A stretch of DNA of 64,000 nt from an uncultured Bacteroidia bacterium (GTDB lineage Bacteria > Bacteroidota > Bacteroidia > Bacteroidales > UBA932): the NCBI GenBank assembly GCA_902779785.1, contig CACZDC010000001.1, positions 292,632-356,631 on the forward strand. Reading direction: 5' to 3'. Positions within the stretch are counted from its first letter, which is position 1, and every line of letters begins with the position of its first letter. The position numbers and the translations under genes were made by a program. Shown here piece by piece: positions 1-64,000 of this stretch. The notes below the pieces were generated by a model. That model did not search any database, was not told the DNA's origin, and was given only the letters and a program-made list of their open reading frames with translations.

Positions 1-1
1 A

Positions 2-697
2 CAATGGTCCCACAACGCCTCCCTTTCCTACAATCTCGACCTTTTCGGAGGGAAGTGGGCCCTGTCTTCGGAGGTCTATTTCAAACGGCTCTATAACCAG
101 ATGGAATACAAAGGGACCCTGATGGAAATGTTCAACGGAGCCTATTCGCTGAGCCGTTCCCTGCTCAAGGGAGATGGCTATGCCTATGGGGTCAACCTTA
201 TGTTCCAGAAGAAGGAGGGCAAGCTCAGCGGCTGGGCGGGCTATGCCTTCGGCCGCAGTATGCGCCGCTTCGACGACCCGGCCTTCCCGGGAATCTATCC
301 CTCCGATCACGAGCGGCTCCACGAGTTCAACCTGGTGGCGACCTATGATTTCGGCCGCTTCGACGTGGGCGGAACTTTTGTAGTGGCCTCCGGTACGCCC
401 TATACCCGTGCGGAGTCGTTCTATATTATCGGCGACCGGATGATCTGCAACTATGGGGAGCGCAATGCCCACCGGCTTCCCGCGTATATCCGTCTGGATT
501 TGAGCGCGAACTGGTTTTTCCTCAAGCAGGCAAAGCGCGAGGGAGGGCTGAACCTGTCCATATACAATGTCCTCTGCCGCGAGAATGCCGTCGGCTATGG
601 CCTGAAAGTCAATATGGAAGAGCAGAGCTACCAGTTCCGTCCGACGACCTTCGGACTTAAATTTATGCCTTCGCTCTCCGTTTTCTTCAAGTTCTGA
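2..697 (+). CDS. TonB-dependent receptor, C-terminal part (truncated by window edge)
   Basis: The reading frame is open from base 2 to the stop at 695-697, so the gene begins before the window; the first internal ATG at 101 is not its start. The visible 231 residues are alternating amphipathic strands of an outer-membrane beta-barrel. They include the conserved late-barrel motif ending RLPAYIRLDLSANW, and the protein ends with a terminal Phe (SVFFKF), the usual C-terminal signature of outer-membrane barrels. A DUF4249 lipoprotein follows two bases after the stop, which is the normal partner of a Bacteroidota subclass of TonB receptors that carry an N-terminal carboxypeptidase-regulatory-like domain. 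The transported substrate cannot be told from this fragment. Confidence 0.85.
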   Translation, partial: QWSHNASLSYNLDLFGGKWALSSEVYFKRLYNQMEYKGTLMEMFNGAYSLSRSLLKGDGYAYGVNLMFQKKEGKLSGWAGYAFGRSMRRFDDPAFPGIYPSDHERLHEFNLVATYDFGRFDVGGTFVVASGTPYTRAESFYIIGDRMICNYGERNAHRLPAYIRLDLSANWFFLKQAKREGGLNLSIYNVLCRENAVGYGLKVNMEEQSYQFRPTTFGLKFMPSLSVFFKF

Positions 698-699
698 CG

Positions 700-1527
700 A
701 TGAGAAAGTCCATCCTCATATTCTTCGCCCTCTTCCTAGCCTTTTCCTGCTCCAGGAAAGAAGATCCGGTCAAGACCTACCTGGTCCTCGAAGGCTGGAT
801 AGACTCCGGCGGCCATCCTATGATCCTTCTCTCGGAGACTCTTCCTGCCGGGGACCGCTACATCAGGCGCGACGAGGTCATAGGCAATATAGCGAAATGG
901 GCGAGGGTGAGCGTCAGCGACGGAGAGAAGGAGGTGCTTCTGACAGGCACTCTGGACACGCGTTATTTCCCTCCCTATGTCTATACCAGCAACAAGATTA
1001 CGGGGGTGCCCGGAAAGACCTACACCGTGGACGTGAAATACAAGGACTATCACGCTACGGCTACGACCACCATCCCTGAGCCTGTACCGCTTGATACGAT
1101 CTACTGCGCACCCTTGCTGGACACGCTCTACAGGGTTGTCTGCGGCTTTACCGACCCGCCGGAGAAGGGCAATTACTACAAGTTCTTCACTATGACCGAA
1201 GGGATGGACCAGCGCTTCCAGCCCTCTGTCCTGGCAATGGCCTCCGACGAGGTGTTCGAGGGCTATACCGAAATAGACCTGTGGAGTACCCAGCGGCTTT
1301 TGAATAAGCTTTATATGCCGGATCTGTGCTATGGCGACAAGCTGAAGATCAAGTTCTGCACAATGGACAAGGGCACTTTCCGTTTCTGGGAGAATTACGA
1401 GGTCACGCTTGCCACCAACGCCAATGCGATGTACTATTTCGAGGCGGATATGGGGGCCAATGTGAGCGGAGCCCTGGGCTACTGGGCGGGATACGGAGTC
1501 AATGAATACAGCTTTACAATAGAATGA
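700..1527 (+). CDS. DUF4249 family lipoprotein
   Basis: A 275-residue protein with a lipoprotein signal peptide (LFLAFSCSR, Cys at about residue 17). The start of the mature part (VLEGWIDSG), the length and the position directly after a TonB-dependent receptor all fit the DUF4249 family. These proteins are thought to sit on the outer membrane and assist the receptor they follow, but their molecular role is not established. The gene begins two bases after the receptor stop and ends inside the start of the next gene (ATGA overlap), so the three are very likely co-transcribed. The family call rests on general resemblance and context. Confidence 0.75.
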   Translation: MRKSILIFFALFLAFSCSRKEDPVKTYLVLEGWIDSGGHPMILLSETLPAGDRYIRRDEVIGNIAKWARVSVSDGEKEVLLTGTLDTRYFPPYVYTSNKITGVPGKTYTVDVKYKDYHATATTTIPEPVPLDTIYCAPLLDTLYRVVCGFTDPPEKGNYYKFFTMTEGMDQRFQPSVLAMASDEVFEGYTEIDLWSTQRLLNKLYMPDLCYGDKLKIKFCTMDKGTFRFWENYEVTLATNANAMYYFEADMGANVSGALGYWAGYGVNEYSFTIE

Positions 1528-2519
1528 AAAGGGTAGTTTTCTTTTTCTGCGTTGCGCTTGTCTTGAGCGCCTGCGACGAACTTCTCTCCGGCGGAAGCGG
1601 CTCTTCCGTGAAGTCGGACATACTTGAGAGTGAACACTGGTCGGTCTGTGGGATGAAAGCGCCCCGTGACTATCAGGAACTTAACCGCTTTTCCTACGAC
1701 TATGCCCCCGAGGATGACAACAGCGGCTATGTGGGCGCCGAGGCGGATTTCAAGGATGGGAAAATGACCATTGTATTCCCTTCCGGAGCCTACCGGGTGC
1801 TGGACTACGTCCTCTCCGATGACCGCAAGAGCATCGTCTTCGACAAGGTTTTCCACCACGGATACGACGGGGCGGCTGATGTCAAAGCTTGCAAGGTCGC
1901 CGAGGACAAGATGAACATCGGCGAGATTTTCTCCCTGCTTGGCTATCGCGGCATCAAGACGGAGGACTCTCACTTTATCGCGTTCTACCAGGGCTCGTCG
2001 CTGAATGGGGTGGATATGTCCAAGGGGGAGTGGCGGCTCAATTTTGTCAGCGGCCACCTCAAGGACGAGCTCGTTCCGCTGTATGAGATTGACTGTGAGT
2101 ATGGTACTTCAGTGAACCCGGTTCGGATAATGGAGGGCGGTCCTGCCTGGTCCCACGATTTCGTGGACACGCTTGCGGTATTTCCCTGGAGGGAAGATAT
2201 CGATCTTGCGAAGATCTATTATGGACCGGGCTGGAGGTTGCCTCTGCGCGAAGAGGCTCAGGAGCTGCTCGACGGCTGTACCCACGCGAAGATCAATATG
2301 GTCAGTGACGGCGTCACCACTACCGGGGTCTATTTCAAAAGCAAGGCAGAAGGGAAGTCGCTGTATATGGAATCCCTTCCCCAGAGCGGTGAGTGCGGTT
2401 TCTGGCTCGCCGACGGCTCCGCCTTCATTTTCGGCTACGATTCGAAGAACCAGTCCTTTGCGCGGATAAGCGACGACGTCTCCGACCGCTCCTTCCGCAT
2501 CCTTCCCGTCAAGCCCTGA
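1524..2519 (+). CDS. lipoprotein with C-terminal FISUMP-like domain, function unknown
   Basis: A 331-residue lipoprotein; the signal peptide ends VLSACDE, with Cys at about residue 17. Its start overlaps the stop of the DUF4249 gene by four bases, which supports translational coupling in the receptor operon. The last 100 residues contain GPGWRLPLREEAQEL and then short strands ending in SFRILPVKP. This resembles the C-type-lectin-like FISUMP/DUF1566 fold common in Bacteroidota and Fibrobacter surface proteins. The N-terminal 200 residues are not recognised. A surface-exposed accessory or binding protein is plausible, but no ligand can be assigned. Confidence 0.6.
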   Translation: MKRVVFFFCVALVLSACDELLSGGSGSSVKSDILESEHWSVCGMKAPRDYQELNRFSYDYAPEDDNSGYVGAEADFKDGKMTIVFPSGAYRVLDYVLSDDRKSIVFDKVFHHGYDGAADVKACKVAEDKMNIGEIFSLLGYRGIKTEDSHFIAFYQGSSLNGVDMSKGEWRLNFVSGHLKDELVPLYEIDCEYGTSVNPVRIMEGGPAWSHDFVDTLAVFPWREDIDLAKIYYGPGWRLPLREEAQELLDGCTHAKINMVSDGVTTTGVYFKSKAEGKSLYMESLPQSGECGFWLADGSAFIFGYDSKNQSFARISDDVSDRSFRILPVKP

Positions 2520-2520
2520 G

Positions 2521-2562
2521 GCTTGCGGCTTGCGGTTTGCGGCTTGCGGCTTGCGGTTTGCG
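2521..2562 (+). repeat. perfect 21-bp tandem duplication built from heptamers
   Basis: Immediately after the stop codon, the 21-bp unit (two GCTTGCG heptamers followed by one GTTTGCG) occurs twice without mismatch. It lies outside any gene I accept. It looks like slippage-derived simple sequence, not a CRISPR array or an origin. Confidence 0.85.
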
Positions 2563-2781
2563 GCCGCCGCTTCGCCTGCGGCACAGGGACTTCGGCCCGG
2601 TACGCCCCTACGGGGCTATCCCTCCCACTACGCTTCGCTTGTGGGCCCCTCCCGTTCACGAAGTCACGGGCGACTACGCCGTCCGAAGTCCCAGTGCCAT
2701 CCGGCTACACCGCCGGCTAGTGAAATAATGCGCGGTGCCGGACAGGGAAAAGAATAATTTCCCCAAGTGGGGGATTATTGT
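2563..2781. other. gene-free GC-rich stretch with three short hairpins
   Basis: The rest of the 287-base gap holds no convincing gene; short frames here have no start context or recognisable protein. It contains consecutive short stem-loops at 2604-2616 (GCCCC/GGGGC), 2624-2645 (CCCAC/GTGGG) and 2651-2670 (CCCGT/ACGGG). None is followed by a T-run, so they are not obvious intrinsic terminators. The gap ends in the promoter of the next gene. Confidence 0.5.
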
Positions 2782-2789
2782 TAATTTTG
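2758..2789 (+). promoter_or_regulatory. Bacteroides-type promoter of the rhodanese/MBL gene
   Basis: A perfect TAnnTTTG -7 box (TAATTTTG) lies at 2782-2789. A weak -33 element (TTTC at 2758-2761) is 20 bases upstream, the spacing known for the Bacteroidota primary sigma factor. The start codon follows 17 bases after the -7 box. Confidence 0.65.
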
Positions 2790-2806
2790 TAACCGACAAA
2801 TAAACA

Positions 2807-3892
2807 ATGCCTTCTATGTACAAAACTGTTTCGGCACTCTGCTTCTCTTTACTCAGTGTTCTCTCCTGCAGGGCTTATTCGGATCTTGATGTGGATAAGT
2901 TTGAGTCCAGCCTTGCCGCAGACCCCGGCATTCAACTTGTCGATGTCCGCACCCCGGAAGAATACGCTGAAGGACACCTTGCCCTTTCGGTTAATATCGA
3001 CTGGAAAGAGGAAGGTTTTCTTGAAATGGCTGAAAAGCAATTAAGGAAAGACCGTCCTGTTTTCGTCTATTGCCGCTCCGGACGCCGGAGTGCGGAGGCT
3101 GCGAAGGCCCTGCAAAAGAGGGGATACGAGGTCTCGAATATGCTGGGAGGCTATCTATCGTGGATGCAGGCAGGGAAACCCGTAACCAAATATGAGCTTG
3201 AGCGCTTCTACACGGATGGCGGCCTTCCCGTGGACATCACCCTTATCAAGCACGGGTCCCTGGAAATCCGCTATAAAGGACTGTCCATTCAAGTGGACCC
3301 CGTCGCGGAATACGGAAAACACACCGACTATGCCGCCGAGTTCCCCAAGGCGGACTATATCCTGGTGACCCACGAACACCCCGACCACCTCGAAGACGCC
3401 ACCATCGCGACCCTCACGGAAGAAAAGACCCGCCTCATCCTCAATCAGAAGAGCCGCGATATGATTAGCCGCGGTGAGGTGATAGGAAACGGCGAGAAGC
3501 GGATATTCCCCACAGGAGAACCCCGCCCGGAAAGCTGCGTGTTTCCCGAAGATATCATCCTGGAAGCAGTTCCAGCATACAATACGACGCCGGGCCGGGA
3601 AAAGTTCCATCCGAAAGGGAACGGCAACGGTTATGTGCTGACGATGGACGGCCTCCGTATCTACATTGCAGGCGATACTGAGAATGTCCCGGAGATGGCC
3701 GGCCTGACTGACATCGACGTGGCGTTCCTGCCTGTAAACCAGCCCTTCACAATGACTCCCGAACAGTGCATCAGCGCAGCGAAAGTCCTCCAGCCCAAGG
3801 TGCTCATCCCCTACCACTACAGCAAGACCGACATAGGCGGAATCCCAGCAGCCCTGCCGGGAATCGATGTCAGAATCCGACAGATGCAGTGA
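2807..3892 (+). CDS. lipoprotein fusing a rhodanese domain to a metallo-beta-lactamase-fold hydrolase
   Basis: This 361-residue protein starts with a lipoprotein signal (LLSVLSC, Cys21). A rhodanese domain follows (residues about 27-126) with the active-site loop CRSGRRS, catalytic Cys at about 89, and the DVRTPEEYAEGH motif. The C-terminal half (about 140-361) is a metallo-beta-lactamase fold with HEHPDH at 189-194 and a later metal-ligand motif (AGDTE). It is closest in style to the UlaG-like/DUF Zn-hydrolase group. Rhodanese-MBL pairing is known in persulfide dioxygenase fusions, but here the order is reversed, the MBL type differs and the protein is exported. A second ATG at 2816 is an alternative start. 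It has its own promoter and ends convergently with the arginine deiminase operon. Confidence 0.8.
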   Translation: MPSMYKTVSALCFSLLSVLSCRAYSDLDVDKFESSLAADPGIQLVDVRTPEEYAEGHLALSVNIDWKEEGFLEMAEKQLRKDRPVFVYCRSGRRSAEAAKALQKRGYEVSNMLGGYLSWMQAGKPVTKYELERFYTDGGLPVDITLIKHGSLEIRYKGLSIQVDPVAEYGKHTDYAAEFPKADYILVTHEHPDHLEDATIATLTEEKTRLILNQKSRDMISRGEVIGNGEKRIFPTGEPRPESCVFPEDIILEAVPAYNTTPGREKFHPKGNGNGYVLTMDGLRIYIAGDTENVPEMAGLTDIDVAFLPVNQPFTMTPEQCISAAKVLQPKVLIPYHYSKTDIGGIPAALPGIDVRIRQMQ

Positions 3893-3943
3893 TCCTGGAC
3901 CTGAAAGAGGCCGGATACAACGAGAATTTACCGCTCCCCTCGC

Positions 3944-4939
3944 TTACTCCCCGAGGGTGGCGACCATAACGGCTTTGATGGTGTGCATTCGGTTCTCGGC
4001 CTCGTCGAAGACGATGCTTGCGGGGCTCTCGAAGACTTCTTCGGTGACTTCAACCCCGTCGAGACCGAACTTGGCGTGGACGTCGCGGCCGACCTGTGTC
4101 TCGAGGTTGTGGTAGGCCGGGAGGCAGTGCATAAACTTGCAGGAAGGATTCCCTGTCGCAGCCATCAGCGCTGCATTGACCTGGAAGGGCTTCAGCAGGG
4201 CGATGCGCTCGGCCCATACTTCGGCAGGCTCTCCCATAGACACCCAGACATCGGTGTAGAGGAAGTCGCAGCCCTTGACTCCGGCCTTAGGATCGTCCGT
4301 AATGGTGATGCGGGCACCGGTCGAAGCGGCGATCTCGCGGCACTGCGCTACCAGCTCAGGCGCAGGCTGCAGGGCCTTCGGAGCCACAATCCTCACGTCC
4401 ATCCCCATCTTCGCGCCTCCTACCAGCAGTGAATTGCCCATATTGAAACGCGCATCGCCTAGGTAGGCGTAGGCGACCTGGTTCAGGGGTTTTCCGGCGT
4501 GCTCCCGCATAGTCAGGAAGTCCGCCAGGATCTGGGTAGGATGGAACTCATTGGTAAGGCCGTTCCATACCGGGACGCCGGAATACTGCGCGAGCTCCTC
4601 GACGGTCTTCTGTGCGAAGCCTCGGTACTCGATGCCGTCGTACATCCTCCCGAGCACGCGGGCGGTGTCCTTCATAGACTCTTTCACGCCTATCTGCGAA
4701 CCAGTGGGGCCGAGATAGGTGACGTGGGCGCCCTGGTCATAGGCGGCGACCTCGAAGGAGCAGCGGGTGCGGGTGGAGGTTTTTTCGAAGATGAGGGCTA
4801 TGTTTTTGCCCTTGAGATGCTGCTTCTCACAGCCGCGGCGTTTGTCTTCCTTGAGGGAGGCCGCGAGGTCAAGCAGGTATTCGATTTCTTCCGGAGTGTA
4901 GTCCAGCAATTTAAGGAAACTGCGATTTTTAAGCTTCAT
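3944..4939 (-). CDS. arcB: ornithine carbamoyltransferase (catabolic, arginine deiminase pathway)
   Basis: This 331-residue enzyme interconverts citrulline plus phosphate with ornithine plus carbamoyl phosphate. All family motifs are present: the carbamoyl-phosphate loop STRTRCS (55-61), FHPTQ (132-136), DVWVSMGE (230-237) and the ornithine-binding HCLPAYH (271-277). Its length is typical. It is the last gene of a minus-strand run and starts four bases after the carbamate kinase stop. Because it sits with carbamate kinase and a deiminase rather than with argG/argH, the catabolic direction (citrulline to ornithine) is inferred. Sequence alone does not separate ArcB from ArgF. Confidence 0.93.
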
Positions 4940-4943
4940 AGTA

Positions 4944-5870
4944 TTATAGTGTTATTCTCGTTCCACATACGGGATTGTCAAGCTGCCCCGCCTCTGTAAT
5001 TATGCAGGTTCCGCCGCCCTGGCGGACAAAACTGATCCCCGCCCTGACTTTCGGGGCCATAGAGCCTTCCGCGAACATCCCCTCGGCGAGATAGCGCTCG
5101 GCCTCGGCGATGCTCATACTGTCCAAAGCCTGTTCCTGCGGCGTCCGGTAGTTGATGCAGACCTTCGGGACATCAGTAAGGATATAGAATTCGTCGGCGC
5201 CGATTTCGACCGCCGCCAGGGAACTGGCCAGGTCCTTGTCAATCACCGCCTCGACCCCTTTGAAACCAAGGCTGTCGCGGACCACGGGGATGCCCCCGCC
5301 TCCGACGGTGATGACTATCATCCCCTCGCGGGCCAGCCTGCCGACAAGGTCTATGTTGCTGATACGAAGAGGCTTCGGCGATGCGACGACTTTGCGCCAT
5401 CCGCGTCCCTGCGCATCTTCGCGGAAAACTCCGTCCAGCGCGGCGGCCTCCTCGCGGCTGTAATATGGACCCACCGGCTTGGTGGGTTTCCCGAAGGCCG
5501 GGTCGTCGGCGGAGACCTCCACTCTTGTCACCAGCGAAACAATCTTCCTGTCGATGCCGTGGCGGCGGAGAACCTTCTCCATCCCCGTTTCCAGCAGGTA
5601 GGCTATGGAGCCCTGGGTCTCGGCCCCGCAGAAGTCCATCGGCATAGCTTCCAGGCCGAAGACTTTCCTGCCGGCGTCGTGGCGCAGCAGGCCGTTGCCG
5701 ACCTGGGGGCCGTTGCCGTGCCCTATCACGAGGCTGTAGCCTCTTTCGAGCAGTCCTGCCAGGCCTTCGCAGGTGCGTTCCACATTATCGAGCTGCTCGG
5801 CAAAACTGCCTTTCTGTCCGGCGCGGAGAAGAGCGTTTCCTCCCAGCGCCACAAGTGCCAATTTACTCAT
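4944..5870 (-). CDS. arcC: carbamate kinase
   Basis: This 308-residue amino-acid-kinase-fold enzyme converts carbamoyl phosphate plus ADP to ATP, ammonia and CO2, the energy-yielding step of arginine fermentation. Recognisable signatures are the N-terminal ALGGNALL, the substrate loop [10 protein letters not shown], and [10 protein letters not shown] with the following [12 protein letters not shown]. The length matches the family. It starts three bases after the stop of the deiminase-like gene and is followed after four bases by ornithine carbamoyltransferase, so the three form one transcription unit. Confidence 0.94.
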
Positions 5871-5873
5871 TTT

Positions 5874-6788
5874 TCAGTCTCTTCTAAGCGGAAGGGTGGA
5901 GCAGCGGAGCAGCCCGCCCATCTTTGAAATCTCCCTGTATGGAACAGTCTCCACAGTCATTCCCCAGACATTGCGAAGATGATCGTTGAGGCGGGTGAAA
6001 TGCTCTTCAGTCACGACGATGTCCTCCGAGATGGAGAAGATGTTGGAGTTCATATAGTACATTTCCTCGGTCGTCAGAGTGAATACATTCTCCGCTCCGA
6101 ACATCTCTATCAGGTGGTCGGCGTCGCGCGGGTTCATAAAGCCCGGCTTGTAGATGATGGCCTTGTCACGGCCTACCGGCATAAAGGTGCAGTCCAGATG
6201 CAGGATGCCCTCGTAGGGGTCCGTATCGCTCTTCCGGAGATTCAGGGGGATAATGGTCTTGTTCGGGAAGATCATCTTGAGGAAATCCAGGGCTAGGCGG
6301 TTGGTGCGGGCGGTCTTGACCTCGCGGTAGTCCGGGAAATCGTACTGGCCGAGGAAGATATAGTCGTTGTACAGGACAACGTCGCCGCCTTCCACGTGGA
6401 CGGTCTCAGGAAGGTTGTAGATGTGCTTGTAGTGGATCTGGCCATAGATTCTCCAGTAGGCGTCAATCTCTTCCTGGCGGTCCGGGATTATGTTCGAGAC
6501 AATGATCTTGTCGTCAATCACAAAACCCACGTCGCGGGAAAATATCTGGTTGCAGTTTTCGACGAGTTCGGGCCTGTAGACCTTCACTCCGTACTTCAGC
6601 AGCACGTTTTCAAAGGCGCCCATTTCGTGGACTATGTCTTCTTCGGCCGGGTAGATGCCGTTGAGGACGGATTCGTAGGATTTGCTGTCGAAAGTCTGCT
6701 CGAGCGAGGGAGCGGGGCCGTTGGACTGCGGCAGTCCGAGTATTACCTCTCTCAGCCTCGAAGTTTCATTATGTATGTGTAATTCCAT
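5874..6788 (-). CDS. arginine deiminase-like amidinohydrolase, short form
   Basis: This 304-residue member of the amidinotransferase/deiminase superfamily has the pentein motifs FSRDVG (83-88), VEGGDV (132-137), HLDCTF (197-202) and a C-terminal catalytic Cys at about 296 in GGLLRCSTLPLRR. Together with carbamate kinase and ornithine carbamoyltransferase downstream it would convert arginine to citrulline plus ammonia. It is about 100 residues shorter than classical ArcA and lacks its helical insertion, so it resembles the DDAH/amidinotransferase-like branch. Other guanidino substrates remain possible. No arginine/ornithine antiporter gene is present in the operon. Confidence 0.8.
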   Translation of the reverse strand: MELHIHNETSRLREVILGLPQSNGPAPSLEQTFDSKSYESVLNGIYPAEEDIVHEMGAFENVLLKYGVKVYRPELVENCNQIFSRDVGFVIDDKIIVSNIIPDRQEEIDAYWRIYGQIHYKHIYNLPETVHVEGGDVVLYNDYIFLGQYDFPDYREVKTARTNRLALDFLKMIFPNKTIIPLNLRKSDTDPYEGILHLDCTFMPVGRDKAIIYKPGFMNPRDADHLIEMFGAENVFTLTTEEMYYMNSNIFSISEDIVVTEEHFTRLNDHLRNVWGMTVETVPYREISKMGGLLRCSTLPLRRD

Positions 6789-6805
6789 AAATTATGTGGT
6801 ATTCC

Positions 6806-7456
6806 TTATTCTTCTCTCTGTTTCAATTTGTTCCGCTTGGTCTCGGCGATGGATATCATCAGGTTGCGGAAGGAAAACACAATGGAGAACTGACCTATGG
6901 CCAGCACCCAGTCGTGACGTATGATTCCGTAGGCGATAATCATACTGGAGCCTATGACTGCCAGGATCCAGTGGCCGAGGGGAAGGTACGAGGCCTTCCG
7001 CTTATAACTGTAGACCAGCTGGTAGACCGAGCGGATTTCATAGACAAACTGGCCGGTGATGCCGAACCAGAGCAGGGCGGGGGGAACAAGTTCGTTATGG
7101 AGGAAGGTGTCGATGAAGGTCGGAAGGTCGTGGACTATGAGACCCAGGATGACCAGGGGAAACAGCGCCTGGATTACTATCACTATGCGCGGAACCTTCT
7201 TGTACAGGCCCAGGATGCCGATGTTCCACATATAGATGTAGTAGCCCACGCTCTCTCCGAAAATGATGGAAAAATCCCTTCGGAGCCATCCGTAAATATA
7301 CAGGATGACCGCCCCCATACTGCTCAGAACCCAGTAGATGCCGGGCGATTCAACCTGCTTCGACTTCTCGGAAAGGTACCATTGGATCAGTATACGGACG
7401 CCGTAGACGCCCATACCGACCAGACCGAGAAGATATACCCAGGAGGGAGAATCCAT
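6806..7456 (-). CDS. membrane protein with two LAB_N (lipid-A-disaccharide synthase N-terminal) repeats
   Basis: A 216-residue integral membrane protein of about six hydrophobic segments. Two halves each show the LAB_N pattern: a Gly-rich helix, an Arg-hydrophobic-QW-SEK motif (RILIQWYLSEKSKQ), then a helix ending in YG/AYG; the second copy reads YEIRSVYQLVYSYKR. LAB_N proteins in Bacteroidota usually accompany lipid or glycosyl-transfer genes, and their activity is not known. It lies three bases after the acyltransferase gene and 17 bases before the deiminase-like gene, placing it in the same operon. Confidence 0.8.
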   Translation of the reverse strand: MDSPSWVYLLGLVGMGVYGVRILIQWYLSEKSKQVESPGIYWVLSSMGAVILYIYGWLRRDFSIIFGESVGYYIYMWNIGILGLYKKVPRIVIVIQALFPLVILGLIVHDLPTFIDTFLHNELVPPALLWFGITGQFVYEIRSVYQLVYSYKRKASYLPLGHWILAVIGSSMIIAYGIIRHDWVLAIGQFSIVFSFRNLMISIAETKRNKLKQREE

Positions 7457-7459
7457 ACT

Positions 7460-9289
7460 TTACTGGGGAAGGTCTTCAGTGCCGTAGAATTTCAGGAAAA
7501 CGGCCTTGCGCATTTCCTCTGAAACCGGCCTCATAAAGGAGCGCAGCGTATTGGCCGGGAAGTCGGAAAGTTTCTGGACGATGAATCCGTCAAGGGAATA
7601 TGAGAACAGCGGATCAACATTGAAGCAGGCCACGCGCGCGCCGCTGTTGATGTATTTCTTGACCAGGATGGGCAGGCGGTATCTGCCGTCGGAGAGACTG
7701 GCGAGGAGACGGTCGAATGCGTCTATGTCTGCGGGCAGGCCCTTGAGGAGTTCGTCGGGATTGACGCGCAGCGGATCAGGGACGAAGGGTGTCGTCGGGG
7801 ATACGAAATTCTCTATGGTCTTCAGTTTGAAGTCCTTGAGTATGTAATGGACCATCAGGGACTTGTAGAAGTCAGGAATGCTGTTGCTCACGCTGACGGG
7901 GCCTATGCAGTAGGCTGCGGTAGGGCATTCCACGGCGGCGATGCATATTCCGGAGAGCATCAGCTTCAGCGGAAGGATGTCTTTCTGGTACTTGCCGACT
8001 ATGAGAGAGCGGCCGAGTTCCAGGCACTGCGGCAGGTATTTGCCGGCATCCGGCCCGTAGCGGAAGAGTGTGGATGTATAGAAGCCGTTAGCTCCGCCGT
8101 GAGACTCCATTATCTCATTGCCGTAGCCTATGCGGTAGGCACCGACGATTTCCTGGTTGGGAATGCTCCACAGTATAAGGTGGTGGTAATATTCGTCATA
8201 GGGGTCGGTGTCCAGTGGCGTTCCGGTGCCTTCGCCTATGGCCCGGAATGTCTCTTCCCTGAGCCTGTAGAGCTGCTGCATTACATCGGGGGCGTCGGCG
8301 GCCTTTATCAGATAGACCTGATAATCGCCTGATTCAATGACCATTTTGTCCTTTATCGCGGCGATCTGGGCGCGGACAGTCTCATCCGGAATCGGGGCGG
8401 CCACTTCGCTCGGCCATTCGATTTCGGAAGCGCTCTTGGCCTCCGTGCACTGGGCTTCGAGGGCATAGGTGCGGTTGCGAAGGTATTTGCCAAGGTCTTC
8501 TATGCTGTAGGACGCTATTTCCTGGGCGGAGATGGGCTGGCCTATGCGCACTTTCACGTGGGTTCCCTGTTTGTTGAACAGCTCAAGGGGCAGGCGTACG
8601 GTGCGGAGCCTGGGATGGATACGGCCGAGCCAGTGGAAGAGGCGGGAGTTGGTGCCGTCGAAATAGACGGGAATCACGGGGAGTCCCGATTTCTTTATGA
8701 GCTTGATGATATTTTCGGCCCAGGGCTTGTCCTCGATGACCTTGCCCTCTTTGACGGCCGTGCGTTTTTTCCCTTTCTGCCAGGTGGCCACCTCGCCGGC
8801 GGGGAACAGTCCGAGAGGATGGCCGTCGGCGATGTGCTGAAGCGCCGTACGGATGCCTGTGATGCTCCTGCTGCCGCCGGAAGAGAGATTGTCCACGGGG
8901 ATGAAGTTGTCTCTCAGGTTGTAGATATAGCTCAGCATAAAGGTCGTCAGAATCTTCATATCCGGGCGCCTGGGGCCGAAGATGGCGTTCAGGATCATTC
9001 CGTCAATCGAGCCGAAATGGTGATTGGAAACGGTGAAGAAACCGCCCTCTTTCGGGATATATTCCAACTGCTCCTCAGGCACGTCGTAGGTGACGCCGAC
9101 TTCCTTGAGCACGCCCTCCGAGAAGTCGGGGCCATAGAGGTCCTGGTATTTTTTCTGAATGAGATAGCCTTTGTCTATCTTGAGGCCCTTGTATATGGCC
9201 CAGGTGGCTATCCGTCCCCAGAAGCCGGTCCAGCCGGTTTCCTTCCGGAACTGCTCAAGGGTCATCAGATTCTTATTCTTGTCACTCAT
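7460..9289 (-). CDS. OlsF-like bifunctional acyltransferase (PlsC domain plus GNAT-type N-acyltransferase)
   Basis: This 609-residue cytoplasmic protein has two catalytic halves. Residues about 75-290 are a lysophospholipid-acyltransferase (PlsC) domain with the HX4D motif NHHFGSID (89-96) and a later FPAGEVATW substrate motif. Residues about 320-600 are an OlsB-type acyl-ACP N-acyltransferase domain (QVYLIKAAD, EETFRAIGEGTG, then ELGRSLIVGKYQ). This is the architecture of OlsF, which makes ornithine lipids in Flavobacterium and Serratia; separate GlsB/GlsA proteins make glycine lipids in Bacteroides. It opens the operon that carries the ornithine-producing arginine deiminase pathway. Whether the head group is ornithine or glycine cannot be read from the sequence. 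Confidence 0.82.
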   Translation of the reverse strand: MSDKNKNLMTLEQFRKETGWTGFWGRIATWAIYKGLKIDKGYLIQKKYQDLYGPDFSEGVLKEVGVTYDVPEEQLEYIPKEGGFFTVSNHHFGSIDGMILNAIFGPRRPDMKILTTFMLSYIYNLRDNFIPVDNLSSGGSRSITGIRTALQHIADGHPLGLFPAGEVATWQKGKKRTAVKEGKVIEDKPWAENIIKLIKKSGLPVIPVYFDGTNSRLFHWLGRIHPRLRTVRLPLELFNKQGTHVKVRIGQPISAQEIASYSIEDLGKYLRNRTYALEAQCTEAKSASEIEWPSEVAAPIPDETVRAQIAAIKDKMVIESGDYQVYLIKAADAPDVMQQLYRLREETFRAIGEGTGTPLDTDPYDEYYHHLILWSIPNQEIVGAYRIGYGNEIMESHGGANGFYTSTLFRYGPDAGKYLPQCLELGRSLIVGKYQKDILPLKLMLSGICIAAVECPTAAYCIGPVSVSNSIPDFYKSLMVHYILKDFKLKTIENFVSPTTPFVPDPLRVNPDELLKGLPADIDAFDRLLASLSDGRYRLPILVKKYINSGARVACFNVDPLFSYSLDGFIVQKLSDFPANTLRSFMRPVSEEMRKAVFLKFYGTEDLPQ

Positions 9290-9318
9290 CTGAAAAGTGT
9301 TAGGTTTAAGTCAAAAGA

Positions 9319-9326
9319 CAAAGATA
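9319..9326 (-). promoter_or_regulatory. -7 box for the acyltransferase/arginine deiminase operon
   Basis: The plus strand reads CAAAGATA, which is TATCTTTG (TAnnTTTG) on the minus strand, 29 bases upstream of the acyltransferase start. No good TTTG is seen at the -33 position, which would fall in the end of the upstream regulator gene. Confidence 0.55.
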
Positions 9327-9350
9327 ATACTTTTTTGCGACATTACGCAG

Positions 9351-10547
9351 TCAGATGAGCCCGCACTCCTTGGCGGCGGAGATAAGGGATGCGGTATTGG
9401 AGACGTCGAACTTTTCGATGAGTTTCTTGCGGTACCAGCGTATGGTTTCCGTGCTGAGGCTGAGGGCCTCGGCGATCTGCGGGGCGGTGTAGCCTTTGGA
9501 AAGAAGATCGAGTATTTCGAGTTCGCGCTCCGTAAGCTCAGGGGCGGCAGCGGAGAAAGGCCTGGCAGTGGGTTTTTCTTTAGACACATTCTTTTTCCGG
9601 CGTCTCGCCACAAAAACACCGATGGCGACCAGAATAAGGCCCGTCAGCGCACCGGCAAGCCTCCCGAGTTGCAGTTTTTGCCGGGAAAGCACCGTCTGCA
9701 TATAGTCCAGATTTTCGGTGCGGAAGTTGGGGGCATAATCCGGATGGGCAGCGTAGTAGGCATCGGCCTTGCGCAGGTAAGGTAATGATTTCCAGGTCTT
9801 TCCCTGCTCCATATAGAGCCGCCCATAGCCTTTCCATACGTCCACAATCATAAGCGAATCGCCGGAAGCCTCGGCGTATTCCATGGCCTTGTCGTAGGCG
9901 GCTTTGGCCTTTTGCCTATCGCCCTCGTCAATCCAAGTCTCACCTATATTGTACCACAGAATGCTGTTGCTCTCATTCCAGCCGTTCCTGTCGAAAAGTT
10001 CCGACGCCTTTTCGTAATAATGCATGGCTTGGGGAATCGAGTCCATCATGTTGTAGAGATTGCCTATGGATCCGTAAAGAGCGGAATAATGGTCGTCGAT
10101 GACATGCTGCGGATAGCCGACAGTGTCCGTAGGGCTGACGGCACCATTGGCCATGGAGTCAACGCATATAAGTGCGGCCTTGTAGTAGACCATTGCACTG
10201 TCATACTCTTCGTGTCCATAGAACTGCATGCCTATATAACGATATGCGTCTGAGTTGGAAGCCATCCAGCCGCGGGGACGGCTGATTGACAGGGCCTTCC
10301 GCGCGTAGAACACGCTTTTCTCGCCATTGATCGGATTGTATCCGAGCATCAGGTCGCGGCAGGCATTGTTCAAATCAATCAATTCCCCAGTCGAAGCCCT
10401 GTCGATCGCATCCGGGGTCCACTTGGCCACGACCCTTTCCAGGGAGTCCAGATTATGGCCGCGGTGGTCATTGTAGGCGCTCGACAATGGGCCCGCAAGA
10501 GACAAAATGACGGCAATGACGCAGATATGAGAAAAGCACTTTCGCAT
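9351..10547 (-). CDS. TPR sensor-like protein with membrane anchor and LuxR-type DNA-binding domain
   Basis: A 398-residue protein with an N-terminal signal peptide (MRKCFSHICVIAVILSLAG), several TPR-like helical repeats (about 60-280), one transmembrane helix (LTGLILVAIGVFVARRRKK, about 300-320) and a C-terminal LuxR/GerE helix-turn-helix (TERELEILDLLSKGYTAPQI, then LSTETIRWYRKKLIEKF). A periplasmic TPR part joined through a membrane helix to a cytoplasmic DNA-binding domain is a known Bacteroidota regulator layout. Signal and target genes are unknown. The ATG lies four bases after a perfect -7 box, suggesting a leaderless mRNA. Confidence 0.82.
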   Translation of the reverse strand: MRKCFSHICVIAVILSLAGPLSSAYNDHRGHNLDSLERVVAKWTPDAIDRASTGELIDLNNACRDLMLGYNPINGEKSVFYARKALSISRPRGWMASNSDAYRYIGMQFYGHEEYDSAMVYYKAALICVDSMANGAVSPTDTVGYPQHVIDDHYSALYGSIGNLYNMMDSIPQAMHYYEKASELFDRNGWNESNSILWYNIGETWIDEGDRQKAKAAYDKAMEYAEASGDSLMIVDVWKGYGRLYMEQGKTWKSLPYLRKADAYYAAHPDYAPNFRTENLDYMQTVLSRQKLQLGRLAGALTGLILVAIGVFVARRRKKNVSKEKPTARPFSAAAPELTERELEILDLLSKGYTAPQIAEALSLSTETIRWYRKKLIEKFDVSNTASLISAAKECGLI

Positions 10548-10551
10548 GGCG

Positions 10552-10559
10552 CAAATTTA
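10552..10559 (-). promoter_or_regulatory. -7 box four bases from the start codon (leaderless type)
   Basis: The plus strand CAAATTTA reads TAAATTTG on the minus strand. Only CGCC separates it from the ATG at 10547-10545, so transcription should begin at or within a few bases of the start codon. Confidence 0.6.
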
Positions 10560-10695
10560 CGAAAGTAATCCGGTTTTTATACGGAATCTATTGAAAAAGG
10601 GACGATTTCCACCCTTTTGGGTATTGGAATTATGATTAAAAAAAAAGAAATTTGCGAATGTTAATGACACTTTGAAGACAAAACCATCTGATATT

Positions 10696-12120
10696 ATGAA
10701 AAAATTTATTGTATCCATCCTGATGTTTCTGTTCGTATTCGCGAGCGCGGATGCGCAGAATTTCCTCAAAAGCCTTGGTGACAGGGCCAAGCATGCTGTT
10801 GAACGCAACGTTGGTGACAAGGTTGAAAGAGGCGTGAACGATGCCCTGGACGGCAAGCTGTTCAAAGGCAGCAAGAACAAGAAGGACAAGAAAGTGAAGA
10901 ATGAGGAGCAGGAAGAAGATGAGGTCGCGGAAGAAGCCGCCCAGAAGGGCAAGAAAGCCAAGGGCTGGGCCTGTGAGGAGTGCGGCAAGGAAGGCAACAC
11001 CGGCAAGTTCTGCGAAGAGTGCGGAGCAGCCAAGCCTGGCAGCAAGAAAGCCGCCAAGGAGGATGGCGCCAAGGAAGAGGCCACTCCCGCTGCGAAGCCT
11101 AAAAAGCAGACGGAAAGCGCCTATGCCAAGAGCGACTTCGTACCCGGCGACGAGATTTTCTTCGACGATGACTTCTCCGGCGAAAAGTTAGGCGAATTTC
11201 CGTCCCAGTGGGACCTGATGTCTGGTTATGCCGAGGTCGGATCGATAAACGGACGGAAGGTGATTGCCTTCACGGACGAGGGTTTCGGCGAAATCCAGCC
11301 CCTGATGAAAGACCAGCAGCATTTCCTGCCGGACGTATTCACACTGGAATTCGATGTGTATTATGAGATAGGCGACGGTCTGGGCGGAGATGAACTGGAA
11401 ATCGCCTTCGGCAACCCGGATCTTCCCAACTGGAACGGCCGCGTGGAATATGTGTGTGTCTCGTTCCGCGACGACGGCTATTCCCGCTACGGATGGACCG
11501 TGCAAAAGCCCAACGGAGGAGATGACATCACCGGCGAAAAGAATCTGAGCCTTGACGACAGCAGCTCCCCTCTGAAGGACGGCGAATGGAATCACTTCGC
11601 CTTCTCGTTCAACAAGCGCGCTTTCAAGGGCTATGTGAACGGCATACGCGTAATGAGCGTTCCCACCGCCAAAGTGCCTTCGCATTTCTGGTTCAATCAT
11701 GGCGGTCAATACAAATATGCCTGTATTTCCAACGTACGCATGGCAAAGGGCGCAGTTCCGCTTTACGACCGCCTGGCCTCCGACGGCAAGATCATTACCT
11801 ACGCCATTACTTTCGAGACCGGCAAGGCAGACCTCAAGCCTGAGTCCATAGTCGAAATCAACCGCATCGCCAAGCTGATGAAGGACAATCCTGCCATCGA
11901 ATTCGAGGTCCAGGGCCATTGCGACGCGACCGGCTCTGACAAGGTCAACGACCCGCTCAGCCAGAAACGCGCTGAGGCCATTGTCGCCGCGCTTGTCGAT
12001 CAGGGGATTGCCAAGACTCGCCTGAGCGCTGTCGGCAAGGGATCGCATGTGCCCATCGCTGACAACAAGACCGACGAAGGCCGGGCAAAGAACCGCCGTG
12101 TGGAATTCGTAAAGAAGTAA
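10696..12120 (+). CDS. secreted OmpA-family protein with zinc-ribbon motif and LamG-like domain
   Basis: I chose the ATG at 10696, which gives a clean signal peptide (FLFVFASADA, cleaved before QN); a TTG at 10672 would add eight residues. The 474-residue protein contains, after a charged lysine-rich stretch, a four-cysteine zinc-ribbon-like motif (CEEC at 93-96 and CEEC at 106-109). A concanavalin/LamG-like beta domain follows (about 135-350), and then a C-terminal OmpA peptidoglycan-binding domain (about 358-474; ITFETGKADLKPES, VQGHCDATGS, LSQKRAEAIV, GKGSHVPIADN, AKNRRVEF). It likely tethers to the cell wall in the periplasm. The mature N-terminus (QNFLKSLGDRA) resembles that of the next gene. 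Confidence 0.78.
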   Translation: MKKFIVSILMFLFVFASADAQNFLKSLGDRAKHAVERNVGDKVERGVNDALDGKLFKGSKNKKDKKVKNEEQEEDEVAEEAAQKGKKAKGWACEECGKEGNTGKFCEECGAAKPGSKKAAKEDGAKEEATPAAKPKKQTESAYAKSDFVPGDEIFFDDDFSGEKLGEFPSQWDLMSGYAEVGSINGRKVIAFTDEGFGEIQPLMKDQQHFLPDVFTLEFDVYYEIGDGLGGDELEIAFGNPDLPNWNGRVEYVCVSFRDDGYSRYGWTVQKPNGGDDITGEKNLSLDDSSSPLKDGEWNHFAFSFNKRAFKGYVNGIRVMSVPTAKVPSHFWFNHGGQYKYACISNVRMAKGAVPLYDRLASDGKIITYAITFETGKADLKPESIVEINRIAKLMKDNPAIEFEVQGHCDATGSDKVNDPLSQKRAEAIVAALVDQGIAKTRLSAVGKGSHVPIADNKTDEGRAKNRRVEFVKK

Positions 12121-12124
12121 ACCT

Positions 12125-14053
12125 ATGAAAAAACTATTCATAATGCTGGCTGCACTGGCATTGATGTGCGGCCAGGCGCAGGCACAGAACTTCCTTTCAA
12201 AACTTAAGGAAAAGGCCGGAGCAGCCATCGGAAATGTCGCCAAAGACTTTGGCGGCTTCGGCGGCGACGACGAGTCCGCTACCGCGGCTGTCCAGAACGA
12301 CGACCCCAACAGCGTCCAGGCCGTTTCCGGCGAAAGGGCTCTTCCGGCCCGCCGCGCCAGCACTTTCGGCTGGGACGGGCCCGTCACCCCTTCGGAGGCC
12401 AAGTTCCCCATTCCCCTTATGAACGAGTTCCCGAAAGTGCCGTCCGCGGCCTCTCTGGTGAACCCTGTCGAATCCGAGCAGATTGCCTACTACAAGGCGA
12501 TCAAGGCCGTGACCCTGAGGGCGGAGGAGCTCAATGCTGACACGACCTGCGAGGATACCGAGACCAAAATGTGGCGCGAGAAGGCCAATCAGGGCCTGAA
12601 GGACGCTTTCGGCCTTACCGACGAGGAGATTGCGATGCTTAACCGCGACGATCTCTCCGAGGCCGATCAGAAGAGGCTTGAGGACAAGATTTCCAAAGCC
12701 GTCCTCGGCGATATGGACCCTTCTGCTCTTGAAAAGGATGCGGCGAAGTATGAGAACATGAGCGAAAAGGACATCGAAAAGATGATGACGGAGAAGACTC
12801 TGAAGACAAACTTCGCAATCTACGACCGTCATGCCGCTGAAATCAAGAAATACATGGGAGTAAGCACTCAGGAACTGAAGGATGCCGCCCGCGAGCAGGT
12901 TGAGTCCGGGGAGACGAGCAAGGCAAGCCCCAAGAATGTTGCCCTTCAGAATAAGGTGAAGGCTTTCCAGAAGGCTGAGGCCGCCAAAGATCCCAAGTTC
13001 AAGAAAGAGGCCGACGCATTCGAAAAGAAGATGCAGGGAGAAATGAGGGATGCGTCCATGAAGCAGTCCCGCGAGATGATGGGCGGGATGGGGAACATGA
13101 TGGACATTATGCAGAACACCCAGGCCAAGATGGCTCCCTTCATGGAAATGGAGCAGAAGCTCTACAAATACACTCAGGATGTGCAGGAGTGTCTTCTCGG
13201 CGGCGATCCGACCAAGATTGCTATGCAACAGGATGCTGACGCGGCCTTCTCCGCGGCTGAGCGCAAGAAAGTACTGGCTATCAAGAAGAAAATCTACGAG
13301 ACCAAGGATGCTTCCGTCTATAATCCCCTCTATTTGGAGGCTCTCAATCTTATCATGAGCTATCGCGAAAGGGCGGCCAAGGCATGGGCCGCGGATGTCC
13401 AGAAGCGCTTCGATGCGCTCAAGGGGAACCTGTCCAAGCTCATCAAGATCAACCGCCAGGCTATTGCTGATGGGCTTATCCCTGAATGCGCCCTCTGGAG
13501 GGCTCCGCTCAATATGGTCATAAGCGCGGGCGATGTTCTTGCCGACGCCTACAGCGAGTTCCCGTCCGACTATCCGAAGATGTACAAGGAAGAGGTGGTG
13601 AGGACCATTCCTCTTAGCTCCGTCCCTGGCTACAAGCCCGGCGGAAAGGGAGCTTATGACCATGAGGTCGACGTATGGTGGCCGGAATTCGTGGTCTCAA
13701 AGGACTATGACTCTGTCGTTTCCGGAAGATGCGCCTATGCCGCCGGTGGCGGATGGATTTTCCAGTGGAACGGAGCCAGCTGGGACAAGCTCAGCGACGA
13801 GAAGATCAAGGCTCTCAACGACCAGAAAAAGACCGCTCCTGTTCCTGCCCAGAGCTGGACTTCCTCCGACGGCAAGCGTACGGTCTATTACAACGCGGAG
13901 GGCGGCTTCCTGCAGATGCCGGAGGGCGACCAGGTCTTCCCGGATGCCTTCCAGCGGAACGGCAATGAGTTGAACTGGGTCCATATGGCCACGGAGGACA
14001 CTGGCGACGGCAATTTCAATCTCCTGATTGTCAAGTGCACCTACAAGCTCTAG
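12125..14053 (+). CDS. large secreted protein of unknown function
   Basis: A 642-residue protein with a type I signal peptide (LALMCGQAQA, cleaved before QN). It begins five bases after the preceding OmpA-family gene, so the two are probably co-transcribed. The mature N-terminus QNFLSKLKEKAG resembles QNFLKSLGDRAK of its neighbour. Residues about 100-450 are charged and helix-rich, with a Met-rich segment (MMGGMGNMMDIM, about 320). The last 120 residues look beta-rich and aromatic (WWPEFVVSKDYD, GGGWIFQWNGASW). I do not recognise the family. A long reverse-strand frame over the same DNA is rejected because this strand shows the signal peptide and codon pattern. Confidence 0.75.
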   Translation: MKKLFIMLAALALMCGQAQAQNFLSKLKEKAGAAIGNVAKDFGGFGGDDESATAAVQNDDPNSVQAVSGERALPARRASTFGWDGPVTPSEAKFPIPLMNEFPKVPSAASLVNPVESEQIAYYKAIKAVTLRAEELNADTTCEDTETKMWREKANQGLKDAFGLTDEEIAMLNRDDLSEADQKRLEDKISKAVLGDMDPSALEKDAAKYENMSEKDIEKMMTEKTLKTNFAIYDRHAAEIKKYMGVSTQELKDAAREQVESGETSKASPKNVALQNKVKAFQKAEAAKDPKFKKEADAFEKKMQGEMRDASMKQSREMMGGMGNMMDIMQNTQAKMAPFMEMEQKLYKYTQDVQECLLGGDPTKIAMQQDADAAFSAAERKKVLAIKKKIYETKDASVYNPLYLEALNLIMSYRERAAKAWAADVQKRFDALKGNLSKLIKINRQAIADGLIPECALWRAPLNMVISAGDVLADAYSEFPSDYPKMYKEEVVRTIPLSSVPGYKPGGKGAYDHEVDVWWPEFVVSKDYDSVVSGRCAYAAGGGWIFQWNGASWDKLSDEKIKALNDQKKTAPVPAQSWTSSDGKRTVYYNAEGGFLQMPEGDQVFPDAFQRNGNELNWVHMATEDTGDGNFNLLIVKCTYKL

Positions 14054-15000
14054 CACTGGCTTTGACTCTGGCGGCGGCGCCCTCCTCCGGGGGCGCTGCT
14101 TTCGTCATGCCGGGGACGGGCGCCTTCGCGCCATCGAAGCCTGCCTCTGCCCTTCGCGCCTCGGGACCGTACTTCCGCGGCCGAAAAATGGCCGCCGGAA
14201 GCACTGTGCCCCTCGGCTCCACCATGCCCTCGCGCAACTTGGTACTGCCGGATGTCAGCATTGCCGCCGCGCCAGCGGGCACATACCGCCCGTCGGCCGA
14301 AAAAAGGCCTCCGGGGATATGTGCCCTCGGCTCCACCATCCCACCGCACGAGTTCGTGTTGCCTGGCACGGACCAGGCATCGCGGCATGAGTGCTGGCGC
14401 TCTTTTGATGTGGACCCGCTGATTGCGGAGGCCGTGGTGTGGCCGGAGACGGAGCGTTACGACAGGCTGCGGGATTTTGTTGAGGCGACAGCAAATTATG
14501 GGGCTTACATCACCACGGGCGGTGGTCCGGACTATTCCATCGGCCGCTACCAGATGAAGCCGTCATTTGTGGAAGAACTGGAGAAGGCATGGATGCGGAG
14601 CGGACTTGCGAGGCAGTATGGGCTCTGGTTCGACACGGCGGACAACGCCACGGCGCGGCGCATACGGATTACACGGCTGAAAAAGGAGGAGTGGCAGGCG
14701 GTATATCTCGGGGTGTTTCTGAGGATGCTGTACCACAGCTACGGCTCTTTTGACCGTGACGGACAGCGGGTGCAGGAGGGGCTGGATGCGTTGCCGCCCG
14801 AAGAGCAGGTTCGCCTCGCGGCGGCGGCATACAACCGCGGCTGCGTCTGGACCGCCCCCGGCTATGGCGACCTCGGCGCTCTCCGCAAAGCCTCCCGCGA
14901 AAAGCATTTCCACTACGCCCTTGTCCCCACCCGCCACACCCGCCGCTACTGTTACGCCCGTCTGGCCCTGAAGCACTACCGAAGACTCGCACAAAAATAA
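14035..15000 (+). CDS. lysozyme-like secreted protein with repeat-containing N-terminal region (start uncertain)
   Basis: The C-terminal 200 residues look like a Bacteroidota lysozyme/transglycosylase-like protein: an early acidic segment, the motif PDYSIGRYQMKPSFVEELE at about 165, a later AAAAYNRGC motif and a basic C-terminus (KHYRRLAQK). Such a protein would cut or bind peptidoglycan in the periplasm. The start is uncertain. A GTG at 14035 gives a plausible signal peptide (LALALTLAAAPSSGG) but overlaps the previous gene by 19 bases, and the first 115 residues run through a hairpin (14074-14102) and two DNA repeat units (14178-14363). The true start may be downstream, with the repeats lying between genes. 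Confidence 0.6.
   Translation: MHLQALALALTLAAAPSSGGAAFVMPGTGAFAPSKPASALRASGPYFRGRKMAAGSTVPLGSTMPSRNLVLPDVSIAAAPAGTYRPSAEKRPPGICALGSTIPPHEFVLPGTDQASRHECWRSFDVDPLIAEAVVWPETERYDRLRDFVEATANYGAYITTGGGPDYSIGRYQMKPSFVEELEKAWMRSGLARQYGLWFDTADNATARRIRITRLKKEEWQAVYLGVFLRMLYHSYGSFDRDGQRVQEGLDALPPEEQVRLAAAAYNRGCVWTAPGYGDLGALRKASREKHFHYALVPTRHTRRYCYARLALKHYRRLAQK
14074..14102 (+). terminator. possible terminator hairpin after the large secreted protein gene
   Basis: A 9-bp GC-rich stem (GCGGCGCCC with GGGCGCTGC, one G-T pair) and a short loop are followed by TTT, 21 bases after the stop at 14053. The T-run is short, so termination may be partial. If real, it argues against the GTG start at 14035 for the next gene. 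Confidence 0.4.
14178..14363. repeat. two diverged copies of a roughly 70-bp unit with a small dyad
   Basis: Unit 1 (14178-14249) and unit 2 (14294-14363) share the same layout. Each has a GGCC/GGCC dyad with an A-rich loop (14178-14194 and 14295-14309), then about 27 bases, then a conserved block beginning GTGCCC and containing CTCGGCTCCACCAT and TTGCC-like endings (14206-14249 and 14321-14363). They are in frame with the lysozyme-like gene and encode similar peptides (GSTMP...VLPD and GSTIP...VLPG), so they could be protein repeats or an intergenic repeat read through by the frame. Confidence 0.5.
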
Positions 15001-15157
15001 TACGCGCAGCGCTGTGCTGCTCGGCGCCTAGGGGACCGCGCAGGTAGCGCCTCGCAACACGCTGAATTTCAGACACTTATATTACGCCCCCTGCTCGGTC
15101 CTTCGGGGGCAACCCCCGGCCGGGGAGGAGGCCCTTCCCCAGAGGCCACCGGATTCA

Positions 15158-15182
15158 CCCCAAGAATCACAGATTCTCGGGG
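15158..15182. repeat. hairpin repeat unit, copy A
   Basis: An 11-position stem with one A-C mismatch: CCCC, A, AGAATC, loop ACA, GATTCT, C, GGGG, followed by GGGCCC and a GC-rich stretch. Copy B at 15572-15597 has the same arms, the same mismatch position and the same downstream GGGCCC. Confidence 0.65.
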
Positions 15183-15410
15183 GCCCAGGACCCGGCCGCG
15201 GGGTAGCAGCCGCTCCTAACACTGAGCGGCTGCGGTGCCCTCCATTAAGCCGCCGCTCCTGGCGATTGAGCGGCGGCGACACCCGCCTGCGAGGGACGAA
15301 GAAATCAACGAAAGCGGAAGAATCAACAAGGACATTTAGCAGATCAACTGGCAAGACAAAAAAACCAAAACGGTAGTGACATGCGTGGAGACATCAGGAG
15401 GACACACTTT

Positions 15411-15520
15411 CCGTGGGGGCTAGCTGCTTTATAATCAGCGACATACACGGAGTGCCCCAGTCGTTCTCGCCTGGGGCAAAGTGCATAGTTCGCTGCAAAT
15501 CAGCAGGTTATCCCCCACGG
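15411..15520. ncRNA. candidate structured RNA closed by a 9-bp long-range stem
   Basis: CCGTGGGGG (15411-15419) is exactly complementary to CCCCCACGG (15512-15520). The enclosed 92 bases contain three internal stems: GCTG/CAGC (15423-15426 with 15436-15439), GCCCCAG/CTGGGGC (15454-15460 with 15471-15477) and GCTG/CAGC (15492-15495 with 15501-15504). That is a closed multibranch fold. I cannot match it to a known RNA family, and the strand is not determined because the stems fold on either. It is not a standard tRNA: no anticodon arm or TTCGA T-loop fits. Confidence 0.35.
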
Positions 15521-15571
15521 CCTGCCGGACGAATGTAAAGACTGCGACGCCTGCGCCCATCGTCAAATACA

Positions 15572-15597
15572 CCCCAGAAATCGGCAGATTTCCGGGG
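15572..15597. repeat. hairpin repeat unit, copy B
   Basis: CCCC, A, GAAATC, loop GGCA, GATTTC, C, GGGG with the same single A-C mismatch as copy A. It is followed at once by a second stem (GGCCCCG 15597-15603 with CGGGGCC 15612-15618). The position just downstream of the regulator gene (minus strand, stop at 15649) allows a termination role, but there is no T-run. Confidence 0.6.
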
Positions 15598-15648
15598 GCC
15601 CCGTAACCGACCGGGGCCGGCCTCCAGCTTAGCGCCGCCGACCGGCTG

Positions 15649-16413
15649 TCAGGCTACAATGACTCGTATTCCGCTTTTTTCCAGTTCTTTCTTGTCGGAG
15701 TCTGAAATATGTGAATCCGTTATCAGTATATCGACCTCCTTGCATTCGCAGATGCGGCCGAATCCGCCCTTCCCGATCTTGGTCGAATCCGCCAGCACTA
15801 TGGAACTGTCGGCGACCTCCATCATCTGATGCAGCAGGGCGGCCTCTTCGATAGTGGCGCAGGTGACTCCATAATTCGGGTCCACGCCGTCCACTCCGAA
15901 GAATAACTTGCTGCAGTGCAGGTTGTTAAGCATATTCTTCGCCTCGGAACCTATCACGCAGAGGGAGTTTCCATAGAGAATGCCGCCGAGTTGCATAACC
16001 GAGACTCCGGACATATCGCCGAGGGCCATTGCGACGTTCACCGCCGGGGTGACCACGTTGAGCCGTCCCTTAGGCTTCAGCATTTCGGCCATCACCGCCA
16101 CCGTGGACCCCGCCCCCATCATTATGGAATCGTTCTCCTGAAGGAGTTCTATGGCCTTCGCCGCGATGCGCTGTTTCTGTTTGAGGTTGATCAGCCGCTT
16201 GGTGTTGAGGGCTATGTCCAGGACCTGGGCCGAGGTCGGAAGTGCGCTCCCGTAGGCCCGGTACAGCAGTCCCTGCCCTTCAAGAGTGCTCAGATCCTTG
16301 CGGATCGTGGTCTGCGTGACTCCCAACGCTTCCGCGAGGTCGGCCACGCGGACGAAACCGTTCTGGAAGATGTTGTCAAGTATGTACTTGCGTCGTTCGG
16401 CTATACTCGTCAT
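15649..16413 (-). CDS. DeoR/GlpR-family transcriptional regulator, AgaR-like
   Basis: A 254-residue regulator from the ATG at 16413; a TTG at 16431 would overlap the upstream gene. The N-terminal winged helix shows the DeoR pattern (ERRKYILDNIFQNGFVRVADL, then TIRKDLSTLE). The C-terminal phosphosugar-sensing domain has the expected motifs (MMGAGSTVAVMAEML, VVTPAVNVAMAL, LGGILYGNSLCVIG, FFGVDGVD, VLADSTKIG). Family members are usually repressors released by a phosphorylated sugar. It starts four bases after the stop of the amidotransferase-like lipoprotein gene and lies beside the amino-sugar locus starting at 17956. Its likely operators are in the divergent promoter region (17865-17923). Confidence 0.9.
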   Translation of the reverse strand: MTSIAERRKYILDNIFQNGFVRVADLAEALGVTQTTIRKDLSTLEGQGLLYRAYGSALPTSAQVLDIALNTKRLINLKQKQRIAAKAIELLQENDSIMMGAGSTVAVMAEMLKPKGRLNVVTPAVNVAMALGDMSGVSVMQLGGILYGNSLCVIGSEAKNMLNNLHCSKLFFGVDGVDPNYGVTCATIEEAALLHQMMEVADSSIVLADSTKIGKGGFGRICECKEVDILITDSHISDSDKKELEKSGIRVIVA

Positions 16414-16417
16414 AGCA

Positions 16418-17839
16418 TTACCATTTTGCAACTATTGAATAGGGCACGCCGTTCAGTACTCCGCAGTCTCCGGAATACACGAAATAGCGCCCCAGTTTTT
16501 TGTCTTTGTCTATATAGTTCTCAGTGGCAGTGACAGTGCTGGCGCAGCGGACGGTCACATACCACAGACCCTTGTCAAGCGGTCCGGTGACTATAGTCTG
16601 GCTGTTGGCGGGAGTGACGGCGCTGTAGTCCGGCTCGTTGTCCGGGAAGGCAAAGTCGTCCTTCTTGAGATATAGTTCCATCCTGTAGTCCCCCTCTCCC
16701 TTCATCTGAAGCTCCAGCGAAGGCACCCCCGCGGCAAGCCATAGGACGAAATGATGGCACTGAAGGTCGCCGATGCGGGTGCGCTGGGGCTTGCAATCAG
16801 TAGTTTTGCGGCTCATATAAATGTATTCACCATTGTGAAGGACGGCCTTGACCTTGGCGTCCCCGACCCCGTCCCAGGCATAGCGGAACATAGAGGCCGT
16901 CATATTCAATATCGCTCCGGAGGCTGCGTCTTCCGGATGGGAGCCGGTGACCACGAGTCGTCCGGTCTCGTCCGATTTTTTATAGGCCCAAATTCCTGGC
17001 TGGTCGAAGAAGCCTTTGGATGAGGAATCCTTGCCTTTTTGATTTTTGAATCGCCCGAGAATCTCAGTCCCGACCGGGGCCATATTCACGTCCATATAGC
17101 CTCCGCCGTTATGCCTGACTCCGGCAATAAGCGAATGATAGGACGGCCCGTAGTACTTTTCCTGGAAAATGTCGGTTTCCATAACTATTTCAATGCTGGA
17201 ATTCGACACTCCAGTTCCCTTCATATTGCCGCCTTCCCATATATTATAATAGGAGGAAAGGGAACCGCTGGCATATTTCCCTGCCAGATAAGCTCCGGCG
17301 CACGAGCCTACATATGAGCCGCCGTTACGGTAGAAAGTATTGACATTCTCCCTTCCGCTGGTCCCGAGGGTGCGCCCGTGAGGCCCTGAATGTCCTCCGA
17401 AAGAATAGAAGAGGCGGTAGCGCGGTTCCCCGTCGGGATAGAGCAGGACTCCATTGATATCATCCGGGGTTCCGCTGAAAATCTTGTTCTGCAGGAGTTG
17501 GTCGGAGTCGGTGTAGCCATTGGCCACATCATCGACCGTAGCAAGGAAATACTCCGCCTCTTTGATTTCAGCCTTTTCCAGAGCGTATGGGAGACGGCCA
17601 TTTATGACAACTCCGTTCTCCTTGATTCCTGGATTGAGTTCGCAGCCTCCGTCGAGGAAAATATCCTTGTAGAAGGCAGTGTTGGGAGAGTGTACCACCT
17701 GTTTCAGAATATCCTCATCGTCAAGCAGAATCAGAGTCTCATCGCCTGTCTCTGAAGGAGTTGTTTCTTTTTCGCAGGAAACAAGAGTCAGAAACAGTAG
17801 CGAGGCAACAAAGGCAAAAAAAGGTATCAGTTTATTCAC
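16418..17839 (-). CDS. lipoprotein with class I glutamine-amidotransferase-like (BPL_N-type) domain
   Basis: Starting at the GTG at 17839 gives a textbook lipoprotein signal (NKLIPFFAFVASLLFLTLVSC). The 473-residue protein has a class I amidotransferase-like fold in its first 270 residues. The nucleophile elbow YVGSCAGAYLAG (Cys at about 180), the upstream GGSYVGS turn and the later GGGYMD and TGSHPED segments resemble the biotin-protein-ligase N-terminal (BPL_N) family of exported Bacteroidota proteins. The C-terminal 110 residues are beta-rich and look like a PPC/CUB-type accessory domain. The biochemical role is unknown. The start sits four bases from a -7-like box, and the regulator gene follows in the same operon. 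Confidence 0.7.
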   Translation of the reverse strand: MNKLIPFFAFVASLLFLTLVSCEKETTPSETGDETLILLDDEDILKQVVHSPNTAFYKDIFLDGGCELNPGIKENGVVINGRLPYALEKAEIKEAEYFLATVDDVANGYTDSDQLLQNKIFSGTPDDINGVLLYPDGEPRYRLFYSFGGHSGPHGRTLGTSGRENVNTFYRNGGSYVGSCAGAYLAGKYASGSLSSYYNIWEGGNMKGTGVSNSSIEIVMETDIFQEKYYGPSYHSLIAGVRHNGGGYMDVNMAPVGTEILGRFKNQKGKDSSSKGFFDQPGIWAYKKSDETGRLVVTGSHPEDAASGAILNMTASMFRYAWDGVGDAKVKAVLHNGEYIYMSRKTTDCKPQRTRIGDLQCHHFVLWLAAGVPSLELQMKGEGDYRMELYLKKDDFAFPDNEPDYSAVTPANSQTIVTGPLDKGLWYVTVRCASTVTATENYIDKDKKLGRYFVYSGDCGVLNGVPYSIVAKW

Positions 17840-17843
17840 GATG

Positions 17844-17851
17844 TAAATATA
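17844..17851 (-). promoter_or_regulatory. -7-like box four bases from the GTG start of the amidotransferase-like gene
   Basis: The minus strand reads TATATTTA (7 of 8 positions of a TAnnTTTG box with a final A), followed by four bases and the GTG at 17839-17837. The signal peptide fixes this GTG as the start. Confidence 0.45.
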
Positions 17852-17864
17852 GAACAAATTTTAT

Positions 17865-17886
17865 GAAAACGAAACAAAACGAAATT
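17865..17886. promoter_or_regulatory. candidate DeoR/AgaR-type operator O1
   Basis: The plus strand holds repeated GAAA/CGAAA blocks (GAAAACGAAAC then AAAACGAAATT). The reverse complement fits the TTTCRTTTYRTTTY pattern that I recall for AgaR-class operators. It lies between two divergent transcription starts, next to a DeoR-family regulator gene. Confidence 0.5.
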
Positions 17887-17905
17887 ATTTTAATAAAAAT
17901 AGTCG

Positions 17906-17923
17906 CGAAATGAAATTATTTCG
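17906..17923. promoter_or_regulatory. candidate DeoR/AgaR-type operator O2 overlapping the locus promoter
   Basis: A perfect inverted repeat CGAAAT (17906-17911), spacer GAAATT, ATTTCG (17918-17923), whose reverse strand also contains TTTCATTTCG. It abuts the -7 box at 17924, so a bound repressor would block RNA polymerase. Confidence 0.5.
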
Positions 17924-17931
17924 TATATTTG
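17924..17931 (+). promoter_or_regulatory. -7 box opening the 17956-45534 locus
   Basis: A perfect TATATTTG (TAnnTTTG) 24 bases before the ATG at 17956. No clear TTTG at -33; the upstream DNA is AT-rich and carries the operator-like repeats. Confidence 0.65.
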
Positions 17932-17955
17932 GACCATATTAGACACTAAAGCATA

Positions 17956-19296
17956 ATGAGAATACATCCGATATACTCGTTTTTCCTCTCATTTGTTCTC
18001 CTCTCGTGTTCGGGAGGGCTGACGATGAGTTACTCCTCCGCCGACATATCCACGACTCCTGACGAGCACGTGGTGCTGGCGGGTTTTGCCGCCAGGGACA
18101 AACTCTCCGACGGGATTCACCAGCAGTTGTTTACGCATTGCCTGGTACTCGGTGACGGCAGCCGGAAAGTCTGCATCATATCGAACGACCTGATGGAGAT
18201 TTCTCCGGACATTTCCGACACCATCCGTACGATGATAGCCGAAAAGTCCGGCCTTGGAATCGACAATATCCTGATGCATAATATCCACACCCATTCGGCC
18301 CCCCGTTCCGGCGGGGCATCCAACTTCAGCGGCGGGACCAACCGCCCGTGGAAGGACAGGATGATTCCGACAGTGGTGAATAATGCCGTAAAGGCCATAA
18401 ACGCCAAAGGAAAGCCCTTCAAACTTGAAATCGGCAAGGCGACGACTTCCATCAACGGCAACCGCTGCGAAAAGGAAGGACCGGTGGATCACGACGTCTA
18501 TGTGGCCCGTTTCCTGCAGAAGGGAAAGCCGGTCGTGTCCATAGTGAATCTGGCCTGTCATCCGGTCTGTATGGGCCCTGGAAGCTATCTTCTGTCCTCG
18601 GACTATCCGGGAGTGAACGCACGATACCTCTCCCGGGCCTGGGGCGGGGAAGTCTTCCAGCTGACCGGCGCGGCGGGAAATATGGACCCGGCGAAAGGAC
18701 CTAAAAAGGTGGAATACGCCGAGGAGTGCGGAAAGTCTCTGGCTGACTCTTTGGTGAATATCCACTTTTCCAAAGTGCCTTCGAAGGGTCTTCTCCGTCT
18801 TGTCAACAGGACTGTGGACCTTCCCTACCAGATCGCTAACGTCACGCCGGAGGCCGTCTCCGCCCACGCCGACTCGCTCTCTGAGGCGGCGCGGACAGTG
18901 TTTCCTCGTTTCGCCGACGATGTAATGAACTGGAAATCAGAGATTCTCGCCCGCTTTGAAAAGGGACCGGTCGCATCTAAGCTTCGCTATCATCTTCACG
19001 GAGTGGATGTGGACGGGGTCATCTTCTTTTTCAGCGACGGAGAGCCATTCTGCGAATACCAGATGGAAACCCGGGCGGCTTTCCCGGACAGGACCATCTT
19101 CTTTGCGGGCTACACCAATGGACAGAACTCCTACCTTCCTTCCGAACACGCCTACGAAGTCCGCAAGGGCTATGAATACGAAATCGAGCAGATGCACGTC
19201 TATATCAAGGCGCCATATCCGCTTTCCGAAAGTATGCCTTCCACCTATCGCGAAGGCGTAATCGAGACCATCAGAGAAACAATCGAACAGGAATAA
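17956..19296 (+). CDS. neutral-ceramidase-like zinc amidase lipoprotein
   Basis: A 446-residue protein with a lipoprotein signal (FVLLSCSGG). It matches the N-terminal catalytic part of neutral/alkaline ceramidases: GFAARDKLSDGI, SNDLMEI, the metal-binding HTHSAP (about residue 111), NGNRCEKEG and NLACHPVCMG, then QLTGAAGNMDP. It lacks the C-terminal Ig-like domain of full ceramidases. The family cleaves amide bonds with a zinc ion, and many bacterial members are not true ceramidases. Here it is the first gene of an amino-sugar/cell-wall utilization locus and is followed directly (no gap) by a GH20 gene, so an amidase acting on cell-wall material is an attractive alternative to ceramide hydrolysis. 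Confidence 0.75.
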   Translation: MRIHPIYSFFLSFVLLSCSGGLTMSYSSADISTTPDEHVVLAGFAARDKLSDGIHQQLFTHCLVLGDGSRKVCIISNDLMEISPDISDTIRTMIAEKSGLGIDNILMHNIHTHSAPRSGGASNFSGGTNRPWKDRMIPTVVNNAVKAINAKGKPFKLEIGKATTSINGNRCEKEGPVDHDVYVARFLQKGKPVVSIVNLACHPVCMGPGSYLLSSDYPGVNARYLSRAWGGEVFQLTGAAGNMDPAKGPKKVEYAEECGKSLADSLVNIHFSKVPSKGLLRLVNRTVDLPYQIANVTPEAVSAHADSLSEAARTVFPRFADDVMNWKSEILARFEKGPVASKLRYHLHGVDVDGVIFFFSDGEPFCEYQMETRAAFPDRTIFFAGYTNGQNSYLPSEHAYEVRKGYEYEIEQMHVYIKAPYPLSESMPSTYREGVIETIRETIEQE

Positions 19297-21102
19297 ATGA
19301 AAAAGTTAATTGTCTTGTTATCAGGCCTTATGGCTGCTGTTTCGATGCTTGCGGCACCGAGATACAACATTGTCCCGACTCCGAAAAAACTCGTTGAGGC
19401 TCCGGGAGAATTCCAACTCAGCAAAAGCACCCGCCTCGTAGTGGAAGAAGCGGCTTTCAAGGAATTCGCCGATGACTTCAAGGCCCAGGTGAAACTCGCC
19501 ACCGGCTTTTCTCTCGAGGGCAAAGGCAATGCCATCCGCCTTGTCAAGCGTGACGGGCTAGGAAAAGAAGCCTACCGCCTGGTCGTTTCGCCGGAGAGCG
19601 TGACTATTGAAGCAACGGAATACAACGGAGCCTATTACGGACTTCAAACCCTCCTGCAGCTGCTCCCTGCCGAAATCTACAGCCCGGTGAAGGCCAAGGG
19701 AGTGAAGAAATGGACGGCTCCCTGCTGCACCATCGACGATGAGCCGGAGTTCTGGTACAGAGGTTTTCTCTTTGACAGCGGCCGTTTCTTCTTCCCGAAG
19801 GAAGAGCTGATGAAGTTCATCGACCTGATGGGTATGTACAAGCAGAATATGTTCCACTGGCATCTGACCGAAGACCAAGGCTGGAGAATCCAGATTGACA
19901 AGTATCCTCGCCTGACCGAGGTAGGTGCCTGGCGCAAGGAGACGGCCTGGCACAGCGGAATCGGCAACGGCATCCCCCACGGAGGATTCTACACCAAGGA
20001 CGATATCCGCGAGGTCGTGGAATATGCCCGCAAGCGCTGTGTGACAGTAATCCCCGAGGTCGAGATTCCCGGACACTGCACAGCTGCAATCACGGCATAC
20101 CCCGAACTCAGCTGCTTCCCCGACCGTCATTATGAGGTCGAGACCCACTGGGGCATCTGGAAGAACCTCTACGCCCCTACGGCCAAGACCTTCACCTTCC
20201 TGGAGGATGTGTTCACCGAACTTTTCGAGCTCTTCCCCTCGCCGATTTACCATATCGGCGGCGACGAGGCTCCGAAGGATGTCTATAAGGAAAGCCAGTA
20301 CTGCCAGGACCTGATGAAAGTCCTCGGCCTCGAGAGCGAGGAAGAGCTCCAGACTTTCTTCGTCAAGAGGATGGGAGACTTCCTCCGAAAGCACGGCAAG
20401 ACCATCATCGGCTGGGACGAAATCCTTGACGGAGGCGCCCTGGAAGACCCTATCGCTATGTCTTACCGTGGCCACGCTCCCGCAGCCCGCGGCATCCGGC
20501 GCGGCATCCGGGTTGTCCTTACGCCCAACCGCTGGTGCTATCTGGACAACCAGCAGCAGGACCAGGCCGACAATGTCGCGCAGGAGATTTTTATGCCTCT
20601 GAAGAAGGTCTATAACTACTATCCCGCCGTCGATTCCATTCCTGACCTCAGTAAAAAATACATCGTCGGATACGAGACCTGTCTGTGGACCGAATATATC
20701 TCGGACAACGCCAAGGCGGAATACCAGGCTTTCCCACGCAACGTCGCTGCGGCCGAAGTGGGATGGACATCCAGGCCCAACAAGGACTGGGAGTCCTTCA
20801 GGCAGAGGATGCCCAAGATACTCAAGAGCTTGGATTTGAAGAAGGTACAGTACTGCCCGGCCTATTACGACGTCATCTTCGACTATGACCGTCGCCTGGA
20901 CTTCCCGAAGCCTATGAACCTTCAGCTGGACGACCCTACAGGGGAAATCCATTATACTCTTGACGGCAGCACCCCTACCTTGAAGTCGCCGCGTTATGAC
21001 GGTACTCCGTTTACCGTGGACAAAGGCTCTGTGATCAAGGCAAGAGGTTTCCGGGGCGGCAAGCCTATCGGTAATGTAGTAACAAAAACCTTCTCGAAAT
21101 GA
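19297..21102 (+). CDS. GH20 beta-N-acetylhexosaminidase
   Basis: A 601-residue secreted glycosidase with a signal peptide (LIVLLSGLMAAVSMLAA). The order is a GH20b N-terminal domain (about 22-145), then a TIM barrel containing the catalytic Asp-Glu pair in HIGGDEAPK (about 318-323) and the product-site Trp motifs WDEILDGG and CLWTEYI. A C-terminal chitobiase-like domain ends it (IHYTLDGSTPTLKSP). GH20 enzymes release terminal beta-linked GlcNAc or GalNAc by substrate-assisted catalysis. It overlaps the next GH20 gene by four bases. The two paralogues are similar throughout and probably split the substrate between periplasm and outer membrane: this one has a cleavable signal, the next one a lipobox. 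Confidence 0.93.
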   Translation: MKKLIVLLSGLMAAVSMLAAPRYNIVPTPKKLVEAPGEFQLSKSTRLVVEEAAFKEFADDFKAQVKLATGFSLEGKGNAIRLVKRDGLGKEAYRLVVSPESVTIEATEYNGAYYGLQTLLQLLPAEIYSPVKAKGVKKWTAPCCTIDDEPEFWYRGFLFDSGRFFFPKEELMKFIDLMGMYKQNMFHWHLTEDQGWRIQIDKYPRLTEVGAWRKETAWHSGIGNGIPHGGFYTKDDIREVVEYARKRCVTVIPEVEIPGHCTAAITAYPELSCFPDRHYEVETHWGIWKNLYAPTAKTFTFLEDVFTELFELFPSPIYHIGGDEAPKDVYKESQYCQDLMKVLGLESEEELQTFFVKRMGDFLRKHGKTIIGWDEILDGGALEDPIAMSYRGHAPAARGIRRGIRVVLTPNRWCYLDNQQQDQADNVAQEIFMPLKKVYNYYPAVDSIPDLSKKYIVGYETCLWTEYISDNAKAEYQAFPRNVAAAEVGWTSRPNKDWESFRQRMPKILKSLDLKKVQYCPAYYDVIFDYDRRLDFPKPMNLQLDDPTGEIHYTLDGSTPTLKSPRYDGTPFTVDKGSVIKARGFRGGKPIGNVVTKTFSK

Positions 21103-22940
21103 AGCGCTTCCTCCTTGTCGCGATAAGTCTGGTCCTTGTCCTCGGCTGCAGCAAAAAGCCGATGGACAGGCCGATCGGCATCATTCCTCAACCCGCCTTC
21201 CTGCAGCAGGAGGAAGGAGTTTTCACCCTGGAGAAAACTACTCCCGTCTATGTGGACGCCGGCGATTCTTCGCTTCTTCGCACCATCGGCTTCCTTAATG
21301 AGAGACTGGAAAAGGCCGCGGGATTCAGCCTGAAAGTCATTCAGGATGATCCTCTGAGGCACGGGCAGGAAAAGGGCATATTCCTTCTCGATGCGGAGCT
21401 CTCGAAAGAGGCTTATAATCTTGAGATTACTCCCGGAAGGGTACTGATCGAATATGGCGACGGGGCAGGTGCATTCTATGCTGTCCAGACTATCCTGCAG
21501 CTGCTTCCGACGGAGATATTCGCCGAAAATCGTCAGAGGGGAGTCCGCTGGGAACTGCCTTGCTGCGCCATCGAGGACGCTCCCCGTTTCCCGTACCGCG
21601 GTATGCACCTTGACTGCTGCCTTCACTTTTTCAGCGTCGATTTCCTGAAAAAGTACATCGACGTTATGGCTCTCCACAAGGTCAACCGTTTCCACTGGCA
21701 CCTTACCGAGGACCAGGGCTGGAGACTGGAGATAAAGAAATACCCCCTTTTGACCGAAAAGGGCCAGTGGAGAAAAGAGACCGTGATAGGCTCGCTCTCC
21801 TCAGGCTTCTATGATGGAAAACCATACGGTGGCTACTACACCCAGGATGAGGTGCGCGAACTTGTAAGATATGCCTCGGAGCGTTATGTGACCATAATCC
21901 CGGAAATCGAACTGCCCGGTCACGCTCTCGCGGCCATCGCCTGTTATCCCGAACTGAGCTGCGGCCTCGAGGACCATTACGAGACTGCCACTCGCTGGGG
22001 TATTTTCAAACAGGTCTATTGCCCCAAGGAAGAGACATTCAAGTTCCTGGAAGATGTGTTCGACGAGGTCTTCGAGCTCTTCCCCACGGAACTGGTCCAT
22101 ATCGGAGGCGACGAGTGCCCTAAGGTCAGCTGGAAGAAATGTCCTCACTGTCAGTCGCTTATCAAAAAACTCGGGCTTAAGGATGAGTTTGAACTCCAGA
22201 GCTGGTTCATCCAGAGGATGGAGAAATACATCAATTCCAAAGGCCATCAGATCATCGGCTGGGACGAGATTCTCCAGGGCGGGCTGGCCCCGAATGCCAA
22301 GGTAATGTCCTGGCTTGGCGAGGAGGGCGGAATCAAGGCTGCGCAGCAGCACCACGAAGTGGTTATGGCTCCATATCCGAAGTATTATCTGGACTATTGG
22401 CAGGCCGACCCGGAAAGCGAGCCTCTCGCTATGGGCGGTCCCACGACGCTCCGTACTATGTACGAGTATAATCCTGTCCCTGAGGTGCTTACAAGTGATG
22501 AGCGCCGGTATATCATCGGGGTTGAGGGCTGCGTCTGGACCGAGTATATGCCTACTCCGGCTCGTGTCGAATATATGGCCTGGCCGCGTATGTGCGCCAT
22601 CGCCGAGGCGGGATGGAGCAAGGCCGACAAGGACTGGAACCGTTTCACGCGTTCGCTGGAGCTGCACCTTGGCAGGCTCGACAGGCTGGGCGTAGCTTAC
22701 TGCAAGGCCTTTTTCGACCCCTTCATCGAGCTTCACAAAGACACTGAGTACAGCAAGGTCGCGACCATCAGCGTGGACGCTCCCGGGGCTGAAATCCGTT
22801 ATACTCTTGACGGGAGCACCCCTACTGCGGAGTCCAGACTCTACGAAGGTCCCTTCGTGATCAATCGCCAGCAGAGGGTTACTGCGGCTGCTTTCCGTGA
22901 AGGAAAACGCATCGGAGATATAAAATATAAAATATTTTAA
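21099..22940 (+). CDS. GH20 beta-N-acetylhexosaminidase lipoprotein
   Basis: A 613-residue paralogue of the preceding gene, with a lipoprotein signal (LVLVLGCSKK). Catalytic Asp-Glu lie in HIGGDECPK (about 334-339). Substrate-site motifs are FHWHLTEDQGW, WDEILQGG and CVWTEYM. The chitobiase-type C-terminal domain reads IRYTLDGSTPTAES. Its ATG overlaps the upstream stop (ATGA). The lipid anchor suggests it faces the cell surface or the periplasmic side of the outer membrane. It would remove beta-linked GlcNAc from wall or glycan fragments. Confidence 0.93.
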   Translation: MKRFLLVAISLVLVLGCSKKPMDRPIGIIPQPAFLQQEEGVFTLEKTTPVYVDAGDSSLLRTIGFLNERLEKAAGFSLKVIQDDPLRHGQEKGIFLLDAELSKEAYNLEITPGRVLIEYGDGAGAFYAVQTILQLLPTEIFAENRQRGVRWELPCCAIEDAPRFPYRGMHLDCCLHFFSVDFLKKYIDVMALHKVNRFHWHLTEDQGWRLEIKKYPLLTEKGQWRKETVIGSLSSGFYDGKPYGGYYTQDEVRELVRYASERYVTIIPEIELPGHALAAIACYPELSCGLEDHYETATRWGIFKQVYCPKEETFKFLEDVFDEVFELFPTELVHIGGDECPKVSWKKCPHCQSLIKKLGLKDEFELQSWFIQRMEKYINSKGHQIIGWDEILQGGLAPNAKVMSWLGEEGGIKAAQQHHEVVMAPYPKYYLDYWQADPESEPLAMGGPTTLRTMYEYNPVPEVLTSDERRYIIGVEGCVWTEYMPTPARVEYMAWPRMCAIAEAGWSKADKDWNRFTRSLELHLGRLDRLGVAYCKAFFDPFIELHKDTEYSKVATISVDAPGAEIRYTLDGSTPTAESRLYEGPFVINRQQRVTAAAFREGKRIGDIKYKIF

Positions 22941-22957
22941 CTATTTTTGAAAAAATT

Positions 22958-23785
22958 ATGTCTGTAAGACTGACTGAACAACCGTCCCTTTACGACCACC
23001 TGGAGACCAAATCGGTGGCTGAACTCCTCAGGGACATTAACAACGAGGACAAGAAAGTCGCCCTCGCAATCGAGGCTGTGCTGCCTGATATTGAGAGACT
23101 TGTAAACGCGATAGAAAAGCAGATACGCGCGGGTGGACGCTTCTTCTGGCTCGGCGCAGGCACCGGCGGCAAGCTCGGCGTGCTGGACGTGCTCGAGGTT
23201 CCCAACACCTACGGAGTGGACCCGGAAATCTGGCAGGCGGTGCTCGCCGGCGGCAATGAGAATCTCGTCCTTGACCTCGAAGAGGCGGAGGATGACACCG
23301 AAGAAGGCTGGCGCACCCTCAGCGAGAAGCACCACGTCACTCCGAAAGACATCGTGGTGGGCATTTCAGCCAGCGGCTGCACGCCTTATGTGATGGCCGC
23401 TATGAAGGCCTGCAAGGAACACGGCATTCCCTGCGGAAGCATCTGCAACAATCCCGGCTCTCCCATCTCCGACTATGTCGATTATCCGATCGAGGTCGTT
23501 ATGGGCCCGGAATTCATCACCGGCTCCACCCGAATGAAATCCGGCACCTCCCAGAAGCTTCTCTGCGATATGATAAGCACGACTATGATGGTCCGTCTCG
23601 GCCGCGTCGAAGGAAACAGGATGGTCTGCGCAAACCTTATCAACAACAAGGTCATAGACCGCCTTACCCGTACAATGGTCGAGCGCCATCCTCAGCTCAC
23701 TTACGAGTTCTGCGAGGAAGTTATCAAAAAGACCGGCGGTCTCAAGAAAGCCGAGGCGTATCTTGAAAAAGAAGGCATTCTCTAA
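22958..23785 (+). CDS. murQ: MurQ-like N-acetylmuramic acid 6-phosphate etherase with altered sugar-phosphate loop
   Basis: A 275-residue cytoplasmic SIS-domain protein that aligns along its length with MurQ (LTEQPSLYDHLE, SVAELLRDINNEDKKV, GPEFITGSTRMKSGTSQK). MurQ removes the lactyl ether from MurNAc-6-phosphate to give GlcNAc-6-phosphate. The acidic catalytic positions appear kept (LEVPNTYGV and LEEAEDDTEE). Compared with typical MurQ, however, the loop GTSGRLG reads GTGGKLG, SECPPTFGV reads LEVPNTYGV, and SG(R/T)TPYV reads SGCTPYV. These changes fall in or near the phosphosugar site, so a related but different substrate is possible. It follows the GH20 genes by 17 bases. The symbol is given on family grounds. 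Confidence 0.75.
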   Translation: MSVRLTEQPSLYDHLETKSVAELLRDINNEDKKVALAIEAVLPDIERLVNAIEKQIRAGGRFFWLGAGTGGKLGVLDVLEVPNTYGVDPEIWQAVLAGGNENLVLDLEEAEDDTEEGWRTLSEKHHVTPKDIVVGISASGCTPYVMAAMKACKEHGIPCGSICNNPGSPISDYVDYPIEVVMGPEFITGSTRMKSGTSQKLLCDMISTTMMVRLGRVEGNRMVCANLINNKVIDRLTRTMVERHPQLTYEFCEEVIKKTGGLKKAEAYLEKEGIL

Positions 23786-23816
23786 GAAAATAATCCATTT
23801 CTTACATAGAAACACT

Positions 23817-26800
23817 ATGAAACTAATCCAAAAACTATTTTTGACCTTGACGGTGCTGGCATTTGCAGCTCTTTCTGCCTCTGCCCAGTCCCACAAGGTG
23901 TCGGGCGTCGTTTCCTCGACCACCGGGGAGAGCCTGATCGGAGCCGGCGTTATGGTGAAAGGCACCACGACAGGTGCGGTCACCGGCACTGACGGCTCCT
24001 ACTCGCTGCAGGTTCCCGATGGCGCCACGCTGGTGTTTTCCTGCATCGGTTACAATGATGCGGAATACGTGCCGGGGCCGAAAACAACTCTCAACGTTGT
24101 CCTTGAAGAGGACCAGAAAATTCTCGAAGAGGCTGTGGTAGTCGGTTACGGCGTCCAGAGCAAGGTCACCCTTACCGGCTCAGTCACATCGACTTCCGGA
24201 ACGGACCTTATCAAAAACTCTTCTGTCAACCTGTCCCAGGGCCTTGCAGGCCGTCTTTCAGGCGTTATCGTGAACAACCGTTCCGGCGAGCCCGGTAACG
24301 ACAACGCCACGATTTTCATCCGTGGCCGCAGCACGCTGGGAAACAACACACCCCTTATCATCATCGACGGTGTCCAGGGACGTGACGAAGATTTCTACCG
24401 CCTTTCCGGTGAGGAAATCGAGTCCGTCAACGTACTTAAGGACGTATCGGCCAACATTTACGGTGCACGTGCCGCAAACGGCGTTATCGTGGTCACGACA
24501 AAACGAGGCAAATTCAACAATGCCCCCAATGTCACCTTTACCTACGACCTCGGTCTCCAGCAGCCTACGCGCATAGTGCAGATGGCAGATGCGGCACTCT
24601 ATACCAAGGCCTACAACGCCGAACTCGCCATTACCAAGCGTAAACCTCAGTACACCGAGTCTGAAATTGCGGCATACGAGGATGGTTCGGATCCGATCAA
24701 TTATCCGAACACCAACTGGAGCAAGGAAGTGTTCAAGCCCATCTCTTCTCAGCATAAGTATGGCGTCTCCATTAACGGCGGCGGCCAGAGAGTCGCTTAT
24801 TTCGTGCAGCTCAACGGTCAGCTGCAGGACGGTATCTATAAGAACAGTTCCACGAACTTCAACCAGTTCAACGTCCGCAGCAACATCGATGTGAAGGTCA
24901 CCAACAACCTTACTCTCGGAACTGACCTCAACTTCCGCCAGCAACACCGTGACCGTTCTGCCTACGGCGAGGCCTCGGATATCTTCTATGCGCTGCTCAA
25001 GCTCAAACCCACCAGCGCGATGTACTATCCCAACGGGCTTCTCCGTGCAGGCGACTACAACCCGGCAGCCCTCGTTTCGGAGCTATGCGGTTACAACAAG
25101 ACCACTATCAACACCCAGACCCTGACCTTCAAGGCCGACTGGAAACTTGATTTCATCCTCAAGGGCCTGTCCGTCAACGCATCTTATGCCTATGACCTCG
25201 TCGGAAAGTTCAACAAGCTCTGGCAGACCCCCTGGGACTGCTACACCTATGACAAGGTCAAAGACGAGTACAGCCTGACCAAGTCCAAGTATTTTGCAAC
25301 TCCTACTCTGCGCGAGGCCGAGACGAATACCTCCCGCCAGAGCCTGAATGCCAACATCAACTTCGACAGGGAATTCGGCAATCACCATGTCACCGGCCTC
25401 GTTGGTTACGAGCAGTACTTCTATCACATGGACTATCTCCAGGCCGGCCGCGACAAATATGTTACCGACGCCCTTGACGAGCTCTTCGCCGGTGACGGAG
25501 ACAAGCAGAACTGGCGCACCAACGGCTATGCTTCCGAGAATGCCCGTATGTCCTTCTTCACCCGATGGAACTACGACTACAAGAGCAAGTACATGCTTTC
25601 GGCCATCCTCCGTTACGACGGAAGTGAGAACTTCAAGAAAGACAAGCGCTGGGGTCTGTTCCCGGGCGCGTCAATCGGCTGGAGAATCTCAGAGGAATCC
25701 TTCATCAAGGACAACCTCCCCTGGCTTACGAACCTGAAACTCCGCGCTTCTTACGGAACCCAGGGTAACGACAAGATCGACCCCTACCAGTACATGACGA
25801 CCTACAGCTTCTCCTCCTCCACGGTCTATCAGGGACTCTTCGACGGGAAGGAAGCCAGCTACATCGTTCCTGGAGCAATCCCCAACGAAAACGTCACCTG
25901 GGAAGTCGCCAATACCTACAATGTGGGTATCGACGGAAATATCTTCAACGGCCTCCTCGGATGGGAACTCGAAGGTTTCTACACTCACCGTAAGAACATT
26001 CTTTGCACCAAGCAGGCTTCAGTACCGTTCTTCACCGGTATGACAGGAACTCTTCCTGACGAGAATATCGGTGAGGTTTCCAACAAGGGTATAGAGTTCC
26101 AGCTCTTCCACGACAACCGTGTCGGAGACTTCATATACCACGTTCAGGGTAATTTCATGTGGGCGAAGAACACCATCCTCTTCATGGATGAAACTCCCTG
26201 GGGAGAAGGCCATGAGTATATGAACCAGACCGGACATCCTATGGGATCTTCACTCATTTACCCGATCATAGGTATCAACAAGACGGAAGAAGACCTCCAG
26301 AAATATACCCAGAAATCCGGTGCCGGACTCGGTGACTTTATCTACAAGGACACGGACAATGATGGGAAAATAACCGATTTGGACCGTGTCAGGACCGACC
26401 TCACCTCCGTTCCTCAGATAGTCTTCGGCCTGAGCGCCTCCGCTACCTGGAAGAATTTCGACTTCTCCATGCTGCTGCAGGGACAGGGCCTTGTACGCTG
26501 CTACTACGCTCCTTACAGCGATCCTCTGTCCAACAACGTCAACAAAGACGCAGCAGAACGTGCCTGGACTCTCGACAACCCCACCTCTGATTACCCGAGG
26601 CTCGGTACGACAGTCAGTAACGGCGGTGTCAACCGCGTTTCCTTCTATCACCGCAACGCGGCCTTCCTCCGTCTGAAGAATATTGAACTTGGCTATACGA
26701 TTCCCCAGAAGGTCTTCGGTTCGCTGAAGATTCCTGTAAAGGGACTGCGTTTCTATATCGGCGGCTTCAACCTGCTGACCATTTCCGGCCTGACGGAAAT

Positions 26801-26885
26801 CGACCCTGAAACCTCTGACGGCGGCGGCAGCTCGTCCTACCCTCAGATGCGTATCTACAATGCCGGCGCAAAACTCACCTTCTAA
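23817..26885 (+). CDS. susC: SusC-like TonB-dependent outer-membrane transporter
   Basis: The ATG at 23817 gives a proper signal peptide (LTVLAFAALSASAQ); earlier in-frame codons overlap murQ. The 1022-residue protein has an N-terminal CnaB/carboxypeptidase-regulatory-like domain (VSGVVSSTTGESLIGAGV, about 23-105), a TonB-box region (EEAVVVGYGVQSK), a plug (LIIIDGVQGRD, VNVLKDVSANIYGARAANGV) and a 22-strand barrel ending in AKLTF. It imports oligomeric substrate with its SusD partner 12 bases downstream. Its substrate should be the cell-wall or glycan polymer attacked by the neighbouring enzymes. The symbol denotes the family, not starch specificity. Confidence 0.93.
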   Translation: MKLIQKLFLTLTVLAFAALSASAQSHKVSGVVSSTTGESLIGAGVMVKGTTTGAVTGTDGSYSLQVPDGATLVFSCIGYNDAEYVPGPKTTLNVVLEEDQKILEEAVVVGYGVQSKVTLTGSVTSTSGTDLIKNSSVNLSQGLAGRLSGVIVNNRSGEPGNDNATIFIRGRSTLGNNTPLIIIDGVQGRDEDFYRLSGEEIESVNVLKDVSANIYGARAANGVIVVTTKRGKFNNAPNVTFTYDLGLQQPTRIVQMADAALYTKAYNAELAITKRKPQYTESEIAAYEDGSDPINYPNTNWSKEVFKPISSQHKYGVSINGGGQRVAYFVQLNGQLQDGIYKNSSTNFNQFNVRSNIDVKVTNNLTLGTDLNFRQQHRDRSAYGEASDIFYALLKLKPTSAMYYPNGLLRAGDYNPAALVSELCGYNKTTINTQTLTFKADWKLDFILKGLSVNASYAYDLVGKFNKLWQTPWDCYTYDKVKDEYSLTKSKYFATPTLREAETNTSRQSLNANINFDREFGNHHVTGLVGYEQYFYHMDYLQAGRDKYVTDALDELFAGDGDKQNWRTNGYASENARMSFFTRWNYDYKSKYMLSAILRYDGSENFKKDKRWGLFPGASIGWRISEESFIKDNLPWLTNLKLRASYGTQGNDKIDPYQYMTTYSFSSSTVYQGLFDGKEASYIVPGAIPNENVTWEVANTYNVGIDGNIFNGLLGWELEGFYTHRKNILCTKQASVPFFTGMTGTLPDENIGEVSNKGIEFQLFHDNRVGDFIYHVQGNFMWAKNTILFMDETPWGEGHEYMNQTGHPMGSSLIYPIIGINKTEEDLQKYTQKSGAGLGDFIYKDTDNDGKITDLDRVRTDLTSVPQIVFGLSASATWKNFDFSMLLQGQGLVRCYYAPYSDPLSNNVNKDAAERAWTLDNPTSDYPRLGTTVSNGGVNRVSFYHRNAAFLRLKNIELGYTIPQKVFGSLKIPVKGLRFYIGGFNLLTISGLTEIDPETSDGGGSSSYPQMRIYNAGAKLTF

Positions 26886-26897
26886 TAAGTATTTGCA

Positions 26898-28931
26898 ATG
26901 AAAAAAATATTTGTCATCATAACTGCCGCCCTCGCCCTCTCATCCTGCAAAGGATTTCTGGACCGTCAGCCGCTGGACTCGGTGTCTGATGCCGCGGTAT
27001 TCAACAATGAAGGTCTTTCCGAGGCCTACGTGAATGCGCTTTACACCTCGCTCCCGGACCCCATGCAGGAGGGCAATATCGGATGTATCTCCGATGAAGG
27101 CTTCTTCCGTTACGGCGGCTCTTCCACGCGTTATATGGCGGACGGAACCGTTACGCCGAGCGATGTGGTTTACGCCTCACAGGGTGGCCCGGCCCACGAC
27201 AGTCGCGTTACTATCCTGAATATCTGGACACGCGCCTATGACCGCATCCGCAAGATGAACATCTTCCTCGAGCAGATGAAGGAGAGCAAGATCGATCCTG
27301 AAATCAAGAACCGCCTCGTCGGTGAAGTCTATTACCTGAGGGCCTGGATGTACACCAACCTTATCCAGCGTTATGCCGGTGTGCCTATCATCGACAAGGT
27401 CTATGCTCTCGGTGACGACTACAGCATCAAACGCAACACCTTCGACGAGTGTGTCACCTTCATCAAGGGCGATCTGGACAAGGCTGAATCAATGGTTCCT
27501 GACAAGGAACATGCAGTCAAAGGCCGCATCAACAAGGATATCGTCCTGGCCCTTCGCAGCCGCCTTACCCTTTTTGTCGCATCTCCGCTGTTCAACGATC
27601 CTGACAAGCCCGAAGGCAGCATCTTCCGCGGCGCTTACAGCGCTGCCAAGTGGCAGGATGCCTATAATGCCGCCAAGGCCGTGGTTAACCGTGCAGAGCA
27701 GGACGGCGCATACGGCATCGCTCCTACCTATGAAGACTTCTGGACAAATGTCGACTGCCGCGAGGTCATCTGGGCGAAGTATTATACCCCGACCAACGGC
27801 AACAAGGCTCAGCTCCTCTATGCTCCTGAATCGGGCGGAGTGGGCGGATACGAAAGTGTCAGCCCTACCGAAAACCTGATCATCGACTACGAAATGATCA
27901 ATGGCAAGAAATTCTTTGAAGAAGGTTCCGGCTATGATCCCCAGCATCCCTGGGCCAACCGTGACCCCCGTCTTTACAAGACCATCCTGCTCAGCTTCCA
28001 GCCCTTCCGTGACATTCCGAAGTTTGATTTCTGCTATTTCTATGAGCCGGGCCGAAAGACCGTGGACGACACTCCTGCAAACAGGAGCAAGTACCCCGGT
28101 GCGGATGTGGACAATGATTTGCACAAACTCCGTCCCTTCCCCAATGGCTACACCCGTGCTGATTTTGCAGCCGGAAAGGATACTCCCGACTACACTTCCA
28201 AGTCCAAGTATATGGGCGACATTTCCACCGGTTACCTGCTGAACAAATGGCACATTCCGACGGAGCCCATCACCACCCAGGTCAACTATTCCAGGATGTA
28301 TCCCTGGTTCCGCCTGGCAGAGTTCTATCTCAACCTCGCCGAAGCAGCCTATATGCTTGGCGGCAAGGAGGATGAGGTCCGTCACTGCCTTGATGTGATC
28401 CGGGACAGGCCCGACGTGCAGATGCCTCATATCACTGACAGCGGAGAAAACCTCTGGGACAGGATAGTCAACGAGCGCCGTATTGAATTCGCCTTCGAGA
28501 CTCAGCGCTTCTTCGACACCCGCCGCTGGAAGATTGCACCTAAATATGAAGACACACCCTGGATGAACTCCCACACCATGATTCTCCAGCAGGGCAGCTA
28601 TGTCAAGAATGCTGAGGGCGGTCTCGATATTACCGTGACTTCACAGGACACCGTGTACCGTGTCGCTGTCGGCCTTGATTATTATCCTACTCCCAAGATG
28701 AGCTACCATGCAGATACCTACGGCTACAGGAGCAAGACCTCAAATCAGAAACGCAGCCTGGTCTTCGAGTACAAGTGGCTCGGAAAGACCTATAAGATCG
28801 ACTACGGCGACTGCATCACCGGTCTGGCCGATACCGAAAAGTCCTGGGAGGACAAGATGTACCTGCAGCCCATCCCGTCCAACGAGATGGAGCGCACGAA
28901 AGGTCAGCTCGAACAGAATCCCGGATATTGA
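26898..28931 (+). CDS. susD: SusD-like substrate-binding lipoprotein
   Basis: A 677-residue surface lipoprotein (signal ALALSSCKGF, Cys17) with the SusD start LDRQPLDSVSD, TPR-like helices (LVGEVYYLRAWMYTNLIQRY) and the C-terminal RagB/SusD domain (RLAEFYLNLAEAAY, RRIEFAFETQRFFDTRRW). It caps the SusC channel and delivers ligand. It is longer than average for SusD (about 500-600), with the excess in the C-terminal half (SYVKNAEGGLDITV and following). It forms a pair with the gene ending at 26885. Confidence 0.92.
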   Translation: MKKIFVIITAALALSSCKGFLDRQPLDSVSDAAVFNNEGLSEAYVNALYTSLPDPMQEGNIGCISDEGFFRYGGSSTRYMADGTVTPSDVVYASQGGPAHDSRVTILNIWTRAYDRIRKMNIFLEQMKESKIDPEIKNRLVGEVYYLRAWMYTNLIQRYAGVPIIDKVYALGDDYSIKRNTFDECVTFIKGDLDKAESMVPDKEHAVKGRINKDIVLALRSRLTLFVASPLFNDPDKPEGSIFRGAYSAAKWQDAYNAAKAVVNRAEQDGAYGIAPTYEDFWTNVDCREVIWAKYYTPTNGNKAQLLYAPESGGVGGYESVSPTENLIIDYEMINGKKFFEEGSGYDPQHPWANRDPRLYKTILLSFQPFRDIPKFDFCYFYEPGRKTVDDTPANRSKYPGADVDNDLHKLRPFPNGYTRADFAAGKDTPDYTSKSKYMGDISTGYLLNKWHIPTEPITTQVNYSRMYPWFRLAEFYLNLAEAAYMLGGKEDEVRHCLDVIRDRPDVQMPHITDSGENLWDRIVNERRIEFAFETQRFFDTRRWKIAPKYEDTPWMNSHTMILQQGSYVKNAEGGLDITVTSQDTVYRVAVGLDYYPTPKMSYHADTYGYRSKTSNQKRSLVFEYKWLGKTYKIDYGDCITGLADTEKSWEDKMYLQPIPSNEMERTKGQLEQNPGY

Positions 28932-28991
28932 TAAACGTACTAAAAACAAACTATAACCATCTTATTTAACCTTTTTAAACAACAAACACAA

Positions 28992-30164
28992 ATGAAACAC
29001 ATCAAGTTTTTGCTCTTTGCAGCGATCTGCAGTGCTTTCACATTCACTTCCTGCAAGAAGGGTGACGACACTCCTGCAACCAAGCCGGTTATCACCATTT
29101 CAGACGGTGCAACCGAAGGATCCTACAAGGTAGTCGTCAAGTCAGACTCTGAGCTTACCAGCGTTGTCATCAAGACAAAGGCCGGCAGCGAGGAGAAGAC
29201 TGCCGTCGAGGCCAAGACCTTCTCAAATCCCAAGGAGTACACCTACGAGGGAACTATCGAGTATCCTGCCAAGACCTATGCAGCAGTAGTGACTGTCACA
29301 GCCAGCAACAAGAAGGAACTCTCCAACACCCAGGAGAAGACCATCACCATTCCTGAACCCGCCGTCGATCCCGAAGCTCCCGTTCTGTACAACTTCGCCG
29401 TGGAGTTCGTAAAGGTTTCCCGCGAGGCCTGGAACAAGAACCACGCTGCCGGAAAGATCCATCAGCACACCGAAGAAGGTGGACTTATCGAAGATGATGT
29501 CCACTATATCCCGGATGAGTGGTCAGATCCCGATGACGAGTCCAAGTGGACCAAGTTCCATGTCGCCGGCAAGACCTACAATACCTGCGACATGCTCGAA
29601 ATCGGCACCCGTGCTTTCCTGATGCTCGAAGGTTTCGATGCTGCCACCAAGACTTCGAATGGCGGCTGGGATGGCTCAGAAACCGGCTGGGCATACAGCA
29701 AATATCCCAAACTCTCTCCTGCTGCCACCCTCACTACTGAGATTCCCGCAACACACGGCTATAAGTGGGGACAAAATCCTTACAATGAGAGCGGCGTTAC
29801 TGAAGTTGGTGATGTCGTCAAAGCTAATGGCGGTCCTATCCGTATGGGAGATCCCAAGAACGGAACAGTTGCCGGCACTCCCAATGTCTGCCGTCAGGAC
29901 ATCATGATCAGCTATGGTATGCGTCATCTGATCTGGCCCTTCGATCACGACATGGTTGTTTCCAACATGTGCGGCTACAATAATGCCACCCAGCGCTCCC
30001 AGGTCAACAACGAATTCTTCGGCAACGTTTGTGTAAAACGTTACTACATGATGCTTCTCGGCTTCTTCGAGTATATGCTCGACAACAATCTGATGGATGC
30101 TTCCTCCATCCCTGCCGACCAGACATTCAACTGCGCCCTCTTCGGAAACGAAAAGTGGGACTAA
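28992..30164 (+). CDS. surface lipoprotein with C-terminal pseudomurein-binding-repeat-like domain
   Basis: A 390-residue lipoprotein (FTFTSCKKGDD, Cys21) in the position where SusC/SusD loci keep surface glycan-binding proteins. Residues about 30-120 are an Ig-like beta domain. Residues about 130-390 share a domain with the lipoprotein at 36192-37661: DDVHYIP, then FHVAGKTYNTCDMLEIGTRA (189-208), LEGFD, CGYNN (327-331), and a C-terminal LFGNEKWD. The motif of an Ile/Val-x-(Ile/Val)-x-Gly-x-x-Tyr turn, a Met and then a hydrophobic helix resembles archaeal pseudomurein-binding repeats (PF09373). That match is from memory of the family pattern and needs a profile search. It is followed by a strong terminator. 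Confidence 0.6.
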   Translation: MKHIKFLLFAAICSAFTFTSCKKGDDTPATKPVITISDGATEGSYKVVVKSDSELTSVVIKTKAGSEEKTAVEAKTFSNPKEYTYEGTIEYPAKTYAAVVTVTASNKKELSNTQEKTITIPEPAVDPEAPVLYNFAVEFVKVSREAWNKNHAAGKIHQHTEEGGLIEDDVHYIPDEWSDPDDESKWTKFHVAGKTYNTCDMLEIGTRAFLMLEGFDAATKTSNGGWDGSETGWAYSKYPKLSPAATLTTEIPATHGYKWGQNPYNESGVTEVGDVVKANGGPIRMGDPKNGTVAGTPNVCRQDIMISYGMRHLIWPFDHDMVVSNMCGYNNATQRSQVNNEFFGNVCVKRYYMMLLGFFEYMLDNNLMDASSIPADQTFNCALFGNEKWD

Positions 30165-30187
30165 TAATTTGTCCTTAAATTAATTAC

Positions 30188-30224
30188 GACTCCCGGGAGG
30201 CCGGGCCTTCCGGGAGTCTTTTTT
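30188..30224 (+). terminator. strong intrinsic terminator after the SusC/SusD/lipoprotein genes
   Basis: A 9-bp perfect stem (GACTCCCGG/CCGGGAGTC) continues into a 5-bp inner stem (AGGCC/GGCCT) and is followed by TTTTTT. It lies 23 bases after the stop at 30164 and 11 bases before the next ATG. No new TAnnTTTG box is seen between it and that ATG, so downstream genes may depend on read-through. Confidence 0.85.
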
Positions 30225-30235
30225 ATTATTTTATT

Positions 30236-31597
30236 ATGAAATTACCTGTGACAGTTTTTTTGATGGCAGCCCTGGGAGCTGTAATTTGCTGCGACAAGCC
30301 TTGCGTTCCTCCCGCTGAGGACAACAATAATGGCGGAGAGGAGCAGCAAATTGTCGAGACGACTCTTACACTGACCTCTGCCGCCTCTCTCCAGTTTTCA
30401 CCGGAAAGAGCTGCTGTGGATGTAGAGTTCACCTGCTCCGACAACTGGAAGGCAAAAATTCTTCCCGAAGGCACCGAATATACCTGGGTGACAGCTTATC
30501 CTCATTCCGGTAAGGCCGGCTCCGGCAAGGTAAACATCTCTGTCACCGCCAACAACACTCTGGACGCCAAAGCGGCCACGCTTGAGATTGTCTGCAATGA
30601 CAAGAAGCTGGAGGTGCCCATTGCCCAGGAAGGCCTTAAGCGCCTTCGTTACAACTATAAGGGGGCGGAATTGCTCCCTAAACTGGCCGCAACCTACGAT
30701 GAATTTATAAAGAATGACCTGATGCCCAACTCGTTCACAATGGACAATGAGGGCATTACGGAAACTCTTTCCAAAGGACAATACTATGAGGCTATGTGCC
30801 TTATGCTGCCTGACCTGGCAACAGGCAACGACGATTGGAAGACAAAGACCTATGCCCTGCTGGGCTGCGGCTCCCCTTCCTCCGGAAGCCAGTATGAGAC
30901 TTTTGCCCCTGACATGGTAAGCCTCGAGCAGGTTCTCTGGATCAATGACAAACAGTACACTTACGCCAAAGGGCACAGCAACACTTTCGCCAATTACTGC
31001 ACTGTTGACGGCACCTACTTCTCTTTCACTCGCTCACTTGTCGTCTGCGCCCGCCTTATAAGCGCGTTCGCGAAAGACGGCAGCCTGCCTTCGGAGGTTT
31101 CCTCCTGGCAGTCGGATTTCCTGCGCGACATGAACTATGACAGTGGCTGCCAGAACGCTACCGGTGCTGCCAAATGCTCCCTCTCAGATCCCGTCGTGAC
31201 TGCCGCCAGAGATGCAGCCATTGCCGGAAAGACCACAACGATGGACAAGGCCGTCGCCCTCTTCAATTACGCCCGCGACCAGTGGGAGTGGGAAGATTAT
31301 TCCAATACCCGGAAGGGTGCAATCAAAGTCATAAACGGCAAGGTTGGCAACTGCTGCGACCTCGCTCATGCTTTGATCGCCATATCCCGTTCCGCCGGCA
31401 TCCCTGCACGCTATGTCCATGGTCCTGAGACCTATTATCCGAGCGGAAACATCTTCGGACATGTCTGGGCAGAATTGTATGTTGACGGGAAATGGTACAC
31501 CTGCGATGCCTCCAACAACAGCTGTACCTTCGGAACCCCCATGTGGATTCTTGAGAAATCCACTATCAGGGGCAAGTATAAAGATTTACCTTTCTAG
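30236..31597 (+). CDS. transglutaminase-fold cysteine peptidase resembling pseudomurein endoisopeptidase (C71), with BACON domain
   Basis: A 453-residue probable lipoprotein (AALGAVICCD, Cys18 or 19). Residues about 45-132 are a BACON-like beta domain ending VPIAQEG. Residues about 150-300 contain segments resembling pseudomurein-binding repeats (MPNSFTMD...LSKGQYYEAMCLML and CTVDGTYFSFTRSLVVCARL). Residues about 315-453 are a transglutaminase-like core with all three catalytic residues: Cys373 in GNCCDLAHAL, His409 in FGHVWAELYVDGKW and Asp424 in YTCDASNNS. The surroundings (SDPVVTAARDA, AVALFNYARD, GIPARYVHG, C-terminal GKYKDLPF) match what I remember of PeiW/PeiP and methanogen relatives, which cut Ala-Lys isopeptide bonds in pseudomurein. 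A generic transglutaminase-like protein is the fallback call. Confidence 0.72.
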   Translation: MKLPVTVFLMAALGAVICCDKPCVPPAEDNNNGGEEQQIVETTLTLTSAASLQFSPERAAVDVEFTCSDNWKAKILPEGTEYTWVTAYPHSGKAGSGKVNISVTANNTLDAKAATLEIVCNDKKLEVPIAQEGLKRLRYNYKGAELLPKLAATYDEFIKNDLMPNSFTMDNEGITETLSKGQYYEAMCLMLPDLATGNDDWKTKTYALLGCGSPSSGSQYETFAPDMVSLEQVLWINDKQYTYAKGHSNTFANYCTVDGTYFSFTRSLVVCARLISAFAKDGSLPSEVSSWQSDFLRDMNYDSGCQNATGAAKCSLSDPVVTAARDAAIAGKTTTMDKAVALFNYARDQWEWEDYSNTRKGAIKVINGKVGNCCDLAHALIAISRSAGIPARYVHGPETYYPSGNIFGHVWAELYVDGKWYTCDASNNSCTFGTPMWILEKSTIRGKYKDLPF

Positions 31598-31603
31598 ACA
31601 ATA

Positions 31604-33706
31604 ATGAAACATCGCTTCCTCCTGCCGGCAGTCTGCCTGATGGCTCTCGCCGCTTGCGAAAAGACGCCCAACTATGCTACGGTCAATCTGGACCGGCTGA
31701 TAGTCAATGAAATATGCCCATCTGTAGCCGATGGGGAGAAAGGATGGATTGAGATATTCAACCCTTCGGAAGAGCCGATTAATATCTATGGGCTTCAGCT
31801 GAAGATCACTGACGATTATTACTATCGCGGCGTGGTATATCAGCTTCCGGATATTTCCATAGGAGCCGGAGAATACCTTGTGCTTCCTCGTGAAGGTGAA
31901 GAGCTTAAGGCAGACATCAAGCTCTCCACCATCGAGGAAATCATCCTCAGCACCGGTTCTGACGATACGATTACCGGACTGGACATGAAGGAATTTCTGG
32001 CCCTGGGCTCCCCGGTCTCCGGCGGTTCATGGTCCAGGATGCCGGATGTGAGCGGCAAGTTTATTCTCAGCGAAACCGCCACCCCCGGGAAAAAGAACTA
32101 CAAGTTCGTGCCATATACTATCACTGGTATGGTAATCAACGAGATCTGCCCCTCCGAAAACTGGGTGGAACTGTACAATAACGGCAGCGGAGCCCTGACT
32201 CTCGACGAGACGACGCTTGTCCTGACAGACAATTCCAATGTAGAGCACGTCATCTATACTTTCGGGGAAAAGGTCAGCATCAATAGAAACGATTATCTTG
32301 CCGTTCCGGCAAAGATTATGGATATGAAGACTCTCAAGCTCCTCTCTAATGAAAAGAAGCTTATTGACAGTTTCTCCGTAGCTGACGTACACGGCGAGGG
32401 TCATCCGATTGCCGGACAGTCTTATTCCCGCCTGCCGGACGTGACTGGAGAGTGGTATATTTCCGGCACAGTCACTAAAGAAGCCCGGAACGAAGACTCC
32501 ACCGCAGATATCAGCGAGTTGATTATCAATGAATTCAGCCCCACGGAAGGCTGGGTGGAAATCCTGAATCCCACGGTCAGGTCGCTCAGGGTCGACCGTG
32601 CACAGCTAAAAGTGGACGGGACTAGCGTCCAGACGCTCAGCGGCTCACTTAAGCCCGGAGAAAGAATAATCGTAAATGTCAGTGGCGGCGCGGGCTCCTC
32701 GCTTTCCCTCTATGCTCCTGACGGCAGCACTCTCGTGGACTCTTTCTCCAAGGACAAAGTCATGGATGAATTGACTCCTGAAGCCTCCGGAAGCTGGTCC
32801 AGAATTCCTGACTGCGACAAGTGGTATACGGTTAAGACTGCCTCGAAAAATGAGCCGAATTACGGGATAATCAAGAACAACACTGTCGGCGTCTGGTATA
32901 ATCAGAGCGCTACTTCGAGCCTTCCCAACAATCTGGACCAGTTCGCTCGTCTCGGAATAGGACACGTCTTCCTCCACGAGTATGCATTCAAAAATTATCC
33001 GACCCTGATTCCGGGAATAATCGAGAAAGCCAACAAGCTTGGTATCAAGATACATATCTGGCTGCAGTGCTTCTGGTGGAATGACTCTGAGGGTGTAAAC
33101 GGCTGGCGCTCTCCGGTGGATGATGCCCTCAAACGCTACAATCAGGAACTTTTCGATGACATCCTGGGTGAGAACAGGGCCATTAAATATGTGAAAGCCG
33201 GCGCCCATGGCATCCATTTCGATTATATCCGTTTCGGCGGCACCGCCTACAAGCACGACTTCCCGGAAGCCGGAGTGAGCGGAGTCGGCGCCATTGATGA
33301 ATTCTGCCGCCAGGCCTCAGAAAAACTCCGCGCCCTCAATCCAGACATTATCCTTTCGGCAGCACTTATGGGCGAGACCGGCAGCGAAAGGTACTATGGC
33401 CAGCATCCCGAGTCCATGGGACAGTATCTTGACATTCTGATTCCTATGATATATGGCAATCACAGCGGCAAGAGCAGCGGGACCTGCAACTCCATAGCCA
33501 ATTACTTCGTCGATCACGGAGCTCCAGCCCAGTGCTGGGCCGGGAATGACACCTACGACAGCGGCAGCCGCGGACTGGATGCAGCTACCATAAAGAAAAG
33601 CTGCGATGGATATAAAAAATCAAGGGTAGATGGTCTCGTCCTTTTCCGCTATGGTCTTGGAACCCTCCCCAACCTGCTCGATCTGAAGTTTAACGAAGTT
33701 CAGTAG
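31604..33706 (+). CDS. lipoprotein: three lamin-tail domains plus glycoside-hydrolase-like TIM barrel
   Basis: A 700-residue lipoprotein (LMALAACEKT, Cys18). Three lamin-tail (LTD) domains follow in tandem, each opening with an (I/V)NE(I/F)(C/S)P motif and GW(I/V)E or NWVE: IVNEICPS at about 33, VINEICPS at about 178 and IINEFSPT at about 307. The C-terminal part (about 425-697) is a TIM-barrel, glycoside-hydrolase-like domain with HIWLQCFWWN, GIHFDYIRFGG (about 538-548), a YYGQHPESMGQYLDIL segment and a final LFRYGLGTLPNL. The same catalytic-type domain recurs in the next two genes. It resembles DUF4015/GHL10-type families and, from memory, proteins of Methanobrevibacter. A glycan backbone hydrolase is likely; the linkage cut is unknown. 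Confidence 0.68.
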   Translation: MKHRFLLPAVCLMALAACEKTPNYATVNLDRLIVNEICPSVADGEKGWIEIFNPSEEPINIYGLQLKITDDYYYRGVVYQLPDISIGAGEYLVLPREGEELKADIKLSTIEEIILSTGSDDTITGLDMKEFLALGSPVSGGSWSRMPDVSGKFILSETATPGKKNYKFVPYTITGMVINEICPSENWVELYNNGSGALTLDETTLVLTDNSNVEHVIYTFGEKVSINRNDYLAVPAKIMDMKTLKLLSNEKKLIDSFSVADVHGEGHPIAGQSYSRLPDVTGEWYISGTVTKEARNEDSTADISELIINEFSPTEGWVEILNPTVRSLRVDRAQLKVDGTSVQTLSGSLKPGERIIVNVSGGAGSSLSLYAPDGSTLVDSFSKDKVMDELTPEASGSWSRIPDCDKWYTVKTASKNEPNYGIIKNNTVGVWYNQSATSSLPNNLDQFARLGIGHVFLHEYAFKNYPTLIPGIIEKANKLGIKIHIWLQCFWWNDSEGVNGWRSPVDDALKRYNQELFDDILGENRAIKYVKAGAHGIHFDYIRFGGTAYKHDFPEAGVSGVGAIDEFCRQASEKLRALNPDIILSAALMGETGSERYYGQHPESMGQYLDILIPMIYGNHSGKSSGTCNSIANYFVDHGAPAQCWAGNDTYDSGSRGLDAATIKKSCDGYKKSRVDGLVLFRYGLGTLPNLLDLKFNEVQ

Positions 33707-35136
33707 TGAGCTTACGTCCGTCATACCGGCTTGGCCTCATACCGGCTCTGCTTGCCCTGTTTGGAGCAGTCTCCTGCAGCAAGGCAGGCGGCAGTTCTTC
33801 GTATGACAATATGGAGGGCCTTATCCTCAACGAGATATGCCCTTCTTCCGCCCTTGGCAAAGAGGGCTGGATTGAGCTCTACAACAGCTCTTCAAGGACC
33901 ATAAAGCTCAATGGGCTTGCCATTCGCCTGAGCACGGATGAGTTCAGCGACGAAGAGGTGGCCGTTCTGGACGCGGGGGAAATCGCTCCTGCCGAGTACC
34001 ATGTCATAAGCACGGAACACGTGACGTTTTCTCGAATCTTCCTTCGGGAAAAATTCAAAGCCATCGCAATTTGTGATGCCGGCGGTTACACTATAGACCG
34101 TTTTTCACTTTCATTCAACTTGTCTAAACCAGGCTACCCGGTCGATGGCGGCAGTTACTCCAGGATTCCGGATGCCGGACAGACTTGGACCATAAGCGGA
34201 GTAGCGACGCGTGGGGCGGCCAACAAGGAAGGCGGCGCACCGGGCGGTGGAAGTCAAGGCGGAGGCACTCCTGGCGGAGGTGACACTCCCGGCGACGGAA
34301 ATACCACGGTGGTGACAGGTGGCAATAAAATCGCTCTCTGGGTACCTCAGTCGGCCACCGCAAGCATCAATCTTGACAATATTGCAAAGCTTGGAATCGG
34401 GCACATACTTCTGCATGAATGGGCTTATAAAAATTACGGAACGGCCAAAGTCAGCGCCCTGGTAACAAAGGCCCACAGTCTTGGAATAAAAGTCCATATC
34501 TGGCTCCAGTGTTTCTGGTGGAATGATGACACGAAATGGCGTTCCCCGGTCATTGACGCGACCGGCTCATCTCCTGCGAAATATAACCAGGCGCTGTTCG
34601 ACGACGTGATTGGGCGGGCAAAGAATTATATGGATCTCGACATTGACGGAATCCATTTCGACTACGTCCGCTTCCCCGGAACGGCCTACAAGCACAATTT
34701 CTCAAACGGGATTACGGGCATCGGTGCAATCACCGAATTCTGCCGTCAGGCCAGTGTTGCCTTGAGGGCCAAGAATCTGAAAATAATCCTTTCCGCTGCT
34801 GTTATGGGTGAAAGCGATTCCGCATACTATTACGGTCAGGACACAGAGAAAATGTGCCAGTATATCGACATAATAATGCCTATGGCGTATATTTCTTCCT
34901 ATGGCTATACTGCAAGCGGGAACGTAAATGTCGCCAACTGGTTCGCCAATCACTGCAACGGCAAACAGTGCTGGCACGGTATCGCAACCTACGATAAATC
35001 CGAAAAAGCTTTGAGCGCGAGCCAGATACTCAGCGACTGCAGCAATATCGCAAAGAATTCAAAGGCTCAGGGAATTGCTCTCTTCCGTTATGGGATAGGC
35101 ACGCTCCCTGACCTTAGCGGATTATACTCAAAATGA
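33706..35136 (+). CDS. lipoprotein: one lamin-tail domain plus glycoside-hydrolase-like TIM barrel
   Basis: It starts at a GTG that overlaps the upstream stop by one base (TAGTG); the resulting signal peptide (LLALFGAVSCSK) supports this start. After one LTD domain (LILNEICPSS, GWIELYN) and a flexible Gly-rich linker (about residues 175-205), residues about 210-475 form the shared TIM-barrel domain: GIGHILLHEWAYKNYG, HIWLQCFWWN, GIHFDYVRFPGTAYKHN, YYYGQDTEKMCQYIDI and LFRYGIGTLPDL. It is a paralogue of the flanking genes. Acidic residues in the HFDYVRF strand are the best candidates for catalysis. Confidence 0.68.
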   Translation: MSLRPSYRLGLIPALLALFGAVSCSKAGGSSSYDNMEGLILNEICPSSALGKEGWIELYNSSSRTIKLNGLAIRLSTDEFSDEEVAVLDAGEIAPAEYHVISTEHVTFSRIFLREKFKAIAICDAGGYTIDRFSLSFNLSKPGYPVDGGSYSRIPDAGQTWTISGVATRGAANKEGGAPGGGSQGGGTPGGGDTPGDGNTTVVTGGNKIALWVPQSATASINLDNIAKLGIGHILLHEWAYKNYGTAKVSALVTKAHSLGIKVHIWLQCFWWNDDTKWRSPVIDATGSSPAKYNQALFDDVIGRAKNYMDLDIDGIHFDYVRFPGTAYKHNFSNGITGIGAITEFCRQASVALRAKNLKIILSAAVMGESDSAYYYGQDTEKMCQYIDIIMPMAYISSYGYTASGNVNVANWFANHCNGKQCWHGIATYDKSEKALSASQILSDCSNIAKNSKAQGIALFRYGIGTLPDLSGLYSK

Positions 35137-36035
35137 TGAAAAGACTTATCATATTCCTGTTTGCCGGGCTGCTTTTTGCCGCCTGTGCCGGCACTGAGCC
35201 GAGCCCCAACGGTATCTGGCTGTGGTCCAAGTATATGAATGAGGTGGACTTGGACGAGTTTGCGGCCAAGGACATAGACAATATCATTCTCCACGAGGTT
35301 GCCTTCGAGAAGCACGGGGTGGATTCGACACTTGCCTTCGTCAAGGCGGCGCAGGAGAAGGGAATCCGTGTCCATATCTGGTTCCAATGCTTCTACAAGG
35401 ATGGAAAATGGATCAGCCCGGTGGACGACAGTCTCTGCCGCTATAAGCAGGAGTACTTCGATGAAGTCATAGAAAGAGCGGTCAAGTATGTGGGTTACGG
35501 CGTGGATGGAATACATCTGGACTATATCCGCTTCGGCGGCACGGCCCATAAGCACAATCCCTCGGAAGAGATTACCGCGACGGGCTGCGTCACGGAGTTC
35601 TGCCGTCAGATAAATGCCGCCACCAAGGCTGCGAACCCCAAGATTATCCTTTCCGTAGCCCTTATGCCAGAGCCGGACAGCGAATATTATTATGGTCAGG
35701 ATCCGGCCCAGATGGGGCAGTACATAGACATCCTTATGCCTATGATTTATTTCCACTGCGATTCTTATCGCAGCGGCGGCCGGGAATGGGCCAGGATGGT
35801 CGCGGACCATTTCGCGACAAAGGGCGCGCCCGCCAAGGTATGGGCAGGCCTGACGACCTATTACGATACGGATTCGACCAAAGTCGTGCCCATGGACGCA
35901 GAAGGCATCCTTGATGACAGCCGCTTCTTCGCCGACTCCACCCTCGCCGAAGGGGTCGTCCTCTTCCGTTACGGCCTTGGGGATCTTCCTTCGCTCGGAG
36001 ATTTATGGAAACGAACTAAACAAATTAATAAATAA
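35133..36035 (+). CDS. lipoprotein with glycoside-hydrolase-like TIM barrel only
   Basis: A 300-residue lipoprotein (AGLLFAACAG, Cys18), the shortest of three paralogues and without LTD domains. The start overlaps the upstream stop; a second ATG follows immediately at 35136. Motifs: HIWFQCFYKDGKW (81-93), GIHLDYIRFGGTAHKHN (126-142, Asp130), SVALMPEPDSEYYYGQD (174-190), KVWAGLTTYYDTDS and LFRYGLGDLPSL. This minimal form defines the catalytic domain. I recall closely similar motifs (HIWMQCFY, HFDYLRYPG, YYYGQD) in methanogen surface proteins. Hydrolysis of a cell-wall glycan is the working idea. Confidence 0.68.
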   Translation: MMKRLIIFLFAGLLFAACAGTEPSPNGIWLWSKYMNEVDLDEFAAKDIDNIILHEVAFEKHGVDSTLAFVKAAQEKGIRVHIWFQCFYKDGKWISPVDDSLCRYKQEYFDEVIERAVKYVGYGVDGIHLDYIRFGGTAHKHNPSEEITATGCVTEFCRQINAATKAANPKIILSVALMPEPDSEYYYGQDPAQMGQYIDILMPMIYFHCDSYRSGGREWARMVADHFATKGAPAKVWAGLTTYYDTDSTKVVPMDAEGILDDSRFFADSTLAEGVVLFRYGLGDLPSLGDLWKRTKQINK

Positions 36036-36040
36036 AGCCT

Positions 36041-36178
36041 ATGAAGATTAATTACCTCCAACCGCAATTCAGGGTCGAGAAGATCGAATTGCCAGTATGT
36101 TTCTGCCAGTCAGGCGTTCCGACAACAGGTACCTCCATCGATGACTTGACGGAGGAAGATGAATTGTATTTCGAATAA
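36041..36178 (+). CDS. small conserved-type peptide preceding a fimbrillin-like gene
   Basis: A 45-codon frame (MKINYLQPQFRVEKIELP... ending EEDELYFE) starting five bases after the previous stop and ending 13 bases before the ATG at 36192. Its layout, Y-x-x-P-x-x-R near the N-terminus and an acidic C-terminus, is also seen in the small frame at 59296-59421, likewise just before a fimbrillin-like lipoprotein. Peptides of this kind are frequent in Bacteroidales; their function is unknown. Confidence 0.6.
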   Translation: MKINYLQPQFRVEKIELPVCFCQSGVPTTGTSIDDLTEEDELYFE

Positions 36179-36191
36179 AAACAAGAGCCTT

Positions 36192-37661
36192 ATGAAAAAG
36201 ATTGTTTACTCACTGATTGCAGGCGCAATTCTTTGTTTCGTTTACTCTTGTGACAAAGAGAAAGACATCAATTCCGTTCCCGCTACCGATGAAGGAACGA
36301 CAGTTATCACTGCAGGACTTGAAGCTGCAAAGACTACGCTTGACGGCAAGAAAGTCCTCTGGACCAGCGGAGATGCCATTTCGGTAAATGGCGTCAGCTC
36401 GGAAGCCATCTCTCTTTCGGAGCCTTCCGCTTCCGCCAACTTCAGTTTCAATTCTGTACTTTCCGGCGAGAAGAAGGCCGTGTATCCCGCTTCCGCCTGG
36501 ACCTCTGACGGGACCATCACCATTCCTGCCACCCAGGATGCAGGAACTAATGCCTCGTTCGCGGACGGAGCCCTTCCTATGGTCGCCTACGCCGCCTCCG
36601 GCAACTCTCTCAGCTTTAAGCACGTTTCTGCTATTATCAAACTGCAGCTGAAGAAAGGCGCCACAAGCGACAATATCGACTATGTGGAACTTTCCGGCAA
36701 CAACGGCGAGCAGGTCAGCGGCGTTTTCTCGGTCAATTATGAAACCGGCGAACTTGGCGCCACTTCTACCGCTGCGGCGGACAAGACCCTTCGTGTCTCT
36801 GTCGGCAAGGCCCTCAGCAGCTCTGTTACAAGCATCTATATCGCAGTTCCGGCTGTAAACTTCACCAATGGATTCAAGATGAAGGTCGTTGACGTGAACA
36901 ATGTCACTATGACAAAGCGCGTCAGTGCCCTGTCCCTCAAGAAAGGAGGTATCTATCCCGCTCCGGAGGACACTTTTGATGCCGACAACACCATCAAAGC
37001 ATTTGTGAAATCCTATGTGAAGATTCTGGATGTGTGGGAAAGGAATATCGGATCCATCAACCGCCTCTCTGTCTGGACTCCGGCGACAACAGGAGATGTT
37101 GTAGAAGATGTTCATTATATCCCGGCCGCAACGACAATCACGGTTGGAGAAACTACTTATAATATCGCAGATATGTGGGAAATCGCCCTCCGAAGCTATC
37201 TTCTGGTGCGCGGTTATGATGGTCTGAATACCTCAAAGTCCGGAGCTAACAGTATACCTGCCCTAAGCGGTGGCGCAAAGACAATGAGCGAAACGGAAGT
37301 CCCTCCTTCCAACGGTTTCCACTTCAACACCCCTCTTATTGAAAGCAGTAATGGCGGTTATTTCTATATGGGGACTTCAGCCAATAAAACCTATCATCAG
37401 GCCGATATTAAAGTCCTGGACAACTGGGCCATGCGCTCTTTGAATTACGGTTTCACGCACAGTAACGGCATCACCAACTTCTGCGGTTATAATAACAATC
37501 AGCTGGCGGGATATGGCGGTTGCTTCAGCTCCGGCCGCGCGCTCATCACGTATGCATTCTTCTTCAAGTATTTGCTTGATAATGACCTTGATACGGCAGG
37601 CGGTCTCGCTAATACTACTGTTGTTCGTTCCGAATTATTCGGTAAAGATGGGGCTTGGTAA
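36192..37661 (+). CDS. surface lipoprotein: fimbrillin-like N-terminus plus pseudomurein-binding-repeat-like domain
   Basis: The ATG at 36192 gives a clean lipoprotein signal (AILCFVYSCDKEK, Cys20); a start at 36159 would not. Residues about 35-260 resemble fimbrillin-family beta domains (TTLDGKKVLWTSGDAISV, FKHVSAIIKLQLK, GGIYPAPE). Residues about 268-489 repeat the C-terminal domain of the lipoprotein at 28992: VEDVHYIP (305-311), ITVGETTYNIADMWEIALRS (316-335), VRGYDGL, CGYNN (431-435), and LFGKDGAW at the end. The domain pair marks both proteins as binders of the same polymer. The resemblance to archaeal pseudomurein-binding repeats is inferred. Confidence 0.62.
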   Translation: MKKIVYSLIAGAILCFVYSCDKEKDINSVPATDEGTTVITAGLEAAKTTLDGKKVLWTSGDAISVNGVSSEAISLSEPSASANFSFNSVLSGEKKAVYPASAWTSDGTITIPATQDAGTNASFADGALPMVAYAASGNSLSFKHVSAIIKLQLKKGATSDNIDYVELSGNNGEQVSGVFSVNYETGELGATSTAAADKTLRVSVGKALSSSVTSIYIAVPAVNFTNGFKMKVVDVNNVTMTKRVSALSLKKGGIYPAPEDTFDADNTIKAFVKSYVKILDVWERNIGSINRLSVWTPATTGDVVEDVHYIPAATTITVGETTYNIADMWEIALRSYLLVRGYDGLNTSKSGANSIPALSGGAKTMSETEVPPSNGFHFNTPLIESSNGGYFYMGTSANKTYHQADIKVLDNWAMRSLNYGFTHSNGITNFCGYNNNQLAGYGGCFSSGRALITYAFFFKYLLDNDLDTAGGLANTTVVRSELFGKDGAW

Positions 37662-37670
37662 AAGTTTGAT

Positions 37671-38519
37671 ATGATACTTATCGCAGACAGCGGCGCGACG
37701 AAAACCCAGTGGGGCTGCGTGTCCCGTGACGGGAAAACCCGCATTGATTTTTTCAGCCAGGGCTACAACCCCAATTACATCAGCGGTCCCGACATTGTCG
37801 CCGACATTAGGGCGAACCTCCCGGAAGCGCTTGATCCTGAGAGCGTAAGCGAAATCTATTTCTACGGGGCAGGGGTTACGGAACTGCAGTATCCCTTTAT
37901 GGAAAAATGCCTCAGGGAGGTATTTACTAAGGCGGGCCGGGTGTTCATTGCTATGGACACCCTGGCTTCCTGCCGGGCCCTGCTTCAGGCAGAGCCGGGT
38001 TTTGCAGCCATACTTGGCACCGGGGCGAATTCCTGCCTCTACGACGGTTGCAACGAAGGGCTCAACGTGGATTCCTGCGGCTTCATCCTCGGCGATGAGG
38101 GCAGCGGCGGCAACCTCGGAAAGCGCTTGATTACGGATTATATCCGCCGCAATATGCCCCCGAAGGTCTATGAACTTGTCGGCCGCGAACTCGGCAGGAA
38201 CAATGACGAACTGCTCGACGTGATCTACACCAAGCCCTTCCCGAACCGCTTCTGCGCCCAGTATGCAAAGTTCATCAACGAGCACTTGGATTTCGACCCA
38301 TATTTTCCGAATCTCGTAACCGACGCCTTCCGTCAGTTCTTCCTGCTGATTGTCACGCATTATCCTGACTATCAGAAATATACCTTCAATGCGGTCGGTA
38401 GCGTAGCTTACTATTTCAGGCCGCTGCTGGAAAAGGTGGTTGAGGAATTCGGAATGAAGATGGGCACCATACTCAAGGCTCCGATGGACGGTCTTATCCG
38501 CTATCATCTTAATAATTAG
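37671..38519 (+). CDS. BadF/BadG-family ATPase, probable N-acetylhexosamine kinase
   Basis: A 282-residue ASKHA-fold kinase: phosphate-1 loop LIADSGATKTQWG at the N-terminus, adenosine/phosphate-2 motif LGTGANSCLYDG, and GFILGDEGSGGNLGK. Bacteroidota members of this family phosphorylate GlcNAc and relatives. It starts nine bases after the lipoprotein stop and is followed after four bases by a sugar permease, so import and phosphorylation are coupled. Candidate substrates here are GlcNAc released by the two GH20 enzymes, or MurNAc feeding the MurQ homologue. Confidence 0.82.
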   Translation: MILIADSGATKTQWGCVSRDGKTRIDFFSQGYNPNYISGPDIVADIRANLPEALDPESVSEIYFYGAGVTELQYPFMEKCLREVFTKAGRVFIAMDTLASCRALLQAEPGFAAILGTGANSCLYDGCNEGLNVDSCGFILGDEGSGGNLGKRLITDYIRRNMPPKVYELVGRELGRNNDELLDVIYTKPFPNRFCAQYAKFINEHLDFDPYFPNLVTDAFRQFFLLIVTHYPDYQKYTFNAVGSVAYYFRPLLEKVVEEFGMKMGTILKAPMDGLIRYHLNN

Positions 38520-38523
38520 GCTT

Positions 38524-39717
38524 ATGGGCAAGAACAAATATCTGGTCCCGCTCGCATTCATAGGGATGATGTTTTTCACCGTTGGTTTCGCCACCGGCAT
38601 CAACGGTTATTTCGTTCCCTTCCTGGAGAACAACCTGAACCTGACTTCGGCCCAGAGTTACCTTGTGATAGCCGCGACCTTCCTGGCCTTCCTGGTCTTC
38701 AGTTTCCCGGCCTCGACCATCATTCAGAAGATTGGATACAAACGGACTATGTCCATATCCTTCTTTCTCTTCGCCATAGCCTTCGCGCTCTTTATCCCGG
38801 CCGCCAGGCTGGAGAGTTTCAGCCTCTACCTGATCGCCTGCTTCCTCAGCGGAACAGCCAATACAGTGCTTCAGGCGGCCATAAATCCTTATGTGACCAT
38901 ACTCGGGCCCATTGACAGCGCGGCCCGGAGAATCAGCATAATGGGGATATGCAATTCCTGCGCGCTGGCTCTGCCTTCCGTATTCATCGCCGCGGTGACG
39001 AGAAAGCCTATCGAGGCGGTCGGCCTGACCGACCTGGACGCTCCGCTGTACATCATTATAGCGGTCGTGGCCATTCTTGGCATTGTCACCTTCTTCGCTC
39101 CTCTGGAGGAGATCAAGGCCGAAGGTGAGGAGAACGAGGAAGACTGCCCCTACGCCGCAGGCAAGAAGAGCTTATGGCAATTCCCCCATCTGGTACTCGG
39201 AGCCCTGGCGCTCTTCGTCTATGTGGGCGTGGAGAACCTGGCCCTGCTGACCGTGCTGGACTATGCCCAGGACCTCGGACTCCAGAATCCGGAGAAGTAC
39301 ACGGTATGGCCCGGCATTGGTATGGCGGCCGGATACATTGTCGGAATTATCTGTATCCCGAAGTACGTTTCGCAGGTCAAGGCGCTCAGGATCTGCACCT
39401 GGCTCGCTGTGGTGGACTCGGTACTCATCGTGCTGACCCCGCCTCAGGTGTCCGTCTGGTGCGTGGCTCTTTTGAGTTTCGCCTGCTCGCTGATGTATCC
39501 GGCAATATGGCCGCTGGCCATAGTGGATCTCGGAAAATTCACCAAGAAGGGCTCGTCGCTTCTGGTCGCGTCGATCGGCGGCGGCGCTCTGATCCCGCTG
39601 CTTTTCGGAGCTATGAAGGACTGGGCCGGAAGCCAGAATGCCTACTGGATCTGCCTGCCTTTCTACCTGCTGATAATGTACTATGCCTATTTCGGCTATA
39701 AGATTAGGAAAAAATGA
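38524..39717 (+). CDS. FHS-type MFS sugar permease (FucP/NagP-like)
   Basis: A 397-residue inner-membrane carrier with about 12 hydrophobic helices. The opening GFATGINGYFVPFLE, the helix-4 segment SGTANTVLQAAINPYVT and the size fit the fucose/hexose symporter branch of the MFS. NagP-type members import GlcNAc in Bacteroidota. The placement between an amino-sugar kinase and an amidase (4-base overlap with the latter) supports uptake of an amino sugar or a disaccharide. Confidence 0.85.
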   Translation: MGKNKYLVPLAFIGMMFFTVGFATGINGYFVPFLENNLNLTSAQSYLVIAATFLAFLVFSFPASTIIQKIGYKRTMSISFFLFAIAFALFIPAARLESFSLYLIACFLSGTANTVLQAAINPYVTILGPIDSAARRISIMGICNSCALALPSVFIAAVTRKPIEAVGLTDLDAPLYIIIAVVAILGIVTFFAPLEEIKAEGEENEEDCPYAAGKKSLWQFPHLVLGALALFVYVGVENLALLTVLDYAQDLGLQNPEKYTVWPGIGMAAGYIVGIICIPKYVSQVKALRICTWLAVVDSVLIVLTPPQVSVWCVALLSFACSLMYPAIWPLAIVDLGKFTKKGSSLLVASIGGGALIPLLFGAMKDWAGSQNAYWICLPFYLLIMYYAYFGYKIRKK

Positions 39718-40859
39718 AGCGGATCTGCCTGATATTGAGCCTGTTCTTTCTGCTGGGCGGAGCTGAGCTGATGGCCTGTACCACGGCGATTGTCTCGGCC
39801 GAAGCCTCCGCGAACGGACGTCCTATGATATGGAAACAGCGTGATGCCGGAAATATCCATAACTGCCTTCGCCACGTGAAAGGCCAGGTCTATGATTTCA
39901 CGGCAGTGTTCCCGGTCCGGAACAAGTCCGGGAAGTCGGCCTATGGCGGGATCAACAGTGCCGGCTTCGCCATTGCAAACAACCTTTCCTATAATCTGCC
40001 GGAGAACGATCCCGAAGAGGATGCTCGCAACGGGCTTTTTATGTACCTTGCCCTCGGGCAGTGCGAGAGCCTCGCCGATTTTGAGAAAATGCTGGAAAAC
40101 AGGCCGGATTCCATAAAGGTCAGTGCCAATTTCGCCGTCATCGACGCCTTTGGCGGAGCCGCGTATTTCGAGGCGGGGGAGAAGGGATGGAAGCGTTTCG
40201 ACGTTCCGAAAGGCGGTATTCTGTACCGGACGAATTTTTCCCTTTCCGGGAAGGAGAATGAGGGTGGCGGCTATGCTCGCTACGAGGCTATCTCCAAATT
40301 GATGAAAAAAGCCCCCAGGGGAGGCTACAAGGCGGAGTTTTTCCTTGATGTGTCGCGTTATTTCTATGACGGGATCAACGGAAAGGATGCCCTGAAGGGC
40401 CGCAGGGGCTATCTCTATGACAGGGATTTCATACCCCGCACCTCTTCCGCTTCATCCCTTGTGATAGAAGGCGTAAGCTCTTCCGACAGAGCGGATTCCG
40501 GGATGATGTGGTTCGTCGCCGGCTATCCTCCCTGCTGCTATGCTGTGGCGGTTTGGGTGGCCTCAGGGGAAATACTTCCTGCCTGCATCAGCGGAGACGC
40601 TCCGGCTAACGCCCTTGCCGTAGAACTTATGCATAGGGTCCATCCTTTCAAGTGGGAGGGGAGCGAGAACTTCCTTGAAATCAAGGCTTTGAAGGCTATC
40701 ACGCCAAAGGTCCGCAAGGCTGAGAAGACAGAACTTAAGCAGGCGCGGAAGTATGACGCCGTCTTCCGCAGCGAGGGCTTTGACCCCGCCGTCCTGCTCC
40801 GCTACAACGCCGAGGCCGACGGACGTTTCAACTCCTTTAAATCCAGCGTGTCAGAATGA
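39714..40859 (+). CDS. Ntn-hydrolase amidase (C45/linear amide hydrolase type)
   Basis: A 381-residue exported protein. The signal peptide ends ...GGAELMA and would be cleaved directly before Cys22 (CTTAIVSAE), exactly the N-terminal nucleophile needed by Ntn hydrolases; SANGRPMIWKQRD supplies the usual Arg/Asp pair. Similar to acyltransferase/C45 and choloylglycine-type hydrolases, which cut linear amides. Within this locus it could remove N-acyl groups or gamma-linked amino acids. It overlaps the permease upstream and the glutamate symporter downstream by four bases each. Confidence 0.78.
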   Translation: MKRICLILSLFFLLGGAELMACTTAIVSAEASANGRPMIWKQRDAGNIHNCLRHVKGQVYDFTAVFPVRNKSGKSAYGGINSAGFAIANNLSYNLPENDPEEDARNGLFMYLALGQCESLADFEKMLENRPDSIKVSANFAVIDAFGGAAYFEAGEKGWKRFDVPKGGILYRTNFSLSGKENEGGGYARYEAISKLMKKAPRGGYKAEFFLDVSRYFYDGINGKDALKGRRGYLYDRDFIPRTSSASSLVIEGVSSSDRADSGMMWFVAGYPPCCYAVAVWVASGEILPACISGDAPANALAVELMHRVHPFKWEGSENFLEIKALKAITPKVRKAEKTELKQARKYDAVFRSEGFDPAVLLRYNAEADGRFNSFKSSVSE

Positions 40860-42184
40860 GTTTTTCTCCTTGGACACTATTGATCGACGCCGGCATCATT
40901 TCAATCTTGCTGCTGGTCGGGAAACTCTTGCGCTCCAAGGTGAAAATTGTCCAGCGCTTTTTCATCCCCCCGAGCCTGCTCGCCGGATTCTTCGCCCTTA
41001 TTCTCGGTCCGGAGGTACTTGGCTGGCTTCCGCTTTCCTCCAATATGGGAACTTACGCCGGAATACTTATTGCTTTGGTATTCAGTTGTATACCCTTCAC
41101 TTCCGGCAGGGATGGAAGGAGCCGTGGAGAATCCCGCGTGGGTCGTATGTGGGCCTATTCCCAGGCCGGAATGTTACTCCAATGGGCGCTTGGCGGAGGC
41201 CTCGGAATTTGGCTTCTATGTCGTTTCTGGCCTCTTGACGAATCCTTCGGCCTCTCGATGCCGGCCGGCTTTTGCGGAGGCCACGGCACTGCGGCGGCGA
41301 TAGGCGAGTCTTTTGCGAATTATGGCGTCGAGCAGATGCAGTCCCTGGCGATGACTGCGGCGACCGTCGGCATTATAGCCTCGGTCGTGATGGGTATGTG
41401 GCTCATTTCCTGGGGAGCGGCAAAGGGTAAGACCTCCTTCCTATGTGCTTTTGATTCCCTTGCGCCTGAACTGAAGACAGGCATTCTTCCGAAGGATAAG
41501 CGCCAGAGTATGGGAATGGCTTCATTCTCAGCCATTTCGCTCGACTCTATGAGCTTTAATTTCGCGATAATTGCGATGACGGCCCTCGGAGGATACGGCC
41601 TAGCCAAAGGCATAGCCCATTTCTTCCCGGCCCTGATGCTTCCGGTGTTCAGCTGTGCCTTCATCGTGGGCTTGCTGCTGAAATGGATATTCGGAAAATT
41701 CACCATCGACGAGCATCTTTCCAAGCCTATAATCGGGCATTTCAGCGGTGCCTTCACCGACTATCTCGTCGCTTTCGGAGTGGCCTCCATCAAGCTTGAA
41801 ATCGTCGGCCGCTTTATAGTCCCCCTGTCCATACTTCTGGCCGTCGGCCTGCTGCTGACCCTTCTCTATGTGTTCTGGGTAGGGAGCCGCATCCACCGGA
41901 GCTATCCTTTTGAGAAGTCCATCTTTACCTGGGGCTGGTTCACCGGGACTATGGCTATGGGCATAGCCCTGCTCCGCATCACCGATCCTGACGGAAAGAG
42001 CGGCTGTCTGGACGATTATGCCTATGCATACCTTTATATTGCGCCCGTGGAGATTGCTCTGGTGAGCCTTTCGCCCTTGGTCTTCCACTATGGCTACGGC
42101 TGGCTTTTCGTCGCAATCTGCGCGGCGCTCGGGCTTGGTATCCTTGCCTTTGCGGCTATACGTGGATGGCTGAAAAAGAATTGA
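40856..42184 (+). CDS. gltS: GltS-like sodium/glutamate symporter
   Basis: A 442-residue membrane protein of about 10-12 helices with the ESS-family hallmark GFCGGHGTAAAIGE in the first half and the paired reentrant-loop region near IIGHFSGAFTDYLVAFGVAS in the second. GltS imports glutamate with sodium. It is translationally coupled to the amidase gene upstream. A glutamate carrier fits a locus that breaks down cell-wall peptides, because glutamate is a major constituent of both peptidoglycan and pseudomurein stems. Confidence 0.85.
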   Translation: MSFSPWTLLIDAGIISILLLVGKLLRSKVKIVQRFFIPPSLLAGFFALILGPEVLGWLPLSSNMGTYAGILIALVFSCIPFTSGRDGRSRGESRVGRMWAYSQAGMLLQWALGGGLGIWLLCRFWPLDESFGLSMPAGFCGGHGTAAAIGESFANYGVEQMQSLAMTAATVGIIASVVMGMWLISWGAAKGKTSFLCAFDSLAPELKTGILPKDKRQSMGMASFSAISLDSMSFNFAIIAMTALGGYGLAKGIAHFFPALMLPVFSCAFIVGLLLKWIFGKFTIDEHLSKPIIGHFSGAFTDYLVAFGVASIKLEIVGRFIVPLSILLAVGLLLTLLYVFWVGSRIHRSYPFEKSIFTWGWFTGTMAMGIALLRITDPDGKSGCLDDYAYAYLYIAPVEIALVSLSPLVFHYGYGWLFVAICAALGLGILAFAAIRGWLKKN

Positions 42185-42186
42185 TT

Positions 42187-44811
42187 ATGAAAAAAGTCCT
42201 CATACTGCTCTGCCTAGTTGCCTTTGTTCTCGCTCCGGCCCGTCCGAAAAAAAAGACGGACGAGGGCCTGCGCCATCTGGAAACGAGTTTCCATCTTTAC
42301 GACTCGCTCCAGAAAAACATCTTTCGTCTTGCCGAGACCGGTTACAAGGAATACAAAAGCGTGGAGCAATGGACGTCTTTTCTTGAGTCTCAGGGATTCA
42401 GCGTAGAGCGCGGGGTGGCGGGAATCCCGACGGCCTTCGTCGCGACCTATGGCAGCGGAGCCCCGGTAATCGGAATGATGGCCGAATACGATGCAATTAA
42501 GGGGATGTCGCAGGATACGGTCCCATATCCTAAAGTCCTTGTCGAGGGCGCTCCGGGGCACGCCTGCGGACATAATCTGCTCGGGACGGGTTCGGTGGCC
42601 GGAGCCGTGGCGGTTTCAAAATGGCTCGCTGCGGGGCATAAAGGCAGCGTAAAACTTTTCGGCTGCCCTGCCGAGGAGGGTGGCGGCGGAAAGGCATATA
42701 TGATGCGCGAGGGCGTTTTCGAGGGCCTTGACGCTATGCTGGACTGGCATCCCGACACTCGTAATACGGTCAACAAGACCTCCGGCCTGGCAAATGTCCA
42801 GGTCCGTTTCACCTTCCACGGAAAGTCCTCCCACGCCTCCGGCGCTCCAGATGCCGGACGCTCCGCCCTGGACGCTGTTGAGGCTTTCGACAATATGATG
42901 AACCTTATGCGGGAGCACGTCCCGCAGACTTCCCGTATCCATTATGTGATTACCGATGGCGGCAAAGCGCCGAATGTCGTCCCTGACAGGGCGAGCGTGA
43001 GGTATTTCTTCCGCAGTCCGTCCAGGACGGTGGTGAAAGATTTGCTTGGAAGGGCGCTGAAGGCCGCTGAAGGGGCTGCGATGGGCACGGGAACAACTAT
43101 GGAATATGAAATCCTTTCCGGCAATTACGAAAGGCTTCCCAACGAAGCTATGGCCTCGGTAGTATGGGACGCGCTCGGAAAGGTCGGCGGAATCCATCTG
43201 GACGAGCGTGAGATGGCTTTTGCCCGCGAAATGACGTCGGTCTCCGGAGTGGACGCCTCGCTAATAGACAAGCTGTCCATAGTCGTTCCTCCGGCTGAAG
43301 AGGGCTATGAGGCCTATGTCTCCAGCGATGTCGGAAACGTCACCTGGGCAGTGCCGACGGGCAGTTTCCGCTATGCCTGTTTTGTCCCGGGCGGTGTCGG
43401 CCACAGCTGGCAGCAGGTCTCCAGCGGCGGCACTACCATAGGCACGAAAGGCGCGATAGGTGCGGCGAAAGTCCTCTATCTTTCAGCCGTCGAACTGCTT
43501 GGAAAACCGGCGGTGCTTGAAAAGGTCCGTGCCGAGTTCCTGCAGCGCCGCGGACCGGACTTTGTTTTCGAGCCAATGATGGGCTCCCGCCGTCCGCCTT
43601 TCCTTCCGGCGGCTTCGCTCTCGCGGGAAATGCCCTCAGACATAGCTGTTTCCGGACTTTCTCTCCTTCCGGAAGGTTTGTCTTCGCTGGTCCCGCTTTC
43701 CCTGCCTCACGCCGATACTTGCGGGCTTGATGTCTTCCTTCCTTCCTCCTCCGTCGCGGACCAGGGAGAATCCGGCCGCTGCTGGTATTTCGCTACGGCC
43801 AATGTCCTTCGCGGCGAGCGGAGTTTCTCTGTGGTCTATCCCTATTTCTGGGATATGATGGAGAAGGCCAATCTTTTCCTCGTAAGGGCCTGGGAGCACC
43901 GGGGGGAAGCTTTGGACAGCCGTTACAACACGGCGCTTTTCCAGAGGCCGACCTGGGACGGCGGGCATATGGAGGGCGCTATCTATCTGATCAGGAAATA
44001 TGGTCTGGTACCTGCGGAAGTTATGCCCGAGACGGCCTCTTCACAGGACAGCGGGGCCTTGAGGACCGAGATTCGCAAACTGCTTCGTGCCTATGGACTT
44101 AAAATGCGGCAAAGCACTGAGCCTGAGGCGCTTCGGCGAGAGGCTCTGACGGATGTTTACCGTATTCTTGCCCAGACTCTGGGCACTCCGCCTTCCGAGT
44201 TTGAGGCCGAAGGGCGGCACTTCACCCCGGCGGCTTACCGGGATGCGGTCTTGCCGGACGGGCTGCTTGACGAGTTCGTAATGTTGATGAACGACCCGCG
44301 TCTGCCCTATGGCAAGATGTACAGGGTAGAGGGCTCGCGCTATGCTGCTGACGCTCCTGAATGGACCTTCCTCAATCTTTCGGTCGAGGATCTGGAGGCT
44401 CTTGGAGTGGCCTCGCTCAAGGGCGGTGAGCGTTTCTATTTCACCTGTGACACACTGCAGGACGCGCTTGCCGCGGAGGGCGTTTACGACTCTTCGCTTT
44501 TCCCTCTCGGGGAACTTCTTGGGGTCTCTGACGGGATGAGCAAGGCTGAGCGTTTCTCGAGCCGGGACCTCTCTTCGGCCCACGCTATGGCTATGGCCGG
44601 GGTTAAACTCTCCGGAGGGAAGGTCTCCAAATGGGTGGCGGAAAACAGTTTCGGTCTTTCGCGCGGTCAGGATGGCTATATAGAAATGAGCGCCGGATGG
44701 TGGGAGAATTATCTTTTCCGAATGGCTGTGCGCAGGTCATATCTGTCTTCCGCCCAGCTCCGTCTCCTGGACCAGACTCCGGAAGTCCTTCCCTGGTGGA
44801 ACCTGTATTGA
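42187..44811 (+). CDS. fusion of an M20 amidohydrolase and a C1-type (bleomycin-hydrolase-like) cysteine peptidase
   Basis: From the ATG at 42187 (signal peptide LILLCLVAFVLAPARP) the protein has 874 residues. Residues about 25-455 are an M20/AbgB-type metallo-amidohydrolase: MAEYDAIKG, HACGHN (125-130), EEGGGGK, WHPD, HGKSSHAS, HSWQQV. Residues about 480-874 are a papain-like C1B domain: DQGESGRCWYFA (nucleophile Cys at about 532), HAMAMAGV (His at about 799) and ENSFG (Asn at about 820), ending WWNLY. Both halves keep their catalytic residues. A frame break is excluded because the join is in one open frame. It would trim small peptides to amino acids in the periplasm, next to a glutamate importer. 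Confidence 0.85.
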   Translation: MKKVLILLCLVAFVLAPARPKKKTDEGLRHLETSFHLYDSLQKNIFRLAETGYKEYKSVEQWTSFLESQGFSVERGVAGIPTAFVATYGSGAPVIGMMAEYDAIKGMSQDTVPYPKVLVEGAPGHACGHNLLGTGSVAGAVAVSKWLAAGHKGSVKLFGCPAEEGGGGKAYMMREGVFEGLDAMLDWHPDTRNTVNKTSGLANVQVRFTFHGKSSHASGAPDAGRSALDAVEAFDNMMNLMREHVPQTSRIHYVITDGGKAPNVVPDRASVRYFFRSPSRTVVKDLLGRALKAAEGAAMGTGTTMEYEILSGNYERLPNEAMASVVWDALGKVGGIHLDEREMAFAREMTSVSGVDASLIDKLSIVVPPAEEGYEAYVSSDVGNVTWAVPTGSFRYACFVPGGVGHSWQQVSSGGTTIGTKGAIGAAKVLYLSAVELLGKPAVLEKVRAEFLQRRGPDFVFEPMMGSRRPPFLPAASLSREMPSDIAVSGLSLLPEGLSSLVPLSLPHADTCGLDVFLPSSSVADQGESGRCWYFATANVLRGERSFSVVYPYFWDMMEKANLFLVRAWEHRGEALDSRYNTALFQRPTWDGGHMEGAIYLIRKYGLVPAEVMPETASSQDSGALRTEIRKLLRAYGLKMRQSTEPEALRREALTDVYRILAQTLGTPPSEFEAEGRHFTPAAYRDAVLPDGLLDEFVMLMNDPRLPYGKMYRVEGSRYAADAPEWTFLNLSVEDLEALGVASLKGGERFYFTCDTLQDALAAEGVYDSSLFPLGELLGVSDGMSKAERFSSRDLSSAHAMAMAGVKLSGGKVSKWVAENSFGLSRGQDGYIEMSAGWWENYLFRMAVRRSYLSSAQLRLLDQTPEVLPWWNLY

Positions 44812-44817
44812 GCCGAT

Positions 44818-45534
44818 ATGAAACGATGTCTGTTGCTCGTCTTTCTCTTTTTTCCGCTTCTCTTGCAAGCCGGCAGGCCGGGAGTGACGGTGGACGGCTC
44901 GCTCTTGTTCTCATCGGCCTATCTCTGGAGGGGCGAAAAGGTCTGCGGGCTGCATTTCAATCCAGATGTTGCGCTTCATCTTGGCAATCTGACCCTGGAG
45001 AATTATTCCTTCCTGGCTTGCGACGGCTCCTACAAGGAGATAGACTTTGACCTTTCATACAGACTCGGAGATTTCACTTTCCACCTGGCCGATTACTATT
45101 TCCATTATTCCGATCCGGACAAGTCGGAGAACTATTTTGACTGGAAGAGGGGCTCGGAGCATTGCGATGAGATTGCCCTTTGTTATGACAGTTCCGCTAT
45201 TCCGCTGAATGTCAAGTGGTTCACTTTCTTCTGGGGGCAGTGGATACCCGACGAGGAGGGAAGGCCCGGTCGGCTGTCGTTTTCGTCCTATTTGGAGGTG
45301 GAAACCTATTTGGAACTGCAGAATCTTGGCCGTCTTTCACTCAATCTCGGTGCCAGCGTCCTGAAGGGGCCCTACACCGGTTTTTCGAAGGATTTTATGC
45401 CCATCCACATCGCGCTCGGCTACTCCCGCGGTTTCGACGTGGGCGGTTTTTCGGTTCCCATTCGGAGCACCGTCGTCTTCAATCCCTATCTTCGGACCTG
45501 TATGGCGGAAGCCGCTCTCGGTCTCCGCTTCTGA
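44818..45534 (+). CDS. small outer-membrane beta-barrel protein, unknown
   Basis: A 238-residue protein with a signal peptide (LLVFLFFPLLLQA) and amphipathic strands throughout (DGSLLFSSAYLWRG, LHLGNLTLENYSF, FHLADYYFHYSD), ending in a barrel-closing LGLRF. The YLWRG start and length resemble TorF-like putative porins. It is the last gene of the plus-strand run that begins at 17956, six bases after the peptidase fusion. A porin for small products is possible. Confidence 0.65.
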   Translation: MKRCLLLVFLFFPLLLQAGRPGVTVDGSLLFSSAYLWRGEKVCGLHFNPDVALHLGNLTLENYSFLACDGSYKEIDFDLSYRLGDFTFHLADYYFHYSDPDKSENYFDWKRGSEHCDEIALCYDSSAIPLNVKWFTFFWGQWIPDEEGRPGRLSFSSYLEVETYLELQNLGRLSLNLGASVLKGPYTGFSKDFMPIHIALGYSRGFDVGGFSVPIRSTVVFNPYLRTCMAEAALGLRF

Positions 45535-45568
45535 ATTGAGGGTAATCGTCGTTTGAATGGATAAGAAA

Positions 45569-45600
45569 TTTCATTCTTGCCGGAAAAAGCTTTAATTTTG
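45569..45600 (+). promoter_or_regulatory. promoter of the mannose-6-phosphate isomerase gene
   Basis: A -7 box TAATTTTG at 45593-45600 with TTTC at 45569-45572, 20 bases upstream. The ATG at 45606 follows after only five bases, implying an almost leaderless mRNA. Confidence 0.65.
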
Positions 45601-45605
45601 TGTCT

Positions 45606-46580
45606 ATGGAAATACTTGAATTCAAACCGATATTGAAAACCCTCGTCTGGGGTGGAGAAAAGATCGTTCCCTTCAAGGGTATCAAAACCAAGCAGGAACA
45701 CGTCGGCGAGAGCTGGGAAGTGTCCGATGTCCCAGGTGACGAATCCATTGTCGAGGGAGGTCCATACGATGGACGGAGCCTTACGGAGCTCGTCAAGGAG
45801 TTCAAAGGCCGGCTTGTCGGGGAAAAGGTCTATGCCTCCTCTCCCGATGTCTTCCCGCTGCTGTTTAAATTCATTGACGCAGAGGGAGACCTGTCCATCC
45901 AGGTCCATCCGGACGACGCCCTGGCCGCCCGTCTCCACGGTCCCGGATTCAATGGGAAGACGGAGATGTGGTATGTCGTGGACGCCGCTCCGGGGGCCCA
46001 TCTTTTTTCCGGACTTTCGAAGGAAATCACACCGGAGCAGTACGAGAAGATGGTTGAGGACGGGAGCATCACCGATGCCCTGGCACGCTACGATGTCCAT
46101 CCTGGGGATGTGTTTTTCCTGCCTGCCGGCCGTATCCACGCCATCTGCAGCGGCTGTTTCATCGCCGAAATCCAGCAGACCTCCGACCTGACCTACCGCA
46201 TCTACGACTACAAGCGACTTGGTCTGGACGGCAAGCCGCGCCAGCTTCACACCGAGCAGGCCAAGCTCGCAATCGACTACAGGGTACTTCCCGACTACCG
46301 GACCCGCTGGCAGCCGCGCCTCAACGAGAGGGTGGAGCTGGTGAAGTGCAAGTACTTCACTACCAGTATTTTCGATTTGACTCAGGCGGTGGAGGAGGAC
46401 CTCTCCGGAGTTGACTCTTTTGTCGTCGTTATGTGTATCGAAGGCAGCGGCACTCTGAGTTCAGACGGCTCTTCGCTTCGGCTCAGTCGCGGCGCGACCG
46501 TGCTTGTCCCTGCGGAAAACAAACAGCTTCGCCTCGCCCCTGACGGCAAAGTGAAGTTCCTCTGCTCCTGGATAGATTAG
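45606..46580 (+). CDS. manA: mannose-6-phosphate isomerase, class I
   Basis: A 324-residue cupin enzyme that interconverts mannose-6-phosphate and fructose-6-phosphate. Motifs include LVWGGEKI, ESWEVSD, the zinc-site IQVHPDD and EMWYVVDA, and later PAGRIHAICSG and EIQQTSDLTYRIYDY. The ATG at 45606 is preferred to a GTG at 45600, which overlaps the -7 box. The product would feed GDP-mannose or glycolysis. It converges with the esterase gene, overlapping it by four bases. Confidence 0.92.
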   Translation: MEILEFKPILKTLVWGGEKIVPFKGIKTKQEHVGESWEVSDVPGDESIVEGGPYDGRSLTELVKEFKGRLVGEKVYASSPDVFPLLFKFIDAEGDLSIQVHPDDALAARLHGPGFNGKTEMWYVVDAAPGAHLFSGLSKEITPEQYEKMVEDGSITDALARYDVHPGDVFFLPAGRIHAICSGCFIAEIQQTSDLTYRIYDYKRLGLDGKPRQLHTEQAKLAIDYRVLPDYRTRWQPRLNERVELVKCKYFTTSIFDLTQAVEEDLSGVDSFVVVMCIEGSGTLSSDGSSLRLSRGATVLVPAENKQLRLAPDGKVKFLCSWID

Positions 46581-47500
46581 TGCTTTTTCTTGTAGATATC
46601 GTCCAGGCTGACGGAGAACCACTTGGGCATAGTCGGGTCGTCGACAAGCGCATCGACATTGCGCCTTACGCCCTTGATCACATTCTCCTCGAGGAAACGC
46701 TTCTGCTCCGGCCAGGTGGCTACATAGTTCGCGGCCATAGCGTGGGAGAAGTCCTTGTAACGGTAGATGCAGTGGGTGTAGCCGTTTTTGGTGAGGACCT
46801 TGGCAATCACATTGCTGCCGAACATTCCCCATTTCCCGAAGGAGGTCTTGTCGTAGTTCACCGCCTGGTCCGCGGTCCCGTGGATCAGCAGCTGGGGGCA
46901 GGGTTCAGTGGGATAGGAAGGAGTACCGCTGTCTGACATTATGGCCCCTGCGAAGGACATCACTCCGGCCGCACGGAAGCCCTTGGGGCCGTTTCCCTTG
47001 CAGATTTCCCATTCCGCGGAGAGTGAAATCATAGCCCCGGCCGAACTGCCGGCGATTACAATCTTGTCCATGTCGATTCCAAGTTCGCTCGCATGCTCCC
47101 CAAGCCAACTGATTGCAGAAAACACGTCCTCCACGCCGACGTCCACGGCGTGTTTGGTCTTTTTCGCGCTCTCAAAAATATGGAAAAGGTCGAACTGCAT
47201 CTTCTGTCCCTTCAGGCCGAGACGGTAATCGACCGAGACTACCCTGTAGCCGTTGTCATTGAGGAGTTTGAACCACTCGGTGTGGAAGGGATCGTCCCTC
47301 CGCCCCATTATGAAGCCGCCGCCGAAGATGAAAAGTATGGTCGGCTTGGCCTGCCCCTCAAACGTTAGTTCAGCCCCGGGCGTGGGCTGATGGACATCAA
47401 GAAACAGGGTGCAGGTGTCCCTTTTGGCGAACTCGTAAGTCTGCGCGCTAGCGCTGAGGCCTGCGCAGAAAACGACAAATAACAGAATAATTTTTTTCAT
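46577..47500 (-). CDS. secreted alpha/beta hydrolase (esterase/lipase-like)
   Basis: A 307-residue protein with a signal peptide (LFVVFCAGLSASA). The oxyanion motif FGGGFIMG, the nucleophile elbow GSSAGA and a late DFSHAMA His segment define an alpha/beta-hydrolase of the hormone-sensitive-lipase/BD-FAE style. Such Bacteroidota enzymes often remove acetyl or feruloyl groups from glycans. The substrate is not evident. It overlaps the GNAT gene by one base and shares its transcription direction. Confidence 0.82.
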   Translation of the reverse strand: MKKIILLFVVFCAGLSASAQTYEFAKRDTCTLFLDVHQPTPGAELTFEGQAKPTILFIFGGGFIMGRRDDPFHTEWFKLLNDNGYRVVSVDYRLGLKGQKMQFDLFHIFESAKKTKHAVDVGVEDVFSAISWLGEHASELGIDMDKIVIAGSSAGAMISLSAEWEICKGNGPKGFRAAGVMSFAGAIMSDSGTPSYPTEPCPQLLIHGTADQAVNYDKTSFGKWGMFGSNVIAKVLTKNGYTHCIYRYKDFSHAMAANYVATWPEQKRFLEENVIKGVRRNVDALVDDPTMPKWFSVSLDDIYKKKH

Positions 47501-48003
47501 TATCCGAGTTTGTATATTTCACTTACATGGACAAAACCGCGTTTCTCGAAGAAGCGGTGGGCGGCGTGGTTGCGGAGGCCGGATTCAAGATAAATCCCGT
47601 TAACACCTTTCTCCCTAAGCCAGGAAGTTGCCTTGTCCAGAAGCGCCTGTCCCGCGCCACGGCCGCGGAAACTTTCCCGGACCAGAAGGTCGCAGACCAC
47701 CCCGAAAGGAGCGTCGCCGTCTTCCTGGATCTCCGCGACGCAGAATCCTTCAATCATCTCTCCTTCAGTAAGTTTCCACACAGCGGAAGAGCCTCCTTCA
47801 ATATGCCCCAGTATGTATTTCATCCATTTTTCGCAGGCATCCTGAGCCGGGCGCGTCACAAAGGCGCCGTCCACGATTTCTCCAAGGCCTACTCCCATCT
47901 GGATTTCACCGTGGGAAATATACTCTGGATGGTCACTTATATGGCCGACAAACAAGTCGGCAAGGGCGGGTGCGTCTGAGGAAAGTGCAGCAGATATGGT
48001 CAT
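47500..48003 (-). CDS. GNAT family N-acetyltransferase
   Basis: A 167-residue protein from the ATG at 48003 (a GTG at 48027 would overlap the upstream gene). The acetyl-CoA motif LVRESFRGRGAGQALLDKA and the following C-terminal strand (GIYLESGLRNHAAHRFFEKRGF) are typical GNAT features. The acceptor is unknown. Confidence 0.85.
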   Translation of the reverse strand: MTISAALSSDAPALADLFVGHISDHPEYISHGEIQMGVGLGEIVDGAFVTRPAQDACEKWMKYILGHIEGGSSAVWKLTEGEMIEGFCVAEIQEDGDAPFGVVCDLLVRESFRGRGAGQALLDKATSWLREKGVNGIYLESGLRNHAAHRFFEKRGFVHVSEIYKLG

Positions 48004-48007
48004 AAAT

Positions 48008-49615
48008 CTAATCTTTGAAGAAATCACTCAGCCTCTCGGCGATGCTCCTGGCGGATTTGGTCAGGACCAGCAGCAGGGCGAAGATTGTAACTCCGGCGAC
48101 TACTGCCACCACGACCGCGGCAAGGCGGCTGCTCTCCAGGCCGAAGTAAGTGAGGAAAGGCATTTCGGAGTTCTGGAAGAAGAGCTCGAAGGTGGAAGCG
48201 ACTGATATGATGGCAAGTATGATGTTCAGGAAGAACTCGCTCTTCATTGACTTGTAGTCCGCTACATTGTGAAGGCTGTTGTCCACGCTTTCCATAAGCG
48301 CCGACAGGCGTTCGTAGTCCTCGTTGAGGCCAAGGCGCGCCGTCGTGCGGTCGAACATCACTTTGTGGGAAGGATACTTGGAGTATTTCACGACGTCCAG
48401 CTGGGTGACCATCCTGGTCAGCCTCATGGACAGTTTCGAATTCTCGCCTATCAGCTCCTGCGACGATTTCTTCTCCACGTCCAAAGTGGACAGGACAACC
48501 ATGTCAGAGGCAAGGTCGATAACGTATTTCTTCGCCAGAATCATTTGAAGGATAAGCAGATACTCAGGCCATGAGACGTGGTAATGAGTCCTTTCTTCCA
48601 GATGTTCCTCCCAGTTTACGCCCTCTTCCCCGGCGCCCCTGCGGCCGTAGGTCCCGATGACGACGCAGAGGCTGCTCCCGGCAAGTACAAGGTCGTCCGT
48701 GTCTATGGCGATGTTCTCTCCGCAGACTTCGTCGTAAGCCTCCGGATCGCGGTAGCGCCACTCCTCGGGATATAGGGAAAGCAGACCGATGAGTTCGCTC
48801 TTGTGTTCTTCGCGGATATGGTCCACTATTTCTGCCTCAGTCATGTAGCCCGGCAGTTTCTTGTCGTTGGCGAAAAGGTCGCTACCGTCGTCCATCAGGT
48901 GCTGGACATTCTCCCAGATATCGACCATGGCATAATGAAGGTCGTTGTCCACGGTGAAAGGGGTGGCGTCCCAGCGTTTTTTGAGTTTGAACTGCTCGGA
49001 GCGGGAAACGCTTTTCTTGAAATCCGAACAGTGCTGATATATGAAGTTTTTGTAGCGGAGAGCGACACCGTCGAAAGTGCGTCCCGTGCCGAGATTGCCT
49101 ATGGACTCAGGTTCTGTGAGCGGGTCTCCGTTCTCGGCCAGATAGATCGCATCTACTTTGAAATGAGTCTTGTAATCGATGTCCGTCGTGTCTTCTCCCT
49201 CGTCCTTAGACCAGAATTCGGCGCTCAGCCAGTTGGAAAGGAAGGCTATGAGATGGTCTGTAGTGACCGGCCTTGAGAGGAAGCAACTCTTGTTGTCGAA
49301 GAGGAAACGGTAGGTGATAGAGACCGTGTGCCCGAAGAAAAGGTTCATCTCCACGTTGCAGTGCCCGCTCAGGTCCACCGGATAGACCTTCTCGTTTATT
49401 GGTGTGGAAAAATCGAAACCGCGCAACTTGAAGCGGCGGACGTGGTCCTGCTTTCCGTTGCGGGGCATTACGAAGATCTTGTCCTCGATATCTTTTTCCA
49501 CGGCGGTAATGATCTTCGAGGCTTTTTCCGACATTACGAACTCTTTTGAGTGATGGATCGAGAATGTCTGGATGAATACGATTGAAAATCCTGGATATGT
49601 TAGCATCTGGCTCAT
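48008..49615 (-). CDS. unknown protein with two C-terminal membrane helices
   Basis: A 535-residue protein without signal peptide. Residues 1-450 are soluble and charged; two hydrophobic helices close to the C-terminus (FFLNIILAIISVASTFELFF and AAVVVAVVAGVTIFALLLVL) are joined by a short loop, a topology like CorA channels, but I see no GMN motif. The start is uncertain. The ATG at 49615 is four bases from a perfect -7 box and would be leaderless; the ATG at 49534 (MSEKASK) gives a more natural N-terminus with an 80-base leader. No family is recognised. Confidence 0.65.
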   Translation of the reverse strand: MSQMLTYPGFSIVFIQTFSIHHSKEFVMSEKASKIITAVEKDIEDKIFVMPRNGKQDHVRRFKLRGFDFSTPINEKVYPVDLSGHCNVEMNLFFGHTVSITYRFLFDNKSCFLSRPVTTDHLIAFLSNWLSAEFWSKDEGEDTTDIDYKTHFKVDAIYLAENGDPLTEPESIGNLGTGRTFDGVALRYKNFIYQHCSDFKKSVSRSEQFKLKKRWDATPFTVDNDLHYAMVDIWENVQHLMDDGSDLFANDKKLPGYMTEAEIVDHIREEHKSELIGLLSLYPEEWRYRDPEAYDEVCGENIAIDTDDLVLAGSSLCVVIGTYGRRGAGEEGVNWEEHLEERTHYHVSWPEYLLILQMILAKKYVIDLASDMVVLSTLDVEKKSSQELIGENSKLSMRLTRMVTQLDVVKYSKYPSHKVMFDRTTARLGLNEDYERLSALMESVDNSLHNVADYKSMKSEFFLNIILAIISVASTFELFFQNSEMPFLTYFGLESSRLAAVVVAVVAGVTIFALLLVLTKSARSIAERLSDFFKD

Positions 49616-49619
49616 ATTG

Positions 49620-49627
49620 CAAATATA
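49620..49627 (-). promoter_or_regulatory. -7 box four bases from an ATG (leaderless type)
   Basis: The plus strand CAAATATA reads TATATTTG on the minus strand, then four bases to the ATG at 49615-49613. Confidence 0.55.
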
Positions 49628-49638
49628 GGAAAAATGAT

Positions 49639-51150
49639 TTAAAGTCTCGCGATGACGCTGTCGAAGCTTGCGTCCGGATGGAGGGAATGCTTCTGCAGCA
49701 CGCTGTGATAGGAATAGACTGTGGTCACTGACATATTCAGGACCTTGGCGATTTTCTGCCTTTGGGGTATGCCCATACGGATAAGCGCCAGGATGCGGAG
49801 TTCGGTCGACAGTTCCCCTTCGGAGGGTTGTTCAAGCCGGAACTCCGGCTGCATATGCTCGTTTACCTTTTCCACGAAGTCAGGGAAAATCCCCAGGAAA
49901 CTCTTGTCGAAAGCGTCCAGCAGCTCGTGGAATTCACTGTCGGCGAAGGATGGTTTGCGGAGCATAGCCATTACCGCGGCCTGTCCGTCGGTGCGGGCCG
50001 TGTGCCTAAGGGACGAGCGGTAATCGTCCACTTTGTTGAGGTAATCCACGCATTTTTCCATATACAGGGCAAGGAAACGGTCCTTGATCTGCGAGATTTC
50101 GTGGATTTTGCGGCGTGAGCCTTCCAACTTCCTGGAGTATTTGTTGAGGAAATAGAGGGAAACCAGCGCTACCGCGAGCAGGAATATTGCAATCAGGGAA
50201 AAGAGCAGGAAAGACTTTTTCCGCTGCTGTTCCTGTTTCAGGAGGACATTCATTATTTCCAGCTGGGAGTGGATGATGTCTTCATACTGTACGGCATAGT
50301 GGGAACTGAGCGCGTCCTGGTGGGCGATACGCATATATCGGTCCGCCCTCTGGATGTCTCCGTCCTGGAAAAGCATCCTGGCAAGCTCGTAGAGCGCCCG
50401 GTAGGCTTTCACCGAGAGCTTCATATCGTATTCCGCACTCTTCGCCAGGCAGTTTTTCGCTTCCTTCCTCTCGCCCTTCAGAAGGTACTCCAGAGCAAGG
50501 AAATAGCAGGCCTTGGTGCTGTCGTTAGGGGTTTTGAGTTCGCAGGAAAGAAGGTTTTCAATGGCCTTGTCATACTCTCCGGCGCGGTTCAGAGGCCCGT
50601 TATGGTAGTAGGCGCATTCGATGGAGGTGCTGTCCCTGAGCCACCATTCGGCGGCCAGTCTTTCCTTAAGCGCGAGATACTCGGGGTGAGTCTCCTGCTG
50701 CTTTCCGTAGATATGGTAGCCGGCAAAGGCGTAGATGCTGAAACTCTCGCGAGTCAGGGCCGAAGTGTCTATCTTCTCCAGGACGTCTTTTGCGATGGTA
50801 AGCGAATCCAGTTTGAAAAGAATGTTGGCGTAGCAGGACTCGCTGGTCGCCGTCTTGGCCGGGTCGTTCCCGCTCAGGCGGAGCATCTCCCGGACATAGC
50901 GGTAGCAGGAATCCACGTCGTGGTAGAAGAGAACTTTTTCCAGCTCGAAGGCTTTTTCCCAGCGCAGCGAATCGTTCCCGGCTTCGAGGTAGAGGCTCCG
51001 AAGCGAGCCCAGATGCTCCAGATAGAGAGAGTCATAGTGGTCTTGAAGCAGTATCGCACGGTCCAGGGAATCAAAGACTTCCTGCCCGCCGCGGGAGCAG
51101 GAAAACAGGGCTCCGATTGCGGAGACAAGTATTAACAGGCTCTTTTTCAC
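49639..51150 (-). CDS. DUF6377-type TPR membrane regulator
   Basis: The GTG at 51150 is chosen because it gives an ideal lipoprotein-like signal (KKSLLILVSAIGALFSC); the longer frame has no sensible N-terminus. The 503-residue protein has TPR-like helices (about 30-300), a membrane helix (FLLFSLIAIFLLAVALVSLY), a coiled linker (GSRRKIHEISQIKDRFLALY) and a C-terminal region ending in a helix-turn-helix-like segment (TELRILALIRMGIPQRQKIA, then MSVTTVYSYHSVLQKHSL). This is the layout of Bacteroidota DUF6377 regulators that sit beside SusC/SusD loci. It is divergent from the SusC gene at 51331 and probably controls it. Confidence 0.8.
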   Translation of the reverse strand: MKKSLLILVSAIGALFSCSRGGQEVFDSLDRAILLQDHYDSLYLEHLGSLRSLYLEAGNDSLRWEKAFELEKVLFYHDVDSCYRYVREMLRLSGNDPAKTATSESCYANILFKLDSLTIAKDVLEKIDTSALTRESFSIYAFAGYHIYGKQQETHPEYLALKERLAAEWWLRDSTSIECAYYHNGPLNRAGEYDKAIENLLSCELKTPNDSTKACYFLALEYLLKGERKEAKNCLAKSAEYDMKLSVKAYRALYELARMLFQDGDIQRADRYMRIAHQDALSSHYAVQYEDIIHSQLEIMNVLLKQEQQRKKSFLLFSLIAIFLLAVALVSLYFLNKYSRKLEGSRRKIHEISQIKDRFLALYMEKCVDYLNKVDDYRSSLRHTARTDGQAAVMAMLRKPSFADSEFHELLDAFDKSFLGIFPDFVEKVNEHMQPEFRLEQPSEGELSTELRILALIRMGIPQRQKIAKVLNMSVTTVYSYHSVLQKHSLHPDASFDSVIARL

Positions 51151-51154
51151 GCTG

Positions 51155-51162
51155 TAAATGTA
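51155..51162 (-). promoter_or_regulatory. -7-like box four bases from the GTG start of the DUF6377 gene
   Basis: The minus strand reads TACATTTA (final A in place of G), followed by four bases and the GTG at 51150. The sequence around it (TAnATTTACAnCGTGAA) is shared with the region before the GTG at 17839. Confidence 0.45.
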
Positions 51163-51190
51163 CGAATTATTTCTTGTTTTACAATAGGTG

Positions 51191-51259
51191 ATTGTCGGCG
51201 ACAATATATTGATAGTCAATATAATAATTTAAAAACAAGGTCTTTAATAACCTTGTTTT
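51191..51259. promoter_or_regulatory. three inverted repeats in the divergent SusC/regulator region
   Basis: IR1 51191-51205: ATTGTCG, one base, CGACAAT. IR2 51206-51222: ATATTGA, three bases, TCAATAT. IR3 51232-51259: AAAACAAGGT, eight bases, ACCTTGTTTT. All arms are perfect. They lie upstream of both promoters; IR1 and IR2 look like protein-binding sites, while IR3 could be a site or a hairpin. Confidence 0.6.
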
Positions 51260-51295
51260 GCTTTACGAAGCATAGCAAGCGGCTGTTTTTTAGTC

Positions 51296-51303
51296 TAAAT
51301 TTG
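51296..51303 (+). promoter_or_regulatory. -7 box of the second SusC gene
   Basis: A perfect TAAATTTG (TAnnTTTG) 27 bases before the ATG at 51331. Confidence 0.65.
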
Positions 51304-51330
51304 CGAAAGCAACCACAGACCAATCCTATT

Positions 51331-54300
51331 ATGAAACTATCCTTTCATCGTTTTGTGACACTTGCACTTGCCGTCCTCTTGATTCCGGCCTCTGCCTGGG
51401 CCCAGAAGCTGCAGGTCACAGGCAAGGTGACGGACTCTTCCACCGGTGAGCCGGTCGTCGGAGCGGCCGTCCTTGAAAAAGGAGGCAAGGCCGGCGTAAT
51501 CACGGACGCCGACGGCTCCTATACCATCTCTGTCCCTTCGGATGCCACTCTCTTGTGTTCATTCATAGGTTATGTCGAAGCGGAACAGCCGGTAGGCGGA
51601 AGGGCCTTGATTGACTTCGCCCTCGAACTGGACGCCCAGATGCTGGAAGAGACAGTCGTCGTCGGCTATGGCACTCTGAAAAAGTCGCAGCTGGTGGGCA
51701 GCGTGGAGCAGATTTCCGGCGAGTCGCTGGAAAACCGCGCCAATGCCAATGTCTCCCGCACTCTCCAGGGCCAGGTCCCTGGCCTCAGCATCATCCAGGC
51801 TGACGGCAAGCCTACGCACGGCGGCTCTGTCTATATCCGCGGCGGCGCTACCTCTTATGTAATGAAGAAGAATCTCAATTCCAAGGACTTGACCGAGTAT
51901 TCGATCGGCCAGGGAGGAAGTGCCCTGGTGCTGATTGACGGCGTGGAAGGAGAGCTTTCCAGCGTCAACCCCGAAGACATAGAGTCGGTCTCCGTCCTCA
52001 AGGATGCTTCCTCCGCGGCGATTTATGGCTCCAGGGCAGCCTACGGCGTCATCTTGATTACCACGAAAAAGGCTTCCGGAGAAAAGATCACCATTAATTA
52101 TACTGGATCCTTCTCCCTTAACCAGAGGACCGTAATGTGGGAGGACCATATTATTTCAGACGGTCTGGAGTTCACCCGCAACTTCTATGATTTCTGGCTC
52201 GGAAAGACTGAGACTCCGACTGCCGACGGCACCGCCCCGGACAAGATGAATACCTATAAGATTCCTTCCAACTATCTCGAACTCTTCGAGCAGCGTCGTG
52301 CGGCGGGCAACACCTCGGTCTACGATATGAATGGGACCGACTATCTCTATTTCGGCTCCGTCAACTATTTCGAGCTCTTCTACAAGAGGCTCAACACGAC
52401 CCACTCGCATTCGATGAGCGTCAGCGGTGCTTCCGGGAAGATGAATTATTCGCTCTCCGGGCGTTTCTACACCCAGGACGGTATATATAAAATAGGTCAC
52501 GAAGACTACAAACAGTTCAATATCCGTTCGAAGGTTTCCCTTAAGCTCAGGGACTGGCTGAGCATAGACAACAATACCTATCTCTACCGCGTGGGCTACA
52601 TCCAGCCGATCTTCTCCAAGAACAGCAGCAAGGTCGGCAGCCAGGTCCAGCAGATAGCCGTTATCGGACTTCCGGTGCTGCCCGTGACCAATGAAGACGG
52701 GACCTACACCCTCGGCGGTGCGGCCTCCGGTTACAGCGCTTTCGCCGACGGAAACTCCGCCCAGGAGTCCGTCACTTCCACTGCAATCACTACGACCGGA
52801 ATCAATATCGAGCCCATAAAGAATGTGCTCAAATTCAGGGGTGACTTCTCCTACAAGTACAGCAACCGCACCATCGAGCGCTATGTCGCCCCCACCGCTC
52901 AGAGCAATTCCCCCGGCAGCATAATCTATTATGTGAGCGAGGCGGATTCCTACAAGAGAGAGTACCATTATGAAACCAATCACATTTCCGCGAACATAGT
53001 CGGCACCTTTACCCCGAAGCTCGGCGACAATCACAAGCTGAACGTCGTCGCCGGGTGGAACCTGGAGAACCACGAGTACGACATCGAGTCCATACTCCGT
53101 CTCGGCATGCTCTATCCCGGAATGACCAGTTTCGAGACTTTCGGCGGCAACGAGATCACCATAAACCAGTACGACAGCGACTGGGCAACGATAGGCTATT
53201 TCGCCCGTGCTAACTACACGCTTCTGGGCCGCTACATTTTCGAGGGTTCGCTCCGTTACGACCTCAATTCCCGCTTTCCGAAGAACCAGAGGGGAGGATG
53301 GTTCCCTTCGGCTTCCGCCGGATGGCGCCTTTCCGAAGAGCCCTGGATGAAATGGTCCCGGAGCGTCGTGGACAATCTTAAGATCCGCGGCAACTGGGGC
53401 TCCCTGGGCAATGGCGGAGTCGCGCCCTATTCCTTCCTCGAGACTATGGGCATAGCTAAGAGTTCGGTTATATTCGGTGGCTCATTCACCGGGGTTGCCG
53501 GAATGCCGTCCATCGTCCCGGACAGCCTGACATGGGAAAAGATCAAGACCTGGGATATTGGTCTGGATGTGGATCTGTTCAAGAGCCGCCTGTCCTTCAG
53601 CGGCGACTATTACGTCCGCTTTACCAACGACATGTATTCTTCCGGACCTGAGCTTCCCGCCGTCCTCGGAGCTGAGGCGCCGAAAGGCAATTACGGGCAG
53701 TTGACCACCAAGGGCTGGGAGCTGACGCTTTCCTGGAGGGACGGCTTCAATATTGCCGGCAAGCCTTTCAGTTATTCCATAAAAGGCAGCCTCTGGGACA
53801 ACCGCACATGGGTTACTGAGTTCAACAGTACCAGCAACAATGTCTTTGATTTTTACAAAGGCAAGGAAATCGGCGAGCTCTGGGGCTTCCGAACGGACGG
53901 GCTCTTCAAATCCAATGAAGAAGCCTCCAACTGGATTGCCGACCGCTACCACGATCTCCAGAATTCCGGTGCGCCTTATGCCGGCGACATGAAATTCGTG
54001 GACCTGGACGGGAACAAGGAACTCACAGTAGGCTCCGGAACCCTCGAGGATCATGGTGACCTGGACATTATCGGAAATATCATGCCCCGTTACCAATATG
54101 GCATCAACCTGGACGCCAAATGGAACGGAATCGGCCTGAGCGTGTTCCTTCAGGGTATAGGTCATCGTGACTGGTATCCTTCCGAGGGTACGTCCCTGTT
54201 CTGGGGCGGCTACGAGAGGGCCTACAATTTCGCCCTCAAGGACCAGCAGACCGACAGGGCCATACTGGACAAGAGCACGACCAACTGGGTAGTGAGCAAT

Positions 54301-54675
54301 GCCGCCGAAAAGCCTTACTGGCCACGTCGCATGTATGGTCAGGCCATGGCCGGAAAGGGTCTCGGGACCATGAACACCTACAATGATTACTTCCTGCAGA
54401 ATGCGGCTTACCTGAGGCTGAAGAATCTGACCGTAGACTATACTTTCCCGGCTTCAGTAAGCAAGAAAATAGGGATAGAAAAGCTGCGCGTCTATTTCTC
54501 CGGAGAAAATCTCCTCACTTTCTCGCCCATCTACAAGCACACCTCGATGTTTGACCCCGAGGTTATTACCAAGGGTGACTCTGACTTTGGCAACGCGACC
54601 TCCGAAAGCATGGGTGACGGCGCCAGCTATCCTATGTTGAAATCCTACACCTTCGGTATCAATATCACTTTCTAG
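51331..54675 (+). CDS. susC: SusC-like TonB-dependent outer-membrane transporter
   Basis: The ATG at 51331 follows the promoter and gives a signal peptide (LALAVLLIPASAWAQ). The 1114-residue protein has a CnaB-like N-terminal domain (VTGKVTDSSTGEPVVGAAV, about 27-110), a TonB-box region (EETVVVGYGTLKKSQ), a plug (ALVLIDGVEGELS, VSVLKDASSAAIYGSRAAYG) and a large barrel ending FGINITF. It pairs with the SusD gene four bases downstream. It is not a recent duplicate of the SusC at 23817: N-terminal domain and barrel differ clearly. The substrate of this second locus is not known. Confidence 0.93.
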   Translation: MKLSFHRFVTLALAVLLIPASAWAQKLQVTGKVTDSSTGEPVVGAAVLEKGGKAGVITDADGSYTISVPSDATLLCSFIGYVEAEQPVGGRALIDFALELDAQMLEETVVVGYGTLKKSQLVGSVEQISGESLENRANANVSRTLQGQVPGLSIIQADGKPTHGGSVYIRGGATSYVMKKNLNSKDLTEYSIGQGGSALVLIDGVEGELSSVNPEDIESVSVLKDASSAAIYGSRAAYGVILITTKKASGEKITINYTGSFSLNQRTVMWEDHIISDGLEFTRNFYDFWLGKTETPTADGTAPDKMNTYKIPSNYLELFEQRRAAGNTSVYDMNGTDYLYFGSVNYFELFYKRLNTTHSHSMSVSGASGKMNYSLSGRFYTQDGIYKIGHEDYKQFNIRSKVSLKLRDWLSIDNNTYLYRVGYIQPIFSKNSSKVGSQVQQIAVIGLPVLPVTNEDGTYTLGGAASGYSAFADGNSAQESVTSTAITTTGINIEPIKNVLKFRGDFSYKYSNRTIERYVAPTAQSNSPGSIIYYVSEADSYKREYHYETNHISANIVGTFTPKLGDNHKLNVVAGWNLENHEYDIESILRLGMLYPGMTSFETFGGNEITINQYDSDWATIGYFARANYTLLGRYIFEGSLRYDLNSRFPKNQRGGWFPSASAGWRLSEEPWMKWSRSVVDNLKIRGNWGSLGNGGVAPYSFLETMGIAKSSVIFGGSFTGVAGMPSIVPDSLTWEKIKTWDIGLDVDLFKSRLSFSGDYYVRFTNDMYSSGPELPAVLGAEAPKGNYGQLTTKGWELTLSWRDGFNIAGKPFSYSIKGSLWDNRTWVTEFNSTSNNVFDFYKGKEIGELWGFRTDGLFKSNEEASNWIADRYHDLQNSGAPYAGDMKFVDLDGNKELTVGSGTLEDHGDLDIIGNIMPRYQYGINLDAKWNGIGLSVFLQGIGHRDWYPSEGTSLFWGGYERAYNFALKDQQTDRAILDKSTTNWVVSNAAEKPYWPRRMYGQAMAGKGLGTMNTYNDYFLQNAAYLRLKNLTVDYTFPASVSKKIGIEKLRVYFSGENLLTFSPIYKHTSMFDPEVITKGDSDFGNATSESMGDGASYPMLKSYTFGINITF

Positions 54676-54679
54676 GCTT

Positions 54680-56497
54680 ATGAAAAGATTCATTTATATA
54701 ACTGCAGCGGCTTTGATGCTCTGCTCATGCGTGGACTTGCTGGACAAGCAGCCTGCAAATAAATTCGACGCCGGATCATTCTTCGCGCGTGAATCGGACC
54801 TTAAGCTTTATTCCAACGGGCTTATCAATACCGCCCTTCCCGACGCCACTGACATGGCCCTCGGCGAGGACCGTTATACGGACATATGTGCCACCAAGGC
54901 TTCGAAGGAGATGTACTGGGGCAGCTATTCAGCGGCCAAGGCCAGTAACTGGAGCACAAGTACGTGGAGTTTCCCCCGCAGGGTGGCGTACATGCTTGAC
55001 AACATGCCTCGCTGCAAGGAGAGTGTCACCGAGGAGGTTTATAAGCATTATGAAGCTGTCGCCCGCTTCTGGAGAGCATGGATAACTATGAAGAGAATCA
55101 AGGTCTTCGGCGACTGCTATTTCATAGACAAAGTCTTGATGCCGACGGACACTCTTGAACTTTACAGTCCGAGGCAGGACCGTGAGGAAATCTTCCATAA
55201 GGTGACCGAGGATCTTGAATTTGCCTGCAAAAACTGCCTCGCTTCGGGAGCCGGAATCAATGATAACAGCCGCATCTATATCAACAAGTATGTCGCTCTC
55301 GCATACGCCTCCCGCATCTTCCTCTATGAGGGAACCTACCGCAAGTATCACTCCGTCAATCCTTCGACCGGGCGGGCCTGGAACGGGAGGTACGAGAGCT
55401 CGGAGGATCTGTTGAAACTTGCGGAAAAATACTCCAAAGAGCTTGTGGAGTCGAATGCATTCCATCTTTTCACCGACTATCGGAGTCTTTTCATCTCGTC
55501 CGCAATCCAGCCGACGGAGGTTATCTGGGGCAGGACTTATTCCAATGAACTCAGCGTCAAGCATGGAGTAAGCTTCAAATATTGCTCTTCGACCTCGTCA
55601 CTCCTGTATTCCCCGACCAAGGAATATGTCAGGATGTTCCTCAAGACTGACGGCACTCCCGCAGAGGAGGCCATAAGCGTCACTCAGGAGTTCACCGACC
55701 GCGACAAGAGGCTCACCGCTTCGGTTCTCGCCCCTGGCAGGACCATGAAGAAGAACGACGGCAGCGATCCGGACTTCCTCCCCAACTGGAACTGGACTTG
55801 CGGCGGCTATCAGTGGATCAAATGGGTCCAGCTCGAGGAGACCCCGATGAGCGGCGATACCAAGTCATACAATTCCATACCCATCATGCGCTATGCCGAA
55901 GTCCTGCTGAACTATGCCGAGGCGGCGGAGGAGCTCGGACACATGGACAAGAGCTTATGGGAAAAGACCATAGGGGAGCTGCGCCGAAGGGGCGGAGTTG
56001 AAAGTATCTATCCTGGGGATGGCAATTATGTGGCGGACCAGTGGCTCAGGGACTATTATACCCAGGATGTCATGCACCCTGTCGCACTTTCCGACAACAT
56101 GCTGGAAATCAGGCGTGAGAGGGTGACGGAGCTCGGCATGGAGGGCCAGAGCCGCTACGACGACCTTATGCGCTGGCAGTTGGGCGATTTGATTGAGCGC
56201 CGATACAATCATCAGGGCTGGAGGGGTATCTACATCACTCAGGCCGAAGCGGCGTCAGGCATCAACTGGAATGGGACCACATACACGATTTCCAAAAGCA
56301 AGAAAACCAGCGAGACCAATTACAAGATAAGCGGAACCGATGACGGCGCCTGGAGCCTTTCCGAGGGCACTTACGGTTACCTTATCTACAACTATAAGCT
56401 GAAGTGGGACGACAAGATGTATCTGCAGCCGATCGCCCAGTCCGCGCTGAATGTGAATCCGGACCTCGGGCAGAACAATGGCTGGCAATGGCAATAA
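54680..56497 (+). CDS. susD: SusD-like substrate-binding lipoprotein
   Basis: A 605-residue lipoprotein (AALMLCSCVDLLDKQP, Cys17) with the SusD N-terminal LLDKQPANKFDAGSFF, a helical TPR core (AVARFWRAWITMKRIKVFGD) and the C-terminal SusD domain (MRYAEVLLNYAEAAEELG, LEIRRERVTELGMEGQSRYD). It binds the imported glycan at the cell surface for the SusC encoded just upstream. Confidence 0.92.
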   Translation: MKRFIYITAAALMLCSCVDLLDKQPANKFDAGSFFARESDLKLYSNGLINTALPDATDMALGEDRYTDICATKASKEMYWGSYSAAKASNWSTSTWSFPRRVAYMLDNMPRCKESVTEEVYKHYEAVARFWRAWITMKRIKVFGDCYFIDKVLMPTDTLELYSPRQDREEIFHKVTEDLEFACKNCLASGAGINDNSRIYINKYVALAYASRIFLYEGTYRKYHSVNPSTGRAWNGRYESSEDLLKLAEKYSKELVESNAFHLFTDYRSLFISSAIQPTEVIWGRTYSNELSVKHGVSFKYCSSTSSLLYSPTKEYVRMFLKTDGTPAEEAISVTQEFTDRDKRLTASVLAPGRTMKKNDGSDPDFLPNWNWTCGGYQWIKWVQLEETPMSGDTKSYNSIPIMRYAEVLLNYAEAAEELGHMDKSLWEKTIGELRRRGGVESIYPGDGNYVADQWLRDYYTQDVMHPVALSDNMLEIRRERVTELGMEGQSRYDDLMRWQLGDLIERRYNHQGWRGIYITQAEAASGINWNGTTYTISKSKKTSETNYKISGTDDGAWSLSEGTYGYLIYNYKLKWDDKMYLQPIAQSALNVNPDLGQNNGWQWQ

Positions 56498-56516
56498 TCT
56501 ATAAACACATAACACG

Positions 56517-58118
56517 ATGAAAACCAAGTATTTTATCCTCGCTGCTGCGGCTCTGATTCTCGCAGCATGCCAGAAGGACAATGGAAAACAGGACGCCGAC
56601 GCCGTCATTTCGGTCTCTCCCGACAAGGTTGAGGCAACTTATGAAGGCGTAGAGACTACTGTTGCGGTCACGGCCAACTGTGAATGGAACATTTCCAAAA
56701 CCGACGCGGAAGGCGCCGCCGTGGACTGGGTCAAGTGCGACCTTTCCAAAGGCAAGGGCAACAAGACTCTCGGAATCAAGGTAGAGCGCAATCCCAAGGG
56801 GGCTGCCCGTAACGCTACCGTTACCCTTTATTCCGGAGAGGTGAAAGCCTTCATAGACATCAAGCAGGCTGCGAATCCCAGCCCGGACCCGGAAGGAGAC
56901 GAAGAGCCTGATTATCTGGTGCTTGCATTTGATTTCACCAAGGCGCTGGAAGGCTGGCCTACAGCCATTGACCAGTCATGGGCGGAGCTCAAGGATTGCG
57001 ATTCAGGCTGCGCCACTGACAATGGCGGAACGGCCGTAGCGGCCAATTCCCACAGAAGGGCCAAGGTCAAATATACTATTGACGGTAAGGACTATTATTT
57101 CACTTTCGCCGATCCTAACGGAGCCGAGAAGCACAATATCTATCTCGGGACCACCGGTGTCTACAGCGGCACTTACCGCTATTTCGGCCTTCCGGCAATT
57201 GAGGGAAAGAAACTCGCCAAGGTAGAGATGGTCCAGAATGCCAGCAACCAGGATCCTGAGAAGTTCAACCGCGCGGTGGGTGTCTCCAAATGGATATACC
57301 ACAAGGATTTCCCTGTCGACGATATCGAGTATGTCAGCGGTGGAGACCCTCAGAACCAGGCCGAAACTAACGGCAAGGTCTATACCTACAAACTCAGCGG
57401 CACCTGCGGCAATACGGTCTATTATATGAATTCTCCCGTCAAGGCCAGCATTATCAAGTCGCTGACGCTTTACTACGCTGACCTGACCGGCAAAGAGCCT
57501 GATCCCGGCAAGGAGCCTGAAGATCCCAAGCCTAGCGATCCCGGCGAGGGAGGAGAGGTTGTGATCGACCCCAACGCACTTAGGCTCAGCTTTGATTTCA
57601 CAGGCGAGCCGCTCGAAGGCTGGCCGACCGCTCCGAAATACACCCATGTGGACGGAGGGATAGAGTGCAAATATCCGCTTGACGGCGTTGACTTCATCTT
57701 TGTCCCTGCCGATTGTGACGGCGCATCTGCCGGACAGGCTTTCTGGCAGCCCCCTGTGGCGGCGGACGGCGATACTCCCGCAAAGGCCGGCTACTTTGCC
57801 CTGAATGCCCAGTACCGTTATCTTGGGCTGCCGATGGTTGCCAATCATTCTCTTGTCCAGGTTGTTTGCCACAGCTGCCAGCTCGGCGCAGTGACGACCG
57901 CGGCGAAGATGGGTATCACCAAGAGCATAGCCAAGAGCGCAGCCCATCCTGCCGCATCTGAATTCATGGCCGGTGGCGAATACCAGACTTGGGAAGCCAC
58001 AGGCGGCGACTACACCTACAGCCTGAGCAACACCGAGGTGGCCACCCGCTACTATATCTACGCCAACGCCAAGGGTGCCATCGCCAAGCTTGACCTCGTG
58101 TATAATCCTGCAAAGTAG
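56517..58118 (+). CDS. surface lipoprotein: BACON domain plus two 'GWPT' beta domains
   Basis: A 533-residue lipoprotein (AALILAACQKD, Cys18) in the surface-binding-protein slot after SusD. Order: BACON domain (about 27-120, ending AFIDIKQAA), a short Pro/Glu linker, domain A (about 137-320; LAFDFTKALEGWPT, DCDSGCATDNGG, YFGLPAIEGKKLAKVEM), a second Pro/Asp linker, and domain B (about 356-533; LSFDFTGEPLEGWPT, FIFVPADCDGASAGQAFW, YRYLGLPM). Domains A and B are distantly related to each other and both recur in the protein at 59426. Glycan binding is inferred from position; the domain family is not one I recognise. Confidence 0.65.
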   Translation: MKTKYFILAAAALILAACQKDNGKQDADAVISVSPDKVEATYEGVETTVAVTANCEWNISKTDAEGAAVDWVKCDLSKGKGNKTLGIKVERNPKGAARNATVTLYSGEVKAFIDIKQAANPSPDPEGDEEPDYLVLAFDFTKALEGWPTAIDQSWAELKDCDSGCATDNGGTAVAANSHRRAKVKYTIDGKDYYFTFADPNGAEKHNIYLGTTGVYSGTYRYFGLPAIEGKKLAKVEMVQNASNQDPEKFNRAVGVSKWIYHKDFPVDDIEYVSGGDPQNQAETNGKVYTYKLSGTCGNTVYYMNSPVKASIIKSLTLYYADLTGKEPDPGKEPEDPKPSDPGEGGEVVIDPNALRLSFDFTGEPLEGWPTAPKYTHVDGGIECKYPLDGVDFIFVPADCDGASAGQAFWQPPVAADGDTPAKAGYFALNAQYRYLGLPMVANHSLVQVVCHSCQLGAVTTAAKMGITKSIAKSAAHPAASEFMAGGEYQTWEATGGDYTYSLSNTEVATRYYIYANAKGAIAKLDLVYNPAK

Positions 58119-58120
58119 AG

Positions 58121-59293
58121 ATGCTGAAAGCATTGAAGTTTATGTTTTTTCTTCTCGCGGGAGCCGTCCTGGGCTCCTGCGGGGGGAAAGATACCATATC
58201 CGAGGAAATATCGGTCAGTCCGGTGACTGTCGCGGCAAAGGCCTCCATGGACAATTATAAATTGGAGGTTACTTCCAATGCCCGGTGGACGGTAAGTTCG
58301 GACGCTAGTTGGCTGGAACTGAGCCAGGCATCAGGCCATGACAATGCGGTCGTGACGGTCCGTGTCTATGAAAACAAACTGACTAGTCCTCGCGGAGCCG
58401 CAATACTGTTCAAGACTGCCGCCGGCAAGAGTTTTACCGTTTCCCTGACCCAGGAAGGAAAGGAAGATGAAGGCGGAACTGAAGCGACTGTCCTTCGCAT
58501 CGGTACTTATAATTTGAGGATGAGCGGCCTGGACAAGGAAGGGGACAACGTCTGGAGTCAACGAAAGGAGAGGCTGAAGCAGTCGCTGCTTGCCTGTGAT
58601 TTCGACGTTTTCGGAATCCAGGAGGTAAGCACTGAGACTCAGACCTGGTTGAATAGCGAACTTTCCAATAAATATACTTTCAAGTATTTCAGCCCCTATT
58701 CTCAGTCCGGGACGGGCGACAAAGCCCAGGGGATTGGCTTCCGGAAAGGAGCCTTCACTCTCTCTGACTGGCATTTTTTCTGGGCATCCGCGACTCCGGA
58801 CAAAATGGCTTACAACGACACCGGAGATGAAGGAAACTTCAAGAGGGGAGGCTGCTGCTGTGTCCTTAGCCATAAGTCCAGCGGAGTCAAGTTGTTCATT
58901 ATCAATAACCATGGCTGCCTCAACTCCGAGAGTAACATCGCCGCCTCGCCCTATTATATAGTGCAGGAAAAGCGCTTCAATACTGCCGGCCTTCCGTCAT
59001 TCTTCGTCGGAGACATGAATCTTCGCGAATCTTCGGAAGAGGGCTCTTCCTATAAGATATTCACTTCTTATTGGATGGACCCGTACCGCACGCTTGACGC
59101 CTCTGCACGGAGCGGCCCGGAGGGAAGTTACAATGGCTTCAAATATCCCGGCGGGCGCCACCGTATCGACTATGTTTTTTATCGCGGACAGGGCTTTGCG
59201 CCCAAGTCCTACCGCTGCGATGATTCGCTCTATGGCGGTAAATACGCCTCCGACCATTTCCCTGTATGGGTTGACTTTGAATTTACGGAATAA
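58121..59293 (+). CDS. lipoprotein: BACON domain plus endonuclease/exonuclease/phosphatase-fold domain
   Basis: A 390-residue lipoprotein (LAGAVLGSCGGK, Cys16). Residues about 24-115 are a BACON domain (ISVSPVTVAAKAS, WTVSSDASWLELSQ). Residues about 125-388 are an EEP (DNase I/inositol-phosphatase-like) domain with LRIGTYNLRM, FGIQEV (metal-binding Glu), NNHGCL, VGDMNLRE (Asp-x-Asn) and a C-terminal SDHFPVW. All catalytic signatures are present, so it should be an active metal-dependent phosphodiesterase or phosphatase on the cell surface. It starts two bases after the preceding stop. A role in removing phosphate-linked groups from the glycan is one possibility. Confidence 0.82.
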   Translation: MLKALKFMFFLLAGAVLGSCGGKDTISEEISVSPVTVAAKASMDNYKLEVTSNARWTVSSDASWLELSQASGHDNAVVTVRVYENKLTSPRGAAILFKTAAGKSFTVSLTQEGKEDEGGTEATVLRIGTYNLRMSGLDKEGDNVWSQRKERLKQSLLACDFDVFGIQEVSTETQTWLNSELSNKYTFKYFSPYSQSGTGDKAQGIGFRKGAFTLSDWHFFWASATPDKMAYNDTGDEGNFKRGGCCCVLSHKSSGVKLFIINNHGCLNSESNIAASPYYIVQEKRFNTAGLPSFFVGDMNLRESSEEGSSYKIFTSYWMDPYRTLDASARSGPEGSYNGFKYPGGRHRIDYVFYRGQGFAPKSYRCDDSLYGGKYASDHFPVWVDFEFTE

Positions 59294-59295
59294 TC

Positions 59296-59421
59296 ATGCA
59301 TAAAGAGTATTTTACACCTGAAGTCCGGCTATGCCTGCTGGATTGTGAATACAGCCTTCTGACGGCATCATTCACTCAAAACCAAAACGAACAGATCGAA
59401 GAAGATGAATATGAATGGTAA
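59296..59421 (+). CDS. small conserved-type peptide preceding a fimbrillin-like gene
   Basis: A 41-codon frame (MHKEYFTPEVRLCLLDCEYS... ending EEDEYEW) that begins two bases after the previous stop and ends four bases before the ATG at 59426. It shares the Y-x-x-P-x-x-R start and acidic end with the peptide at 36041-36178, and the same position relative to a fimbrillin-like lipoprotein gene. Confidence 0.6.
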   Translation: MHKEYFTPEVRLCLLDCEYSLLTASFTQNQNEQIEEDEYEW

Positions 59422-59425
59422 AGCT

Positions 59426-61351
59426 ATGAAAAAGACAGTGTTAATATCACTCGCGGTGCTCGCCATAGCCTGCACCAGGGAGCCTGTTTTCACGGAAAAG
59501 AAGAGTGAAAGCGTATTTGGAGCACGTTTTGTCGAAGCCCCTGCTTCAAAAACCGTCATCGATGAAAAAAAGGTCCTCTGGACTACAGAGGACAGGATCA
59601 GCATACTATGGGATGGCGGCAGTGCCGTTGCCCAGAGTGAAACGCCTGGTCTCGAAACACGCTTTGTGGCCACTGTCGGCGATGCTGCCGATTATTACGG
59701 AGTTTATCCGTCTTCCGTAACGGCGACGCTTTCCGGGAGCAATATCCTCCTTACTGTCCCTTCCGCCCAGCACGGCGGTTTTGCAGAAGCTAACATAGCG
59801 CTCGCAAAGAGCGATGCCGGCGTTTTCGCCTTCAAGAATCTTTGTGCAATCGGAAAGCTCGTCCTGCAGCGCAGCGACATTGCTGAAATCCGGATTTCCG
59901 GCAATGGGGGAGAAGCCCTTTGCGGGGACGTGAGCGTCAGTCTTGACAGCGAAGGCATTCCTTCTTGCAGCGGTGCGGCCGGCACGGAAATCGTGCTTAC
60001 ACCGTCTTCAGGCAGCGCTTTCGGCCTTGGCCCACAGTATTTCTCCGTCATCCCAGGGACAGTCGGAAGCGGATTGACCATCACGCTAAAGACTTCCGCC
60101 GGAGTCACTCTGCCTGTTAAATCCTCCACCAAGAGCGCCTCTTTCGTCCGTTCCAGGATTCTGGGACTTGGCTCTTTCGCTCCCGAGGCCCCGGATCCGG
60201 TACTGACTAAATATTCCTTCGATTTTATCCAGTCTCTATCCGGATGGCCGACTGCAAATGCCGACAGTTGGGCCGGTCTCAAGAATTGCGATTCCGGCTG
60301 CGCAACCGACAATGGCGGTACCGCCGACGCAAGCAACCCTCACCGTCGCGCCCAGGTTACCTACACGTCAGGCTCCATGGACTTTGACTTTACCTTTGCC
60401 GATCCGGACAACGCCAAATCCCATAATATCTACCTTGGCTCATCAGGCGTCTATGTCGGAACTTTGCGCTATTTTGGTCTGCCGGCCATTCCCGGAAAGA
60501 AACTTGCCAAAATAGAGATGACCAACAGCGCAAGTAACAGGGATCCGGCATCGTTCACGCGAAATGTCGGCGTTACCAGCCAGATATACGCAGCTTCCGA
60601 TGCGGTCGGTTCGTTCAGTTATATCTCCGGCGGAGAACCACAGAATCAGGCGGCATCAGGTCCCGAAACAACGGTATTTACATACAATCTCAGCGGTACG
60701 GCGGCCAATACGGTTTACTATCTGTGCATTACAGTCCAAGCCTCAATCATCAAGACGCTGAACCTCTACTATGCCGACGCCGAGGATCCTACTCCGACTC
60801 CGGAGTACATCAACCTGACTTTCCCCTTCACGGGAACGCCTCTTCCTGGCTGGCCTACGGTCGCTAAATATACCCATGTAGACGGCGGCGTGAAGTGTGT
60901 CTATCCGCTCGGAGGGGTGAACTATGTGTTCGTCCCTGCGGATTGTGACGGTGCGTCTGCCGGACAGGCGTTCTGGCAGCCCCCGGTGGCAGCGGACGGT
61001 GATACTCCCGCAAAGGCCGGCTACTTTGCCCTGAATGCCCAGTACCGTTATCTCGGTCTTCCCGTGATTGACGGATATGCCCTGACTAAGGTCGTATGCC
61101 ACAGTGTCGCCCTCTCCGGTTCAACGGTTGATGCCAAGGTCGGAATAACAAAGAGCATTGCCACGAGTACGGGCCATCCTGCGGCATCGGAATATCTGGA
61201 CGGAGGAGCCACACAGACATGGCCCAAAGCCGGCGGCGGCACATTCTCCTACAACCTCAGCGGCACGCAGGCCAAGACCCGTTATTATATTTACGCTTAC
61301 GCCAAGGGCGCAATCTCATCACTCGACCTCACCTACAGCCCAGTTAACTGA
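59426..61351 (+). CDS. surface lipoprotein: fimbrillin-like N-terminus plus two 'GWPT' beta domains
   Basis: The ATG at 59426 gives the lipoprotein signal (ISLAVLAIACTREP, Cys15). Residues about 25-265 are fimbrillin-like (KTVIDEKKVLWTTEDRISIL, KNLCAIGKLVLQ). Domain A (about 270-455; YSFDFIQSLSGWPTANADSW, NCDSGCATDNGG, YFGLPAIPGKKLAK) and domain B (about 465-641; LTFPFTGTPLPGWPT, YVFVPADCDGASAGQAFW, YRYLGLPV) are the same pair as in the protein at 56517. A 53-bp stretch of domain B is identical in DNA (61001-61053 and 57771-57823). Domain shuffling thus placed one binding module behind two different N-termini. Confidence 0.65.
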   Translation: MKKTVLISLAVLAIACTREPVFTEKKSESVFGARFVEAPASKTVIDEKKVLWTTEDRISILWDGGSAVAQSETPGLETRFVATVGDAADYYGVYPSSVTATLSGSNILLTVPSAQHGGFAEANIALAKSDAGVFAFKNLCAIGKLVLQRSDIAEIRISGNGGEALCGDVSVSLDSEGIPSCSGAAGTEIVLTPSSGSAFGLGPQYFSVIPGTVGSGLTITLKTSAGVTLPVKSSTKSASFVRSRILGLGSFAPEAPDPVLTKYSFDFIQSLSGWPTANADSWAGLKNCDSGCATDNGGTADASNPHRRAQVTYTSGSMDFDFTFADPDNAKSHNIYLGSSGVYVGTLRYFGLPAIPGKKLAKIEMTNSASNRDPASFTRNVGVTSQIYAASDAVGSFSYISGGEPQNQAASGPETTVFTYNLSGTAANTVYYLCITVQASIIKTLNLYYADAEDPTPTPEYINLTFPFTGTPLPGWPTVAKYTHVDGGVKCVYPLGGVNYVFVPADCDGASAGQAFWQPPVAADGDTPAKAGYFALNAQYRYLGLPVIDGYALTKVVCHSVALSGSTVDAKVGITKSIATSTGHPAASEYLDGGATQTWPKAGGGTFSYNLSGTQAKTRYYIYAYAKGAISSLDLTYSPVN

Positions 61352-61353
61352 TA

Positions 61354-63492
61354 ATGAAGATTCTGAAGTACATACTTCTTTTATCGGCGCTCAGTCTGCC
61401 CTCCTGTAGGGAAGTTGTCGAGAGTCCGCTCTCGGTCCCCGAAGCAGCGGCGGCGCTATCCAACGACAAGTTGGCCGTGGCGATAGGAGAGGACGGTTCC
61501 CTCCTGTCGCTCCGCAATGTGGAGACGGGTCAGGACTATGCCGGAGGAGGCTTGCTGTGGAGGCTTTATTACGATGCCCCATACCAGAAAGAGATTCAGA
61601 TCCTTGGCTCCGGGCAGACGCCGGAAATAAACAGCGACGGAAAGTCTATCGTCCTGAACTACAGCTCACTGAAGGCTGACGGCCGGGACTTGGATATTAA
61701 GCTTAGGCTCACTCTCACCATCGAAGACGACAAGATCCGTTTTGCGTCCGCACTCCGCAATGACGAGCCCCATACCGTGCTTCGCGAGCTGCACTATCCA
61801 CTTGTCCACGGAGCCTCTCTCCCCGAGGACCATAAACTCTTTATCTCAGAATATGGAGGAAAGCTTTTCGACAGCCCCGTCAAGGAAATCAGCAAGATCC
61901 AGTCATCCCCTTACAAGCGTCCGGAACAGATTTTCCGCCAGAGGGACGTGAAGTACGGAGCCAAGGTTTTTATGAACTGCTTCGGCCTTTTCGGCGAGAA
62001 TCAAGGGTTGTATTTCGGATCCCACGATGACACTTTCCAGGACACCTGGCACGGACTCAGGGCCTACAAGGGTGAAAGCGGGGAGTACGACTGCCTGGAA
62101 TTCGGCTTCTTCAAGTATCCTCACTGTTTCTGTGGGGAAGAGTGGAGCTGCGACGCCAATGTGATCGCCCCGTACAGCGGAAGCTGGCACGTTGCTTCCA
62201 GGATATACCGCAAGTGGGCGGACAGCTGGTGGGACCACAGGGAAACTCCGCGCTGGGTCCGCGAGATGAAGAGCTGGCACCGTGTCATTTTCAAGCACCA
62301 ATACGGGGAATACCTTTACAAGTATCCCGATATGAACGGGAAGGTGGCCCAAGCCGGGCGGAGCGTCGGCTGCAACGCCCTCTTCCTCTTCGGCTGGTGG
62401 GACGAGGGGATGGACCACGGCAACCCGGACTATTCCGAGGACCTTTCCCAGGGCGGGGACGAGGCCTTGAAGTCGGAAATCGCTGAGTACCAGGCCGCGG
62501 GCAATCACCTGCTGCTCTATTTCAACGGCAAACTCATCGACCGCGAAAGCCGTTTCTACCGCAGCGGGAAAGGTCCTGAGGTGTGCCGCCACGACAATAC
62601 CGGCTCGGAGATACTGGAGCGCTACAAATTCACCGGACAGGGCACCTGGCTGGGAGAATATGACCAGAGGACCTTTGCCATCGCGACTATGATGGACCCT
62701 CAGTGGAACAAGGTCCTCTTCGCCCTTCAGGACAGGGCCTATGAAATTGGCGCCCACAGCGTCTTTTTCGACCAGCTCGCCTATGTCGAAAGCGAAAGCA
62801 CCAACTGGGATACTTCCCGCGAATATCCCGTCCCGGATGTCTATGGAATCCGCAGACGGGCCGAATGTCTGAAACTTCTTCGTGAGCGCTATGCCGAAAA
62901 GGCCCCGGACTTTGCCCTCGGGGCGGAAGGGACAGTGGATGTGCTGGCGATGTATTGCGATTATACCCACGGTTATCCCGCAAACGACGGTCCGGAGCGT
63001 TGGTTCAATTTCTTCCGCTACACTTTCCCTGAACTGATTTTCACCGACAGGGGCCAGAGGGACGATGTCGATGCCGCCCGCCACGTGAACAATACCATAC
63101 TGGACGGCCAGCGGAACGACATCGAGATTTTCCGCGCACGCGGAATCATCTCGGATGCTCCTGTCTATCAGGCATATCTGAAGGAGGCAAATGCCTTGAA
63201 AGAGAAGTATAAGGAATGTCTTCTTCTGGGGCACTACAATGATGTTTTCGGCTTCACTTGCTCCTCCGGGGAGCTTGACGCCCGTTCCTTTGTCAGCGAA
63301 GATGGCTCCAGGATGGCTGTAGTGGTGGCCAATCAGCAGACAGGTTCTGACCGCTGCATCTCGGCACGTATTTCCGCGCCGGGCTACCACCTGCTTTCAA
63401 GCGATGCTATCGGCAGCGGCAAGGTGTCAGGCAACAAGGTCCGCCTCTCCCAGTTCGATCTTGCCGTGCTGCTGTTTGAAAGAGACAGTTGA
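61354..63492 (+). CDS. putative glycoside hydrolase lipoprotein (DUF6259-like)
   Basis: A 712-residue lipoprotein (LLSALSLPSCREV, Cys17). An N-terminal beta-sandwich (about 30-230; LAVAIGEDGSLLSLRNVETG, GGLLWRLYYD) is followed by a TIM-barrel-like region (about 290-600) with NALFLFGWWDEGMDHGNPDY, GAHSVFFDQLAYVESES and LGAEGTVDVLAMYCDYTHG, and a short C-terminal beta domain. The layout and the FFDQL/LGAEG acidic motifs fit Bacteroidota proteins annotated DUF6259, considered glycoside hydrolases without a defined substrate. It is the only obvious glycosidase of the second SusC/SusD locus. Confidence 0.65.
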   Translation: MKILKYILLLSALSLPSCREVVESPLSVPEAAAALSNDKLAVAIGEDGSLLSLRNVETGQDYAGGGLLWRLYYDAPYQKEIQILGSGQTPEINSDGKSIVLNYSSLKADGRDLDIKLRLTLTIEDDKIRFASALRNDEPHTVLRELHYPLVHGASLPEDHKLFISEYGGKLFDSPVKEISKIQSSPYKRPEQIFRQRDVKYGAKVFMNCFGLFGENQGLYFGSHDDTFQDTWHGLRAYKGESGEYDCLEFGFFKYPHCFCGEEWSCDANVIAPYSGSWHVASRIYRKWADSWWDHRETPRWVREMKSWHRVIFKHQYGEYLYKYPDMNGKVAQAGRSVGCNALFLFGWWDEGMDHGNPDYSEDLSQGGDEALKSEIAEYQAAGNHLLLYFNGKLIDRESRFYRSGKGPEVCRHDNTGSEILERYKFTGQGTWLGEYDQRTFAIATMMDPQWNKVLFALQDRAYEIGAHSVFFDQLAYVESESTNWDTSREYPVPDVYGIRRRAECLKLLRERYAEKAPDFALGAEGTVDVLAMYCDYTHGYPANDGPERWFNFFRYTFPELIFTDRGQRDDVDAARHVNNTILDGQRNDIEIFRARGIISDAPVYQAYLKEANALKEKYKECLLLGHYNDVFGFTCSSGELDARSFVSEDGSRMAVVVANQQTGSDRCISARISAPGYHLLSSDAIGSGKVSGNKVRLSQFDLAVLLFERDS

Positions 63493-63544
63493 CCCTGATT
63501 GAGAGCCGAAGGATAAGTCGTTGAGTACAAGCATTTTCCGAATC

Positions 63545-63572
63545 AGTCTCTGTCCCGATCGGGACAAAGACT
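63545..63572. repeat. 28-bp near-perfect palindrome
   Basis: AGTCTCTGTCCCGA / TCGGGACAAAGACT: 13 of 14 base pairs match, with no loop. It lies between the end of the second SusC/SusD locus and the AbrB-like gene, about 90 bases before the latter's promoter. There is no T-run, so a protein-binding site is as likely as a terminator. Confidence 0.6.
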
Positions 63573-63663
63573 AGGCATCATTGCGTTGACTATCAATGTG
63601 TTATGTTCCGGCAGCGCCGCCTAAAAAAACCTGTCGCCATATACATCTTTCCCCCAAAAATGT

Positions 63664-63671
63664 TATATTTG
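63664..63671 (+). promoter_or_regulatory. -7 box of the AbrB-like gene
   Basis: A perfect TATATTTG (TAnnTTTG) 28 bases before the ATG at 63700. Confidence 0.65.
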
Positions 63672-63699
63672 TGGGAAATTTCTAACAAGTATAACGATT

Positions 63700-63909
63700 A
63701 TGCAGGAAAATGACGGAAAATTCATCTTCGGAGTGGTGAAGGTAGGGGACAAGGGCCAGATTGTCATCCCGAAGGATGCCCGTAAGGTCTACGACATCAA
63801 ACCCGGGGACGCTCTGCTGATGCTGGGCGACCAGAAGGGAATGGCGCTTTTGAAAACAGAGGTCTTCCAGGCCGCAATAGACCAGGCGATGGAGGGCCTG
63901 CCGAAATGA
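63700..63909 (+). CDS. AbrB/SpoVT-fold small DNA-binding protein
   Basis: A 69-residue protein whose residues 10-50 form a swapped-hairpin AbrB motif (VVKVGDKGQIVIPKDARKVY then IKPGDALLML). Such proteins act as transition-state regulators or antitoxins. No toxin gene follows; instead the next gene overlaps by four bases and begins an acyltransferase-3 membrane protein, so this one probably regulates its own operon. Confidence 0.85.
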   Translation: MQENDGKFIFGVVKVGDKGQIVIPKDARKVYDIKPGDALLMLGDQKGMALLKTEVFQAAIDQAMEGLPK

Positions 63910-64000
63910 GAAAACATTGGATCGATAATCTTCGCTGGGTGACGGTGCTCCTGGTGCTGCTGTACCATATAATATACTTCTTCAACAACAAGGGCGTTTT
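63906..64000 (+). CDS. acyltransferase-3-like membrane protein, N-terminal part (truncated by window edge)
   Basis: The frame starts with an ATG overlapping the upstream stop (ATGA) and is open to the window end. The 31 visible residues (MRKHWIDNLRWVTVLLVLLY followed by HIIYFFNNKG) show the N-terminal helix with the R-W-hydrophobic-LLYH signature of acyltransferase-3/OafA-type integral membrane acyltransferases. The assignment rests on this short segment only. Confidence 0.6.
   Translation, partial: MRKHWIDNLRWVTVLLVLLYHIIYFFNNKGV

Follow-up and report, generated by a model that had tools for sequence, protein, structure and literature searches.

A candidate SusC/D-type locus for pseudomurein utilization in a Bacteroidales genome

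In a 64,000-nucleotide stretch of an uncultured Bacteroidales genome (hereafter the window), we identified an 18-gene locus that, judged by sequence comparison, is likely to be a SusC/D-type utilization system for the pseudomurein of Methanobacteriales. Methanogens or their viruses are the probable source of its peptidase and TIM-barrel genes, which, also probably, came to be combined with an amino-sugar cassette (GH20, MurQ-like, kinase and MFS genes) that exists without them as well. This arrangement suggests that archaeal-type genes work inside a SusC/D-type locus.

Architecture of the locus

ORF-by-ORF inspection of positions 17956–45534 confirmed the same-strand gene run described in the first-pass annotation, with 18 ORFs on the + strand and ends as described there. 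A SusC/SusD pair and linked degradative enzymes, transcribed in a single direction, place the locus among SusC/D-type polysaccharide utilization loci (PULs) in that sense. Domain calls are from Pfam, through which all 18 proteins were put, and NCBIfam; lipoproteins and exported proteins were assigned from signal peptides read by eye. The genes are as follows.

17956–19296, +, neutral-ceramidase-like hydrolase (PF04734, 9.7e-11)
19297–21102, +, first GH20 beta-hexosaminidase (PF00728, 7e-105)
21099–22940, +, second GH20 beta-hexosaminidase (PF00728, 1.5e-120)
22958–23785, +, MurQ-like SIS protein, a divergent paralogue (PRK05441, 288 bits; below the TIGR00274 cut-off)
23817–26885, +, SusC-type TonB-dependent transporter (PF07715 Plug, 1.2e-14; CarbopepD_reg_2, 5.3e-15)
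26898–28931, +, SusD-like lipoprotein (PF07980, 1.1e-44)
28992–30164, +, lipoprotein with the shared domain at 29382–30161 (profile and alignment A2)
30236–31597, +, transglutaminase-fold peptidase P0008 of the Drs3/methanogen type (Transglut_core, 4.2e-21; Drs3 match; triad), comprising a BACON domain, a region aligning with repeats of its orthologues that resemble pseudomurein-binding repeats (PMBR) and a catalytic domain at about 31169–31594
31604–33706, +, LTD domains and TIM barrel at 32876–33703 (PF00932, 2.1e-18; PF13200, 5.1e-11; barrel tree)
33706–35136, +, GTG start, LTD-like region under cut-off and TIM barrel at 34318–35133 (PF13200, 6.8e-14)
35133–36035, +, TIM barrel alone, lipoprotein by eye (PF13200, 1.7e-7; methanogen matches up to 9e-58; model pLDDT 90.8)
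36159–37661, +, second lipoprotein with the shared domain, at 36975–37658 (profile and alignment; domain model pLDDT 89, pTM 0.90)
37671–38519, +, GlcNAc/MurNAc-type kinase (PDB 1zbs, 8oqk and 8ow9 at E ≤ 2.2e-53; no Pfam family at 0.001)
38524–39717, +, NagP-like MFS amino-sugar permease (NF046060, 274 bits, under its cut-off of 625; TIGR01272 gluP passes, 208.6 against 202.55)
39714–40859, +, C45-like Ntn hydrolase (NF040521, 8.8e-12, under cut-off)
40856–42184, +, sodium/glutamate symporter (PF03616, 1e-15)
42166–44811, +, M20 amidohydrolase fused to a C1 (bleomycin-hydrolase-like) peptidase (TIGR01891, 3.6e-67; PF03051, 2e-74)
44818–45534, +, function-unassigned protein with a signal peptide by eye (no family in Pfam or NCBIfam)

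The ORF of the SusC-type transporter opens at a TTG at 23763, and 23817 is its likely start. The locus resembles other Bacteroidetes PULs in its SusC/D pair, GH20 enzymes, peptidases, kinase and transporters running in one direction, and differs from them in its methanogen-type peptidase and barrels.

The transglutaminase-fold peptidase

The peptidase P0008 matches the PMBR protein AXN53416.1 of Methanobacterium virus Drs3 with 41% identity over 142 amino acids (2e-21), the best of the eight hits that a search of 50,697 phage records gave. Of 138 genomes from one methanogen family, 132 have a match, none weaker than 5e-19 and the strongest at 3e-38, which bears out the proposed kinship with methanogen and methanogen-virus proteins. 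On the other side, two scans of viral contigs confirmed no relative. The Cys-His-Asp triad is intact, as had been noted, and its residues C373, H409 and D424 are invariant in all six aligned sequences. In the peptidase tree, all 41 distinct Bacteroidales rows fall in one clade (SH-aLRT 92), and the Bacteroidales peptidases together with the Drs3 and methanogen proteins split from the generic transglutaminases, a division with a support of 84 that is drawn from 143 columns and only four generic sequences. Placement in ordinary bacterial transglutaminase-like families, the outcome that would have spoken against the annotation, was not found.

Because P0008 has no match to the Pfam C71 model PF12386 at E ≤ 1, and blastp against PeiW and PeiP returned nothing significant, Pfam's rule does not make P0008 a C71 member; on sequence grounds it stands instead as a relative of C71 of the Drs3 type. 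The Drs3 protein, with 20.7 bits against a PF12386 cut-off of 22, also falls short of membership. PeiW and PeiP (MEROPS C71) cut pseudomurein at Ala-epsilon-Lys; P0008 is of the same Cys-His-Asp type, and its weak profile comparison with PeiP (probability 45%, E 2e-4) is co-linear over the repeats and the catalytic domain.

P0008 and the Drs3 protein share the triad and a co-linear N-terminal region. They differ in that the Drs3 protein carries three PMBR matches (2.7e-17 in all), whereas P0008 has a BACON domain, is encoded within a SusC/D locus and has no PMBR match, either by PF09373 or by a local methanogen PMBR profile at E ≤ 1. Four P0008 orthologues are likewise without a PF09373 match. 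At E ≤ 1e-3 the local profile picked out 22 ORFs from 2103 of non-methanogen origin; 19 are Bacteroidales orthologues of P0008 and the other three are proteins of a single Clostridia MAG. The N-terminal part of such orthologues appears to carry degenerate PMBR-like repeats, for which P0008 itself gives no score at E ≤ 1.

TIM-barrel proteins and methanogen fusions

The three barrel proteins are DUF4015/GH18-like, and the first two carry LTD or LTD-like regions. Barrel relatives occur in 122 of the 138 genomes of the methanogen family (E ≤ 0.001; best 9e-58), in agreement with the methanogen relationship proposed earlier, and in the barrel tree 76 Bacteroidales barrels group as a single clade (99) opposite 61 barrels of methanogens. 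D130 and E180 are among the residues kept in Bacteroidales and methanogen barrels alike. The DUF4015 model passes, while GH18 and GHL10 stay under cut-off; no characterised GH family is matched above threshold, and no CAZy family is assignable here. The nearest folds in the PDB are those of Cwp19, SleL, PgaB and GH191 (Foldseek 6e-9 to 4e-7), although identity to the barrel is 11–14% and the fold matches are unspecific, with many other TIM barrels among the 638 PDB chains at E ≤ 0.001 and top TM-scores of about 0.5–0.66.

In 25 methanogen genomes, barrel, PMBR and peptidase are found in a single protein (30 ORFs, 25 distinct genes), namely at 15 of 60 loci not selected for the fusion and at 15 of 15 selected for it. 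Both catalytic-type domains of the Bacteroidales locus are thereby joined in one polypeptide, in some cases a TG-type adhesin-like protein, whereas Bacteroidales keep barrel and peptidase as separate genes. These sequence comparisons support a tie of both the peptidase and the barrel to pseudomurein. The three-part fusion had not been foreseen in the first-pass annotation. TG-type proteins with PMBR have been described, and for M. smithii a single putative glycosyl hydrolase domain was noted as well; the available portion of that paper (PMC11532034) does not describe the three-part barrel-PMBR-transglutaminase fusion.

The shared lipoprotein domain

The two lipoproteins at 28992–30164 and 36159–37661 do have a domain of about 230 amino acids in common, as first reported, and lipoproteins of relatives carry tandem copies of it. 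Its suggested relation to PMBR was undetectable: hhalign against PF09373 scored 12.4, within the range of 100 column-shuffled controls (maximum 16.9), and there is no fold match in the PDB, although the PDB includes PeiP (8z4f). A link to methanogens was not found either, with only four matches at E 0.04–0.09 in 137 methanogen genomes.

The amino-sugar cassette and alternative substrates

The MurQ homologue had been listed as counter-evidence to pseudomurein, and it stands as such, ambiguously. On one side, the protein retains both of the glutamates that are catalytic in MurQ and passes the subfamily model PRK05441 (288 against 168); on the other, it misses the cut-off of the TIGR00274 equivalog (238.7 against 302). 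N-acetyltalosaminuronic acid has neither a lactyl ether nor a free 6-OH, so MurQ would have no obvious job there. Relatives carry the amino-sugar core without the peptidase.

The locus might instead scavenge bacterial murein: GH20 enzymes and barrels would free GlcNAc and MurNAc, the MFS permease and kinase would serve uptake, MurQ would open MurNAc-6-phosphate, and the transglutaminase-fold enzyme would trim murein peptides. The MurQ-like protein with both glutamates, the GlcNAc/MurNAc-type kinase and the NagP-like permease also suit murein salvage and count against pseudomurein; the MurQ-kinase-MFS trio is reminiscent of the murein set of Tannerella, and the barrel fold is like those of Cwp19 and SleL, which act on murein. 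We nevertheless consider murein an unlikely substrate. Murein amidase, NlpC/P60, lysozyme and LD-carboxypeptidase families are all missing from the Pfam matches of the 18 proteins, the genome has a second MurQ-like gene (43% identical) outside the locus (G000:C43), and the locus-type MurQ also occurs in loci without the peptidase. Furthermore, relatives of the peptidase and barrel are widespread in methanogens, which to our knowledge have no murein, and at the thresholds used are absent from 392 of 393 sampled Bacteroidales genomes.

Less likely still is a locus for host mucin or dietary amino sugars, with glycoproteins as the target of the transglutaminase-fold and barrel proteins. Mucin loci often contain GH20 enzymes, and GH20, MurQ-like, kinase or MFS genes also occur in loci that lack the methanogen-type genes, some of them with a ceramidase-like gene; however, the closeness of the peptidase and barrel to methanogen proteins, and their fusion with PMBR there, would be left unexplained.

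A model for pseudomurein utilization

For the favored substrate, pseudomurein, homology provides the basis of the following scheme. The shared-domain lipoproteins may hold wall material, as their position and tandem repetition in relatives suggest. The peptidase would hydrolyze isopeptide cross-links at Ala-epsilon-Lys in the manner of its homologues PeiW and PeiP, and the barrels may cut the amino-sugar backbone, given their fold, conserved residues and methanogen fusion with PMBR and peptidase. SusC/D would import the fragments, GH20 enzymes would remove GlcNAc or GalNAc, and the C45-like and M20-C1 enzymes would trim peptides. The symporter would bring in glutamate, and the NagP-like permease an amino sugar on which the kinase then acts. 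The proposal that the locus feeds on methanogen walls keeps its footing in the methanogen kinship of the peptidase and barrels, and loses that of a PMBR-related lipoprotein domain. The literature passages available to us contained no activity report for a Drs3-type peptidase or for this barrel.

A bolder version is possible but rather doubtful: gut Bacteroidales would use lysis genes derived from archaea or their viruses to graze on methanogens or prey on them, the locus would be one that bacteria dedicate to archaeal walls, and the barrel would found a GH family for the pseudomurein glycan strand. The diverged MurQ would turn its C3 beta-elimination chemistry away from lactyl ethers and towards 3-O-glycosylated amino-sugar phosphates of the kind that the beta-1,3 backbone would supply, a step that is speculation.

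If the pseudomurein assignment is true, methanogens would be food or prey for bacteria sharing their habitat. The titles and abstract openings listed by our literature searches report no such pseudomurein locus and do not describe a trophic link of bacteria feeding on methanogens. The locus would then offer candidate wall-degrading enzymes, including one for the pseudomurein glycan strand to which Bacteroidales gene order and the methanogen fusion proteins both point, with a bearing on ruminant methane control and on DNA work that requires methanogen cells to be opened.

Distribution and co-occurrence

Among 149 genomes of the Bacteroidales family, the peptidase occurs in five (E ≤ 2e-40) and the barrel in six (E ≤ 1e-10), with five in common; across 393 sampled genomes of the order, each was found once, in the window's own genome. 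A peptidase-motif scan yielded 43 Bacteroidales/Bacteroidia loci, 38 of which combine the peptidase, barrel and shared lipoprotein domain. The gene counts in these 43 loci (barrel 40, shared domain 39, kinase 37, MFS 35, MurQ 31, GH20b 31, GH20a 30, C45 28, symporter 25, M20-C1 23, SusD 11, ceramidase-like 9 and SusC 4) are lower bounds, since at most 10 kb per side was covered and contig ends cut many loci. The clustering of the locus genes is more than chance.

This co-occurrence also bears on a role in contact, in which the transglutaminase-fold lipoprotein would attach the Bacteroidales cell to methanogens by cross-linking or anchoring, with hydrogen transfer as one example of what this might serve. 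The fold itself and the tandem-domain lipoproteins of relatives would fit, and transglutaminases have been suggested as pseudomurein cross-linkers in one study (PMC2812497). We regard such a role as highly improbable: GH20, kinase, permease, symporter and peptidases travel with this lipoprotein as a catabolic set, and SusC/D is also present where the fetched stretch extends far enough, with the pair found in loci of G107, G118, G114 and G096.

Three of the 43 loci have no barrel match: L058 has none whatsoever, L057 shows only a fragmentary match far downstream (2.5e-7), and for L027 the genome, G096, has a barrel on another contig. One barrel, in genome G140, occurs without the peptidase.

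Organization of the locus

The locus spans 27.6 kb (17956-45534) and comprises 18 ORFs, all on the forward strand, which overlap or lie no more than about 125 bases apart. Family searches recovered SusC and SusD, two GH20 enzymes, a MurQ-like protein, a Transglut_core protein and three DUF4015-type barrels, together with an MFS permease, a C45-like hydrolase, a glutamate symporter and an M20-C1 fusion. The kinase of the locus matched no Pfam family at 0.001; its closest solved proteins include some named GlcNAc kinase and one named 'putative novel MurNAc kinase'. The source assembly measures 2.78 Mb in 126 contigs (95% complete, 4.8% contaminated), and the window corresponds to bases 292632-356631 of its contig 1. 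Two genes lie close to the locus, of which the DeoR-type gene is a candidate regulator:

15649-16431, reverse strand: DeoR-type regulator, upstream near the locus start, on the strand opposite to the locus
45600-46580: phosphomannose-isomerase-like gene in the downstream flank

The peptidase is related to methanogen and methanophage proteins

The transglutaminase-fold peptidase P0008 had eight matches among 50,697 phage records. The top match was a protein of Methanobacterium virus Drs3 bearing pseudomurein-binding repeats (PMBR; 41% over 142 aa, 2e-21). Matches were also present in 132 of the 138 genomes of a methanogen family, that of G151, an uncultured Methanobacteriaceae archaeon, the best at 3e-38 and 43% identity. 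An alignment of P0008 with four Bacteroidales orthologues and the Drs3 protein contains 43 invariant columns, including C373, C374, H409 and D424, and alignments with 3isr and PeiP identify the first cysteine of the NCC motif as the likely nucleophile. Scans of viral contigs with P0008 and a further query, A1, returned 1 and 10 pattern hits, respectively, with zero confirmed relatives.

Strict membership of P0008 in C71, the family of the pseudomurein endoisopeptidases PeiW and PeiP, was rejected, as P0008 showed neither a Pfam C71 match nor blastp similarity to either enzyme. A weak profile alignment (E 2e-4, probability 45%) places P0008 and PeiP co-linearly across the repeats and the catalytic domain.

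The TIM barrels share conserved residues with methanogen barrels

The barrel P0011 matches 122 of the same 138 genomes at E≤0.001 (best 9e-58). A second barrel of the locus, P0010, had no match at E≤0.01 among the 50,697 phage records. In a barrel tree built without identical rows or domains shorter than 181 residues, and midpoint-rooted for drawing only, the 76 Bacteroidales sequences group as a single clade (support 99) apart from 61 methanogen sequences. The first-pass annotation had read the locus as feeding on methanogen pseudomurein, with its peptidase, barrels and shared lipoprotein domain all being relatives of methanogen or methanophage proteins; for the peptidase and the barrels, this kinship is well supported by the matches described here.

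The predicted model of P0011 (pLDDT 90.8) has Cwp19, SleL, PgaB and GH191 as its nearest folds, with TM-scores of about 0.5-0.66. Since 638 PDB chains match the model at E≤0.001, it indicates a TIM-barrel glycan hydrolase and not a given family. Residues kept in both groups map in the model to strand ends or up to three residues beyond them (D130, E180, Y206, Y243 and R279) and to the strands themselves (W29, H81, W83, H128 and W237). The catalytic face of a TIM barrel usually lies at the C-terminal ends of its strands, and D130 and E180 are candidate catalytic acids.

Methanogens fuse barrel, repeats and peptidase

In methanogens, single proteins of up to about 1,340 aa combine the barrel with PMBR repeats and the peptidase. 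One such protein matches PF09373 at 7e-33, Transglut_core at 6.5e-24 and DUF4015 at 6.5e-10. Among 98 ORFs with any of the three profiles, drawn from 80 loci, 30 carry the three-part fusion; as worked out by hand, these are 25 distinct genes in 25 genomes, five being second fetches. The fusion appeared in 15/15 loci picked as seemingly one-frame, in 15/60 not picked for it, where many ORFs were clipped by the fetched stretch, and in 0/5 others. No other result ties barrel, repeat and peptidase to a common substrate as strongly as this fusion, which the first-pass annotation did not name.

Pseudomurein-binding repeats and the shared lipoprotein domain

A PMBR profile built from 149 repeats in 44 methanogen and virus ORFs was run against 2103 other ORFs; its 22 matches at E≤1e-3 were 19 Bacteroidales peptidase orthologues and three proteins of one Clostridia MAG. 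Many Bacteroidales peptidases therefore bear degenerate PMBR-like repeats, which fall under Pfam's threshold. P0008 itself has no PMBR by Pfam and no score with the local profile at E≤1; it aligns with the PMBR-like region of its orthologues without a profile score. In a draw of genomes from the methanogen phylum, PMBR was present in 117/120 and the barrel in 108/120 (barrel E≤1e-8). PMBR thus failed as a within-phylum negative control, because genomes free of it are nearly lacking. Three genomes of this draw, G279, G280 and G281, carry the barrel with no PMBR match.

Two lipoproteins of the locus share a domain of about 230 aa:

29382-30161: shared domain, first lipoprotein
36975-37658: shared domain, second lipoprotein (P0012)

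In other Bacteroidales, this domain occurs in several tandem copies within lipoproteins of 1.2-1.7 thousand residues. It resembles PMBR by eye in its motif (helix, P, beta-hairpin, helix). A PMBR origin was nevertheless rejected: the profile score fell within the range of shuffled controls, and there was no meaningful score across 137 methanogen genomes. The predicted model is confident (pLDDT 89, pTM 0.90), but a Foldseek search of PDB and BFVD gave nothing at E≤0.001; the domain may represent a new fold. The earlier placement of the domain with PF09373 or methanogen proteins is thus unsupported. The single hit of P0012 among the 50,697 phage records covers residues 50-256, outside the shared domain.

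Proposed function

The analysis shows homology, fusion, co-occurrence, synteny and predicted fold. The locus is of the SusC/D utilization kind, its enzymes are of methanogen type, and we infer that its food would be methanogen walls, of either dead or live cells. The peptidase would hydrolyse the isopeptide bonds of pseudomurein; PeiW and PeiP, which have the transglutaminase triad in common, are described as cleaving Ala-ε-Lys (PMC4592898). The barrels would cut the beta-1,3 amino-sugar chain, SusC/D would import the fragments, and GlcNAc/GalNAc and glutamate would be used by the host. GalNAc is described as present in M. ruminantium pseudomurein (PMC2812497). Among the open-licence PMC papers listed, we found no report of pseudomurein use by Bacteroidales in titles or abstract openings.

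Distribution and direction of transfer

A peptidase-motif scan of 84,980 genomes yielded 50 confirmed loci: 43 from Bacteroidales/Bacteroidia (by record title, 10 Bacteroidia and 33 Bacteroidales or a genus within), four from Methanosphaera/Methanobacteriaceae, two on one Clostridia MAG and one from Omnitrophota. The barrel is found in 40 of the 43, with no hit in L027, L057 and L058, and peptidase, barrel and shared domain occur together in 38. Four of the loci (L027, L034, L065 and L068) are contigs of the sampled genomes G096, G118, G114 and G107. Record titles name a herbivore for 15 of the 43 (goat, yak, reindeer, horse, water buffalo or water deer), and one locus belongs to Candidatus Cryptobacteroides intestinipullorum. 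Contig JAFRSW010000022.1, from a goat omasum MAG, holds two peptidase loci (L033 and L046) about 17 kb apart.

Within the Bacteroidales family, the barrel occurs in 6/149 genomes (E≤1e-10), and five of these six are the five peptidase genomes (E≤2e-40). The chance of this overlap, C(6,5)/C(149,5), is about 1e-8 by hand calculation, for genomes that are not independent. Order-wide (393 genomes, 206 genera), both genes were found solely in the genome that contains the window (E≤1e-15 and 1e-18). The sixth barrel genome, G140, has a lone barrel (L151 3541-4482, G140:C35) adjoining an ABC transporter, no peptidase match above generic level, and a GH20/MurQ-like/kinase/MFS locus on another contig.

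In a tree of 106 peptidase domains, the 41 Bacteroidales rows form one clade (SH-aLRT 92), and a branch (84) parts these, together with the methanogen, virus, Clostridia and Omnitrophota rows, from four generic transglutaminases. Removing domains shorter than 86 residues, identical rows and, for each ORF, every domain other than the best had reduced the set from 120 rows to 106. With only 143 columns for 106 rows, the deep forks of this tree are weak, so the case for transfer from archaea or viruses draws on distribution (132/138 versus 5/149) and not on rooting.

Median identity to the window proteins, taken solely from matches covering at least 60% of their length, is 88% for MurQ, 90% for the MFS permease and 82% for the kinase, versus 36% for the peptidase. 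Such rapid change on the wall-facing side would suit a variety of wall targets, but relaxed constraint would give the same picture.

Methanogen-type wall proteins also occur in a second bacterial lineage, represented by the Clostridia MAG, which comes from goat colon:

L069 8699-10825: transglutaminase protein, 708 aa
L069 11937-13475: PMBR protein, 512 aa
L070 860-3352: transglutaminase protein, 830 aa

Both transglutaminase proteins bear strong PMBR repeats (PF09373 6e-32 and 4e-41, respectively), and the neighbours of the three genes are typical of bacteria (GH77, phosphorylase, MreB, Fe hydrogenase), at even GC. On the Omnitrophota contig (L073), one ORF at 9998-10867 contains two transglutaminase domains of the P0008 family.

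The intracellular amino-sugar arm

A MurQ of the locus type (≥60%) is present in 10/149 family genomes. Five of these also have the peptidase and the barrel; the other five (G003, G034, G052, G067 and G140) lack the peptidase. The MurQ loci without peptidase contain GH20 and, variably, ceramidase-like, kinase, MFS, C45-like or M20-C1 genes. MurQ thus belongs to an amino-sugar cassette that exists also without methanogen-type genes, a condition that would represent the older state. In three loci of one other genus (L145, L147 and L143, from G034, G067 and G052), in which no peptidase or barrel was found, the gene set comprises an ORF of about 1530 aa that includes a GH20 region, a MurQ-like gene and C45- or M20-C1-like genes.

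The locus MurQ retains both catalytic glutamates of MurQ. Because both are kept, it may act as a MurNAc-6-P etherase, with some use of bacterial murein. The window's genome carries another MurQ-like copy outside the locus.
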